Positions 1 through 64,000 of a stretch of DNA of 64,000 nt are shown in pieces. Where the stretch lies: the NCBI GenBank assembly GCA_963920575.1, contig OY986972.1:6274010-6338009 (forward strand). The letters are read 5' to 3'. Source of the stretch: Narthecium ossifragum (taxonomy: Eukaryota; Streptophyta; Magnoliopsida; Dioscoreales; Nartheciaceae). The notes under the pieces were generated by a model. That model made no database searches. It was not told the DNA's origin and was given only the letters and a program-made list of their open reading frames with translations. Made by a program: the position numbers and the translations under genes. Each line of letters begins with the position of its first letter. The stretch's first letter is position 1.

Positions 1-1319
1 GGGAAAAAAAGTGGAGGAAAGGATGAGATGAAAAATGCAATGGGATTTTTTATTAGATTAGATCAGGAATCCCATTTTTTATTTGTTATGCATAAAAGAT
101 CTTCCTGTGTTATACTGTTCAATTCTCGACGATGAATTAATAGATATGATATTATTATTCATAATATTATATCGATTAGATTCAGTATCCTCATAATACA
201 GTTGTTCCCATTCAATTAACATGAGTCAAATTTTTATGTCTTTAAGGGATTGGATGGATGCCATGACTATCAGCTAATTTTTGGCCATAATTGCATGTTA
301 GACTGTATTTGCTTTGTTCCTGATTAGTTCTTGATAAGTTGATTAAATGGATGCATTGGGGAGTTTGAATATTTCCAAGTGAGAACCTGAGAAAAGGGCT
401 CACATCAAGAAAATCTAGTATTCTCTTTACTCCGGGCATCCACAAGAAGCGCAGGCAGGCGTACAATGCCACACATCTTAGGTGTTAGGGAGGCTAAAGG
501 CCAGTGGACATACTTTGGTTTGCCATTTCATTTGGCGTGTTCACGAGAATTGCGTATGGACACAAGATATGACTCAAAAGTCAAAGAGTGGATTTGCTTC
601 TCTCTCCGGGCAAGGGCAACCCATATATAAGTTAGTTAAGATTAGTAGTCATTAATTAAACATGAGAAGCTGATGCTGGCATTCCAAATATGCTCTTCTA
701 GAAGGTCATCGTCAAAGTCTGATCATCCTGGATCTCTTGCCAAATCCATGGAGAACCTTTCTTTTACTCTCAACAAAGCTAGCTAGTCGTTGCTTCACAT
801 TTATAACTCCCATTGGGCCTCCCAAGAATTTATTACACAGCCACTTTTTTCAAACCAACCGGACATCCGACGGAACCTGGGCACCAACCGGCGGCGGTCT
901 ACTCCGGTCGTGTCAGCCGACAAGAAGGTCCCGTCTCGAAAACAACGATTCACACGCCTTCTTCATGACTGGACACGTGGTATGATTTGGATTGAGGGTT
1001 TTCTCGTCTAGGAGGTCTGTATGTATGGAGCCAGGTCAATGAGGGACTCGGGGATAGACCGTGATATATCAAATGGAGGCTCTGAATCTCAATCTTGGAT
1101 TTTTATTTGATGATCAACGATATTTTCTTCATATATTACTTAGATAAAAATATATATATAAAAGTGACGAGGCCGAGCTTATATTAATATAATCTAACAT
1201 GTCTTCTCAATTGTTGGTTTGTATGATCATGGATGGACTCATCCGTTCATACATATATCACAAGTTTGAACTGATCAGGATCTCTCTAATAATATCATGA
1301 GTTAGCGGAATGCATGACA
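1..1319. other. AT-rich sequence without a supported gene
   Basis: No reading frame here resembles a known protein. The longest open frames (around 242-472 on the minus strand and 737-1011 on the plus strand) have no recognisable domain. The stretch ends at the 10-bp target duplication of the Pack-MULE that starts at 1330. I see nothing else to annotate. Confidence 0.5.
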
Positions 1320-1533
1320 CATTGTTAAAGGCTAAATTATGTATTAGTACCCTGTAGTTTTGGTCAACTTTTTATATGGTCCCTGAACTTCAATTTCGTG
1401 ACATTGAGTCCCTCGATTTTGTTTTTGCTTCTCATGTGGGCCTCCACCCCAGTTTCCGTCGTCTAACTAACGGCAAAAGGGGTCACGTGCGCCGCACGTG
1501 ACCCCCTTCCGTCACCTTCCAGCCCCTGTCGTG

Positions 1534-2103
1534 ACCTCATGGACCTCATCCGCTCCAATCCCCCCGACTGCCTCGTCTCCGACTCCATGTTCACGTGGAC
1601 AGCCGCCACCGCTCGAGACCTTGGCATCCCCCGCTTAGTCTACCACGACAACGGCCTCTTACCCCTTTGCATCCACCACAGCGTCGAGTTGAACCAGCCC
1701 CATGTTAAGGTGGCAAACGACGACGAGCCCTTCGTCGTCCCCGACCTCCCCCACCGATTATCGATGAAGAGGCCCGAGCTCTGTGCTATTTTTCGGTCTC
1801 CAGACCTCGTAGCCGAGGTCAGAGCTTCTGAAGAGATTAGCTACGGCGTCATCGTCAACAGCTTCTACGAGCTGGAGCCGGACTACTCTGACCACTATAG
1901 AAAGTGGCCGGGGCGGCGCGCGTGGAACTTGGGTCCTCTATCTCTATGGGACAAGGCTAACCAAGCCCCCACTGGCTCCGAGTTTGGTGCTTGGTTTAGC
2001 TGGCTGGACTCCAAGCCAGCCAGCTCGGTGGTCTACATGTGCTTCGGAAGCATCTGCGAGCTGTCGGCGGAGCAGCTGCGCGAGATCGCTCTCGGGGCGG
2101 CTT
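1534..2103 (+). pseudogene. Captured fragment of a UGT73-type UDP-glycosyltransferase
   Basis: The frame opening at 1539 reads like the middle of a plant family-1 glycosyltransferase. Visible family motifs in order are CLVSDSMFTWT, IPRLVYHDN, EPFVVPDLP, SYGVIVNSFYELEP, the WNLGPLSLW block, WLDSKPASSVVYMCFGS and LSAEQLREIALG. Homology stops near 2100, before the C-terminal PSPG sugar-donor box, so no enzyme can be made. The open frame runs on to 2270 by reading antisense through the adjacent HMG-CoA reductase fragment. Intact relatives glucosylate phenolics, hormones or terpenoids in the cytosol. This piece is a transposon-captured copy, not a gene in its own right; whether it is transcribed cannot be seen. 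Confidence 0.85.
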
Positions 2104-2104
2104 C

Positions 2105-2590
2105 GGAGAGAAGAGGGCATGGGGGGGAAGGGATGGGGCTGGGGCTGGGGCGGGGACAGGGACGGGGCCCGAGGAAGGTGCGAGGAAGGGCTGGACGACA
2201 TTCACATCCTCTTCTTCGTCTTCGTGGGAGGAGACGATGGATTGGACGAAGGCGATGCCGAAGAAGCTGATGAGGTAGATGAGGGAGGCGACGAGGGCGA
2301 TGAGTGCGACCAGCTCAGAGAGGGTGAGCAGGTGGAGCGGGGTGGAGGAGCGGACCTTCTCGCGCCACCGACACATGAGGAAGTACAAGGCCATCACGAA
2401 GAGGACTGAGAAGAGCTTGTTGGTTGCTGCTGCTGCTGTTGGTGGTGGTAGGATTCGGGTCGGGATCTCGGCGGTGCGGGCTGAGGTGGGCGAGGCGGTG
2501 GAGTTGGTGGTGGGCGCGAGGGTCGTCGGAGTTGGGGTTGCGGAGATGAAGGGAGGGGGCCGGAAGTTACAGCAGAGCCCACCGGTCTCA
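2105..2590 (-). pseudogene. Captured N-terminal exon fragment of HMG-CoA reductase
   Basis: Read on the minus strand, the fragment starts with a Pro/Gln-rich leader. It then gives the two ER-membrane segments typical of plant HMG-CoA reductase: FSVLFVMALYFLMCRWREK, then STPLHLLTLSELVALIALV and IYLISFFGIAFVQSIV, followed by the acidic linker HEDEEEDV. The membrane part is open, but a +1 shift near 2395 separates it from the leader frame. The HMG-CoA-binding and NADPH-binding catalytic domain is absent. The intact enzyme makes mevalonate for cytosolic isoprenoid synthesis. Here the fragment lies antisense to the UGT piece in the same Pack-MULE. Confidence 0.82.
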
Positions 2591-2801
2591 GGCAGCTGCC
2601 GTTAGCTGACGGAAGGGGGTCACGTGCGGCGCACGTGACCCCTTTTGCCGTTAGTTAGACGACGGAAAGTGGGATGGAGGCCCACATGAGAAGCAAAAAC
2701 AAAATCGAGGGACTCAATGTCACGAAATTGAAGTTCAGGGACCATATAAAAAGTTGACCAAAACTACAGGGTACTAATACATAATTTAGCCCATTGTTAA
2801 A

Positions 2802-3640
2802 TATCACTTTTGCCCTAATACCATGAAAAAACCGCAATCACCCAACCCAATCAAACTATTATAAATTTCAGGTAAATTTTAGTTTTGGATCCTATGGTTT
2901 AAATCATGTTTCATTTAAAACCCTATAGCATCAAAACCTTTAAATAAGGGTCTATCGTTTGGATTTCGTTCCAAATAAAACCTTATGTGACATCAGGTGA
3001 TTCATTTTCCTCTGAATTTTTAACGACTGTTGTAAGCAAGGGTTAGGGTTTAGATGGCTCTCTTGGTCCCCCCTTTTGATCACCCTCTTTCTATTACAAA
3101 ATCCCTTCATGGTGAGATTTCGACTAACAAGAATCCAGCGTCAAATATCAACACCTACCCAGAGACAGGGTTATGTTGGTCTCGGCACTCAATGTTTTAT
3201 TTGAAATGAAATATAAATGTCATAATTTTATTTAAAAATTTTACAACCACAAGCTCTTAGATGAAACTCGGTCCAAATCATATGATCCAAAATCATAATT
3301 TACCCAAAAAAAAATCTTTAGTCAGTCGACCCAGCAGCTTATAATTGAACGAGTTTGTTCCGAGCAACAGGCGTTTCCCCCCACCCCCCCCGGGCTACGC
3401 GGTATAATAAATGAGAAATTATCCATATTTGATTTGCATGGGAAAGGCCACACCTTTTTGACCAAGCAACGCGGCGAGCGATGTCATCCACCACCTGCTC
3501 TTCTTGTCCTCTCTCCGTCGCCGTTCTTGACTATTATTATTATATCGATGTATCTGCCGCACCAAAACACGTCTTCACCTCTTTGTTCCTTTCCTGGATG
3601 GATACCCCCAACGCCCCCACCCACTCCTCTTCCCTCAGCT
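2802..3640. other. Intergenic sequence between Pack-MULE and CYSTM gene
   Basis: This is AT-rich DNA with no convincing frame. Positions 2870-3060 (runs such as 'ttttagttttggatcctatggttt') have the cadence of a degraded MULE terminal repeat, but I could not find a partner end. The last 200 bp are C/T-rich and run into the promoter of the CYSTM gene. Confidence 0.4.
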
Positions 3641-3642
3641 CA

Positions 3643-3650
3643 TATATAAA
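3643..3650 (+). promoter_or_regulatory. TATA box of the CYSTM gene
   Basis: TATATAAA lies about 100 bp upstream of the start codon at 3749, after a C/T-rich stretch. This is the expected place for a core promoter with a 5' leader of roughly 70 bp. Confidence 0.65.
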
Positions 3651-3748
3651 TCTGAACAACTTCCAATTATCCCATCTCCAACATCTCTACTGATCTATCT
3701 CTCTTCTCTTTGAACCATATCCATAAGCTTTTTTGGGTTGTTTGAAGA

Positions 3749-4117
3749 ATGAGTTACTACGGTCAGCAACAACAGGCACCCGCTGCGGAGGGTTACCCAG
3801 CACCACAACCACAAGCTTATGTCGCGCCGCCTCCGGCTGGCTATCCTATGAAGGATGGAGCCATGGAGACCCAGCAGGCCGGCCCCGTCGAGACCAAGAG
3901 CCGCGGCGATGGTGGCTTCTGGGAAGGATGGTTAGTATATTTTTCTATAGATCGATGTCTCGCAAGCTTCATATAATTTGCTTAAGCTTTTGGGTTCAAA
4001 TGGTTAGAACTAATGAACATCATCTGCAACAAAAATTTGACTCTTCCATTGTTGTTGCTGTTGTGCAGCTGTGCTGCTTTGTGTTGCTGCTGCGCCCTGG
4101 ACGTATGCTGCGGTTAA
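3749..4117 (+). CDS. Cysteine-rich transmembrane (CYSTM) module protein
   Basis: The gene has two exons, 3749-3930 and 4069-4117, joined by a GT-AG intron that splits a Cys codon; the product is 76 residues. The N-terminal two thirds are rich in Gln, Pro, Tyr and Ala (MSYYGQQQQAP, then YPAPQPQAY and APPPAGYP repeats). The C-terminus, mostly from exon 2, is the CYSTM signature: GFWEGCCAALCCCCALDVCC. Known family members are short tail-anchored proteins at the plasma membrane, linked to stress tolerance and metal handling. The Cys-rich helix is the membrane segment. Length and exon layout match the family. The start is the first ATG after the TATA box at 3643. Read without splicing, exon 1 ends in an unrelated tail, so the intron is needed for the signature. 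I am confident of the family; the specific role is unknown. Confidence 0.9.
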
Positions 4118-4342
4118 GAGAGCAGCATGCGGGAGGAGGGGAGAGCTCTGCTAGCTATGTTACATCTACTAGCTAGCTAGCGATTGTAATGTCCTTGGAT
4201 ATGTGTATGTTTAGAAGGGCAGCTAGCATATGCTTTTGGCTCTCTATTTTCCCCTTCCCCTCACTATTGTGCCCTCCTTGTTTTAATTTGTGTCTTGTAC
4301 CAGATATATATGTGTAATAGGATTTTAGGCTGTTGTTTTTTG

Positions 4343-4348
4343 AATAAA
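4343..4348 (+). terminator. Poly(A) signal of the CYSTM gene
   Basis: AATAAA lies about 225 bp downstream of the stop codon, in T-rich sequence, as expected for a plant 3' UTR. Confidence 0.55.
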
Positions 4349-4786
4349 TGGATTTCTTTGCATGATTTATTATTACATACTGGACTAGTGGATTCAATAT
4401 GAGATTTTTTTCGGTTAGTTTGTGCTGATTTTGTTGCTCAATCAGGTTGAAAAATTAAACATATCTTGTTAATTATGTTTTCATTGTTGAAATTCAGATC
4501 CACTCATGCTTATAGTCACGGCCATTCATTAATATAAGGACGCTGATTTAGATACATGGATAATGGCAAGTACCTTTCAATCAGTACATGTCGGCGGAAC
4601 CGCGGGTGTGGTGGGTGGGTGGGGGGGCCGCCCCCCTAGCAACGCCGGAACCCCCTTACCCATCTCATCAACTGATAAGGACGATTCCGCTGTCGTGAGA
4701 AAGATTGGATTCGGCCTAACCCATCTCATCAACAAGGACCATTTTCTTAGAGTGAGCATTTCAATTCTCCATCATCATAGTAAGCT

Positions 4787-5867
4787 CAGGGGCGGAACCC
4801 GGGGGGGGGGGGGGGGGGGGGGCCACCCCCGACCCTTCATCATGCTTACTGCCTGCATATACTACCCATCAAACTTGTTGGATCTAATCATTTGCAAAGA
4901 TTAATGTCATTATGTCAGTGTCATATACTTTCTCCATCTGCTAAGGCTAGCATAGAAATTCGAGCCTCTTAGGGCCTTGAGAGTGGGGCCGTGCTTGACA
5001 CGCGTTGTCACATGAGTGATTACCGCGACGGCCATTGATTGGACGGAGAGCAAATGTGTTAAAATAAGAAAGCAGAACATAATTTCAAAGAATAATTTAT
5101 ACGATGGAAATTATTGTGATTGCTAAAAATTTATTTTTTCTGGTGTACAGCAGAGTCTCTGGGTCAAGTCGAAATTCCAATGCATCTTGATCAGTGGGAT
5201 TTTCTAAAGATCACTTTTGCAAAACAATAGCTCTGCCAACATTCTTAGTTCATACAAGTCAATATTATCATGAGAGTATTAGGAAGACATGGTTCAAAGA
5301 CTATGGGTGGTTGAAATACAGTGTATCAAAGGATGTGGTGTATTGCTTATAGTGTTATCTGTTTAGGAAACCTCAAGGAGAAGAAGGCGGATGAGATGTG
5401 TTTTCATGTACATGATTCAACAATTAGAAAAAGACAATAGAAAAATTTGGTGAATATGTTGGTGCACGTAACAGTTTTCATAATGAAATTAGAGAAAAAT
5501 GTAAAACACTCATAAATCATGGGCAAAGTGTGTCGCACATATTTTCCGCACATGAGCATAACCAAGAGAATGCATATCGCATTCGTTTAACAGTTGTTTT
5601 AGATTGCATTCGTTTTCTTTTGAAACTATTGAGAGCGAAGTCATTTTTTAACGTTTTCAAAAAATGCAAAAACGTAGCATTCAATTTCCACCTTTCAATC
5701 GCAGCACATAGTACGGTACATATATTTAAATATTTGTATTGTTTTTATTCCTTAATGTTTGATATTGTAATTCTAAAGTGTTTTTTACATTACTTAAAAG
5801 AAAAAAAAATTGGTCATTTTGTTTTAGATTTCGCCCCCCCTTAAATCTCATCCTGGTTCCGCCACTG
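4787..5867 (+). mobile_element. Decayed hAT-type DNA transposon with TTF zinc-finger coding remnant
   Basis: The left end CAGGGGCGGAACC and the reverse complement of the right end, CAGTGGCGGAACCAGG, form short terminal inverted repeats typical of plant hAT elements. The interior carries a broken plus-strand frame matching the TTF-type zinc-finger/hAT protein family. No 8-bp target duplication matches (left agtaagct, right gtctatcc), so one end may be eroded. A run of about 22 G at 4801-4822 sits just inside the left end. Confidence 0.72.
5270..5640 (+). pseudogene. TTF-type zinc-finger (hAT) protein remnant
   Basis: Across frames with several stops the sequence reads TWFKDYG, WLKYSVSKDVVYCL-CYLFRKP, then GEYVGARNSFHNEIREKC and AYRIRLTVVLDCIRFLL. 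These are the successive conserved blocks of the plant zf-TTF proteins encoded by hAT transposons (W-L-x-Y-S with YC/CYLF Cys pairs, and the 'YRIRLxxxxDCIRFLL' block). An in-frame stop replaces the residue before CYLF, and the dimerisation domain is missing. It cannot encode an active transposase. It is the coding residue of the surrounding element. Confidence 0.75.
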
Positions 5868-5955
5868 GTCTATCCATTGATTGATGGATTAATGTTCTAC
5901 CAATATATTAGATAAACTAATCGGTAGACATTTACCGATTGAATGTATCAATCAT

Positions 5956-5985
5956 CTAATCGGTAGAATATATTCTACCGATTAG
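5956..5985. repeat. Perfect 30-bp palindrome
   Basis: The half-site CTAATCGGTAGAATA is followed directly by its exact reverse complement, with no spacer. Looser copies of 'aatcggtaga' and 'atcgattat' flank it (5905-6060), so this may be the core of a small AT-rich foldback element. Confidence 0.7.
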
Positions 5986-6562
5986 TTGTTCTAATTCATC
6001 GACAGAACACTACTAATATATTAGATGTAATAATCAATAGACATCTATCGATTATCGGAATGTGCAATGTACATGATCACGTGACCATCGTACACGAATC
6101 TTTATCTTAACGTAAATGAAACAGTTTGAGACCTTTTAAAAGTTACTTTTCACGTACGTAAATAAGTTTAGCAAACATTTATATGTCAATTCAAAGGACC
6201 AAGACCAGCGTTATATGCTATCCCTACTCCTTTTCCACACTCGTTTTTGTACGAATAATATCAAAAAATTCAGAGTATCAAATGCTTGTCGACTCTTCCA
6301 TACTCAACATGCTCTTCCATAAAACAGCGATGATGTAAAAACAAACAATATTTTTTTAAAAAATGTCCTCATCATACAACTCCACACAAGTTAAAAACTT
6401 ACCACAATATTGATGGTATGTCACAGCGAAGGGCCAAAGGCACTACAGGTCTTCACCTTTTGTATAGCTTTCTATAAGAGCTGTATAAGAGCTATATTGT
6501 TAATAGAAATAAGAAAACAGTAGACACTCAACTAGCAACAGAAACAAGGATGTATATTTATA

Positions 6563-7310
6563 CTAGTGGTGTCCCCTATCACATGATAGGGTAACTACCA
6601 ACCTCACATCAATAACCACCCAATAACTCCCTCCCACTAAACTCCCTTAACCCAGGATTATCATGTCACATAGGCTCCACCTAGGACATTCTCCTGTCAC
6701 ATAGGACATCAGAAGTTTCATTCATAACCATAGCCTCATATAAGGATGACTAGTAAGTCCCACTGCCACTTCTACCCTCTCCCCACCTTCTCCAATAACT
6801 CATCACTAACCCTCTCTCTCCCCCTCCACGTAGGATAACCCTCTCCACGTAGGCTCCACATAGGACAAAGAAAGGTTATTTTATAATCATGCTCCTATAT
6901 AAGGAACTAGTCCTATCCCCTGTCACATGGCAGGGTAACCACCATCTCCCCACACCTCCCTCATAACTCCCCACTAACCCCCCCTAACTCCCCCCCTCCC
7001 CCACTATTACCCCCTCCACATCAGCAGCCACATAGGATAAACCCTGCCACATAGGATGCCAGTAGGACAACAAAAGGTTAACTTATAACCATGCTCCTAT
7101 ATAAGGATGACTAGTAAGTCCCCTGCCACATGGCAGGGTAACTACCCTCTCTCCTCATCTTCCCCAATAACTCCTCACTAACCCCCTCCCTCCTCTACTA
7201 TCCCCTCCACGTAGGATAACCCTCTCCACGTAGGACAACAAGTTTGTTAAGTTATAACCATCTCTCTCCATATAAGGATACTAGGTGGGCCCCCTGCCAC
7301 CTGGCAGGAT
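6563..7310 (-). repeat. Tandem array of five Helitron-like 3' ends (units about 157-204 bp)
   Basis: Five repeat units begin with CTAG at 6563, 6750, 6907, 7111 and 7281. On the minus strand each unit ends in a short hairpin (for example CCCTGCCATGTGGCAGGG), then 6-10 bases, then CTAG, followed by T. That is the classic 3' terminus of a Helitron inserted between A and T. The unit at 6750 has a damaged hairpin. Between hairpins the units share a C-rich stretch, the phrase 'ccacgtaggataaccctctccacgtagg' in shorter pieces, and 'ctcctatataagga'. No RepHel protein is present. A sixth, isolated copy lies at 31091. Confidence 0.68.
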
Positions 7311-7639
7311 AACCATGGATGATTCGGTTATAAAACCGAATTTGATTAATGAATTAGTATGAGTATTATATATGTTGATTGTATTAGATTAATATACTAT
7401 AACTATAGAATAGATATAAATGTATGAATTAAATCAACCTTATAAGGGATGGTTATGTATAACCGTGTTTGCTCCTTATAAGGTAGATGTATGTATATTT
7501 AAAACGGGATAATTGGCTAAAACACCATATTATCCAATCTTTATTGCTTAAAAAAAAGGTTCATAAGTTTTAAGCCAAAAACTCCATTTATAGGTTAGTT
7601 AAGTTGTTCCACGAGATTAGTTATTCCACATGTAATGAA

Positions 7640-7990
7640 TGCATTAAGGATGGCGGAGCTCGCCGGCGTGGGGGATCTCGAGGAAGATCGAGGCGGCGGA
7701 GTGGAGAGGACGCCGGATTCGGAGCCGGGGAAGCGGGGTCGGGGAGGCCGGTGGAGCTGGACCCGGGGACGTTGGTGGCGGGGCGGAGCTGGAGCGGGTG
7801 CGGAGGTCGCGGAGGCCGATAAATCTGGAGCCAGGGAAGCCGCCGTGGTGGAGGCCAGTGGATCTGGAGCCGGGGTCGGGGAGGCTGGTGGAGCTGGAAT
7901 CGGGGAAATCGGGGTGGGGGAGGACGGCGGATCTGGAGCAGGGGAGGCTGGGGTGGGGGAGGCCGGTGGAGCTGGAGGCGGAGACATTAA
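7640..7990. repeat. GC-rich degenerate minisatellite
   Basis: Variants of GGGGAGGCYGGTGGAGCTGGAG are repeated irregularly. Every frame is open because the sequence is a short repeat: the minus strand reads as a Pro/Ser/Ala repeat and the plus strand as a Gly/Glu repeat. No domain or promoter supports a gene, so I treat it as repetitive DNA. Confidence 0.55.
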
Positions 7991-8180
7991 ATGCAAGTGG
8001 GGCCAGCCATTAACTAAGATGGTGTAGCAAATAAATGCAATGGAGAGGGAGAGGGAGAGAGAGAGAGAGAGAGGGTGTAGTATGTTTTCATTAAATGCAA
8101 GAAGACATTAAATGCAAGTGGGGCCATCCATTAACTAAGATGGTATAGCAAATAAATGCAATGGAGAGGGAGAGGGAGAG
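7983..8180 (+). repeat. Duplicated segment with GA-rich microsatellite
   Basis: The segment that starts 'acattaaatgcaagtgggg' and continues through 'aactaagatggt' into a GA-rich tract occurs twice (about 7983-8074 and 8104-8186), roughly 121 bp apart. The tract GGAGAGGGAGAGGGAGAGAG ends each copy. Confidence 0.7.
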
Positions 8181-8260
8181 AGAGAGTGTGCAACAAATAA
8201 AGTGGGTCAGTGGCGGCAGAGGAGTTGGTCATCGTGTCGTGCGGTTAAAGAGTCCACTTG

Positions 8261-8849
8261 TCGATTGAGAGAAAACTCAGTCGATTGAGAGAAAACTCAA
8301 ACCAAATTAAGAGAGAAAACTCAGTTCATTGAGAGAAAATGAAAAATCAGTCTATTGAAAGAAAACTCAATCTATTGAGAGAAAACTCAGTCCATTGAGA
8401 GAAAACTCAAATCAGTGAGAGAAAACTCAGTTCAATGAGAGAAAACGAAAAATCAATCCAGTGAGAGAAAACTCAGTCCAGTGAGAGAAAACTCAATCCA
8501 GTGAGAGAAAACTTAGTTCAGTGAGAGAAAACGAAAAATCAATTCATTGAGTAAAAACTCAGTCTGGTGAGAGAAAACCCAGTATAGTGAGAGAAAACTC
8601 AATCCATTGAGAGAAAACTCAGTCCATTGAGAGAAAATTCAGTCCAGTGAGAGAAAACTCAATCCATTAAGAGAAAACTCAGTCCATTGAAAACTCAGTC
8701 CATTGAGAGAAAACTCAGTCTATTGAGAGAAAACTCAGTCCAGCGAGAGAAAATTCAAAAACTCATTCAATTGAGAGAAAACTCAATCCAGTGAGAGAAA
8801 ACTCAGTCGATGGAGAGAAAACTCAGTCGATTGAGTGATAGAAAAACTC
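8261..8849 (+). repeat. 20-bp minisatellite array, about 29 copies
   Basis: The unit is close to GAGAGAAAACTCAGTCCATT, repeated head to tail for about 590 bp with few interruptions. A variant unit, GAGAAAACGAAAAATCAATC, recurs near 8337, 8443 and 8529, giving a hint of higher-order structure. The plus strand has no long frame, and no gene overlaps it. Confidence 0.9.
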
Positions 8850-8989
8850 TTTGGTTGTTTATAATACTGATACTCTATGTTTTTTCTGCTTTTATTCTTA
8901 GTTAATAAAGTTTTAGTTTAATTTTTAGGAATTTATTTGTGCTTGGGAGAATTTAGTCTGGATTAATTAGTGTATTTGGGTGTTTATAA

Positions 8990-9560
8990 TGCTGATGTCA
9001 GCAATAGGAGTCCCTTTCACTCCTCCTTCGATCCGCCCAAACCCACTTCTTCTCCTTCTCCGGCGTTCCTTCTTCTTCCGCTGCTCTTTTTCCTTCCTCG
9101 CCAGCGTCGTCCATCCTTGCACCGACGCTGTCTAGCCATCCTCCGCCGTTCCCCTCAGCTGTGCCCTCCGTCGTTCCCCTCAGCTGTGCCCTCCGCCGTT
9201 TCCTTCCTCTTCATCTCCTTCTCTCCGCAGCCGCGCAACACCCACGTCTCTCTTCGAAACCCATCTCGCCGATCGCCCGCTTCCTCTGTTCTCTGCCGTC
9301 ACCATGCCGCCACCACCTTCCTCATTGCCCACGTCTAGGGCGCTGTATACTATGAGGGAGGAGGAGAGGGAGGGGACGGAGGAGGAAGTGAGGATGAGTT
9401 GAGGAGAGGAAGAAGAGGGCTTCTCTACGCCGTGCTCATCGCCGCCGTTCTACACGCCATCGTCGTCGCCTCCTCGGTTCTCGGCAGAAGGGGAAGTGTT
9501 TCGTAGGACTACTACGTTAACAGAGGCTTTTTGCCAGTGGACTGGGCTTTTGCCCCAAAA
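8990..9560. other. C/T-rich low-complexity stretch, unrecognised
   Basis: Positions 9000-9340 are strongly C/T-rich and give a low-complexity Pro/Ser/Leu frame. Positions 9340-9500 switch to A/G-rich and then mixed sequence. One short reading near 9420-9490 (LLYAVLIAAVLHAIVVASSVL) looks like a single membrane helix, but no flanking match supports a gene. It could be a captured gene scrap. Confidence 0.3.
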
Positions 9561-9622
9561 ACAGTTTATGCTGTTTTATTAGCAAAATAAGTCCCTTCTC
9601 ATGGGTTCCGGCGGATTCTCCC

Positions 9623-9744
9623 TATTTAAAACTAACCTAGAGAATATGATAAAAATATACAAAATTAACTTAAAAAAATATACATGTAAACAAATTAATA
9701 TAAGGAAAACGATTGTAACCGCTTTTGCTCCTTATGAGATTGAT
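9623..9744 (+). repeat. Dispersed repeat, copy 1 (partner at 30693-30813)
   Basis: The sequence from 'atttaaaactaacctag' to 'ctccttatgagattgat' matches 30693-30813 with scattered differences over about 120 bp. Shorter relatives ('ataaggtagat', 'tgtatatttaaaac') lie at 7480-7510 and 30640-30665. The family accompanies the Helitron-like hairpin units in both places. Confidence 0.7.
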
Positions 9745-9931
9745 TTCCACGTTATTCCCTTCGGTTCTGATTGTCCATTAATTCATTCCCCCACAACACG
9801 GTGTTCAATTATTAAAGAAGGATCTTTTATTAACAGAAGCGGCGCATTCATCTCCTTCTGGCATCACAGCTCACCCATTGTGATACATAGATATAAAAGC
9901 CAACAAGTAGATTGAAGGATGAAGGGAAAGC

Positions 9932-9937
9932 TTTATT
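9932..9937 (-). terminator. Possible poly(A) signal of the LCAT4-like gene
   Basis: On the minus strand AATAAA occurs about 235 bp downstream of the stop codon at 10170. It lies beyond the repeat copy that ends at 9744 and is the nearest canonical signal seen. Confidence 0.4.
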
Positions 9938-10169
9938 CATTTTCACACAATATTTACACATGTTTTTACTCCCCTCGCTATACAGTTCTTCTTCTTTTTT
10001 GATGAATTAAGCCCGCAGGCTATCCCCTTCGCTATACATAATGCCACCACCCATAATGTACTTTGGGTTATCATATCCACAACCTACCTTTTATGTACAA
10101 ATAGTGATAGATTATATAGTAAGTCCAGCAATGGCAAATGCCAAACTGCTATTGTTTTTTACCACATTG

Positions 10170-13100
10170 TTAGCTGGCCATGGTGACGACACTCACTGCT
10201 CTAACTTCCATATGCTGCATCCCTTCATTGGAAGGATGGACGCTAACAGTTGCCTGAGCTTCCTTGAGTGAGTTCTCCATTCCAGCAAAAGCAACAGATA
10301 AAGCACCCACGATAGCAGAATCATCAGCCTGTTTCTCCTCGCTGTTATTCTCCGAGGGGATTATCTCCCACTCTTCTTTCAATGTAGTCACTTGCATGCC
10401 TTCCTCCTTATGTAGCTCGATCTCGAAGGCAGTGGGAAGGATTACATAGTCATTGACTGGATTATAGAACGGATCTGGTTCTCCTGCCTTGAGCCACTGC
10501 TTGAGAATTCTGAACACACGATGGTCACGTACTATGCCACGATGATCAGCAGGAACTCCAACTCTTACCACTGCATCGAGCCCATCTGCCTGCAGTATGT
10601 AAATAACATCCCATAATCATACCAGCTTAAGCTATCAAACCAAATAACAAAAAACAAACACAAGGAACTTGTCATGTGTAGAGCCATGAAGTTAAAAATG
10701 GAGGTATCACATATGAAATGCGCTTCTACTTGTATGCTATCCGAAACATTGTTCGATGCTTTTTGAGGTCTGTCTTTCGGATTTTACAGGTGATCCGTCA
10801 TGATAGGAAAATGCCTGGATATTATTCCTGTTCTCAAATGATATGAAACCATGTCTAGCATGTGACAATCTTATACGTCATGTTATTTAATGTCTTGCAG
10901 ATCTACATAGGACAGAGGATACAAATAGATATGAATGGCCAAACATCACACCGTAATCTAAAACAGTCATCGAAGCCTGGGGTGCCCTGACATGCAGAAA
11001 CAAATAACAAAGAAAAATCACCAGAATTCCAAATCAATAGTGGGCTTAGGCATGAGATCAATGTGTAATCATATCTGAATGCCAGACACAATAAATAAGA
11101 GAACAAATAACAATAATCATACAAAGACAAAATAACTGAACTCTAAAGTGCTTAATGTGAGCCTTTATTTCACTTCGCATAGGAATATTATATACCTACA
11201 AAGATTAAAAATAAGTGAACTGTAAAGCACTTGATGCGAGCTTACTTCACTTCATATAGGAACACTAGAAATCTACAAACATATAATGAAATACATATGT
11301 ATCGGTTTTTCAAAATTTTCTAGCAAAAAATACAAGTAGATTTTCTATTGCAGCACTAGCAGCGGAATTGAAATACTTGGATCCTCCCATAGCTAAAATG
11401 TTAGAAAACTTGAAAAGATAAGGGAATTTGATGAACACCAACACCCCCTTCTTTCTTCTTTGCCTCTAAATGGACACGACAGCTCATACAATCCACTTCA
11501 AGAAAAAAGGATACAGACATCGATAAAACTGACAAGTGCAATATGCAGCTGGTGTCCCAAGCATCTAGTTATATCCAACAGTCAGCTTGTGCAATACACA
11601 AAAGATCCAGGCCAAATGGGTTTGGATAAACCATAAAATGTCAACAAAGGTCATTCCCACAGCAGTGGAGGCCAACAACAGTTTATTTCTGCTAAAAGAT
11701 TGAAATATTGAACAGCTGATAGACAATATTGAGTTCTTAACATAGCAAGCATGAAGGCATGCATCTATAGTCAAACTGCCCAAGAACCAAGTACAATAAA
11801 CATTTACCTAGTTCAGGTAAAAAGGGAAAGCCATAATCCTATAATCTCTTGAATCGTTTAAAACGTGGCAAGGTTCGAGAGATAAATGACATTTCGAGAG
11901 GAAATGCAGTGGGAAGAGGTTCTAACAACTAGGCTTGAAGAATTCTTATTTCCATCTTTGGTATTCAAAATTAAATCACCTCTCACTGAACATATCAGCT
12001 TTAGTTCATATGTACTACAGTTGTGCCATCAATAACAAATCAAGGTCTAGGGTAGAAAGGAATACAGAGCCAATCAATGACCTTGTTCAGCATCACGGCA
12101 ATCACCCAATAAAGAGATCAGATTTTGGGTTGACTGTCAAAGGACTGCTGGTAATTCATAATCACATACCTTCGATGATTCTATTGGAACTGTTCCATCA
12201 CCATCAACACATATATATTCAGCCTGAAATTACATAAAGTATATTTCAGAAAGTGAAGATAATATCGTTCATTTGCTGATCACTAACAGAGAAAACCAAC
12301 AATATTCAACGAAAGAGTTCTCTGAAAAAGATAAATAGGATCCATCCATTCAAAGGAGAAAATCAAACAAAAATTAGAACAAATGGTGAAATTGAGGTTA
12401 CAAGTTAGTAGCATTTGTTGTAGGTTAGCCAATGCTACTGTGTACAACACAAATTTCTACCTACGACAGAAATGAGATATTGCACCATGGAGTGATGAAC
12501 TTGCATTATGCATAAGGCAGCAAGTAAATTGGGTGTATGTATAAGTTAGGTTGCATCGAAACAACAGTATAGGAGAATATAAAAATGGAACAGAAAATGT
12601 TAAAATACAACTAGATAGCTAATTGTCATCTACACAGTAAAAGTTGACATATATAATTTACAGAAATCATGACTCCTACATGCTCGAGAGGAACCCTTGT
12701 GTGTCATTCACAGAAATGCAATATCAATCGACATTAAAGATTCCTTCAGCTGTGTAGTGAAGAAATGTATCTAGTCCTAAACCAAGAGATCGGCAACGCA
12801 TCAATAAGAAGAGATAAAAAGCCACATCTGTCATTTTGGGCCTATTTGAAAGATGGCTTCAGTAATTTAGCACAAAAGATATAATAGACTATGCTATTGT
12901 CGTCTAAAATGGTACCAAAAATGACCAACTACAAGTAGCATTGTCAGGGGTAACTAAAGATATCCAAGATACAAAACGCTGATGAAGCCTACGTATCCAT
13001 GGTCAAATGAACTATAATGACAAAGCAAGCCATGATTCACCTGGAAAGGCAGCAGTTGTTGCAGATCCGTAATAGGTCTATCTTTACTTCCATAACTGCA

Positions 13101-16100
13101 GACAGAATAAAAAACTATTACAGCTTTCAATATCTAAAATGAATGAATCAAATCTGAGAGAAATATTACAATGCTAAGATGTCTGATATGTCTATATGAG
13201 TTTTTGTATTTCCTGTAAAATACCGCAGAAAACGAGTTTTCTCAAATTTAAACCGGAAAATATATGATAGTTGGAGAGTAGAGTACGTACCAAACACTAT
13301 GAGGTGTGTCAATACTATTTCCATATATGTTGTAAAATTTAACGGATGCAGGAAGCTTAGCACGTGATAAAATCTCACTAGTTTCAGTTGCCCATTTCAA
13401 AATCTCCTCGTTAAAGGGTAATGGCAGATGCAAACCATTATATGCAACCTGAAATGGAAATTAGATAGCAGATGTCAGCAGTTGGTCATAGAGAAAAGTA
13501 GACTTACATACACTACAATCCACAACACAGACTTAACGAAGCTTTCAACGATGAGTTGAAGTGCAGAAGAAGTGAAGAAAATTGACTTGCACTAAAATTA
13601 GAAATCATGAACATCTCTTGCAAATATCGTACATGGAAATTCTTAATAGCTTACCGTATTTCCTGAAAGAGCATCATTCATAATGGATATAGCATCCTTG
13701 GGTCCATATGACTCCAGCATAGGAACCAAATTACCACCTACATCATGCCTCTCTTTCCATATTTGTAGAAGTGGAATGTCATCCCAGCAGAAGTTGGGGC
13801 AAGCCATCAACTCATATATAGAGGGACATTCAACCAGCTGAAATAGCAGATCAAAGGAAATATGTATGAACAGGGAAGATGGAATAAAGATGCAATTAGC
13901 AGAATAATAGCACAATAAAAAAGCAAGGATCCTGACGATTAACTCTATATAAGATTACCAAATGCTATGCCGAGCAATTAAAACCTATGAGAATATTGGG
14001 ATAAAGTACTACAATTTTTTATAACGATTGATCAGCTAATAGAGTCAAAGCAATGGTACCTCAAACCTATCGTGCCAATGAGCTACTGGCACTAGACATA
14101 GATTTGTGCTTTGGTACCAGCCAGCCAGCCAAGCACGGGCAAGCACAGAGCAGCACAGAGGTTTAATAGCCCAATATAGAGTTTCAAAATTATTCTTTCT
14201 TAGGAATAGTTTATCATATTTGATGTATAAAACCAATTATTTTTTATTTTGATTGCCCAAATAACTCTTAATACTTTTAGGGTCAAATTTCCCAATATAT
14301 GTATCTGGAGGGTCGAATACTCGAGTTGGACCAGTTAAACACCGTGCTAGCCCGTGCCCATTCATGCCAGTCCATGCAGGCGGCACATGCACCGGCGCAA
14401 CAAAATCTTTGCCTCAGATTTTGCCAAAAGTGTAATTGTCATTCAATAAACCGGAAAAAAACAGAAAGATGGACTGTACATATCACCAAAAAAGTAAACC
14501 TAAAGAACATTTTTGACAATCATTTTTCTCGAGCAACATATTCGGACAATTAAGTACATGGCAAGGTTTGACGTGCCAAATTTCTTGCCATATTTGCCAT
14601 GCTTGCCAAGATAAATGCCACATAACCAGCCTTCTGTGTCATTGGCACAGAGGCAAGTGCTTTGCCACAACTGACATGCCCGACGTAGGATTTCTCACCC
14701 CTTATTCAGTCAAACGCTATGAAATTGAATGAGCAATGATTAAATCAAAAATGCTTAAAGGATATAAATATCAACTCACTCAGTACAAACAGAGTACACA
14801 CAAAGTAGACTCTACAGTCACATACTATGTTTCAACGAATATAAGGTCTGTCTCTATCTTGATACCTAGTGGCAAGTCAGCTCCTAATGTTGAAGATGGT
14901 ATCTAATTTGACCATAAGTTTTAGTGCCACGGTATGGACCATAGATTCCCATGATGGTAGCATATCCCATGCTCTAGCACCCTTGCTACACATGCTTTCA
15001 ATGTTGTAGAACGCAGAATAAGAAGACACTAGATATACAAGAGAGAGAGAGAGAGAGAGAGGACTTGGATCAAATACGGCCTTAGTGGTGACAAAGACGA
15101 TTGTTAGCAATGGATTTTGGAGAAGGGACTGGGGAGTTAGGGTTTCAACGGAAATAAAGGAAGAGACGAGCATTTTTCTACTTCAACATTCATAATCAAG
15201 TGTAGCTTAAGTTAAATCGAGCCTATTTTCTTTTTTACTAACTTAATCTACAGAAGTCACCATTTGATGTACTGCCTTCTTTACGTTTTATCGCCAATAA
15301 AAATAGAAGTCTTTGTCCAGTCCAACTTCTTCAAACAGCAAAAAGCAGAAAAATGGGTTGTGTTGTGCTAGTCGAAGCAGCCTTGCATGGACCAGCCAAA
15401 AATGAACCAAAACATAGACATTTCCTGATACGCGACACAAATCTTTGACAACTAAACCATGATAGACATTACAGGAGTCCACCAAACACTGTCACTACTG
15501 ACGGGACACTCATGAACTAAGCACCACACTTTTAGCACCTGACGCCCTCGGCAGACTATTTAGGGCCAGAACTAGGAACTTCATGGTGGACATGGATAAG
15601 AATGATTAAACTATTACGAGCGTGTTGCACGTAAGTTCCGGTAATTGCGCGCTTGCATGGTATGGCTAGAGAAAGGGAAGCCATATCATCAAAACGACAG
15701 CGACCTATGGTGAATAGACCACTAGCGGAGCTCGGGGGAGGAGCTAGGCCGAACATAGGCAAGGGAAATAGGCAATGGAAGTGGAAGTGGGTTTGCGTCA
15801 TTTAGGGAAGGTAAAGGATAAACAAGATACAAGGAAAGAACTTAAATAGTCAGGGTTAAGGTGGACCTGAACTAGGAGTGAGGTAGGGATCAGAGTAGGA
15901 ATTGGACTGCTAGCGATGTCAACAGCGGGAAACAAGCCAGTGTTGGCATTGCCGATGGAGTGGCTTGGGAGCAGCTGCATCAAGGAAAGGAGGTGAAACA
16001 GGATTAATGCCAAGCTAGGGAAGGCTGGAGATGTCCTATCCAAGGATGGGATCGGACAACACCTAAGGAGGTAGTTAAGGAGCTGGACAGCGTTAATGGG

Positions 16101-19100
16101 AATCAGGTGGAGCTAAGGGAGGCCGAAGCTAAACGAGAAAGCCAAAAGGGTGAGCTAAGGGTGGTCATAGGACTGTACTAAAGGTGAGTTCTAGGGGAAG
16201 GGCAAAGGATGAGGTCGGGTATAGAGTTGCTACGGAGGAACCTAAGGCGATGGGGGGGTCAGGACAGTGCTAATGGTGAGGTCTAGAGGAACTTAAGGTG
16301 GAGGTGGGTGGTAGTGGAACTAGAGGCGGACTAAGGTGAAGGTGAAGGCGGACTATGGGAGACAGTCATGGAGGTAGTGCAGGAGTAAAGGTAGAAGGCA
16401 GAGAAGCCAGTATTGAAGGCCAATGGTAGCAATGAAGTGAAGGGGGTGAGGTGACTATAGTGAAGCAGAGCAGTTGGCGGAAGAGACAGAAGGTGAGGGT
16501 GGACTAGAAAGTCGGATAGTGGAAGAGAGAGCTTCTTTCAACTTGAAGATAACTTTACTCAACCTCCCTCTCAAACCCGCGGCTTGATTTAAAGGTATTA
16601 TCTAGATACCTAGCCCCTCGGCTAGGGTTCCCAATATGTAGATGTAGAGATTACACACCCCATAAATAGAACTTCCACAGTGACAGAAGTGAGGAGTCCT
16701 ACCTCAAATCAAAAGCAACTTAACGTAGGAGAGCAAGTAAATATGAACTAGGAATGCAGTAAAGTCTAACTAAGAAAAGAGACTAATGCTAACTAGGACT
16801 CAAACTAGAAAGATTAGGAGCCAAAGGAGGGAACCCAAAGGGAGCCCCACCCAATGAGTGCCGCCCAAGCCTTGGAACATGATGGCCTGGTCGCTGCCCC
16901 ATAGGCACAAAGTCGAGTAAGCCCAGTAGGTTGGCTCGATCCGTTGGTGGGCTCTAGGTCGAGTGAATGGTCTAACGCGTTGAGTTTGATCGGATGAGTC
17001 AAGTTGTCTTGTATCTATAAAATCCATGATCTAACAACTGATGTGAACCAAGAATATCATAGGTGCACAATTACCATAAAAGCATGAGAATACATTCCAA
17101 AGTAATACAGCGGTATGTGGGCAAGTGGAATGCAGTTTTGGGGAATATTTGGGCTGCTGGGCATCCTAGGTGTTTTTCCTCCTCTTTTGACAATCGAAAC
17201 CTCATTTTAGAGCTTAGTGGCTGTTGAGCATCCTAATAAGTTTTTCCTCTTCAAAAATTGAAGCCTTACTTTTCATGGATCTTGCTTCAACATGCTAGAT
17301 CCATAAAAAATAACCTTTAAAATGTAAACAGAGTTCATTTTGAAGTATGATTCCATAAAAATCTTTTAGCGTTTCATGAAAACAACAGAAAAGAAATGAA
17401 ACTTCGGAGCTGGCAGTGAAATCCGTCTTTCCTTTTCCTTCTTTGTCCATCTATTTCCTCTACCCTTCCTTCTTCTTCTTTGTGTTTGACATGTTTGTGC
17501 GTTTTCGCCCAAATTGATGGGTTCAAGGGTCAAGCCCCGAAACCCAAAAAGGGAATTATGTATCCTAAAACTAAAAGCGATGGCATTGACCATGCGTTCA
17601 AGGGTGCAAAATTCAATCATTTAAACAATAAGCAGTCCAAATTTCAGTTAAAGACGGATCCTAAAACCTAGCCAGCATTTAAAAACCTGAAGCTTCAACT
17701 GTTATTAAAACAGCCAGCCAAATGAAATATGTTCAGAGGCAAGAGGGATTACATAATTGTTTATTGCTTAAAAAGGATTAGCAATCAGGAGAGAAGGATC
17801 CGAACCCTACCAGTTGGTGCATGCTCCACTTTGAAATAAAAAAATTCTCTTCCCAACCTTCCACAAAAGATAGTCCATTCAAGAGACTGGTGGTGATATA
17901 TCCAGGAGCACCTGCCAAACCGTAAAGCTTGTGAACATAAAGAAGGAACCTAGAGGCCAACACAAGAATTCAGAAGAAGACAACCATTCACAATGCATGG
18001 AACAATTTCCTAAAACAAGTCTCCAACAGGTTAAAGATGGCAACGTAACAAGCAGCATACAATTGCAAACTCAATATTTTCAAGTTTATGTGTAATAAAG
18101 AATCATGACAAATAATCATACGCCCTTCTGAACCAAAAACAAAACATAGGGAGAGATACCCAATAATTGAAGTAGTGAACCAAGAGAGCAGGTAACAAAA
18201 AAAGAAGAAGTGCTTGAAAATTGAACAACAAAAAGTCCCAAGTGTTACAGTGTATTTCTTCTAGTCATGATTATACTGGAATATACTCAACTTAAAAACA
18301 GCTCCAAACTGCATGTTTTATTCATCTTGAATTTATAGTTTGTTAGTTAGAGGTTCAGTTAAAAGTCAATTCTTGCCAGTAAAGCTGCTGTGAGACAAGA
18401 AGAGTATGCTTCCACATGTTCTATTGCTAAGAGAAGCATGAAAGAAAGACGGCTTTTATGTGTTTACAAATGCAAACATGAAAATGGCACACATATTATT
18501 ACTCTTTCAGAAAATTAATCTAGTTGGTTACATGAATAAGTGACTAGGAGTTTTCTACCACAGTTAGACAAGGAGCTTCAACATGACTTACATAAGATCA
18601 AACCTGGAGCCAAAACAAGCAAACCTCCATACACAAAATGAGATTTGCTTTCATACAAGAGTATAAAGTTTGTCTAATAATGTTAAAACCTTTAGCTTTC
18701 AAGAGTAAAGAACATGGTAAGAGTCATCAACATGTAGATCTGCAGAAGAGACACCTATGCATGTGCATGTGCATATGAAAGTTGTGCATACATACATGTT
18801 GATCTCGTGATATGTAGATCAACATGCAGATCTGCTGATCTATGATACATAGATGCTCAGATGTATGTCGATGTCACTAGATGACACCACAAGGGGGTTT
18901 GTCCAGCAAATGGAGACCGGAAAAATGGTATTATAATGTTGGTGATCTCAGATCACCATGTTTGGGCTTGGGGTGCACAAAATAACTAGTAGAAAATTCA
19001 GGCAACGAAGTTCGTCGTTCTAATTTGGCAAGTTGCTCTAGGTTTCCTAGAACTCACTCTTCCCTACAATGATTAAGAAGGCGCACATGGAGATGACACC

Positions 19101-22100
19101 AAAGCCGCACATGGAGGATGTAGTGCGGCAGCATAGAGAGATAATATGCAGGAACATGTTATCTCGGACTAGGTCACTGATGCCTAAATGATTCCTTGAC
19201 AGATTCGCATATTGTCTAGATGTACATGGGGTGGGTATTGGGGATGCAGCTAATTATGATTGATCTCAAATTGAATCTCCTAGAAAAGGGTTATAAAGGA
19301 AGAGATATCTTGTTTGTGAAACTTTTTAAGTGATAGAAAACAAAGCAATCAGATGCATCAGTACAAAATATTGAACAATACTATCTGTGAATACTAGATA
19401 TTTCGCTTTTATTCTTTTTTAGCTCATAGCGCGCACCAAGGATTGCCGTGCCGTTGGCACGCGCCGAGCCGGTCCCTGACCGGCTCGGCACTTGCCACCG
19501 GCACGGTCCGGCACGGACCGGCACGGTCCGGCACGGGCCTTTAAATGTTTGGCACGCCACATTTATGGTTTGGCACGGAGTTTTGATCATATATTTGATG
19601 TTCTATATTGATTTAGAGATCTTTTGGATCTTTCGGCACTCAAAATGATAAATAATAGATATAATGAACTATTTATTATATCATTCATTACATCATTGCA
19701 ACATACATCAACATACTAATACTATGACTTGTATATTCTCATGCTCTCCACCAACTATATTGATCCTCTAGGTTTAAAGGTCGATGGAGTGTGACCCCCC
19801 TAATAGATTGCATAAACGATAAAAACTGTGGGAATGTGGAATGTGATGAATGCTGCTCATCAAACTCTCTGATGAGGTCCATGAAACGGATAGGCTGATC
19901 CTCAAAAGTTACCTCCTCGAGCATGTTGTACCCGAAATCTACACGCAGAGGAGGATTTGATGAAAACTCTCCATAACTACTATATCGGTGAGGCTCTGAC
20001 TGCTCAGAAAAGTATGGCTGCTGGCTCTGAGAATCAGATGAACCATAGCGAGGATAGTCATAAAAACCATAGCCCTGGGGATCGACGCTATGACGCGCAG
20101 GAATTGACACTGGTACTGGTAATCTCCAAAGATATGTGATGAAGAATAGTAATCAGAACCGGATCTCTCCTCAGAGTGGAAGGGGTGAGATAATTAAAAA
20201 CAAGTCATTACTATTTCAAATAAATTAGTAATATTTTAAATAATTCAGTAGACTTTGTGTAACTTTGAATTTAATTTAATAACTAATCTTTATACCCAGA
20301 TGAAATGATAGAAAACAACAATTAATGAGTAGAAATGATAAAATATAAATGAAGTAATGAACAAACTTATATCTAACTTGAGATAAAAAGAAATAATCTA
20401 ATATTTTAATACTTTAACAGTTTAACCCATGTTAATAACTTAAGTTATGTTAATAGCTTATCTTATGTTAATAACTAGCTATTAAAATATAAATAAATTA
20501 ATACCTTTATATCTTTACTCGGTGGAACCGAGGGTTTAAGGCTTTAAGGCTTAAGCCAAAGAGGAGATCGGCGTCTTCCTCGCTCGACACCGACGGCGGG
20601 CCGTTTCTCTTCCTCTTCCTCTCCGACGCCGTTCCTCTTCCTCTTCCTCGCCGACGCCGACGCCGTTCCTCTTCCTCGCAGACACCGTTCCTCTTCCTCG
20701 CTCGACGCCGTTCCTCTTCCTCGCTCGACGCCTTGATGCCGTGGAGAGGAAATCGCGGTGGAGATGGAGAGGTGGAGACTGGAGACACAGTGGAGAGGAG
20801 ATCGGCGTGGTGGAGAGGAGGAGATCAGCGCGGCGGAGGAGATGGCGCGGTGGAGATAGCAGCGGTCCAGGACCTCCAGGTACTTCCTCAGATCTCTCCA
20901 CTCCTCTCCTCTCTACTCAGATCTCGGTGAGTCTCCTCTCCACCGCGCCGATCTCCTCTCTACTTCCTCAGATCTCTGCTCTGCTCCCCCTCCCTCTTAT
21001 AATCGGGCCTCCATCATTGCGGTGTCCGGCACCACTAATGTTGCCGACCGGCAATATAAAGTATCGACCGGCACCATCGAGTGCCGGTCGGCAAGAGGAC
21101 AAAAAGGGTGGTGCCAGAGCCGGGGGCAATGTCGGTGCCGCTGGCCCACCGTCTCGACATTTGTCGGCCGGCACCATCGGTGCCGGTCGGCTCGGGAATC
21201 CTTGGCGCGCACTCTAATCTTCCTTCCTATGGGAACTTAGTTCGGATCTTATCAACATCCATGGCACCCAGTTTGACTCATAGTCTCATACAGACCTTAA
21301 ATTTTTCTTTTTGTGCCATCATCATTAATAAAACAAAATCAACATAATGATATCCAAGAACATTTTGATACTTCGAATGTTACTTCTATTATAGAAATAT
21401 TTCATTAGTTCTTAATCAATTCTGCCTATGCGAGAGCCCAAGAATCTGCACTTTACCATGACTTTGGGAGTTCAGTTAATTTCCCAAGTACCAAAGCCAT
21501 CATTTGAGAAATTGGCACCAAGGACTCAACAACTCAAGTAAAAAAAGGGATATGCTCGGATCTCAAATATAGTAAAACAGCATACAAGCACTTGTACATA
21601 GCTAATCTGAAATCTTCGCGCACAGCCTAAAATTTTATATACAGAAGATAAGCAACAAACTTATACCCCAATCAGCTATCTGTAGTCTTTTGCACTTTAA
21701 TTTACAACCATTGCCGTTTCCAATAAAAATGGCAAAATACAAAGGAAAGTTACCTTGAAATGGCGCAGCAATTGCAATCCAAGTCTTCACATACTTCTCA
21801 AAAATCTATGAAATGAAGGGAAAAGTCGGACTAAAGTCACTAACATATATAACATGCCATAAACAACAGAGAAATCAGATCAGACAAAGAGGGAAAAAAC
21901 TAGTTTGGAAGACAGATATTTTACATCAGTGTGCAGGGACATGAAGCATTTCACAAGCAATCCTCCCATAGAGTGAGTTATAATGGTCAACTTCTTTCCT
22001 CCAGATGCGGTGTAAACAGATTCCAATTTTGCAGCAAACTTGTCCAGAGTTTCTTGCAGCCTGAAAAAATAAGCAGCAAAAAATCAGCATTTTTGGCTTT

Positions 22101-25100
22101 TAAGATAAACAGAACATGTGAGAGTATATGGCCAACATGCTGACACTTAAAACACGAAAAACTGGATGCTTAACCCTGTAGAAATATAATCACAACATAC
22201 ATCATACTCTAATGAAACTAATAAGACAAGCACAAGCAGAAGTCATCATTGGTAACTCATGAAGGATGCATCGAAGAGGAAGAAACAACAATGAATCATG
22301 CAGAAAGTTATTTTTTTGGATTAAAAATTGAAATGGGTTAGCATGTAAACTCGTTTAGCAACAAAATCTAAATGTACTATGCTGATAGGCAAACCCAGGT
22401 TTACAAATTTCTCCCCGAAGAAAATAGTGGACCTATGCAAGTATATCATTCATAAGTCGTTAAATAGGCAAACCCAGGTTTACAAATTTCTGTTTTAGCA
22501 CACCAAGTGTTCTGACTTGCCACCAAATGTTACACACTTCCATCCCTATTGGCAGATTATTTAGAACTACTACAATGAATTTCAAACACATCTGTTATTT
22601 ACAAACCTTAAGATTTTCTTCACATTCTAGAAGAACAATATGACAACAACTAGAACAGTGGTTACAGAATTGATTGCATACAAAGGTTAATGCTCAGTCA
22701 AAAATCTGCAAACCAACTAAAGCACAAGATCTGTGTTGGGTTTCCTTCAGAACCATATAGAGGCTGACGCTAACGTGAACTGTCAAAGGACCATTGTAAA
22801 TAGGCTTTGACAAGACCGCATTCAATGGTGGAAAGTTTGACTGCAGCATCAACCAATTTGGCACACCCCATTGACCCTCTGTGAATCCAGTTCGACCCAG
22901 TCGCACCCAAATATAGAGGTTTTGATTGCTGGGGATATTCTTGAACAAGACCCAAATCTAAATTGCCCACTTCAAGCTCATAACAGTTAACATGGTCAAA
23001 ATTTACCAATTTTCCCCATAACAACTGTAAAACAACTAGTTCGTCACGTCAATTTGGTTTTATAGAATCTAATATTTCGCTATATAAAGTGAAGATTCCT
23101 CCCCATTCTCCTCACCACACCAACTCCAAGGATTCCATGCTGGCATGCCTCGGCACGGACCGGCATGGAGTTTTAATTGTCTGACACAAACATTCGACCC
23201 TTGGGGACATATACCAAGTGTGCTAAGAATTGTTTGGACAATCAAAATAAAAAAATAATCGATTCTAAGCATCAAACATGATAAATTTCCCTATCAAACT
23301 GAAATTCCCTATCAAACCATTAAACTCGAAGCCAAGCCATGGCCCATGACGGCCCTTGCCAGTGCTGGTCAGCACCAAAGCACAAATCCATGTGCTGTCA
23401 GCCATAGGGTCCATGCCGGTAGCCCACCAACACGAGATTTGCCTGCCCGTGCCTGCTAGCACAGTAAACCTTGACCAACTCATCCTTTATTCTACTCATT
23501 ACATGCTCTCAAACCTCAAGCAAGCAAGATTGTGATCCATGAAGCTAAAGTCTGCTCAAGCAATACAGATTGTGAAGCTAAAGAGTGCAATTTTCTGTTC
23601 TCTTTTTATATCACCACCTACCAGCGCCACCCCATGGTATCCATTATAAAAAAAAATTGATCACATATTTTAATGTTTTAATTAATTCACACAAATAACA
23701 TTTTTTTTCTCATAGAAGTACATTTTTATTTAATTTGGCAAAGAATTATCCACCACATTTGAAGATGACACTAGCCATATACATAAGCATTATGATTCAT
23801 GTCCAGGAAAACTACAAGAGATCTGACACTTTGTTTCGTGGTCTTATGTCCAGTGCTCTCAGTAGTTTTACTTATACTCATGATTCTTCTAGGAAAGCTA
23901 AAATAAAGTGGATACTTATGACAATTCTACTTCTTGCAGCTGCTCTTTAAAAAAATACTGCAAATCTATTCAAATCTACATTTTAAAAGCTTTCTTGTCA
24001 AATTTCAAAAAGAGATTCTGAATAATCTAAAGAGGAAAACGACAATTTATTTCATTATTTCCAAAATTTTAAGTCTAAAATTATTTTACTTGATATTTCG
24101 TATGTACCAAACACTTTGGGATATTTATGTATAGCCTGCCACTTCATCAATGACAATCGCATGTGCAGAAAGAAATTATTTGTTTTAAAGGACTCGAAAT
24201 CCTCATAGAAGTGTTTTAATTACTATTCCAAATAAGATTTTGCTTGTTATACTAGATAATGCATCAAGTGACGACTATTGCGGTTGATAAATTGCATTAT
24301 TTCCTACTTTACCAAGTAGTGCTTAGTTTTTTTCATAAAGATGCATGTGCCATGTAAAACCTTGTTGTCCAGTGATCTTAAAGATATTAAATCAGTAACT
24401 AACAAAACCACGAGAAGAATTTCAAGAACAAATACCTATTACTTTGCCGGAAGTCATATCCAAATCCGAAAAGGGTTTTGCCCTCTTGGAAACCCCAGCG
24501 GATCATTACCTCTATCATATCATGATAATAGTAAAGACCCTCACGTCCAATGATCTGCAAGAAAGAGAAAAATGGTGATGACCAAATGTTTCATTAAAAG
24601 GGTGTAAAGATATTTTCTTCAAAATAGAGCAGTCCAGCAAAAAGTGCCTCCAAAAGAGCAAGACTCCTGACCGGCATATTGTACTAATATGAAGACACTT
24701 CTTACTAAACACTTCATATAGATCACATCTATGAAAAAAAAAAACCACATAAGAAAGTAATTCCCCAAGGAATTTTTAAGCAACAGCTAACTCTCCTGCC
24801 ATAAACCAAAGAGGAAATACTCCCACGGCAGCAATGCAAAACGGGAGGTAATGAACCATTATAACATAACAACCCCCATATTGGAGGTTGTGCACTTCTT
24901 CCTGTCTCCTAACGCTTCTGGCATGACTACACTTGCACGGGCCCCATTGCAACTATGACAAGTGCATGCCTTCAGAATATTACCTAAAAATGATCATAGA
25001 TGCGAAAGCAATAGGATCTTAGAAGTCAGGCCAAAAACCCATCATCTAAAAGCTTTGACCCTTTGACCCGAGACAAACTCAAATAGAAAGAAACTATTAA

Positions 25101-28100
25101 CTAAAACAGAATAAAACAGCAGATCCCCCATAAGCTGACAATGATCCACCCATACCAGAGAAAAAAACCAATACTCTCACTAATGTACATCAAACCATAT
25201 ACTCCAACTGCAAGACAAGCAGCACAAACATACAGCTTCATATCAGGCAAGCGACCACAAAGATTGTCGACAAAGGAATCTAGGGAGAGAGGAGAAAAAA
25301 AAAAACAAACTGAACAGAAGTAAAGACATTGCATGATGATTTGGAAGAAGGAAAACTGGCTGAAAAATGAGCTAAGTGTAAGGGAACATGAAAAGACGGC
25401 AAAGAAAAGGTTATAGGTAAGCCCAAAATTGCAGAAAATAACAGGATAGATAAATCTGTAACAGGAAAAGACATGTTAGGTAAGTTAGTGAACTAAGGTA
25501 GACCTGAATCATTCTATCCTCAGCACACAGAAGAAAGTAATGTTAATAAATTATAGAGATGAGCAAGGAAAATAAACAGGTTCAAAGCAAATAATTAAAT
25601 TAGAACACTGAGTTTGACTACAAAGACGCCCAGCAATGGAGCTGCCAAAGCATGAATGTAGACTAGTATCCTGCACTTCAGTAAAGGAAAAACAGAAGGA
25701 TAAGCTCTCCAAACAAACAAGCAATGGTTTCAAGCTAACCACATTGACTAACGGTAAAACACACAAAACTTGTATTATTGAATTGTCTGGCCTCAGCTAT
25801 TGAACTGTCATGATATACGAGCTTCCAAGGGTCAAGGTTCACCTTACACATATAGTGAATGGGATAATGTGATCTTCAGAATTTGCCAATCAGATAGCCA
25901 GTATACACTACTCGCTGTTTTAGCTAATATAACTTCAGCTATTATCTTTCATTTGATATTATGATTTACTTTGGAGTATCATTTGCAATGAAAACTTTAT
26001 TGATACGTGTCACACAACAAGATCTACCACTTGGTTTGAGCACTGAGCACATTAACCTGGAAACTCGAAGCGACAATAAGAGCAGCACAACATGTTTACA
26101 ACGTATCCAAAATGCAGTTCATGTACTCAAAACCAAATGGCTCTCGAGCAAAAGCAATCAGGCCTAGCTGCAGATGCTCTTGCTCATCTCTCAGTTCTGG
26201 ATGTGACTCAAGCTTATGAGGTTGAGTTCCAAGGTCCCTTCTAGAATACCATTGGACTCAGACGAGGATTACAAGAATCCACCATATTATAACATTCTTG
26301 CTTAGACAAAGACTATCAAATCACTTGATCAAATGAATGGAAGGTGCAAAGATCTTATTGCGTATATACCATCAGTAATTCACATAGGAAGGAAAACACA
26401 TTATGGGAGTTCCACATTCCTGTGTCATACTAGGAGCTCAATTCAGGTCTTATGAAGCTAGTGCTCACATCTTTGTATTCTAGAGTGATGCTTCAAGGAT
26501 AGCCCAAACCTAGTATTTTTTGGCATGAGCATCCTGAATCTTCCCCCACTACTAACATCGAGCTATTCTTAAAGCACCCCCATCCTTTAATCAAGGTCGC
26601 TAAGCAGCAAACAGCCCAAAGTATTGTCAATTTGTGGTCTTCAAATCATTCATACAGCATAGGTGTATAACAAATTCAACGGCCATGAGTGAAAGTGTCA
26701 AAATTAATCCACCAAAGGAATGCCACAGACCCCAAAGCAGCATGATTATAATCGTACAGCTGGCTGGAAGTACTTATGCCAATGGATTTTACAAAAAAAG
26801 CCAATATACATGTCATCCTAAATTTGAAAGTGCAGGAAAATCCAATAATTTCTGTTTCTGAAAATACTAGAAGATAAGTCAAGTTTTGGAGGGTTCAAAA
26901 TACATGAAATGAGTAGAAAAGCTAAAGATGAAATACCCAAGATGTGTTAGATTTGAGATTGAAGACAAGAATGAAAGATGAATATGAGAAGAATAGCAGC
27001 AGAAGAATTGATAGGCACGGTTGTAACATCTAGGTAAAATCCTACAAAACATTCCATGTAGGTTGAAAAGAAAATTATAATTTCGACAAGTGAGGGAGAC
27101 TTAAAGTCTAGACAATATGTGCAGAAGATCATCTGAACAGCAGGCTAATCCCAGCAAGTTTGTCAAGGAAATACAAAACCTATGGACAAAGAGAATCATA
27201 CCAAGCCAGTGATGAATATGCATAACTCGTTCCTTGAGACAACTAAACACTGAAGAGGACCCAAGAAATTGTTCATGAACGCCATTCAGATCAAGAGAAA
27301 GCTCGAAAGCCCGTATTACAAAGTCTTAAAGTCTGACCGCATGTGTTCATGTACTTTCAAAGACAGCTGAAGGACCAATGGGTTGAAAAGGAAGATACAT
27401 TCCTCACATGAATCCCAAGGAAATCCAAAAATCAATTAAGTCATCCAAAAATCAATTAATTCAATAAGGCAGCCACACTGTAGAATAAGCCAGTTAACTA
27501 AGACCTCATACAAGTTGAGTCATTTTAGGTCTATGGGCCATGTAGTAGATTTATTTGAATTAGTAGTTAGATACTTCTACATCGCTTATTAGCGAGTTTT
27601 TACTTCCAAGCCAGAAGATAACCAGTAGGAGACTCGGCACATGAATCAGGAGGATTCCATGTCTAAACTAATACAGCTTATCAAATCAAATTTACATAGA
27701 TCAATGTCTAGTCATTCTCATGACCATTTGATTTTCTACTATCCAATTGATTGTCCACTTTTATCATTTCTTTAGGGGGTGTTTGGTTGGTGGAATCAAA
27801 TGGTGCATGCATCGCCTGATGCGCACCTTTTTTGGTTCGCCGTTTGGTTGGGCGGCTGCATCAAACAATGCACCCTCATTAATGACATAAAGTAGAGTGG
27901 GGGAAGCAAATGATCCAGGTTTACCTGCATCGCCACATACCGGTATGTGGCGATGCAGCATGGGGGGATGCAATACACCGCCCCATGCAAAGAACCAGAC
28001 AGACCCTGGGGTGTTTGGTTCGCCCGCATCAGCATGCATCATGGCCCCGCGATACATGCATCATGGAAACCAATGAATCGGCTATATGTGGCAATGCAAG

Positions 28101-29697
28101 TAAACCTGCATCATTTGCTTCCCCCGCTCTACTTTATGTCATTAATGAGGGTGCATTGTTTGATGCACCCGCCCAACCAAACAGCGGACCAAAAAAGGTG
28201 CACATCAAGCGATGCATGCACCATTTGATTCCACCAACCACACGATACTGCCAACCTTATTTACCCATAGCATAGTCTACCCCCGACTTATATGTTTTCT
28301 AATGCATTGTTTGTAACTTATTGAGCATGTTATTCCTTATATGTTGGTTGCTATTTGATGTTGAATTCAATCAGTTGAGACATCCTGTTGAAACGGAACC
28401 TATTCTTTGGAAGACTGAGTAAGAAGCTAATTTCTGGAGCTTAAATCATTGCTGAACCTTAGATATGAATTTTCTGCTGGATTTTGTATTATATTTTGCA
28501 ACATACCTTGGTTTCTGCTATGTAGCAAACAAGTTACGATGATCGTTTTAAGAATTTTGATGTCCCACACTAAACACATCTCAAAGTGTGATAGGTCATG
28601 ATACTATGGCGCATAGACCATGCATATGCAATGATAGGTTTATATTGCAATATTGAATAGATGAGAAACCTTAGGATGACCCCCAGTATACAGCATCACA
28701 AAAACATATAGGTTTGAACTTTGAAGACAAAATTAAGGAAATCTAATAACATATAATTAGCACACATAAAGAAAACAATATGCAGCAGCATAAACACAAT
28801 GGAAGAAAGATGCATACCATGTCTGGATCCAACACATCAATAGCATATAGTCCATATCTATCATCGGGCACAACGATGCTAGTTTTTGTATCCAATGACA
28901 CTGTTTTACCTGTTGAAAAGATAGAGTGGGATGTTGATGAATGGTTACACTTTCACTTTCTAGAAAATATGGCATAATTAAGGACATTAAACTATGGAAA
29001 GAATGCTACTAGTGATGGCCAAACATCAATGGTAAATGACAAATTTGTGTAAAAAGATACCAAGCTTCAAGGCAGAAAAGAAAGAATAATTTCCTAGATG
29101 CTCACATTGTTTAAGCGCTAAATAATAAAAAGTGAAATTGGCTTATCTAACGCTTTAAAACTAAGATTCAATTTTCCTGAAACCGAACTTTTGAGGAATT
29201 CGAGAGCTCAAAAACTAAAGGACATCAACGATGTATTGAGAAGAATTCCAAACAATTGAATCAAAAGCATTGAACGCATAGATCTGTATGGAAGTTTCAA
29301 CTTAAGCACCCAAACAGGATAGGATAGATAATCTCGATTATACAACTGCAATTTCCTGATGGAAACCCCTATCTACTCTTTGTTCTCAAAATCCCTATTG
29401 GTCCCCGCGCAAAAGTTTCCTACGATATCTAGTCAAGATTCCAAAGACCAACAGCATACCGGTGTTAGGGTCGAACCGCGACCAGAGTTTGGTCCGAAAC
29501 TCATGATCAGCCCCAAGAATCCGAACCCAGACGCGCTCCTCCGCCCCGTTGTCGTCGACGGCATGCAAAACAGAACCAGCGATTCCCGGGACCAGCAGCA
29601 CTGGATCGAGGTTAGGGTTCACAAGGGGCACCTGCTTCTTGGTAATCTTGAGCCACAGCTCGATCGACCGGATCAGCTCCTCCACCAGCATCGCCAT
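10170..29697 (-). CDS. LCAT4: Phospholipase A / lecithin:cholesterol acyltransferase-like 4
   Basis: Eleven minus-strand exons encode 535 residues: 29460-29697, 28818-28909, 24436-24554, 21925-22060, 21754-21805, 17811-17911, 13655-13837, 13291-13448, 13041-13095, 12170-12223 and 10170-10589. All junctions are GT-AG and every phase agrees. The product matches plant LCAT4-type proteins end to end: N-terminal DPVLLVPGIAGS, GFGYDFRQSNR, the nucleophile elbow THSMGG (Ser180), GAPGYIT, SMHQLLVECPSIYELMAC, VDGDGTVP (Asp387 or Asp385 as acid) and ADHRGIV (His412). The Arabidopsis relative is a cytosolic Ca-independent phospholipase A acting on phosphatidylcholine; no signal peptide is seen here either. 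The start is the ATG at 29697 (MAMLVEEL); a second ATG follows two codons later. Introns of 3.8-4.3 kb hold hAT and foldback insertions, yet the coding exons are undamaged. The family is certain; substrate preference is inferred. Confidence 0.96.
15040..15062. repeat. GA microsatellite in intron 6 of the LCAT4-like gene
   Basis: An uninterrupted GA repeat of about 11 units. Confidence 0.8.
15540..17040. other. Purine-rich block in intron 6, unclassified insertion
   Basis: From about 15830 to 16540 the plus strand is dominated by 'ggtgaggt', 'ggcggacta' and 'aaggtgaaggtg' runs, unlike the AT-rich intron on either side. From 16560 to 17040 composition is mixed again. The right edge '...ctaaca' at about 17036 would be an LTR-type TG...CA end on the minus strand, but I found no matching left end or target duplication. 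It is probably an old retroelement or captured fragment. Confidence 0.35.
19739..20125 (-). pseudogene. Possible C-terminal tail of the hAT family A protein
   Basis: The frame of about 125 residues is Ser/Gln/Tyr/Pro-rich (DPQGYGFYDYPRYGSS), then reads FGYNMLEEV and FDEQHSSHSTFP, and ends in QYSWWRA. No catalytic hAT block (such as the dimerisation domain) is visible in it. I assign it to the transposon because of its position inside the element. It could instead be a captured scrap. Confidence 0.4.
20535..20870 (-). repeat. Low-complexity GAGGAAG-type tract inside the hAT element
   Basis: Repeats such as 'gttcctcttcctcg' on the plus strand encode an Arg/Glu-rich frame on the minus strand. 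It looks like a simple-sequence expansion within the element, possibly near the 5' end of its former gene. Confidence 0.5.
23127..23473. mobile_element. hAT family A short derivative (347 bp) in intron 3 of the LCAT4-like gene
   Basis: The ends begin CAAGGATTCC and, on the other strand, CAAGGTTTAC. A perfect 8-bp duplication, ACCAACTC, flanks the element (23119-23126 and 23474-23481). It shares the GGCACGGACCGGCA subterminal phrase with the 1.77-kb element at 19437-21204 and has no coding capacity. It is best read as an internally deleted, non-autonomous copy of the same family. Confidence 0.9.
27774..28246. mobile_element. Foldback MITE (Tourist/Harbinger-like) in intron 2 of the LCAT4-like gene
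   Basis: Two arms of roughly 150 bp or more pair with each other. The left arm runs from GGGGGTGTTTGGTTGGTGG through 'catcaaacaatgcaccctc'; the right arm carries its reverse complement and ends '...ccaccaaccacacgatac'. The centre has a smaller palindrome, ACATACCGGTATGT. The ends resemble Tourist-type MITEs, but the short target duplication cannot be read with certainty. Confidence 0.78.
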
Positions 29698-30219
29698 CTC
29701 AATCGACACGCTCCGTGTCGAGGATCCCCAACAGCTAGATCGATTAAATTGGGGTTTGGGGGAGTGGCGTAGAAGGGGAGGGTGAAAGAGACGGAGAAGG
29801 GTTTCTTGTTTGGGAGGAGAGGATAGAAAAAGGAGAGAAGGGAACGGCACTCGACCTCGACCCTTTCCTGTCCCGCGGGAGTCGATGCCGTGGGGGGGAC
29901 GACGGGGACTCTCCTGTCGTCGTCTCTCTCGTGTGAAACTTGCGCGGTAATTGCTGCTGTTTTTGACAGCCAGAAAGTTCAAAAGACACCACAAGATTTT
30001 ACTAATATACAAACCATATTACTGAGTATAGGCAGCACACCTCAATTTAAAAAACAACAGCTTTTATTAGTACACCCGCGTTGTTGCGCCATGTGTGGGC
30101 CGTGCCACCTGAACACGGTCTTTTTTAATTATATTCATGTTTTTCAATTCTTTAATCTTGGATTGAATGGATGTCCACCGTCAGAAATAGTTTTTTTGAG
30201 CTGTTTTCTTAATAGGGTA

Positions 30220-31300
30220 CTAGCGGATCCGTGCAAATTACACGGTTTATCAATCACACCCATCTCTCTCATTATCTCCTCCGTAACCACCCCCATCACA
30301 CCCAATTCTTCATATATAAATGAATTCAGTTATTTTTAGAAATAATTAAGTTCGTGTGATGGGAGTGATTCTAAACCATCAGATATTAATCTTCTAAACT
30401 CTTATAGGCCGTCTGATGTAAGTAAAATCATGTCTTATATAGATAGACTAGGTTGTGGGCCCGTGCCACCTAGCACGGCTAACTGCCCGCCCCTACTATC
30501 TCTATTATAACTTACGCTCACTATCCTTTTTTTTTGTTTATTTAATTATAATTTTATACCACGTGTATGTTATATGTGTATAAGTTTATGACTCAGATGA
30601 TGAGTCATAAAAGTAACTACCATTGGATCTTATAAGGTAGATAAGTATGTATATTTAAAACTAATCTCCTGGCTTATGATTATAAGGATATATATTTAAA
30701 ACTAACCTAGGGAAGATGATAAAAATATACAAAGTTAACTTAGGAAAATATACATGTAAATAAACTAATAGGAGGTAAACGGTTGTAACCGTTATTGCTC
30801 CTTATAAGGTTGATATCATTATTATTTGAACCACCCTTGATTCAACCTAGGTATACACCACATACACCATAAAGACAAGGAGATAATTAGAACCAGTAAA
30901 ACCAATACACCACAGTTTTTACTATATACATCATAATTTCTTAAAATACCCAAACAGCTTTTATTCTTTTTATTCTCAAAGTGGTGAGAAGGTGGTGGTT
31001 GATGCAGGTGGAGGCCGGCTACGGCGTGGAGGGGGTGGGGGAGTTGTGAAGGTATATATGAATAGGGTAAAGCTGATGGTGTATATAGAACTAGTCCTAT
31101 CCCCTGTCACATGGCAGGTAACCACCATCTCCCCTCACCTCCCTCATAACTTCCCACTAACCCCTACTATTACCCCCTCCCCCACTATTACCCATCCACA
31201 TCAGCAGTCACATAGGATAGACCCTACCACATAGGACGTCAGTAGGACAACAAAAGGTTAAGTTATAATCATGCTCCTATATAAGGATGATTATCCATAA
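30220..31300 (-). mobile_element. Cluster of Helitron-like 3' termini upstream of the LCAT4-like gene
   Basis: Three minus-strand termini show hairpin + CTAG followed by T. At 30220-30223 the hairpin is 30229-30245 (CCGTG/CACGG). At 30448-30451 the hairpin is 30461-30478 (CCGTGC/GCACGG). At 31091-31094 the hairpin and body match the tandem units at 6563-7310. A candidate 5' end in the opposite direction, A before TCTCTATTATAAC, lies near 30497. No helicase or Rep gene is present. The first terminus is about 520 bp upstream of the LCAT4-like start codon. Confidence 0.6.
30693..30813 (+). repeat. Dispersed repeat, copy 2 (partner at 9623-9744)
   Basis: The match runs from 'atttaaaactaacctaggg' to 'ttgctccttataaggttgat' and lines up with the copy at 9623-9744 over about 120 bp. 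It lies between the Helitron-like ends at 30448 and 31091. Confidence 0.7.
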
Positions 31301-31317
31301 GCAATAAACAACTAACG

Positions 31318-31701
31318 GAATGTTTGGTTGGATATAACCGTCGGAAATGGAATGGTCAAATACCCGGTCAAATCTCATTCCGTTGTTTGGTTAAACATTA
31401 AAATTGAGAATGGAATGCTTCCCATCTAATAGCCCGGACTCTCTCATTCCATTCCTAACGGAATGACGGTTATAATATAATTTGGTTATTTATTTCATAT
31501 TCTCATTCCCTTTCTACACTTATTTTTGTATACCAAACACCTTCAAGCATGATTCCTAATCTCATTCATTGTGCAAACCAAACATGCCGCATCATTCTCA
31601 TTCTACTCTTCATTCCCATCCTATTCTCATTCTTAATCTCATTCTTATTTCTAATCTCATTCTCATTCTCATTCCATTCTTTTTTTTTGTGCAAACCAAA
31701 C
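31318..31701. mobile_element. MITE-like element with GTTTGGTT ends
   Basis: The left end reads GAATGTTTGGTTGG and the right end GCAAACCAAACC. A short direct repeat, CTAACG, flanks both (31312-31317 and 31702-31707). The interior is rich in ATTCTCATTC-type repeats and has an internal inverted pair of 'ggaatga'/'tcattcc' motifs. There is no coding capacity. Confidence 0.62.
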
Positions 31702-33266
31702 CTAACGTAAATTAGAAAAGCATGTAAAGATAGCCCCAAGTGAACCTGACTCGAGTCGGACCCTTGGTTGGCCGCCGGGCTCCGATTGGACCCTCTTGGA
31801 GCTGCTTCGCGAGTGGAACCCACCCTCTTTGGTCCGTATCATGTTCTGCCTATTGCAGCACCATGTAATGGCAAAGTCAAAATCTAGCTGCCCAAGCTAT
31901 TGTGTAATATCAATTCTTCAGATTAACAACTGAGCGCTACCCCAAATGTGTGGCATGGTCTGCTTTAGATATTTACAAAAACATAAGATAAAAAAAACAC
32001 CACTACTGTAAACAAAAATAATTTAATAAACAATATTTTATGAAAAGTAAAACTTTGAGATTTCTTATATCATTTCTCGATAGGGGTGTCCAAAACGCCC
32101 AAATGGCCTAGCCCGGTACGAGTCCTGCTCGGACACGTCAGGGTTGTAGCCCGATCCGGTCCAGGTGTTGGCCCTGCTAGACCGGGCTCATCCGAGTTCA
32201 GGGCGGACCAGGGCCACTTGGTCAAAAACCCGATCCGGCCCAGTCCGGTCACCTATGATTTCTTTTAAAAAAAAAGAATTTATACCCAATCACCTATGGT
32301 CCAGTCCTACTCTCCTCTCCTCTCCGACGCAAATCCGGAGGCGAGCCGTGTTCTCCTCCACCTCCGCCGCCACCGCCGCCGGAGCCGATCCCCACCACTG
32401 TCGATGTCATCCTCCTCCGGCCACCTCCCCCGTTGCCATGCCTTGCGGACGCTTCCGCCTCCCCCCTGCCCCCATCTCTCTGTCTACCGCTCTGCAGCCG
32501 CCGCGACGGCGGATCTGAGCTAAAGATGAAGTAGAGGTCGAGAGGTGAAGATTTTGTCGGATCTAGGGTTTAGGAGGAGGAAAGAGGTTGGAGGTGGAGG
32601 TTAAAGGTGGTGGCGGCACCGGGTTCTGAAAGGAGGGTGAGCGATCGATTGGGCCATATCACACCGGGAATGGAGAAGGAGGGATCGGGGGCTTGCGGAT
32701 ATACAAATCCGAAGCTTGTGGAGGTTGGGGTGGCTGGAGGCAACAATTCCCGATGATAGCGACGCCGGATTGAGAGAGAGGTCAAGCTCGAGGGGTTTGG
32801 GTTCCATCGAAGAGGAGGACAGCGCCTGAATGGAGCTTGGAGGCGTCGAAGCGGGTAGTGGAAGGTCACGGGATGCTACGAGGTCGTTGGAGGTGTCAAG
32901 GGGGATGTGGCTTGCCGGGATATGGTGACGGAGAGGTTGGGGTAGCGTGGAGTGGTAGTGGAGTGTTCATTGCAGGTGGGGTCACCAGAGAAGAGAAGAT
33001 GGACACATTGTGCCCCTCTGCTCCCTCCGTCGATGCCACCGCCGCAACCCCCCCCCCCCCCCCCCCGCCCGCCCGCCTGCCCATGCGGAGCCCCTCCGCG
33101 ACCCCCTCGAGCTCCCTCGTTGCTCCCCCTGCTCCTCCCACTCCAACACTAACGGCGTCATCGCTTCCAACGGTTGCAGCGGCGGCGACGTGAGGCTTTA
33201 TGCCTGCTCGGCGTCCCATCTCTCCTCCAACCTCCATCGGCTTCCACACCACCCAATCCAGGCCCC

Positions 33267-34844
33267 TGATAAGACTTGAAAAGTGCACAAAACACCCTTG
33301 TAATTTGGCTTTGTTGGGCCCCGAGCAATGCTGGACTGACTACTTTTATTCCATTTCAGGTATAACAGGTCCTTCCACGAGTTAGATCAATTCTGGAGCT
33401 AAAACAATCTATTTTGGCGATTTTTGGCAAGCCAGATCGATCGGTCTCAACAGGTTCGATCGATCCAACTCAACCAACAAGGGAACGATCAACAACGGCT
33501 GGATCGATCGAACTTCAAGTGCCCGATCGATCCAGCAAGGGATGTAGCTTAACAACGGTGGTTCGATCGATCGGCCAAGTCAAGCCCGATCGATCCAGCT
33601 CGGGAGTTACCAGCAATAAAGGCGTAGGATCGATCGAACTCCAAGAGTTGGATCGATCCTGCTCGGGCGTTGCTCACAATATTAAGGGAGTTAAGGAGTC
33701 GGATCGATCGGGCTTCAAAGGTTGGATCGATCCGACGCGGCCAGAAGCAAAGATCGACGACTCTGATCTAATCCGGGGGTGGTTGTCTCTTGGGCTATAA
33801 GTAGTCATTGTTTAGGGATTTTATGGGGGCTTTTTCAGACGTTTTTGGAGGGAGTTTACCTATCTTTTCTACATCTTTTCTTCGACAATTCTTTGGAGGA
33901 GATCCATGGCGGGAGGAGATCATCAACTTCTACCGATGGATTATCCCCTGAAGATGAGTAGCTAAAACCCTAGCCATGGGATTCTTATGATGTAATTAGG
34001 GTTTTTACTAGGGATTTCTTATATCTAGGGTTTGTATACACGATTATTTGGTTTTATGGATAGATTATATTTGCCTATATCTTGGTGTTGTTTTCTTACT
34101 GGATGTTTGGATCGTTCTTGCTTGCACTTGATTCTAGAGCTTGTGTATGTTAGGGCGTGGATTGGATTCATCCAAATAAGAGGATCATGCTAGTCCCATG
34201 ATATCTCGGATGGAATCTTCTTCGTGATTAGGGATTATATAGTGCTAGTCCCACTATAGTAGTGCTAGTCCCACTACGTTCCATCCCTAATCTCTCATGC
34301 ATCTTATCGTTGTAGTTTTGGCCATCGAGATGCGAAGTCATCTCGATATTACACCTAAATCCATTTCTATGGCTTTGCTTGCGATGAACTCATCTGAGTA
34401 AGAGGGTTCATTAGCAGTGAACGTAACTAATCATTCGGTCACTAATATTTCGTTAATTGTTCTTGCCGACAAGGAATCCTAAACAAAACTTGTCGAGTGA
34501 TAATGAGAACTAGCCATTTCTTTATCAACTTTCAGGGAGCCATTTATCGTGTCTGCATGCCCTGATCTTTGGAAAACCTGGTAGATCCTTAGTTACTGAT
34601 TAAGAATCCTATGGTCCTTTCTCTCATATTCTTCAATCCTTTAGTATAGTTTTAGTTTAATTTTAACTTGCAATCTTTTCTCAACTTATTAGTAGGAGAT
34701 TTTCTAAGTATTTGATTTAAATCCCTGTGGACTCGACTCGGACTCTCCACTATCTACTAGCCCTTAGTAGTTAAAGTAGAGCACCGAAATATATTGTAAT
34801 TTTGGTCAGTCTTGTTAAGCCACGACACTTTTCAAGTCGTATCA
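33267..34844 (+). mobile_element. Solo LTR (gypsy-type family G1) inside the hAT-like element
   Basis: The LTR starts TGATAAGACTTGAAAAGTGC and ends CTTTTCAAGTCGTATCA. A 5-bp duplication, GCCCC, flanks it (33262-33266 and 34845-34849). Its length of 1578 bp, its termini and the block 'ctgtggactcgactcggact' match the 1583-bp LTR at 61082-62664 in opposite orientation. It holds ten GATCGATC sites in five pairs (33435-33732), ATCTAATCCG at 33766 and a TATA-like CTATAAGTA at 33795. No internal region is present. Confidence 0.93.
33435..33803 (+). promoter_or_regulatory. Paired-GATCGATC promoter module of the G1 solo LTR
   Basis: GATCGATC starts at 33435/33458, 33502/33525, 33565/33588, 33628/33651 and 33702/33725. 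The spacing within every pair is exactly 23 bp and the pair period is 63-74 bp. ATCTAATCCG follows at 33766-33775, and CTATAAGTA begins 29 bp after its start, at 33795. The order suits an LTR U3 enhancer plus core promoter. Confidence 0.6.
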
Positions 34845-35798
34845 GCCCCCGACCACTTTGCCGCACCCAAGCTTCACCGATCTCACCGTCGTCAACGACC
34901 CACCCACCTCATCGCCACGATCCAGCCACCTCGTCGCCGATCGCCCCGATCCACCCGATCCCCTTGGAAGACCTCCGCAAGCTAGGGACGGGCCGGCTCT
35001 ACGGTGGATCCACGGGGTCGGAGGAGGGTCACTGCACGCGAGGAGGGGCTCGGATCCGATGAGAGATGGGGTTGGCCCCCCCGCCGGAGTGCGTGGTGGT
35101 GGCCGTCTGGTGTAATGCTCTGACGAGAGATGAAGATGTCCGGTGTAGTGTGACTCCACATGATTTTTTTTTTGTTTTAAAGAACCGGGCCAGGCTCGGT
35201 CTAGTCCCGCTCGGTCTCCAAACCGAGCAAGGTCATACTGGGGCGGTCCAGGTGCAAGGCCTATTGGGCCCGGCACTAGCCCGCCCCCGTCCGGATGCTT
35301 ACCAGGGGCGGACTGGGTATTGCCTCCAACCCGGATCGGCCCGGTCGAGTTGGACACCCCTATTTCTCGATAAAAGAAAACAAAACATCGCATGTGAAGC
35401 ATTTTTTTCAACTTGGTGCAATACAATTGTTCCAATAGTCTTACACTCGACCCTATACTATTGTCAGACAAGACATACGAGGGATGACACATAAGACTTG
35501 TGACTCTGTGAGGACCCGTTCCTCTAAACTGGCTCGATAGCGTGGGTCGAGGGGCGTGCCATGTTGGCATGTTTCCACGTCGAGCATAATCTGTTTGATC
35601 GCATTGTTGATTTTGGACCCCAAGTGCAATTTGGTAAATTACATCTTGACGGTCGGTTTCACACCCACGTAGTGCACACATAGCCCAATGAATGATAAAT
35701 GTGCTTGTTAGAATCTTAGGCGAGCTTGGGAACGGAAGATCCGGGCTCAGACGTGACAGCTGGTTTTTGGGACATCTGTCAGTCCATGGACGATGGAC

Positions 35799-35859
35799 GA
35801 TCGATCGTTCAAGGGACGATCGATCGTTCAAGGGACGATCGATCGTTCAACGGACGATC
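35799..35859 (+). promoter_or_regulatory. GATCGATC repeats at 19-bp spacing in the G2 LTR
   Basis: Sites start at 35799, 35818 and 35837. A fourth, starting at 35856, is cut in half by the nested solo LTR. The repeated unit is GACGATCGATCGTTCAAGG. Downstream of the insertion the LTR continues to a TATA-like CTATAAGAACCCGCG near 39028, which in the nested copy reads CTATAAATAACCCGCG. Confidence 0.5.
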
Positions 35860-38800
35860 TGTCGCGCCCCGACCCGCGAAGGCCCACCCGGGCTGGGCAA
35901 CGCGAATCGGAACCTAACTAATGCGGAAAAATATTGGCGAGGGGTTCCCTCTAACCTACTGGTCTCCCTAAACAATTCATAAACACCCTTATATTACCAA
36001 GATTAACAACCTCAAAGAAATACAATATAATATTCAAATCCTCAAAAGGGTTTACATTTGTACAAGATACTCCCGTAGGAGACTATCTAAACAAAAGATG
36101 GGTAGACATATGATCACCGCTCCTCAAGTACCGCCAGACGCTGCCGCACCACCAAACACCTGCCCCGTAGGGCCTACTGAAGAAGAGCTGACGCCTACAC
36201 CTGCAAAACGCAGCTCCGGTAGGAGTGAGCATAAAGCTCAGTAGGGTTCTACACTACGACACACGGAAAGGGAGAGAACACAATAGTGTCGCCCCCAAGT
36301 AAAGTATGGGTGTACACATGGGCCCCATAACTCCACCGCGTGTCCCTGAGGTCCACGATCATGATCTTCCAGAAGAACTGGTCACATGATGGGTCACACT
36401 CAGTAAGCAAGAAAACAACACTGCCGACTCACTAGCAGGAACCCGACACTGCTGATAAGAAATGACATCGTTGGGAGGAAATGGCACCGCTGAGTAGGCA
36501 CTCCGTCTACTCAAGAGTCGTTATAATTAGACACCGGCTACACCTCAGAACCCGACTCGAGACAGACACGACCTCTAAATCATCGATCAAAAATATATTC
36601 AAGTCATCTAAGCCTATCATCGAAATCAACTAAATACTACATGTAACGCCCGACCCTCCACTGGGCCCCGGCCCGCGGGCTCCCGGTCCGACCAGGATCC
36701 ACCCGAGGGCCCCACCAGACACAATATTGTCCGCTTTTGGCTCACCGCAGAAATATGGGAAAACTTCCCAGTAGGTCACCCATCCCGGGACCGCTCCAAG
36801 GCAAGCATGCTTAACCTTGGAGTTTTCTGTCGGATCACTGCCAACATGGCTTTAAAACGCATTATGTCTATTAAGGGCTCACTATATACTTATATCGAAC
36901 CCCGGACCATACCCAGGCGTTGTGGGATTGCTTACCCGGCTACCCGACTTAGCCCCGCCCTCCAGGCGCAGGCATCTTGTCCCACGGTAGACCCAGCGGG
37001 CCTCACAATCCACCCCCCTTGGAGGCCCAGCGTCCTCGCTGGCACAATTTCCGGCTGAGAACCGGCTCTGATACCATACTGTAACACCCCGGCCCTCCAC
37101 TGGGCCCCGGTCCGACCAGGATCCACCCGAAGGCCCCACCCGACACAAATATTGTCCGCTTTTGGCTCACCGTAGAAATCTGGGAAAACTTCCCAATCGG
37201 TCACCCATCCCGGGACCGCTCTAAGGCAAGCACGCTTAACCTTGGAGTTTTTTGACGGATCACTGCCTACACGGCTTTGAAACGCGTTATGTCTATTGAG
37301 GGCTTACTATATACTTATATCGAACCCCGGACCATACCCATGCGTTGTGGGATTGCTTACCCGGCTACCCGACTCAGCCCCGCCCTCCAGGCGCAGGCAT
37401 CTTGTCCCACGGTAGACCTAGCGGGCCTCACACTACAATCCAACCTGGACCTTGCTACCCGCCACGGTCCTAGAGCTAAATCCGAGCTACCCGAAAGCCT
37501 CGGATCGGCGATCGACCCATCGCCCACGCCCTTTCCTTATGCATCTAATGCATTAACATAATGCATGCTATGATCATACCCAAGTAAGACTTAGACATGC
37601 AACAGTATGATAGGCGACACAAAAGTCTAACTGGATCGCTGCAGCGATACTACCAACCGCTGCCAACCAATCCACAGCGGGTCCCGGCATTACGACAGTA
37701 CCGCGACCGTCAACCACGGACTCCTGCAACGGGAAACAACCCCGAAAACTTAGATGAACATATAATATAATATTATATGTTCAACACATATAATATTATT
37801 AAAACCAACAAGATCCTCTAATTAGGGGCTAAGTGATCTCATTGATCCGGCATCCAAACAACATCAGATTCGAGATCCAACATAGACACCAGCAGATAAA
37901 CATGCTGCGATCAATTTATCCAAAATCGGGAAACATTCGACAGCTAGATTAACCGGAAAACACTAATCAAAATCACTAATCTCACTAATTACTTTTAATT
38001 GCTGCAACGTAGCCCATCCGTAGGAAAATCATAAAAAATCATAGAAAAAATAGAAAACTGTGAAACTGGTTGGGTCTGAGAGTATATTCAAATATCTACA
38101 ACTCTCAAGTTCATCATAAGTCCAAATAATGCACGTACACGCCGAAAAACACGCCGTAAATCGGCTGTTCTTCAAGAAAAGAGAAATCAGAAAATCCGAG
38201 TTTAAACATGTTAAAATCCTACTAAAAACTCAATCAAATCTTATGAAACTCTTATCAGTAATTAAGCTAAGCAAGAGGCACCCAACAAAACCAAGAACAC
38301 CTAGATCTACCGCTAGATCTAGAGAAAACCCCCTAAATAACCCAAGTAGGTAGAAACCTACCAGAAGCTCACTCCTCAGCTGTTTCCCCGCGGTATGGCC
38401 ACAAAGACGGCTTCAAACCAAGCCAATGATTTTCCTCTCACTACCACGAGTCCAACAAGCCTTCAAGCACCCAAAACGATGGCCGGAGGAGGGAGAACGT
38501 AGGGGAAGAAGAAGACAGGAAGCAAATCAGAAAAACAGGGGAAGTCGCGGGTTATTTATAGGCTCGAGTATCGATCGCTCCAGGGACTGATTGATTGGAC
38601 TGACCGGCTTAAGTCGGTTCGCGTCCTTATTCAGATACGTCATTCACCGACACAGGTCCGATCAAGGAGCGATCGATCGCACACGGGCCGCCAGCTGCCT
38701 AAAAATAGGCTTCTGCGCGGCCGAGCTTGGATCTTTCAATCCCAAGCCCGTCTAGGGTTCTAGCAAACGCATAAATCAAACATAGGAGCTATGTGTGCAC

Positions 38801-38918
38801 TACACGGGTGTGAAACAAACCGACAAGAAGCAATTTACCAAATTGCCCTTGCGGTCCACAACGAGCCACGGGCTCGACCCAAGCGGTCGACCCAGGAATG
38901 GAGGGACATGTCCTCACA
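35860..38918 (-). mobile_element. Nested solo LTR (family G2, reverse orientation)
   Basis: On the minus strand it starts TGTGAGGACATGTCCC and ends GGTCGGGGCGCGACA. The 5-bp duplication CGATC flanks it (35855-35859 and 38919-38923), and the insertion lies within a GATCGATC palindrome of the host LTR. Without the TRIM element nested in it, it is about 2.26 kb. It has its own GATCGATC-type sites on both sides of 38620 and the TATA sequence CTATAAATAACC near 38555. Confidence 0.9.
36642..37432 (-). mobile_element. Complete TRIM retrotransposon (791 bp)
   Basis: Two near-identical LTRs (37080-37432 as 5' and 36642-37007 as 3', minus strand) begin TGTGAGGCCCGC and end GTTACA. They enclose only about 72 bp. 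Three bases after the 5' LTR lies TGGTATCAGAGC (37065-37076), the primer-binding site for initiator Met tRNA. A purine tract, AAGGGGGGTGGAT, directly precedes the 3' LTR. The 5-bp duplication CTACA flanks it (36637-36641 and 37433-37437). The LTRs differ mainly by a 15-bp indel. It encodes no protein, so it must move with proteins from other elements. Confidence 0.95.
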
Positions 38919-41403
38919 CGATCGATCGGTCCTGAGGACGATAGATCAGATTCGAGGTCGGCACCGACGCTGACGTGTCCAGATAAGGATGCAAACAAAC
39001 CTAAAACCGATCGATTGGTCTCGAGTTCTATAAGAACCCGCGAGCAGCCCCTGTTTTTCTTTTTTCTTCTCTCTTCTCCACCGTTGCTTGGATCGCGGGG
39101 GAGGCTTGTTGCAGAGGCTTGGAGGGGGTGCCAACGAGTAGGGGAGTTAATCTAAACCTTCCCCACAAGGATTAATGGTGGATTAGCGTAGAACGATCGA
39201 ATTCTTCACTTAAGGCTAGTTTAGATGTTCTAGATTAATTGAATGCTTGATTCTTGGAGCTCGATAGGCGATCGGACGACCGACTTCCCTCCCATCGCAG
39301 TGGATCGTTGTACCCTGGGAGTTTTTTGTCTGAAGATCTAGAAAGCAAGGAGTGGTGGGCAAATAAAGCTTAAGGGCACAGTGTGGCACACTGGCCTCGA
39401 TCAAGCGACGTTTCTTCGTCGGATTTGTCTTCCTTCTCATTCATTCCTTTTTCGGATTAACGGTACGTGAAATTTATTTGTTTTGTTAAAACTGATTGTA
39501 AAGGATTACTTGCTACCATAGTAAAAGCAATAATCCTAGTTCTTATTTCCAACAGTAGACATGTTAGCTCGCTGAGACATATCCTGTCCCTATCTAATGT
39601 ATTTCCGGGATCGTCGCCAACGAGTAGGGGAGTTAATCTAAACCTTCCCCACAAGGATTAATGGTGGATTAGCGTAGAACGATCGGATTCTTCACTTAAG
39701 GCTAGTTTAGATGTTCTAGGTTAATTGAATGCTTGATTCTTTGATTAATCTATGCTAGATGATGCTTCTATGTATGCTTAATATATGATCGATGTTTGAT
39801 TGGATTTTTGTGGGATTTAATTCGAACTTAAGTTAGTTTTCCCTGATTTATTTCCGGATTTACGTTTTAATTAGAATAGCTATGTTTGACCTTGATTGCA
39901 GAACTTTACATGAATAATCTCAGTTGATATTCAACACGGACATTGTAGATCTCGGAGTGTTCTTTCGATTCCAACTGATTTTGTATTTTATCTATTTTTC
40001 TATGATGTTTTGCGATTTTTCTAGTGACTTGCGACGAGACCGATCTGAAGCTGTCTGAGCAGTGGATCGATCAATCCCAGGTTAGCCAATGGGGTTTTGT
40101 TGACCATTTTTTTTATGGTTTTCGAGGCTTTCTTCAATCCGATTTTTGAGAGGATCTTTGTGTCGATAAATTGAGTTAGCGTGATAGTTTTCCATGATTT
40201 TTGAAGTATTTATGCAAGGTTTATAGAAGGTTTAACTATTTGTTATGTTCTTGCATCTTATGAATTATAACAAGACAATAGCATGTTATATAAATCCAAG
40301 CCTATATTTATGTATTGTGTATATCTAAGCCCTATGCGAGGCTTGTGGTTGAACCAGGGCAGTCACGCCCCTTGGGCTGTGTAGAATAAAATATTCAACT
40401 ACTAGATTGTCTGTTAGCTGGGGTTGTATTCCTTTTGTAGAGTTTTGGTTGACGCCGTATTTACCGTCGTAATTTTGAAATCTACTCAATCGTTAATCTA
40501 GATTGTTTCCTTAGTCTCATGGAGACTTGTAGGCCTATTGTGCCTACTTACTTCCTTAATCTAGACCTTTGCTATGTTCACCCTTTGACGAGCTATATGA
40601 TGCGCCTAGCCCTGTGTATTATTTGGGATACTGTTGCATGCCTAAAAATCTTAATTATGCGTGTGTGAGCATACATGCATTTGATTGCATTAGAGGCATT
40701 GTAGGCTAGGCGTGGGCGATGATTGATCGCCGATCCGAGGGCTCAGGCAGCTCGGATCTAGCCGTAAGACCAAGATTGGGTAGCAAGGTCCATGGTTGAA
40801 TTGTTGTGATAATCTGATGTTATCGAGGTTAATGTTTAGTTGACTGCATTTACTTTGATTGAGGTGTAGATGTCGTCTCTGATTGAGCCCTTGGTTTGTG
40901 AGGGATGACTGTTAACAGTGGAGGTCATCAGAGTGTATGCTCTGAGGTAGACGGTATACGTAACGTGAGTTTTCTCCTAGAGATGAGATGGAACCTGAGA
41001 CTTTATTGTTTCCCTTCTTTTCAGTGTGACGCAGAATAGAATACTGCTGAGCTTATCCCTCACTCCTACCTAGGCTGCGTTTTGCAAGTGTAGGTGTCAG
41101 CTCTTGGTGGCGCGTTGACGTCCGGAAGTGTTTGAGGGCTTGGGGCTCAGTTTTTACTGCTAGACTGTACAAATGTATAATTTCCTTCTGTAAGGATTTT
41201 TTTTGAGATAGTTATATACATGCCTTTTGAGGATTAGTTATGTATCAGAAATCTTGTCTTATATTAAAGATTACAGTTTTGACCCCATATCGATTGGTTA
41301 ATTTAGATGTATTATTTTATTATAAATATGACATATATGAATTGAATAGATTTGGAATCCTCACGCCCCGGACCGGATGAGTTTTTTTGGTCGGGGTGTG
41401 ACA

Positions 41404-42955
41404 CGACTAAGTTGGATTTTCTGCGAACCGTGATCCCAAAATCCATCAACCAATGTTTGGCAAAGTCAGAAGCTGTGAATCACACGATTGAGCACCATCA
41501 ACTCGTTCTCAAGTCGATCCGTGATTTGCTCGACAAGAGTGCCCAGAGTCCTTAAAGTTTTCACCGCTTCTCGGGTCCTTCTGTCAAACTCTTTGTCGCG
41601 CGTTTCAATCAACTGCTTCAACTCTCACAACTCATCCTCTCAAGTTGCAAGTGTCGCCCTCACCTCCTCAAGTTGCACAGTGGTCTCCTCCAAGCGAGTG
41701 AAGACTGAAGTCGACGCCCCATCCGCTGGCTACCCCACCAACGCGATCAGTGGCGTCAAGTGGTCAGCGTCTCCTCCGCTCTGCGATCCTTCGCTTGTTG
41801 ACTTGGCACAAACTGGCTCTGATAGCAATTGTCACATGAGGAGGATAAATTTTCTCCTTACTTTTTGCCCGGTGATGGCGCCAAGCGGCCCCCACATTGA
41901 GCCCGCACACCGCCGCCGCGCGCCTGTACGTCGCTTGTGCTCCACTCGCACGTCATACGTCTACACGCCGTCTGTGCACAACTTGTGCACTCCGCCCCAA
42001 TTGCCTCTTGACCATCCCTCTTTTTTTTTGCCTTGCACAATCTCAAGCACGCACGAATTTGGGTAAGGGATGAGATCTCAACTTATTTATTGATTAATGA
42101 TTACAAGAGCACTCTTCTCTCACCCCCAATCCTTTTGGAGTACAATCACTCTCAATATAAGAGGCTCTCAACCCAAAACCCTAAAAGAATCACCCAATTC
42201 CTCTCTAGATGCTCAATTTGTGAGCTCTCCCACAGGTCTAGATGCCCCAACATCTAGCGGGGCCTACTCCTTATATAGATGAGAGTTCATGGCTTGCTCC
42301 AACAAGTCAAGTTCCTAGTCCAACTCTAAATCCTTGGCTTCATGCTTATCTCATCATGCAATCAACCAATCACAAAGCTCCCTAGCTTACTTGGACTCTT
42401 ACATGAGTTAGGACTTGCCAAAGATTGCTCTTGCCTAAGTCCGCCCACACCTTGACTCGAAACAGGACTGATTTTCCTATTTCCACGAGTCAACTACCAG
42501 ATCTCCTGTGCCATCTTCCTTATTCACCGTGTCATGTCTTGCCAAAGACCTAAGCCAAGTGGAATTAGTACACTTGCACGCTTAGATTGGTTGCCTCCGG
42601 ACGCGTCGATTGCAACCAACACTTTCCCCGTGCCATCTTTTGTTTTTGCCACGTCAATCTCTTCCATAAGTCTAGTATAGCTGTAATTAGAACTTTTACA
42701 CGGCTGGTTTGCTCTAGCTGGCCAATCGTGTCGCGCGGGGTATTCTGAGTCATAGTCCGACTTGGACTTGGCCGTCTGGCCACGTCGCCCGTGCGCTCTG
42801 CGTACCATCACGTGTGCCGCGCACGTACTCACTGTGCGCGCCATCCTGGGTTGCCTTGGCGCGCGCCGCGCTCGCTTGAATCTTCTCATGGCGTGTCGTG
42901 CTTCGCCTTGGCTTAGGCGAGGAATACTATTCACTTTCATTATGAATTCGTGACA
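41404..42955 (-). mobile_element. LTR retrotransposon fragment: 5' LTR plus broken gag-like start
   Basis: On the minus strand an LTR of about 1126 bp (41830-42955) begins TGTCACGAATTC and ends CTCATGTGACA. It is followed by ATTGCTATCAGAGCCAG, a variant of the Met-tRNA primer site. The next 400 bp encode a coiled-coil gag-like stretch (RLEETTVQLEEVRATLAT, ELKQLIETRDKEFDRRTREA, LVEQITDRLENELMVLNRV) with several stops. It ends where the G2 LTR begins. The LTR start lies only about 150 bp downstream of the alpha-dioxygenase stop codon. Confidence 0.75.
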
Positions 42956-43103
42956 TAAAATACCGGCGAGCTCTTATTGATTCATTAATGGCAGTTTAAT
43001 CTACAAACATTCTGAATGGCCAACACAACATCTTATTTGTATTTGAAACCTTGAAGTTGTAATTGATACAATTACAAAACTCAAGTAGCACCATGCACAT
43101 AGT

Positions 43104-46100
43104 TTAGCCCGGAATGCGAAGGAGAAGTGGTACGAGATTGAAGGCATTTGGAGGAGCATCCCAAACAGAGAAAGCACTAGTAGAATTCATCCATTTGCTA
43201 GTGATATCCGGGAAGTGGCGATGGATGACATCCCTTAGGCTCTCAGTATTGTTCACCCACTCCAGGCCCTTCTTTGTATATGTCTTTTCGTTGAAGTAGC
43301 TTGTGAAGAAACGATCAGCTTCCAACCTCCTGTTATATATACATAGGTTGGCAAATGCTAGTCTTAGCCATCAATACTGCAAATATTAGTACGCAAATGA
43401 AACTACTGCATACAAATTGTTACGTACGCACCTGGATGCCATTATCACGAAAACAAAGAAAGCCGTCTCACTGATGGCGAACCCCTTAATCTTCTTCTCC
43501 GCCATGAGACCTACTAGAAGATCGAGCTTCTCGACGTCATCATGGTACAATTCTCTCAGTGCCTCAATTGCTTGCAAGTCATCTGTCAGGTCCTCCCACT
43601 TGGAGATGGGAATCATCAGAAGCCCCCTTCTGAACTGGTTGTACCTTGGCACGTTCCTCTCTCTGTCTCGGTAAACTGTTGTTTGAACAATATCGATCAT
43701 GCACAAAAACATGCAAATTAGTTGTCATAATTAATAGAAGGAATTAATATAGTCTCTATTCGATCTATACCTTCGAGAGCAGGCAAGTCAACATGATCAG
43801 GTCTCATTGTACCATCAAGATTATCTGGGATGACATCTCTGAAGAACAAAGGGTAGTTCCAGAGCTCAAGAGCGCCGCATGCTTGGTGGCCCATCGACAC
43901 GATTTGCCTCTCGAATCCAATTGAATCTAAACGCGATTCTCCATCTCGACCAAGGAGCTCCTCTATCTTGATTCTACACACAATTAAAAATGCTTCAAAA
44001 GCTAATTAAGCAAGCAAGCAAGAACATGTACAGAGAGAATAAGATATTAAGATTGTAGCATTAATTAGTTAGCAGAGCCTGTGTTTAATTAATTATGACT
44101 TACTCTTCGAGCAGTGGTGGAGATTTATTTGGTCCGGGCCTAGAGTTGATGTTTCGAAGTTGAAGGTTGTCTGGCATAAGGGAATGCATTCGATAAACCC
44201 CGACAAAGTCTTCTGTCAAGGAATATGGAACTCCATGGTTCTCTGGTTTCTTCAGTCCCACAAGGCCTCCTAGGATCGGTCCACCTACATGACCAAATAT
44301 ACTCTTGAACTTCTTCCCCAGCAAACCATACCAATTTGCATGCATTGCTGCATTCAGAGTATCGGTTTTCAGGAGCTCCACAGTCCAATCAATGGTGTGA
44401 ATCTTGGCGATCACTGCGGAGGTCACAAGCCTTGCCTGGTGGTACAACACCTCGTCTTTTAGATGGGGACTTTCCTTCTGTATGTACACATGCATGCATT
44501 GAAGAATATTAGTGTATCAATTAGATCTCACGTACATCAACGTACGTTTATGCATGACTGTTAACAGTTTGTTTGTAGAAGGTGATGCAAATGTAGGTAC
44601 GTATAGTAGGTACCTTTAATGCATCACAAACAGCATTGTGCTCCTTGACGAAGAGGGCTTGCAAGAGGGAAACTCCTGCCCAACTGTTACGTATGTCTCC
44701 AGATATTGGTCTTCCATCACTGTCATGCTGAAGCAAATTATTGTCTCCAATCTTCAGCTTACCATCAATGAAGGTCCTTACTTTTGATCCCGTCGTTGCA
44801 TTATTACCATAGATAACACTTCCATCCCTTCATACATTCATAATTAAAGTAAAAAGAGTAATTAGCATGAATCAGGTTAATTAGATGAAGGCAATAACAA
44901 GAGCAACGGAAAAAAAATGCCATGTTAAAGTGATACAGCTCCTGCATCACTAGCTAGCTCGGTGTATGTAGCGAACAAAACAGGCCGGCCAAACCTTTTG
45001 AATTACTTACCACCAAGGTGTTCTTGCGTTCAAATGTCCAGTTTTAATCCCTTCAGCATGAGTAGGAACCTCTTTGGTCTTGAAGAACTTGAAAGATTTG
45101 TATGGGCATTCGCCAGCAACTTCATTCGGAGCCGTAATTTCCAACTGCACAGATAAAATGAAAAAAAAGGGGCTTATTTCAGAGGCAAATAATTAACATC
45201 CATCATAGCTAATTAAAGTTAGCACTAATAAAATATGTGGGACAACTTAATTGGCGGTTAAATCGCCTCCTTTCGGTTTACATGCAAATGCTTAATCACT
45301 AATTAACCAAATCTATATATTTTTTACTTTAAAAACAAATGGCTTTTCTTAGCTAGGAATTGGTAAACTACGGTGAATTGGATATTCTTCAGTCAGATCC
45401 GAAATTCTAGTCAATTCAAAAGTACATAATAATTATCCGGTTAATAAGTTAATTACTTACAAGGTGAGTCACGTTCTCGCTTTCTCATATCTTCAACTTA
45501 TCTCCTTAATTGGGTGATCCAAACTACTTACGCTACCTGGTGACTTTTCCTCGTAATTAATATTCCAACTTGGTGGCTCATTCTCACCTTCTCCATATTT
45601 TTAAAATTTAGTAGCATCACGTCAGATGATATTTCTATACGTCCATATATAATAGGACCATAACTATATCAAAATGGTGAGTGGAGCTAGGGAGTCGCGA
45701 GGAAAAGGGAATATTCGAATATTCTTGAGGCAGCTGCGAGCTACTTGCAGTATTCAAAGAAAATACAATATTAGTTTAACTTATTTATTCTACAACTGGA
45801 ATTATACTTGTTTAATAACAAGTTGCTCATTAGTATAACTGTTTAGTTTCAGCTCTAGTCAGCATTTAATTGCCTCCATTATCACTGATAAAGTATTATA
45901 TTTTTATATTGAAGAGTTTTTGCAACCCATGCAGCCTCGGGGCTTAGGCTTAATTAATCAAAAAATTAAAAAAGAAAAAGAAAAAGGAGGAGGGGGGAGG
46001 ACATGCATTTAATTGCCTCCATTATTAATGATAAAGTATATACATAAATATATATAATTAAAATGTATATATCCTGCTGTTAATTAATTACCTGTTGGGT

Positions 46101-46878
46101 GTCCTCAAGGTGGTCTACCCAGTCGTGTATCATGAACTGAATCCAAGAAGCTGCTATCAGGTTGAACTGCTTCCCTGTATCCTTCAAGCTCCTCCTAGCT
46201 AGAAGCTTTGTGGCCACTACCACTGGATCAGGGCTCATAATCTATAACACCAAAATATATAGCATCAAATCTCATCTGTTAGACGATCTTCTTCTTCTTC
46301 TTCTTTTTTTCTAATAGGGTGCATGGTGAGCATTTGACTAGCATAGTTCTTCGGAGGAGGTCATATGCATGGTTGGTGGTGAGTTTATTACCTCGTCTCT
46401 CTGCTCCATCGGAGGCATGTTCCTTCCGAAGAACGTAAGCTGGCTGCCGGCCTTCTTGCTCTCCGGGTCATTGTACTCGCCGTTGTCCGTTCTGAATGGG
46501 TAGTCGGCCGGATCGAAGCGAGTAGTGTCCGGCTGGCCGACGATCAGCAGGCTGTACTTGTCGTGGAGGGTGCGGCGTAGCTCAAGGTAGATCAGCCCCA
46601 GAAACACCGGCAGCCGATGCCACAGCTTCAACTTGTCGATGGTGTGCACCACCTGCATATATATATATATACACGTACGACGCATGCAGGATGAGAACTT
46701 TCTAAGGCAAAGATCACCGGAGAAGAAAGTTGAAGATGCATGCAAAACCATATATAGATGAAGAAGTAGTTAATCAAGAGTTGCATACAAGAAAGCTGAG
46801 CCTGTCGAAGAAGGACATCTTCTCTACGATGCCATGGAAACTTGGATCTATACAGGGTCGGAAGAGAAACATGCCCAT
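43104..46878 (-). CDS. DOX: Fatty-acid alpha-dioxygenase (alpha-DOX)
   Basis: Nine minus-strand exons encode 631 residues: 46789-46878, 46392-46652, 46092-46241, 45011-45144, 44614-44827, 44104-44477, 43771-43973, 43432-43675 and 43104-43329. All are GT-AG and all phases agree. The product matches plant alpha-dioxygenases throughout: WHRLPVFLGLIYLELRR, FFGRNMPP, the distal heme His in MIHDW (His156), ISGDIRNSWAGVSLLQALF, KEHNAVCDALK, the catalytic Tyr and proximal His in VYRMHSL (Tyr378, His381), GHQACGALELWNYP, PDHVDLPALE, GLMAEKKIKGFAISE and the C-terminal NPIPL-like end NLVPLLLRIPG. The heme enzyme adds O2 at C2 of free fatty acids to give 2-hydroperoxy acids for defence oxylipins. The start is the first ATG (MGMFLFRPC); a second lies two codons on. 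No plastid or secretion signal is obvious. It looks fully intact. Confidence 0.96.
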
Positions 46879-46933
46879 GGCTATAGCTAGCTTGATTTCT
46901 GAGAAACTAGAAGGATCAGCTCTCTATTAGACT

Positions 46934-46936
<3 letters not shown>

Positions 46937-46976
<40 letters not shown>

Positions 46977-47181
46977 GTTGGAGAGGACGGTGGATAGGCA
47001 TTGCCATCATAGGTGTGCATTGTTGACGTTAAAGCATGAAATTTGTAATTTTCTAAAGAAAAGCCGAGATTGACTTTGAATGTAGGAAGGACGCTTGATT
47101 GATTGGAGTTGGGTTCTCAAAGAAGGATTTAAACCGCATGATATATCTAATTTTTTTTTTTTTTTTAATGAGATGAGTCAA
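46937..47181 (-). promoter_or_regulatory. Putative alpha-DOX promoter with TA repeat and two W-box cores
   Basis: An uninterrupted TA repeat (46937-46973) lies 60-95 bp upstream of the start codon and can serve as the TATA element. W-box cores TTGACT occur at 47070-47075 (plus strand) and at 47176-47181 (minus strand). Alpha-DOX genes are known to be induced by pathogens and WRKY factors, so these sites are plausible, though the motif is short and common. Confidence 0.35.
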
Positions 47182-49536
47182 GAGGCACATGATATACCTA
47201 TTAATTGATCTAATTTATTGATAAAATAATACCGATAAACTATTAGATTAATCAACCGGTATTCAAAATAATAGAATTAGGATCTGTATTAGAAGTTAAG
47301 GATGATATTAATATGATTTTATCAAGTCATATAAATAGAGCATGCAAAATCTAGTTGTAAAAAAATTCAAATCAAGAAATACATTTCCACCTCTTAAACT
47401 CCACTTGTCTCCAACAATTGACACATCTAATCGTCGTCGAGACTATCGAAAGAAACGTGGAATATTTAATTTCTTTCACATATTCTAATCGCCGTCTTGA
47501 CTGAAGACCTTTGTTTAGTTTATATCATCACTTTCCAAGTACAATCATATTAATAATTTAAATCTCATGTAACGGTCTATATTATTAATAAAATTCTAAG
47601 TGTGATTTAGATGTTAAAGATTTGAACCACTGAATGAGATTTAAACAGCTATTGCAATTGGTGTGATTGTATGAGCGAAGTGATAATATGAGCTAGGTAA
47701 TTAGCAAAACTCGACCGAGGTGGGGAGCCGTCATCGATATCCATATGATTTTCCATTTTGCATATATACTGGAGATGTCCTGAAAGAATAAAAATTTGTG
47801 TCTCAATAAATTACACGAAGCCATGAATTTTGCCTTTAGGGGCACGTATCATCTCCACTCACACACATAGACAGAGAATATAGATTTTTTGTTTATAAAT
47901 TTACAAAAAAAGATCGAGCTATTGTGTTGGATTGTTTTTTAAAAGAAGAGTTGGAATTTTAATGGATATATAGACATGGAGGTACATTTAATTTGTCATT
48001 TATGAATGACCCAACTTGTGGTTGGGAGTTTACCAATAATACCTCTGCTGGACTGTCTGGCGAAATTTGAGAGAGGTTGTAAAGGTAATGCCTTAATTGG
48101 AATACGGAAATCCGGTGGCGGGCCAGGTAATGCCTTTAATAATTGGAATAGGGAATCCGCTGGAGGCCCGCCACCGGATTTCCCCGAGTTGTCGGTGTAA
48201 CGCATCTTCGGCTCAACTCTTCAGAAAAAGGAAAAATTAAGCTGGTGGTTGGTCCAATCCACATGAAAGAGATACTGAAGGAGCCAGGCGACTACTATTT
48301 TTATGCAATCTCTAACTAGTAGGGTTCTTTTATGTTTTATTTTTTTTGGATGTGGAGGACGACCAAGGAAGAGTGACGGAGGAAGAGTGCTGAAGAGAGA
48401 GTCAGTGACAAATGGGAAGGGGGCAAGGGGGTAGGTTATGGATATATATAGATATATAAGAGGAGCATTTCTACCCAGTTGATAGTAAACGGTTTGAGGT
48501 TTTTTTAATGGAGATCTAATGATAAATTGATTTTTTATATGAAACTTAGTGACAAATCTCATAATAAAAATGTGCCCGAATCAACCTTGTGACAGTTGGC
48601 ACATTAATCTTTTTTTTTTTTGTGCTAACATGTATAATCGCACAATAACTACTGCTCGCTCTTTTTTATATCTCATAATAAAAAACTCTCTAAAAACTCG
48701 TTTTTTCTGCGTTTTGCTCTTCTTCTTGGATGCACATGCCTTATCCCCACCACGTACCATATCCTTCGTCCTTGGCTTCATAATATTCAACTTCAATAAA
48801 TAGCCAGCTTTAGTTGGCGTTTGCCATCAGGCTATTGCGGGTGTTCAACGCTTTTCACATCAATCAACTCAAATAATAATAAAAAATAATACCCCTTTGG
48901 TTCCATGAACCACGGGAGAGAGAGAGAGAGAGGGCAACGGGATCATGGCAGCGAGATTGGGTTTTAATTTCTATATTTTATTATTTCTAGGTTTACAAGT
49001 GTGGATTACTTATATATCCACGTGTCGGAACATCCACGATAATCAACTTGGCTTAGCTGGCGGTCAACGCCAGCTCAAGTTGGCTTCGAAAGCATTACTC
49101 TAAGCTCATGCACAAATACACTTTGGACCATGCATACATGTGATCCCCCATTCTTGATCCACTATTGGCATGCAAGTGGAATAAGTGGCGTGGAGTCCTC
49201 AAAAGTCATATGCGTTCCCATTGCCCTTGCGTGCTCGAGTAGCCTCCTCTGCACCAACTATCACGTTTGTAAATTACTAGGACTAGGACATTTGTATAAA
49301 AGTACTCTTGAAAAGTTTTCATATAGTATATATATTTACTTTGTAAATTTTTTAGGGGGTTTTTGTATATACTCTGTCAATACTAATATCCTTTCTAAAG
49401 TTTCCATATTGCTTATGACCAATTTGATGGGGGGTAACAACAGACTCGGGTAAGTAAAATTAGTAATTTGTATATTGGTGACCCTTTATATTGCTTTGTG
49501 CACATAATTAGTGTTACTTTTGGTGTGTTTTTTTTT
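46980..49536. other. Intergenic AT-rich sequence with small repeats
   Basis: No gene is supported. It holds an inverted pair at 48106-48183 (listed separately), a GA microsatellite near 48915-48932, and AT-rich sequence. The open frames are short and without similarity. The right edge runs into a poly-T tract that borders the second MULE. Confidence 0.5.
48106..48183. repeat. Short inverted repeat with tandem internal copy
   Basis: GGAAATCCGGTGGCGGGCC (48106-48124) pairs perfectly with its reverse complement at 48165-48183. The preceding phrase 'ggtaatgcctt...aattggaata' occurs twice, about 40 bp apart, so the structure combines an inverted and a direct repeat. Confidence 0.75.
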
Positions 49537-50899
49537 GACTTAATTACACTTTTGGTACTTGTAAAATTTTGTATATACCACTTTAATACATGTAGTTTGA
49601 TAATTACGTTTTTTATACCTATATTTAATGTATATAACATATTTAATACCTACCGTTAGACGCCGTTATCCAGACTTGACGGCAATCCGCTCACGTGATA
49701 TCAAGTGAGCGATTTTCAGTCAATTTTGACTGGTTTTCAGTCAATTTTGACTGATGGTTTTGCCACCTCATCTTCTCCATCTCTCCTCTGTCTCTCTCGT
49801 CTATCTCTCTATGTCTCTCCCTCCCCTGTCTCTCCATCTCTCCTCTCTCTCCTCTCTCTCCTCTCTGTCTCCCCCTCCCCCTGCCGGATCTCTTCTCTCT
49901 CTCCTCCCTCTCTCTTCCTCTCTCTCTCTCTCTCTCTCTGTCATCTCTCTCTGTCTCTCCCTCCCCTGTCTCTCCATCTCTTTCTTTATCCTCTCTGTCT
50001 CCCCCTCCCCTCCCTGTCTCTCCATCTCTCCCAAGCCGCCGCCAGCTCCCTCCTTTCTCCTCTCCTTTCTCATCTTCTCACCACCCCTCTTTTTCTCTCG
50101 TTTTCTTCTCTCTCGACGTGCCGGTCATCAAGCTCCGACGCCTCACCTCGCCGGAGCCATCGTCGTGCCAAGCCCGATGACGAGCTCCCCCATCTCCTAC
50201 GACATCTCCTTCTTCACTCCCATCCCTTCTCATCCTCTCACTATCCCTCTCGTCTCCTCTCTCTCGGTATGTCGGACACGAAGCCTGATGCCACCCTTCA
50301 CCGGATCTGCCGACCTGATGCCACATACTGTGCCAAGCTCAACATTGGGTTCCTCCGCCCGACGTCTGGCTCCGCCGCCTCGACGTCGAGCTCCTCCGTG
50401 ACCTCCATCGAGATCATCACCGAGCTCCTGGTCCTGACATCAAGCGACACCGAGCGCCAGCGCCCGTCTTCGTCGGCCTTAGGCCCCCTTCACCAGATCT
50501 GCTCTCCCCGCACCCGCCGACCAATCTAGCACCCCGACATGGGACTCGTTCGCCTCGACGTCGAGCTCCTCCGTGACCTCCGTCGAGATCGTCACCAAGC
50601 TCCTAGTCCCGACATCGAGTGACGCCGAGCGCCACCGCCCATCTTCGCCGGTCTGATGTCGCCACTCAACGGTTTCATCCTCGCCACCGAGGTCCACAAG
50701 CGTAATTAAGCCAAGCGCCTGGTGCGATGAGAACCAAGTCACATGCATGTATTTGTCGTTTGAAAAAATGACGCCGTTAGACAGTCGGACCAAAACGAAG
50801 TGGTTTTAATAGTATAGGTACTAAAAATGTAATTATCAAACTATAGGTACTAAAGTGGTATATCCAAAATTTTACAGGTACCAAAAGCGTAATTAAGCC
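49537..50899. mobile_element. Second MULE-type element, non-autonomous
   Basis: Terminal inverted repeats of about 100 bp start GACTTAATTACACTTTTGG and, on the other strand, GGCTTAATTACGCTTTTGG. They stay alike through 'acctgtaaaattttg' and 'gtagtttgataattac'. The flanks are poly-T, so the target duplication cannot be read. The interior is a long C/T-rich tract (49760-50110) followed by GC-rich sequence with a duplicated block of about 100 bp (roughly 50380-50480 and 50545-50650). No transposase is seen. The C/T tract keeps a frame of over 200 codons open, but it is low complexity. Confidence 0.8.
49710..49755 (+). repeat. Direct 21-bp duplication
   Basis: TTTTCAGTCAATTTTGACTG occurs twice back to back inside the MULE. 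Each copy contains the small palindrome CAGTCAATTTTGACTG. Confidence 0.8.
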
Positions 50900-53800
50900 T
50901 TTTTTCATATTAATAACACTTTTACTTGGCAGAATGAAATTACCCTTCACTCATATGCAGCTCCTCACTTGTTGTATAGCTCCATTCATCTGTTGCGTAA
51001 CTTCATTTACTTGTTGCACAATTATTTAGATTGTTAATCACATTATAAATGAAGTTACGGAACAAATTAGGGTAATTTCATCCTCCTAAGTAAAAGTGTC
51101 ACTAATATACAACTAACAGTGAAAGTGGTACCATGTTGCAAAAAAGAACATGGAGTGCTATTAATATGCAAATTACTACAATAAAATTGCCAATATATGT
51201 TTGTAGGTTTTGAAGTGTATATGGATAAGGGAAAATATATACGTCATTTTTATTTAATTGGGGCTGATCAATTATTATATGGATTAGCCTAAAATACAAT
51301 CTTACATGGCTGTGATTACAAATCTAGCCGATTACATGCTAGGCTCAGATACAGGCACTAACAATAAATTAGAACTAAATTTGATGGATATATATGATAG
51401 TTTGAAACTTATCAAGGATAAATGTTGAATTTGAAACTTTTCAGGGATAATTATGATTTTTTTTAACCAATTGTTGCCATTCAAAATTCCAAAGGACAAC
51501 CGATCGTATTAAACTACACCGCTCGATGAGATTCATGCGTCGCGATGATTGATGACCGCCAGGTCACACATCTAATGGTTGAATAGGAAGCGACACGATG
51601 CATGACATCCCTATATAAGATATAATGATGGTGTCATCCACGTGATCCAATCACAGAATGGAGCAGAAAATGTGTGAAATACCGCTTGCGTGGGAAAAAG
51701 AACATCGACAAGTTGTCATTAATGAGATAGGACATGAGACACGTCCGAATAACAACAACGATGATATTGGGATTGGATGCAACAGCTGTAACCTATCAAC
51801 CACAAGAGACAAGACTTGCTCGTCAATGAAATCAATACATCAACACGCAGGAGGTTATTTCATGGGTGCGTTGACGGGTTCAAGGTTTACTCATCGATCG
51901 ATGAAGGAAGTAAGGAAGGTTGACATCTGGGTGTCAATGTATAGAGCATGAGGGTATCGACGGAATTAGGCACTTATATATAACAAGTGCGTGTCGATGT
52001 CGAGAGGAGGGATTCGATGAACCTTTAATCATATCAGACTCAGAAAATTCAGGTTCAATCAATATGATGGATGAAATTTAAAGTTTAATGAGACACTTCT
52101 TGACTCACTCGAGCCAATTTAACTCGAATCAACCGTCAGAGATTAAACAGGCGCCATGAAGTACAATTAACCACTATCAAATTCATAAGAGTGGGAACTT
52201 GTTCGGAGAAAGAGGAGAAAGCCGTTTCCCACGATGATATTGATGGCGCCAAAGAAGCAGCTAGGTGGGCCATGACCACACGACCTTGGAATCACGCGCG
52301 AAGACGGAGAAGGCTCCACGAACGACACATGGAGGATGTCAGTCGAAGTATAAAATGATAAAAGCAAAGAGACAAAAAAAACACACCAATCACTCTACTA
52401 CTATCTTTTGTGCTAGTTTCAATTCCAGTTTTGATTGCCGTTGTTGTCAACCTTCCCGAGTAGTTGTAATCTATTAGTTGTTGTTCTAATGGAAGTAAGC
52501 ATTTACTTTTCTTAGTTAATTGCTCTTATATTCTTAGGAGTAGTTTTTATCTCGGTCTTAAGAGAAAGAGTAGTGTAACCCTAGGGTTAATCTAGTTAGA
52601 TTAGCGGTCACTAATTAGTTAAATACCATTTTCATTAACTTAAATTCTCTTAATTTCCCTGATCAAAACATTGGTAGTGAGGTTCGATATAGGAACATGC
52701 GTAGAACACCCAAAAGTTCTCTTAAATTGACGCACGTTAGAATCCCACTCTTTTTATCTTCATGTTAATTGACACATCTCACGCTTCTGGTGACCATGTA
52801 CCCATCACGGGTACAATTTTTGAGCAACACCCATGTTAGGTTAGATTTAGATGACTTGCTTTGACAAAATGATATATGTAAAAGCTAAAGAATAAAGGGA
52901 TATATAAGGTATTCGAAAGTTTAAGAAACAAATATACAATTTAAAAATTTCAAGCACATATATAACAATAAATAAAAAAAGCTTTTTACTACTACTTTTC
53001 TATTGACTAAACTGGTCTTGGTGACTCACGCATGCTTTTGAACATGTCAAGGATTTCTTGGCACAAGATGTAGGCAATAAAATTATGTATCGGCGTTGAA
53101 CGTTTCTAAGGAAAAATTAAGATTAAGCCTTTGTGTTTTATGTGAATTAAATAGTCTTTGTTTCATTTATACGCATTGGCTTTTGAAATATGACCCTAAA
53201 ATTGCTTCGATAGCTAGGCTTCCTAAACCCAGTTTAATAAGTACCACAGGTGTCACGCTTGGGAGCAAAAGAGATGGATACTTATCCTAAAAATTATCAG
53301 CACTGAAACCCATCCAATAATGGTACACTAATTAATGATCTCCGTTCATGGTTTGTAATAATCTGTTCAAGAGAAGCTGATTTGGACTCTGAACTAATTA
53401 TTAATTTATATTACTCGAACTATTTATCTATTTCTTTTGGGAATGATTCTCAATTCTCTGACAATCACCTCATGGGTCAATGGTGGGTGGTGGGGGGTGG
53501 GTGGGTGGCGCCGGAAAAAGGGGTTTATTCCTTTCCAAATGGAAACGAGAAAAATGGATCAGACTTTTTGGTTGGTGCTTTTCTAAGGCACCATTAGAAA
53601 TATTCAACAAGGAAACCAATGCGGCAGAGAGAGAGAGAGAGATATGAGAATGAAATGTGCAAAATGAAGTACATGAGTGAAAATTAGTGAGACATAAATG
53701 TAGTTAAAAATTTATGATATTAACGTCCAGTAGAGCAACAAAGATTATCTAATCTTTACAATCATAGTGAGCATTATCAACAGATTCCCTATCCCTACTT

Positions 53801-54180
53801 CGATATACAATATAAGGATAGGAAATCACTTTCAAGTATTGGGCCTTGCGCACCTAACAAGTTCTTTACATTAATTCTTTAGATCACAATAATAAACGGT
53901 CATGATTGAGCAACAATTGATATTAAAACCCACAAAATTTTTATTTTAAACAAAAATAGAAAAGTATCTATTAAAATAAGTACTGTTCTTTCAAATATGT
54001 TTTTTACTATTATTATTTTAGAAATATCATTATAACACCTTCAAGCCAATGTGGCATAGAGGAGAGAGTGTAAATATTAGTTCTTTTATATCGGGAATGC
54101 ACGATATTCAAGGAGTTATATTCAAGCAGTGTAAATGGTTACATGGAATGAGATAGGAAATGAGCTTATGATAGGAAATC
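50900..54180. other. Intergenic region without a supported gene
   Basis: Positions 51650-51950 carry the longest open frame (97 codons), with no recognised domain. Positions 52430-52700 resemble the transcribed leader of a retroelement in composition, but no ends were found. A GA microsatellite lies at about 53626-53643. I see no RNA gene. Confidence 0.45.
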
Positions 54181-54189
54181 TATTGGGTG

Positions 54190-54592
54190 ATCGTATTCCC
54201 TAAATTTAGAGTTAATGAATGGAGATAGGGAATTCGTTGAACTTGTCCTCTAATTTCTTCCATAAATCTTTCGCTGAAGTCTCCCTCATTATAAAATATT
54301 TCTAATCCCTTGCCAAACAAAACCTGATAGTTCCACAAACCAGACGATTTATTTTCTTCCAATCTTCATATGACATCTACTCAGGCTTCTTTTCCAATGT
54401 TATGTCTAGTTCTTGCTAGAACAAGACATCCAAGACCTCACACTTGGTATTCGAAACTGTAGATCTGGTTGTCGGTGTAGATTTTGAAGACCTTGACGGT
54501 GTCGACGTCGAAGATGAATCCTCAGACATCTCCTCGATGTGGATGATGAATCAATTTCAATACCCAGATCTGAACCTCGCTCTGATACCGCT
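54190..54592 (-). pseudogene. Copia (Ty1) gag fragment
   Basis: Just inside the LTR at 54593 lies a primer site reading CGGTATCAGAGC (54579-54590), one base off the canonical Met-tRNA site. A minus-strand frame then starts at 54529 (MSEDSSSTSTPSRSSK). After stops and shifts it gives the copia gag block: LEKKPE, MSYEDWKKINRLVCGTIRFC, LARD and ETSAKDLWKKLEDKFNE. Homology ends near 54190, so pol and the 3' LTR are lost. Confidence 0.85.
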
Positions 54593-55282
54593 TGTTGCGC
54601 TAGAAGGCACACCCAATGCAAAAATCCACCAACAATCGAGAAGGAAAAATAACCACACCAACAAACCCAAACAGTAAATACAGCATTTGGGGGAGAGGAA
54701 GTAGAGAGCATACCAAAGGACATAAGGATTTACGTGGTTCAACAATAGCCTACATCCACGGGTGGTACGGCGAGGCCAATCCACTAATCAAGATGAAGGA
54801 GTACAAATAAGTGCAAAAGCCACTCTCTACAACTCTCAAGCTCTCTCCAAAACCCTCTTATTTCCCCTCTTTTTTTTAGGGTTATAAAACACTCTATTTA
54901 TAGCCTCCAAATAGTCCAAACCCGGATTAGATATGAGTCCTAGATTTTCCCATCTAATAAGGGAAGATCGATCCACCTAAAGCAAAAGATCGATCTTCTA
55001 TACTTGAGACGTGAGGCGTTGTTTACATCTCGAAGAAGATCGATCCCCTTATAGAGGAAAGATCGTTCTTTGCATGAAGAAGATCGATCCACTCTTAGAG
55101 GAAAGATCGATCTTTTCAAAACTTACTCTCTGCCACCTCTGTCTGCATTGAAAGATCGATCGTACATGGCAGTAAAGCTCGATCTCTTAAACGGTGCTTT
55201 CTGTTACTCTGTCTGCAATGAAAGATCTATCTTACATGGCAGTAAAGATCCATCTCTTGTTGAAAACGAGCCAAAATCAACA
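54593..55282 (-). mobile_element. Copia 5' LTR with paired-GATCGATC module
   Basis: The inner edge is clear: the minus-strand LTR ends GCGCAACA, followed by the primer site. The outer edge is placed at TGTTGATTTTGG (55282), but it merges with CLASSY coding sequence and may lie up to 40 bp away. The LTR holds the TATA sequence CTATAAATAGAG (about 54892-54903) and five GATCGATC-type pairs. The outermost pairs share a 70-bp tandem duplication. The insertion truncates the CLASSY-like pseudogene. Confidence 0.75.
54895..55254 (-). promoter_or_regulatory. Paired-GATCGATC promoter module of the copia LTR
   Basis: Plus-strand site starts are 54966/54988, 55038/55061, 55082/55105, 55154/55177 and 55224/55247, giving spacings of 22, 23, 23, 23 and 23 bp. 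In four pairs one or both members are one or two bases off GATCGATC or less. On the minus strand ATCTAATCCG starts at 54932 and CTATAAATA starts at 54903, exactly 29 bp apart. Confidence 0.6.
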
Positions 55283-56600
55283 GTATTCTTGTTTTCCTCG
55301 ATCTTCTCAACAATGCTCTTTTGATAAGGGAGAAGATTCGGATAAATATAGCATTCCCTCAAACCAGGTAGAGTATCAAAGATATTGCCTTTATAAACAT
55401 GCATGAAAGGTTTAATCATGGTCTTAAGCTCTTCCAAAAACTCCAAATTGTCATCAGGAGAAGAATTATGTAGATTTTCCCATGTGTCTTTTGAGTACTC
55501 ATTTCCCTTGTCTAGTGAAAACCCCTTCCTTTGACATGCTTTTGTCATTTTAGATGAGATGCCTTCCACAAGTTTAGGTCCAACGAAACGCAGAGAGTTA
55601 TAAAATTCCCTTAGATTATTATGAAAAAGTGTTCCAGAAAGGATGATCCTCTGCTCAGTTTTTACTTTTTCTATAGCCTGCCAAATGAGACTCCTCTCAT
55701 TCCTTGGTGTATGCCCCTCATCAAAGACAAATAAGCCTGGCTTCTCAAGGAGGATTTTAGTGAATTCCGAACCATTCTTCTCCTTGGATGTCAGCATCTT
55801 GAAGAGACTATAGCTTATATAAGAAGGATGCTATTACCTCTGGACCAATACAATAGCTTCAATAATCTCATCCACCTCTTGTCTTGTGGCTTGTTCACAA
55901 CTACCGGACTCTCTCATCATCTTATCTTCATTTCCTGAATAGCCTATTGAATTCAAATTATGGATCAAATGGTTAAGACCCAATCTTCTTGCTTCTTCTT
56001 CCCATGCATCAATCATGCCCTTAGGTGCAACAATCATAGGCCTCCGCTCATGTAAAAGCGTCAAATAACTATGAACAAATACAAGTGAAAGCCGTGTCTT
56101 TTCGGTCCCTGGTGCATGTGCAATCACGCAACCGCCAACAGTATTAGAGTTAGTGCATGTGTCTTCAACTCTTCAAGGTTGATTCCACTAGCAAGATTTT
56201 TCCACATGAACTCAAAAGCTTCTCGCTGATGTGGATACAAAGCCTCACTGATATCATTTGAAAGAAGGTCCCAAACTATTTCATCTCCATGGATGCAGGA
56301 ATCTTGTCCTTTATCCTTGTCTCCAATCATGGAGAAGTCATTCATAAATTGGAGGCCCTCATCAAAAGCTGCAACCTTCTTGCTTGATCTTCCCCTGTCG
56401 CGTGATACCTTCAAAACAAACATATAATCACTAGACAATGCCAACTGAAGTTAAATAAGAAAGTCAGAAATGAGGATGTAATGAAATGACATACCAAATT
56501 TGGCAGAACATACTTGATTTCTAGGGTCACTAAAGAACAAAATTTGCATTTGATGCCAATCTGCTCATCAAGAACAAATTCGTGCTTTCCTCTAGGTCAA
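55283..56600 (-). pseudogene. CLASSY-like SNF2 chromatin remodeller, broken and truncated
   Basis: Two exons are visible. Exon 56495-about 56600 reads HEFVLDEQIGIKCKFC, then EIKYVLPNL. Exon 55283-56408 reads VWDLLSNDISEALYPHQREA, GGCVIAHAPGTEKTRLS (helicase motif I), MIVAPKGMIDAWEEEARR, PGLFVFDEGHTPRNERSLIW (motif II, DEGH) and RIILSGTLFHNN. This order is that of plant CLASSY proteins, nuclear Snf2 factors that recruit RNA polymerase IV for RNA-directed DNA methylation. Damage: a stop upstream of HEFVL, a frameshift at about 56124-56140, a frameshift and stops at 55825-55835, and motif I GTGKT changed to GTEKT. The C-terminal helicase half is missing, cut off by the copia LTR. It cannot encode a working ATPase. 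Confidence 0.88.
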
Positions 56601-56728
56601 GTAGAATGATTTGCTTCAACTTCTTGAATATTGATCCCTTCTGCTTGATTATGCATGCAATTTTGTAATTGTATGAACATAAGCTTTGACCATATAGATA
56701 CTAGAATTTAAACCATCATTTCGTCACT

Positions 56729-56732
<4 letters not shown>

Positions 56733-56807
<75 letters not shown>
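56733..56807. repeat. TA microsatellite, about 75 bp
   Basis: An uninterrupted TA repeat upstream of the visible CLASSY-like exons. The surrounding 56610-57470 has no other feature that I can support. Confidence 0.95.
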
Positions 56808-56809
<2 letters not shown>

Positions 56810-57479
56810 CCATTAACAAACTTAAGGAGCATATATTAAGAAAATGGACATAGCTGTACAACCAGGCTCAAATAAACATAACTGACAAATTCAGAAGATC
56901 AATATACTTATTATCTTGTTCGAAGTGGTTTCTAGACCCACTTAATGATTTTGTTAAATTCAGTGGTTATAAAGTACATCTAAGATGGTAGAGTTTGAAA
57001 CTCAATCAAATAATTGCATGTCGACAAAAAGTTTCTGAAGTGATCAACTCAAATTTATCCATCATGTGACAAATGGAAAAAAGGAATAAAGGGCACATTT
57101 GGCATACATTCACTGCATTTTTAAACCATAAAAGGCAGCATCCATTTATTTGTAAGACTGTACATATTTCTTGAGGTTTGTCTTCAGTACATATTTGCTG
57201 AAGGTGGTCTCTCAGATGCAGGTTTTAGGTTTCAAACCTAAGAAACTAAATTAGACTTGAATGGAAGTAGAAAATATGACATGAACATGCTTCCTGCTGT
57301 AGAAGGCTTCATGCTTGGATGGAATAGAAGGGAACTATCAGTTTCACAAGCTGGTCATGTATGAATGGGACAAAGGAGTTTTAGTTTTCATGCTCAACGG
57401 ACCCACATATTGGAAAGTTTTGACCAGCAATTGAAGCTAACAATAACGTTGATTTAATAATGTATTTTAGGATATTTTG

Positions 57480-60400
57480 TTTTTGAATAGTTCAGCCCGA
57501 AGGCTATTACAAAATACAACTACAGTTACAATAGACCATTCAAGGCAGCCCTACCATCTTCTGGAACCCACATAAACAGAGTTCTGAGACGGCGACATGA
57601 CCTTGCAATACTATCAGCTATTGTATTACAAGTCCTAGGAATATGCAAAAAGACAACAGAGTTAAAATCCAAAATCTCCTTCCAAATATTCCTCCCTATC
57701 GACTCAACCTCCATCGGCCACACTCTAAATCCATTCATGATTTGCACATCCATCATGGAGTTTGATTCAATCACTATTCGTGAATACACCTCTGCTTTAG
57801 AGAACATCAATGCCATCTCCATAGCCATTACTTTCGCAAACAAAACAGAGCTCGCCGCAACCGGCGAGCCCATCGCCCATTCTACCTCATCATCTGGACC
57901 TACACAAACAACACTAACTGCTGCTCCCTTTGAACCCGGATCAAAAGCCGCATCAACATGCACAACAATCCCATGTGGCCTTGGGTCCCTCTGCACCTTA
58001 TCAAACCTCTTGTAGAACTCCTGTGCCTGTCTTCGAATCCTACGATACAACACCTCGGCCGTCTCTCCTCCCTCGCCAAAGATAATCTGATTTCTATCCT
58101 TCCATATAACCCAAGCCGCATAGCTTATAAATGTCTTCATAGCTTTCACACGTCCATTGCTTGATGAGGAGAACAATATTTCCAACCTCTCCTCTGGTTC
58201 CCCATCAAGCCTCGGCAAGTGTTCTTTAACAGCAATTGAGGCAAATATCTGTTGAAAAATAGGGCATTCAAAGATTGCATGAGCAATAGTTTCCGAAGCT
58301 TGACGACACCTTGGGCAATCCTGTTTAGAGGCACCACAAAACCTCCAAAGGCTCTCTCTTATCGGCAATCTCCGATGTAATACTTTCTAAAGAAAGTGCT
58401 GGACTCGTGGCCCAATCGATAGCCTCGTGACCATACTCCATCTCTCATCTTGGCTTTGATTCCCCACCCGCCTTCCTATCAAGTATGTATAAGAAGATCT
58501 TGTAGTAACCTCCCCTCCATGAGCCCAACGAACCCGATCCCTCCTAGCAATAGGAATCTGAACAACTCTTTGAAGCATAAGAGGATGACATAGATCCACC
58601 AATCTATCAGAGTTCCAATTCCGCTCAACAATGAAATCGCACACAACGGCCTTGCAAAGCCCATCTCCATCATAAAAACCTGGATTCATGCTGAGAGCCA
58701 CATCATCTATCCACACATCATATAGGAAGCTGATTTTACTATTCTCCCTAGCTGAACAAACAAGACCACCTCTAAGTTCATCCACTGCCTGACATAGTGC
58801 CTTCCAGTGTGCCGAGACCAACCAAGGTCTCAAGTTTCTTGTTGACGGCAAAATTTCCTCCCATGGGTACTTTGCGGCAGCTAGGCTCTTCCAAACATTA
58901 TTTTTTAGGCTCAAGAAAGCAAGCCATCCTTCTCATTTTGAGTGCTATTTGCCAATCTCTGAACTTTCGTACCCCCAAGCCACCCACCTCACGTGGCATG
59001 CAAATTTTTCTCCATGCAACAATGCTAAGCCCAGAACTACACCCATGCCAAAGAAACTCCCTACAAATCCCCTCCATTCGTTTAATAACTGCAATAGGAA
59101 CTTTGGTGGTAGCCATAGCATAAACCGGAATACTTTGTAGCACAGACTTAAGAAGCACTAGGCGCCCCGGATAAGAGAAAGCCTTGCTTTGCCATGAAAG
59201 GACTTTTGACATCATTGAATCCAACACCAATGAGAAGTCCGCAGCTCTAACTCTTTTGTCAGTCAAAGGAACTCCTAGGTAATTCCATGTGCCCACCGCT
59301 TCCTCAATCCCTAGAATGTTGCAAATAGCCAACCTCTCATCTTCAAGAATTCCGAGCGAAAATTGAATGCTAGACTTAGCCGGGTTCATCTCCAAACTCG
59401 ATAGAGACTTGAAGAGTATCATTCTCTCTTTAATCTTTTGAGCCTCTAAACATGTAGCCTTTTGTAACAAAGAGGCAATCATCAACATATAGTAGGTGAG
59501 AGATTGAGAAATCCGATCCTCGAAATTGCAAACCATCCAAACCTTCACACGGATCCTTGAGGGCCCGGGACAAGACCTCCCGGACAAGCAAAAATATGTA
59601 TGGGGACAATGGATCACCTTGGCGAATGCCACATTGGGAGCCCACCTGCCCATGGAGCTTCCCATTAAGAATGAAGGAAAACCTTGGGCCAATCACACAG
59701 CTCATCACCCACCCAATCCACCTTCCCGGAAAGTTCATTCTTCTCAATGTTTATTGGAGGAAAGGCGATCAGACTTTATCATAAGCGGACCTCAAATCTA
59801 CTTTAATCACCATCAAGCTTTGGGTCCTAGGAGCAATCCTCATAGAGTGGATAATCTCCTTAGCAGAATCAATGTTGTCATGAATAGAACGACCGGTAAG
59901 GAAAGCCGATTGTTCAATACCAATAAACTCATCAAGAACACCTTGCATCCTCCGGGCAATGATCGTAGTTATAATTTTATACCCAACATTACAAAGGCTT
60001 ATTGGCCAATAATCTTTCAACTTCAAAGGAAATTGGCACTTGGGCACAAAGGATATGAAGGTTTTATTCCAAGAAGAAGGGAGATGGCTTGCTCGAAAAA
60101 AATGTTGTACAACCCCAACAAGATCATGCCCAACTACCTCCCAAAAATTGACATAGAAGTAAACCGGGAATCCATCCAGCCCCGGGCACTTACTCCGGCC
60201 CATACTAAAGACAACCTCCTTCACTTCCTCCACCGACACCTTTGCAAGCAAAGCCTCATGCAATGACTCATCAAGTCGTGGCAACTCCGGGAAATGTTCG
60301 AAATTTGAATTGTCTCCAACCTCCGTCGAAAGTTTGTGAAAGTAGTCTCCAAATATGTGACCAATCTGCACTTGCTCAGTAACAGGATCCTCCTCCCCAT

Positions 60401-60690
60401 CCGGAATGATTGCAACTACTTTGGACTTGTGCTTGCGAGAGGACACAATCTTGAGGAAAAAAGCTGTATTGCGATCACCCGCCTTCATCCAATCAACCCT
60501 GACACGCTGCACAACCCTCATCTCCTGCTTCTCCAGAACTTGTTCCCATTGGTCCTCTAGTTCTTTCAATTGACTCTCACCTTTCAGCTGTAAGGAGTTC
60601 CTCATCCTCCTTCCTGTAGAGTTGCTCCAAACATCCTTTTAGCATCTTGCCCACGCCAAAGATGTCCTCTCCAAAAGCCAAAGTTATGGT
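57480..60690 (-). mobile_element. L1-type LINE, 5'-truncated, with broken ORF2
   Basis: On the minus strand the order is: RT N-terminal block (VDWMKAGDRNTAFF, about 60490), fingers/palm (SKCPGLDGFPVYFY, VIKVDLRSAYDKV at 59770), HLLYVDD (about 59480), NYLGVPLTDKR, the zinc-binding domain (CPRCRQASETIAHAIFECP, about 58300) and an RNase H domain ending at 57526 (HVDAAFDPGSKGAAVSVV, ESNSMMDVQ). Several frameshifts separate the pieces, so it is inactive. The 3' end has the hairpin AGCCTTCGGGCT and an A-rich tail (about 57480-57510), normal for plant L1. The endonuclease domain expected upstream is missing. Confidence 0.9.
57526..60660 (-). pseudogene. L1 ORF2: reverse transcriptase, zinc finger and RNase H, frameshifted
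   Basis: Open pieces lie at 59769-60605 (RT fingers and motif A), 59430-59747 (IRQGDPLSPYIFL and YVDD), 58898-59692 (thumb), 58387-58914 (connector) and 57526-58368 (zf-RVT plus RNase H). Motif A ends exactly where the frame shifts (59769), which splits the palm. The C-terminal RNase H frame of 280 codons is the best preserved part. Confidence 0.88.
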
Positions 60691-61058
60691 TCTCCATGGA
60701 TGAATCATAAGTAGATGAATGCAGCGAGATATCTAATGATCTAACTAATGCAGTACGAGAATTCTTGAATTCTTGCAGAGTAATATCTAAATCAGAATCT
60801 TCGTCCACATTCATTCATTCATGACATCACCAGAACAACCAAGGTTTAGAGATACTCACAGTGCTATCTCGGAGAAGCTTTGACTGATGCTCCTTCTCCG
60901 CTTGGAAGGTGCTTCGTCAAAGTCCCTAATGCACGATCAGAAAGATAGGAAATATTAGCACTGGTACTATTTTTGGTCTTTTATATAATAAACGACAGAA
61001 ATAAAGATACTAATTGAAATAAAACTACACTAGGCAATAAACTTAATAAACCGTTAGT
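60690..61058 (-). other. Unresolved segment between L1 and gypsy-type primer site
   Basis: The minus strand carries two short readable stretches: DFDEAPSKRRRSISQSFSEIA (about 60865-60930, preceded by an AG and followed by GTGAGT) and MNVDEDSDLDITLQEFKNSR (from 60814). They could be the start of the gypsy-type element's internal region, or leftover exons of the CLASSY-like gene. I cannot decide between these. Confidence 0.35.
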
Positions 61059-61075
61059 CCCCGGCAACGGCGCCA
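61059..61075 (-). other. Primer-binding site TGGCGCCGTTGCCGGGG
   Basis: It lies six bases inside the 5' LTR end on the minus strand. This sequence is a widespread primer site of plant Ty3/gypsy elements, which is why I call the LTR gypsy-type. No gypsy polymerase is present to confirm it. Confidence 0.8.
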
Positions 61076-61081
61076 AAATTC

Positions 61082-62664
61082 TGACACGCCTTGAAAAGTG
61101 TCGTTACCTTAACAAGGACGCCAAAATTACAAATTTATAATGATCAAACTACTAACTAACTACTTTATGGGTAGATAGTAGCAAGTCCGAGTCGGTCCAC
61201 AGGGAAAACAGGATTAAGTCTAATTACCGTGCATAGTTCTAAATCAAAGGTTAAGGAAGATGGATGATAGTTGGTCTTTAAACTACCTTTAACTCGAATT
61301 AAACTTAATCAGGAGAATAACAATAAGAGAAAAGGCTAGGAAGTTCTAATCCGTAATCGAGAGCTATTTAGGCATTCCTAGGATAAGAGCAATTCAATAA
61401 GTTCAAGATGGTTTTCTAAGGTTGATAGAAGATCGGCTAGGTCCACTATCACTCAACATAGATTCATTAGAAGCCTACGTCGGCATGAAGATCAATTCAG
61501 CGGATGATTGGTAGGAAAATAATCAAAGTGGTTCTAGCACTTTGAGATCGCCTAATCAACAAAGATAAAGAATGCATTGTAGGTTACAATCATAGGTCTT
61601 AATGGTTCTAGCATTAAGGTAGTGGTTCTAGCACTCCTACAATCATAAGCTAGGGTTTAGAATCCAATCCAAAGATCTAACATGGTTCTAGCATGAAAGC
61701 AACTTGAATAAGTCCTAATCCTAGCCTCTAACATGCAATACTCAAAACCAGCGATCGTAATCTCAGCGTAACTTTCACATTCGAACTCGAAACGAGGTGA
61801 TTCAAGATTCGTTGGAAAGCTAAGACAAAGATCTACGACTTTTGTGTTTTGAGTTTTCACAAAATCCGGCTGTATATCCACTGAAAAACCGAGATAAGAC
61901 AGACCGAAATTAGGGCACAAAGAGCAAACAACACATTCACCATAAGAAATATTACCAATAGATATATAAAATCCGAATTTAATCCATTAAACCATCATAA
62001 AGTACATGCTCTGATCCATAGGAAAACCGAAATAAACTCCCTATTACATCATAGAATTTCCTAGAATAAAGATTTAGCTACTCATCTTGAAGAGACGATC
62101 CATCGGGGAAGGTTGATGACGCGCTCCCGCCATGGATCTATCTTCAAGACCTAACCCTAATGTTTATTGAGGAAAAAGAATCAAGGAAACACCCAGGAGG
62201 AGAAGAAAATTCGTCTATGGGTGGCTGCCAAAAATCCTCTCCTAACACCTATTTATAGGCCTTAATAAAACCCTAACTCGGATTAGATCTCAGCCCTTTA
62301 TTTTTCTCCCAGCATCAAATGAGATCGATCTCCATAGGGAAGAAGATCGATCTCCTTCGTTCTGCGAACTCTGGATCTGGAATACGCCCGACCAAGATCG
62401 ATCTCCTTCAGGATGAAGATCGATCTCCTTTGCTTCGACTGGACCGCTTCTTGCTGGAATAATGAGATCGATCTCCTTCAGGATGCAGATCGATCTCCTT
62501 CACCCAGGATTGCCCGAATCACTTCGTTTAAGCACCAAACTTGATCTAACCTTCGTTGAAGGCTCTTATACCTGAAATGCACCATAGACCATCAAAATAG
62601 CCTTGCTCGGAGGCTAACAGGACCTAGTTAAAGGGGCGGTTTGTGTACTTTTCAAGCGTTATCA
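61082..62664 (-). mobile_element. Gypsy-type 5' LTR (family G1), 1583 bp
   Basis: The minus-strand LTR starts TGATAACGCTTGAAAAGTAC and ends CTTTTCAAGGCGTGTCA, followed by the primer site at 61059-61075. Ends, length and the block 'ccctgtggaccgactcgg' match the solo LTR at 33267-34844. It contains a TATA sequence CTATAAATAGG (start 62258 on the minus strand), three GATCGATC pairs and many 'ggttctagca' repeats (61530-61690). The interior and 3' LTR are missing beyond about 60690. Confidence 0.9.
62250..62495 (-). promoter_or_regulatory. Paired-GATCGATC promoter module of the G1 LTR
   Basis: Plus-strand site starts are 62323/62345, 62396/62418 and 62466/62488. The spacing is exactly 22 bp in all three pairs, and the pair period is 70-73 bp. 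On the minus strand ATCTAATCCG starts at 62288 and CTATAAATA at 62258, 30 bp apart. Confidence 0.6.
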
Positions 62665-62743
62665 GCTGCTCAACCGGCGATTGCTAGGGAAGATCGAGAA
62701 AATCATCACCATATCCATCATCCACCTCCCGCTCTACTCCTCC

Positions 62744-64000
62744 TTACCCTTCTTCATTATCACTCTCTTGTTGCTCTTCAACTGTAACGACAAGATCCTT
62801 CTGCTCTAAGGCCTCATTAACCCGACGTACCCCTTCATTGTGCAACTCATTAATCTCCTCCATCGACAACCCAGCTAATGTATCAAGTATAGGAGGAGGA
62901 AGATGATCGTCATGAGCATAAGCTTCCTGGTGTTGGTTTGAATTTGGCGCCACACCCTGGTTAGCTTGAACATTAGACACCACAACCTCCAATGGTTCCA
63001 TTATGCAAGCCTCGTGAGTTAAGCCCTGGCCCAAGCCTGCCGACTCAATTATGCAAACCTCATTAGTTTGGCCCACCTCAGGTAAAACTGACTGCCTACC
63101 ATTATCTCAGCCCAGAAAAGGCCCAACATCTCCCCCACCTACTTTACCTCCCTGTAACCCACTCCTCGCTGGATGACCGTCACATTGACAAGCATCAATG
63201 GCTGCGACCTCACAGGCGTGATCTCCCCCACCTCCAGAATCTTCTCCTTCACATAAAGCCATCATCTCCCTGAACCTCCTATCACCATAATGGCGAAACC
63301 TTGGTAGCCACTCCATCCTCCTGCCATCTCTGCCATGCTGCCCAGCGTTCCGGTTGTCGGCATCCCCAATCAATGGCTCTATAGCCCCCTCCGATCAACA
63401 TGGCTCAATCTCCCTTCCTCGCGGCTTCCCCAGCAGTCCACCAAACCCTGCACGGTTCCCAAGAGGAACACCTCGGTTCCCATGCCCTCGTCGGCGGACA
63501 ACAGACCATCCTTCTTCCTCCACCGGTGGCCTCCGGCGATCGTCCAACGAGGCAGTAGACAGTAGGCAGTGGAGAAGCTGTTGGGTTCTCCTTACTACTT
63601 CGTATCTCAAATGTGTTCACCAAGGTATGCATTCCTACTACTCTCGCTCTCAATGGTTCTGATGGGTTCTCCTTGCTACCAATTTCACTGCCTCCCTCCC
63701 CACCTGTCATAATCCCTATAGTAACTTCCTCCTCCCCACCTACCTTCATCCTCAAAGTTATTGTCCTCCCAAAACAGGACTCGGTAGTATGACCGATCCA
63801 ACCACAGGACTGGCAGAGATCCACATCTTCATAAACAAATTTGACATAATGGTGTCTAGATCTTGTCCTCCTGACAGTAGTTCCCTTCCTTACCGGCTTA
63901 GCAGTATCAATGTTCATACATACTCGAGCAAAACGACCCCTTGTACCCTCTCTAGTCGCAAGGTCAACAGCCAGCGGCTCCCCAATCTTCATTGCCCCCT
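62744..64000 (-). pseudogene. LINE ORF1-like protein (DUF4283 / CCHC zinc knuckle), partial
   Basis: The minus strand runs in from beyond the window: IGEPLAVDLATREGTRGRFARVC, YVKFVYEDVDLCQSCGWIGH with the knuckle C-x2-C-x4-H-x4-C (CQSCGWIGHTTESC), then a Gly/Ser/Glu-rich tail. These are hallmarks of plant L1 ORF1 nucleic-acid-binding proteins. The frame shifts near 63660 and again near 63400 and 63110, and ends at 62744 (ESDNEEG). It may be the ORF1 of the same L1 whose ORF2 lies at 57526-60660, with the G1 LTR inserted between, or of another copy. Confidence 0.75.

What the first reader, a model, noticed from the sequence alone, without database searches (positions are those of the whole stretch)
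33435..62495. Shared promoter-like module in LTRs of different families: paired GATCGATC, then ATCTAATCCG, then TATA at fixed spacing
Three LTRs carry the same arrangement: the copia LTR at 54593-55282, the solo G1 LTR at 33267-34844 and the G1 LTR at 61082-62664. Each has pairs of GATCGATC palindromes with an in-pair spacing of 22 or 23 bp (13 of 13 pairs, allowing one- or two-base variants in copia) and pair periods mostly 63-74 bp. Downstream follows ATCTAATCCG, then CTATAAATA or CTATAAGTA after 29, 29 and 30 bp. Copia and gypsy-type LTRs normally share no U3 sequence. This suggests a common host factor that binds two palindromes about two helical turns apart, or transfer of a promoter cassette between families. 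I know of no described element with this layout.
Basis: partly seen in the sequence, partly recalled or inferred. Interest (0 to 1): 0.88.

Follow-up and report, generated by a model that had tools for sequence, protein, structure and literature searches.

The report
Switching palindrome code in plant retrotransposons
In this plant genome, unrelated families of jumping genes share one promoter layout built from paired GATCGATC palindromes, and the letters beside the palindromes change together at nearly all sites when a family changes type, which suggests that they follow the taste of an unknown DNA-binding protein.

Summary
GATCGATC-N14/15-GATCGATC occurs 52,674 times in the 379-Mb plant genome, against 10 for the reversed control. 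All 13 pairs claimed for the window exist. Carriers include a copia element with gag (L028) and a Ty3/gypsy element with pol (L017), plus a third LTR group without TATA at that place.

In 19 copia- and gypsy-group clusters the TATA box starts 62-65 bp after the last exact palindrome in 18; the exception has one more palindrome with one changed base, after which the distance is 63. The stretch between is alike across the two superfamilies.

Homologous LTRs 67-73% identical elsewhere may differ at nearly all shared sites (1/10, 0/9, 0/8, 1/11 identical) or keep them (12/13). Sites of one array hardly agree 7-10 bp away, so duplication is a poor explanation.

Best reading: enhancer arrays read by a dimeric factor, probably host-encoded, with family-specific taste. 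Closest known: Sirevirus palindromic repeats and VANC/VANDAL motif coevolution. Binding is untested.

The parts
33267..34844 (+). Solo LTR, TG...CA ends, 5-bp duplication GCCCC on both sides (33262-33266 and 34845-34849); gypsy group by alignment
33435..33732 (+). Array of 5 exact GATCGATC pairs, spacing 23
33766..33775 (+). ATCTAATCCG, 33 bp after the last palindrome
33795..33803 (+). CTATAAGTA (TATA box), TATAAG starts 63 bp after the last palindrome
54593..55282 (-). LTR of the copia group (by alignment to L012, L031, L032); PBS-like stretch at 54579-54590
54966..55254 (-). Array of 5 GATCGATC pairs at 22 or 23 bp, 2 exact, 3 with one changed base in one or both members
54923..54932 (-). 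ATCTAATCCG
54895..54903 (-). CTATAAATA (TATA box), 63 bp after the last palindrome
61082..62664 (-). LTR of the gypsy group; PBS-like stretch of the Arg type (label recalled) at 61059-61074
62323..62495 (-). Array of 3 exact GATCGATC pairs, spacing 22; flanking base T on 12 of 12 arms
62279..62288 (-). ATCTAATCCG
62250..62258 (-). CTATAAATA (TATA box), 65 bp after the last palindrome

Best explanation
These are U3 promoter modules of LTR retrotransposons. Each array is a platform for a sequence-specific protein that reads GATCGATC plus 1-4 bases on each side as a dimer. Two dimers sit about two helical turns apart (22/23 bp) and activate transcription from the TATA box 62-65 bp downstream, together with factors on the proximal ATCTAATCCG-like element. 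The core is the contact common to all families. The flanking bases are read by variants of the factor that differ between families, so a lineage that changes partner changes nearly all its sites. The factor is most likely a family of host transcription factors, because unrelated superfamilies use the same core; GATA-type factors with a GATC core are one candidate. Shown: abundance, spacing, fixed position before TATA in two groups, sharing across superfamilies, concerted switching of flanking bases. Inferred: binding, dimerisation, activation, host origin.
For: 52,674 pairs against 10 in the control. TATA at 62-65 bp in 18 of 19 copia- and gypsy-group clusters, and 63 bp in the nineteenth if its one-mismatch last palindrome is counted. 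Copia gag after an array-bearing LTR in L028; gypsy pol before one in L017. Flanking base shared by sites of one array: agreement 0.64 and 0.67 at positions 1 and 2 against 0.28 and 0.37 shuffled, 22 arrays, 157 sites. Near-complete switches between homologous arrays: 1/10, 0/9, 0/8, 0/6 identical at position 1 with backgrounds 0.68-0.73, position 2 often kept (10/11, 8/8, 6/6); repeated in loci fetched later: 1/11 and 2/9. Excess spread of identity over 58 LTR pairs falls from 7.5 at position 1 to 1.4-1.5 at positions 5-6. T on all four arms in 6,478 pairs. A rice study links predicted GATCGATC-like promoter motifs to GATA factors with a GATC core (PMC6918188, passages).
Against: No binding, expression or methylation data. 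Some arrays are mixed (L035, L036, L033, L027), and switching in the third LTR group is often partial. That group and L042 have no TATA box at the usual distance. The 58 pairs share LTRs and are not independent. Only the all-T type was counted genome-wide. A factor with one fixed taste would not explain the code; that several paralogues with different taste exist is assumed.
Confidence: 0.6

Rival explanations
1. The factor is encoded by the elements themselves, as VANC is by VANDAL transposons: an activator or anti-silencing protein coevolves with its own arrays, and the core is shared by descent or capture.
For: Target motifs in tandem arrays that diverge together are reported for VANC (PMC5735166, passages). 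Family-specific codes here look alike.
Against: The core is shared by copia and gypsy elements. L028 holds only a gag frame between its LTRs, and L017 shows no frame of 110 residues or more between pol and its LTR; other internal regions were hardly seen, so this is weak.
Confidence: 0.2
2. Origin by cassette transfer: the stretch from arrays to TATA was moved between copia and gypsy LTRs by recombination or template switching. This concerns origin and can be true together with the best explanation.
For: Cross-group identity between palindrome and TATA exceeds column shuffles (0 of 500 in each of three stretches) and ends at TATA (55 of 500 after it).
Against: Identity is only 0.39-0.47, and shuffles do not allow for relatedness within groups. 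Strict spacing rules for the same factors could give the same picture by convergence.
Confidence: 0.4
3. The pairs act as hairpins or cruciforms, or as small-RNA sources, rather than as protein sites.
For: Spacer ends are complementary far above shuffles: positions 1-4, 176 of 272 against 104, 0 of 2000 shuffles. Maize Sirevirus palindromes are described as small-RNA hotspots (PMC5311732, passages).
Against: Permuting arms within arrays gives as much site symmetry (95 observed, 100.6 expected at position 1), so the complementarity follows from the array-wide code. Switches at all sites of an array are not needed for single hairpins.
Confidence: 0.08
4. Neutral history: each array grew by duplication from one founder palindrome, and the code is a founder effect.
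For: Repeat units about 71-73 bp long are recognisable in some arrays.
Against: Sites of one array agree only 0.27-0.30 at positions 7-10 (shuffled mean 0.26-0.27, maximum of 200 0.28-0.30). Homologous arrays differ at nearly all shared sites while the rest is 67-76% identical.
Confidence: 0.06

Closest known systems
Palindromic repeated motifs (RMs) of Sirevirus LTRs (Bousios et al. 2010, PMC2829016; section 9 and passages read)
   Same: Palindromes repeated many times in the upstream half of the LTR, before a TATA box; constant core with element-specific further bases (CGG-CCG; Tnd-1 has ACAATCGATTGT).
   Different: Sireviruses are one copia genus and the RMs are reported as specific to it. 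Here the core is GATCGATC, carriers are copia and gypsy, palindromes come in pairs at 22/23 bp at a fixed distance from TATA, and flanking bases switch together.
VANC targets of VANDAL transposons (PMC5735166 passages; PMC10398659 abstract and outline)
   Same: Short motifs in tandem arrays of non-coding regions that diverge together between related copies, taken as coevolution with a sequence-specific protein.
   Different: VANDALs are DNA transposons that encode the protein; here the carriers are LTR retrotransposons of at least two superfamilies with one common core and no known protein.
Stress-responsive U3 repeats such as the BII boxes of Tnt1 (recalled, no call)
   Same: Repeated cis elements in U3 that drive LTR transcription through host factors.
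   Different: Other sequences, single families; no paired palindromes or flanking-base code known to me.
Predicted rice promoter motif GATCGATC / MTCGATCN (PMC6918188, passages)
   Same: Same octamer; the paper points to GATA-type factors with a GATC core.
   Different: Single motifs in host promoters from computation; no pairs, no LTRs in the passages seen.

Membership tests
LTR retrotransposon U3 promoter | Array lies in an LTR, upstream of TATA, with PBS and retroelement genes next to the LTR | tested here: met
   L028: LTR, PBS-like stretch, copia gag, second LTR. L017: gypsy pol before the LTR. Window LTRs with PBS-like stretches. Transcription start not tested.
Sirevirus RM arrays | Palindromic motif in many copies in the LTR, upstream of TATA | tested here: met
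Sirevirus RM arrays | Carrier is a copia Sirevirus | tested here: not met
   L017 has gypsy pol. Whether the copia carriers are Sireviruses was not tested.
Sirevirus RM arrays | CGG-CCG core | tested here: not met
   Core is GATCGATC; the Sirevirus Tnd-1 is an exception in the source too.
VANC/VANDAL system | Tandem target motifs that diverge together between related copies | tested here: met
VANC/VANDAL system | Carrier is a VANDAL DNA transposon | tested here: not met
   The two carriers with genes read are LTR retrotransposons.
VANC/VANDAL system | Element-encoded protein binds the motif and removes methylation | not testable with these tools
   No protein identified; no methylation data.
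Site of a dimeric transcription factor | Protein binds the palindrome and the pair, and activates transcription | not testable with these tools
   Needs binding and reporter assays.

The most novel reading that the evidence does not exclude
Copia, gypsy and further LTR retrotransposons of one plant all depend on one family of dimeric DNA-binding proteins and are partitioned by a lock-and-key code in the bases beside a shared GATCGATC core. Lineages of different superfamilies switch key repeatedly and independently at nearly all their sites, as in an arms race or a sharing-out of paralogous factors.
Probability: 0.45. Interest if true: 0.9.

Novelty: new variant of a known kind. Interest (0 to 1): 0.82.

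Why it matters
Palindrome arrays in LTRs have been described for one copia genus, and coevolving motif arrays for one group of DNA transposons. Here both features occur together across superfamilies, in tens of thousands of copies, with a readable code. That makes the question of how retrotransposons keep or change their activator directly testable: four probe types that differ by one base pair on each side predict which protein, or which paralogue, serves which family. The near-complete switches also give a record of regulatory change in selfish DNA.

Tried and rejected
Hairpin reading: spacer covariation looked strong but follows from the array-wide flanking code. Founder reading: disfavoured by weak agreement at positions 7-10 and by switched homologous arrays. 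ATCTAATCCG as the defining element: the palindrome-to-TATA distance is more constant. Species identification from two host exons failed: hits of 83% identity at most, no close plant. The lineage of the third LTR group (recalled likeness to Del/Tekay) is not proven. Genome-wide counts of the other flank types, of mixed pairs, of palindrome-ATCTAATCCG spacings and of copia RT places were not obtained: the server was busy.

Literature: searches for GATCGATC with LTR and retrotransposon, GATCGATC with promoter and palindrome, palindromic motif with U3 region, convergent LTR binding sites, Sirevirus palindromes, promoter-block oligomers and palindromic with copia and gypsy gave listings only, except for the papers named here. 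In PMC5288721 the octamer is a sequencing junction (passage). PMC6918188: passages. PMC5311732: passages. The maize Sirevirus palindrome paper PMC4728375 is not held. Only open-licence papers can be searched.

Rows dropped before counts: one search used 81 distinct of the 100 pairs listed, which are only the first places of contig C1; one search used 2, and later scripts 1, of the 8 overlapping loci L001-L008; one search kept 22 of 30 clusters after removing near-duplicates; one search used 58 of 94 group-internal LTR pairs (score at least 120, at least 3 shared sites, background between 0.60 and 0.86) and at least 4 arms per position; one search left out L024b and the second LTR of L028. The five loci were chosen from places printed, so their spacer sequences were known beforehand. 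My notebook says 33.5 kb for and 17 of 18 for TATA; the right figures are 33.0 kb and 18 of 19.
Full report
WHAT WAS CLAIMED AND WHAT IS THERE. The window (64 kb of a 379.4-Mb genome in 150 contigs, 13 of the 15 that I asked for being of chromosome size) contains three LTRs with GATCGATC pairs. All 13 pairs are present with 22- or 23-bp spacing, and the ATCTAATCCG-to-TATA distances are 29, 29 and 30 bp. Ten pairs are exact; none of 100 shuffles has any. The genome holds 52,674 exact pairs; the same pattern read backwards has 10. In 18 fixed-coordinate 10-kb stretches I counted 80 GATCGATC against about 2.4 expected; 9 of 18 have an exact 22/23 pair. Two host exons match flowering-plant proteins (LCAT-like; alpha-dioxygenase) at 83% identity or less; the species was not identified.

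THE CARRIERS. I fetched about 247 kb of loci, some overlapping. L028 has two LTRs with arrays (two aligned pieces, 90.6% and 93.3% identical), a PBS-like stretch after the first, and an open frame with the copia gag domain (Retrotran_gag_2, E 4e-34). L017 has an open frame with protease, RT, RNase H and, after them, integrase, the Ty3/gypsy order, followed by an array-bearing stretch alike in L018, L024 and L001. LTR alignments tie L031, L032, L037, L012, L043 and the window LTR at 54.6-55.3 kb to the first (group I, copia), and L001, L018, L024b, L013, L019, L029, L036, L039 and the window LTRs at 33.3 and 61.1 kb to the second (group II, gypsy). A third group (L021, L022, L025, L027, L030, L033, L035, L038) has LTRs that begin TGTGAGGA; six copies (one each in L025, L027, L030, L033, L035, L038) have two arrays, the first about 210-305 bp and the second about 685-1140 bp into the LTR; an initiator-Met-like PBS follows in L021, L025 and L030 (PBS labels recalled). 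L034, L024a, L040 and L041 align with this group; L042 aligns with nothing held.

GEOMETRY. Among 42 clusters of three or more exact palindromes, 19 belong to groups I and II. TATAA(A/G) starts 62-65 bp after the last exact palindrome in 18. In the nineteenth (L024b, 86 bp) a palindrome with one changed base follows 23 bp later, and the distance from it is 63. An ATCTAATCCG-like element (up to 2 mismatches) stands at 33/34 bp in 12 of 19. Anchored on TATA, 7 group I and 10 group II LTRs resemble each other between palindrome and TATA (identity 0.39, 0.47 and 0.45 in three stretches against 0.26, 0.27 and 0.32 with shuffled columns, 0 of 500 each), but not clearly after TATA (0.30 against 0.27, 55 of 500). 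Shuffling columns does not allow for relatedness inside a group. Other words enriched in arrays are CGCCCGA and CTCTGTC (each in 9 of 22 arrays; the most frequent 7-mer in 30 shuffles reached 6).

THE FLANKING CODE. Read outward from the core, the bases beside GATCGATC are family-specific and much the same on all arms of an array: A on 25 of 26 arms of L032, T on 10 of 10 of L029 and 12 of 12 of the window LTR at 62.3 kb, C on 10 of 12 of L028, G on 17 of 22 of L001. Over 22 arrays (157 sites) agreement between sites of one array is 0.64, 0.67, 0.42, 0.47, 0.33, 0.31 at positions 1-6 and 0.27-0.30 at positions 7-10; shuffled among arrays the means are 0.28, 0.37, 0.29, 0.37, 0.33, 0.26 and 0.26-0.27. 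Agreement at position 6 (0.311 against a maximum of 0.284 in 200 shuffles) and 10 (0.300 against 0.298) is still slightly raised. Symmetry of single sites is no greater than the array-wide code predicts (95 against 100.6 at position 1), so the spacer complementarity follows from the code and is no sign of hairpins.

CONCERTED SWITCHING. In alignments of homologous LTRs at shared core sites, the base beside the core is often either kept or changed nearly everywhere. Changed: L028 against L032 1/10 identical (background 0.72, position 2 10/11), window copia LTR against L032 0/9 (0.68), L019 against L029 0/8 (0.72, position 2 8/8), L019 against L013 0/6 (0.73, position 2 6/6). Kept: L031 against L032 12/13 (0.72). 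L029 and the LTR at 61.1 kb keep position 1 (10/10) and differ at position 2 (2/9). Loci fetched afterwards agree: L043 against L031 1/11 and L032 2/9, against L028 and L037 11/12; L041 against L035 1/10, L030 15/18, L033 9/9, but L027 6/15. Over 58 of 94 group-internal pairs the departure from background identity (chi2/dof) is 7.5, 3.6, 2.4, 2.6, 1.4, 1.5 for positions 1-6; at position 1, 18 of 54 pairs are at or below 25% identity and 7 at or above 85%, the rest between. The pairs share LTRs, so no P value is given. Genome-wide, 6,478 of 52,674 pairs have T on all four arms. With the sampled T frequency of 0.33 (104 of 314 arms) independence would give about 1.2%, some 630; that frequency need not hold genome-wide. 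The other types could not be counted.

RESULTS AGAINST. Some arrays are mixed (L035, L036, L033, L027, the window solo LTR). In the solo LTR the mixture is ordered, inner arms G 8 of 10 and outer arms C 8 of 10; in L035 it is not. Switching in the third group is often partial. At 91% background identity L036 and the LTR at 61.1 kb differ at 4 of 8 arms, a switch under way or plain looseness. L042 and the third group lack TATA at the usual distance. No binding protein is known.

MECHANISM. A constant core with array-wide flanking bases that change together is what a sequence-reading dimeric protein of variable taste would impose. Spacing of two helical turns, clustering and fixed distance to TATA make activator sites the simplest reading. 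A host factor family is preferred because copia and gypsy elements share the core. GATA-type factors are a lead only: a rice study cites GATA12, GNC and GNL as binding a GATC core and predicts GATCGATC-like promoter motifs (PMC6918188, passages). An element-encoded, VANC-like factor remains possible. Binding, activation and host origin are inferences.

RELATION TO KNOWN SYSTEMS. Sirevirus LTRs hold palindromic repeats upstream of TATA with a constant core and element-specific further bases (PMC2829016, section 9 read); VANC targets are tandem motif arrays that change together (PMC5735166, passages). The present system works like both and is a member of neither by the tested features. The searches showed no description of paired GATCGATC arrays or of concerted flank switching across superfamilies; they cover open-licence papers only and most listed papers were not opened.

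Noticed in passing
window 55207-55830, - strand: Open frame with an SNF2-related domain (E 3e-11) overlapping the end of the LTR 54593-55282; the LTR probably sits in or beside a chromatin-remodeller gene (likeness to CLASSY recalled).
   Followed up: no
window 33267-34844 and 61082-62664: Both LTRs end in inverted repeats of about 19 bp (TGATAAGACTTGAAAAGTG.../...CACTTTTCAAGTCGTATCA in the solo LTR), much longer than the usual TG...CA.
   Followed up: no
window 43389-44516, - strand: Exons of an alpha-dioxygenase-like gene (An_peroxidase).
   Followed up: no
window 57526-60638, - strand: Frames with a reverse transcriptase domain (RVT_1), probably a LINE, next to the LTR at 61082.
   Followed up: no
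window 35799-35844: GATCGATC three times at 19-bp period in a short tandem repeat; not the paired module.
   Followed up: partly
window 36723-37437: Direct repeat of 290 nt, 93% identical, start spacing 425.
   Followed up: no
L017:7941-9965, - strand: 675-residue frame with a plant mobile domain (PMD, E 1e-36) beside a gypsy LTR with the array.
   Followed up: no
L012:803-3528: Array, TATA and LTR end about 0.8 kb upstream of a 2-oxoglutarate dioxygenase gene on the same strand: a possible LTR promoter near a host gene.
   Followed up: no
L028:584-3322: Short copia element with two LTRs and only a gag frame between them.
   Followed up: partly
L021:7957-8209, L025:3746-4000: The first array of the third LTR group is bracketed by an inverted pair TTTCTGG.../...CCAGAAA (seen by eye).
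   Followed up: no
arrays of L001, L027, L028, L030 and others: Words CGCCCGA and CTCTGTC recur between the pairs, each in 9 of 22 arrays; they may be sites of partner factors.
   Followed up: partly
L042:438-713: An array of a family not aligned with any other here, flanking bases C then A on 14 of 16 arms each, a further flank type.
   Followed up: no
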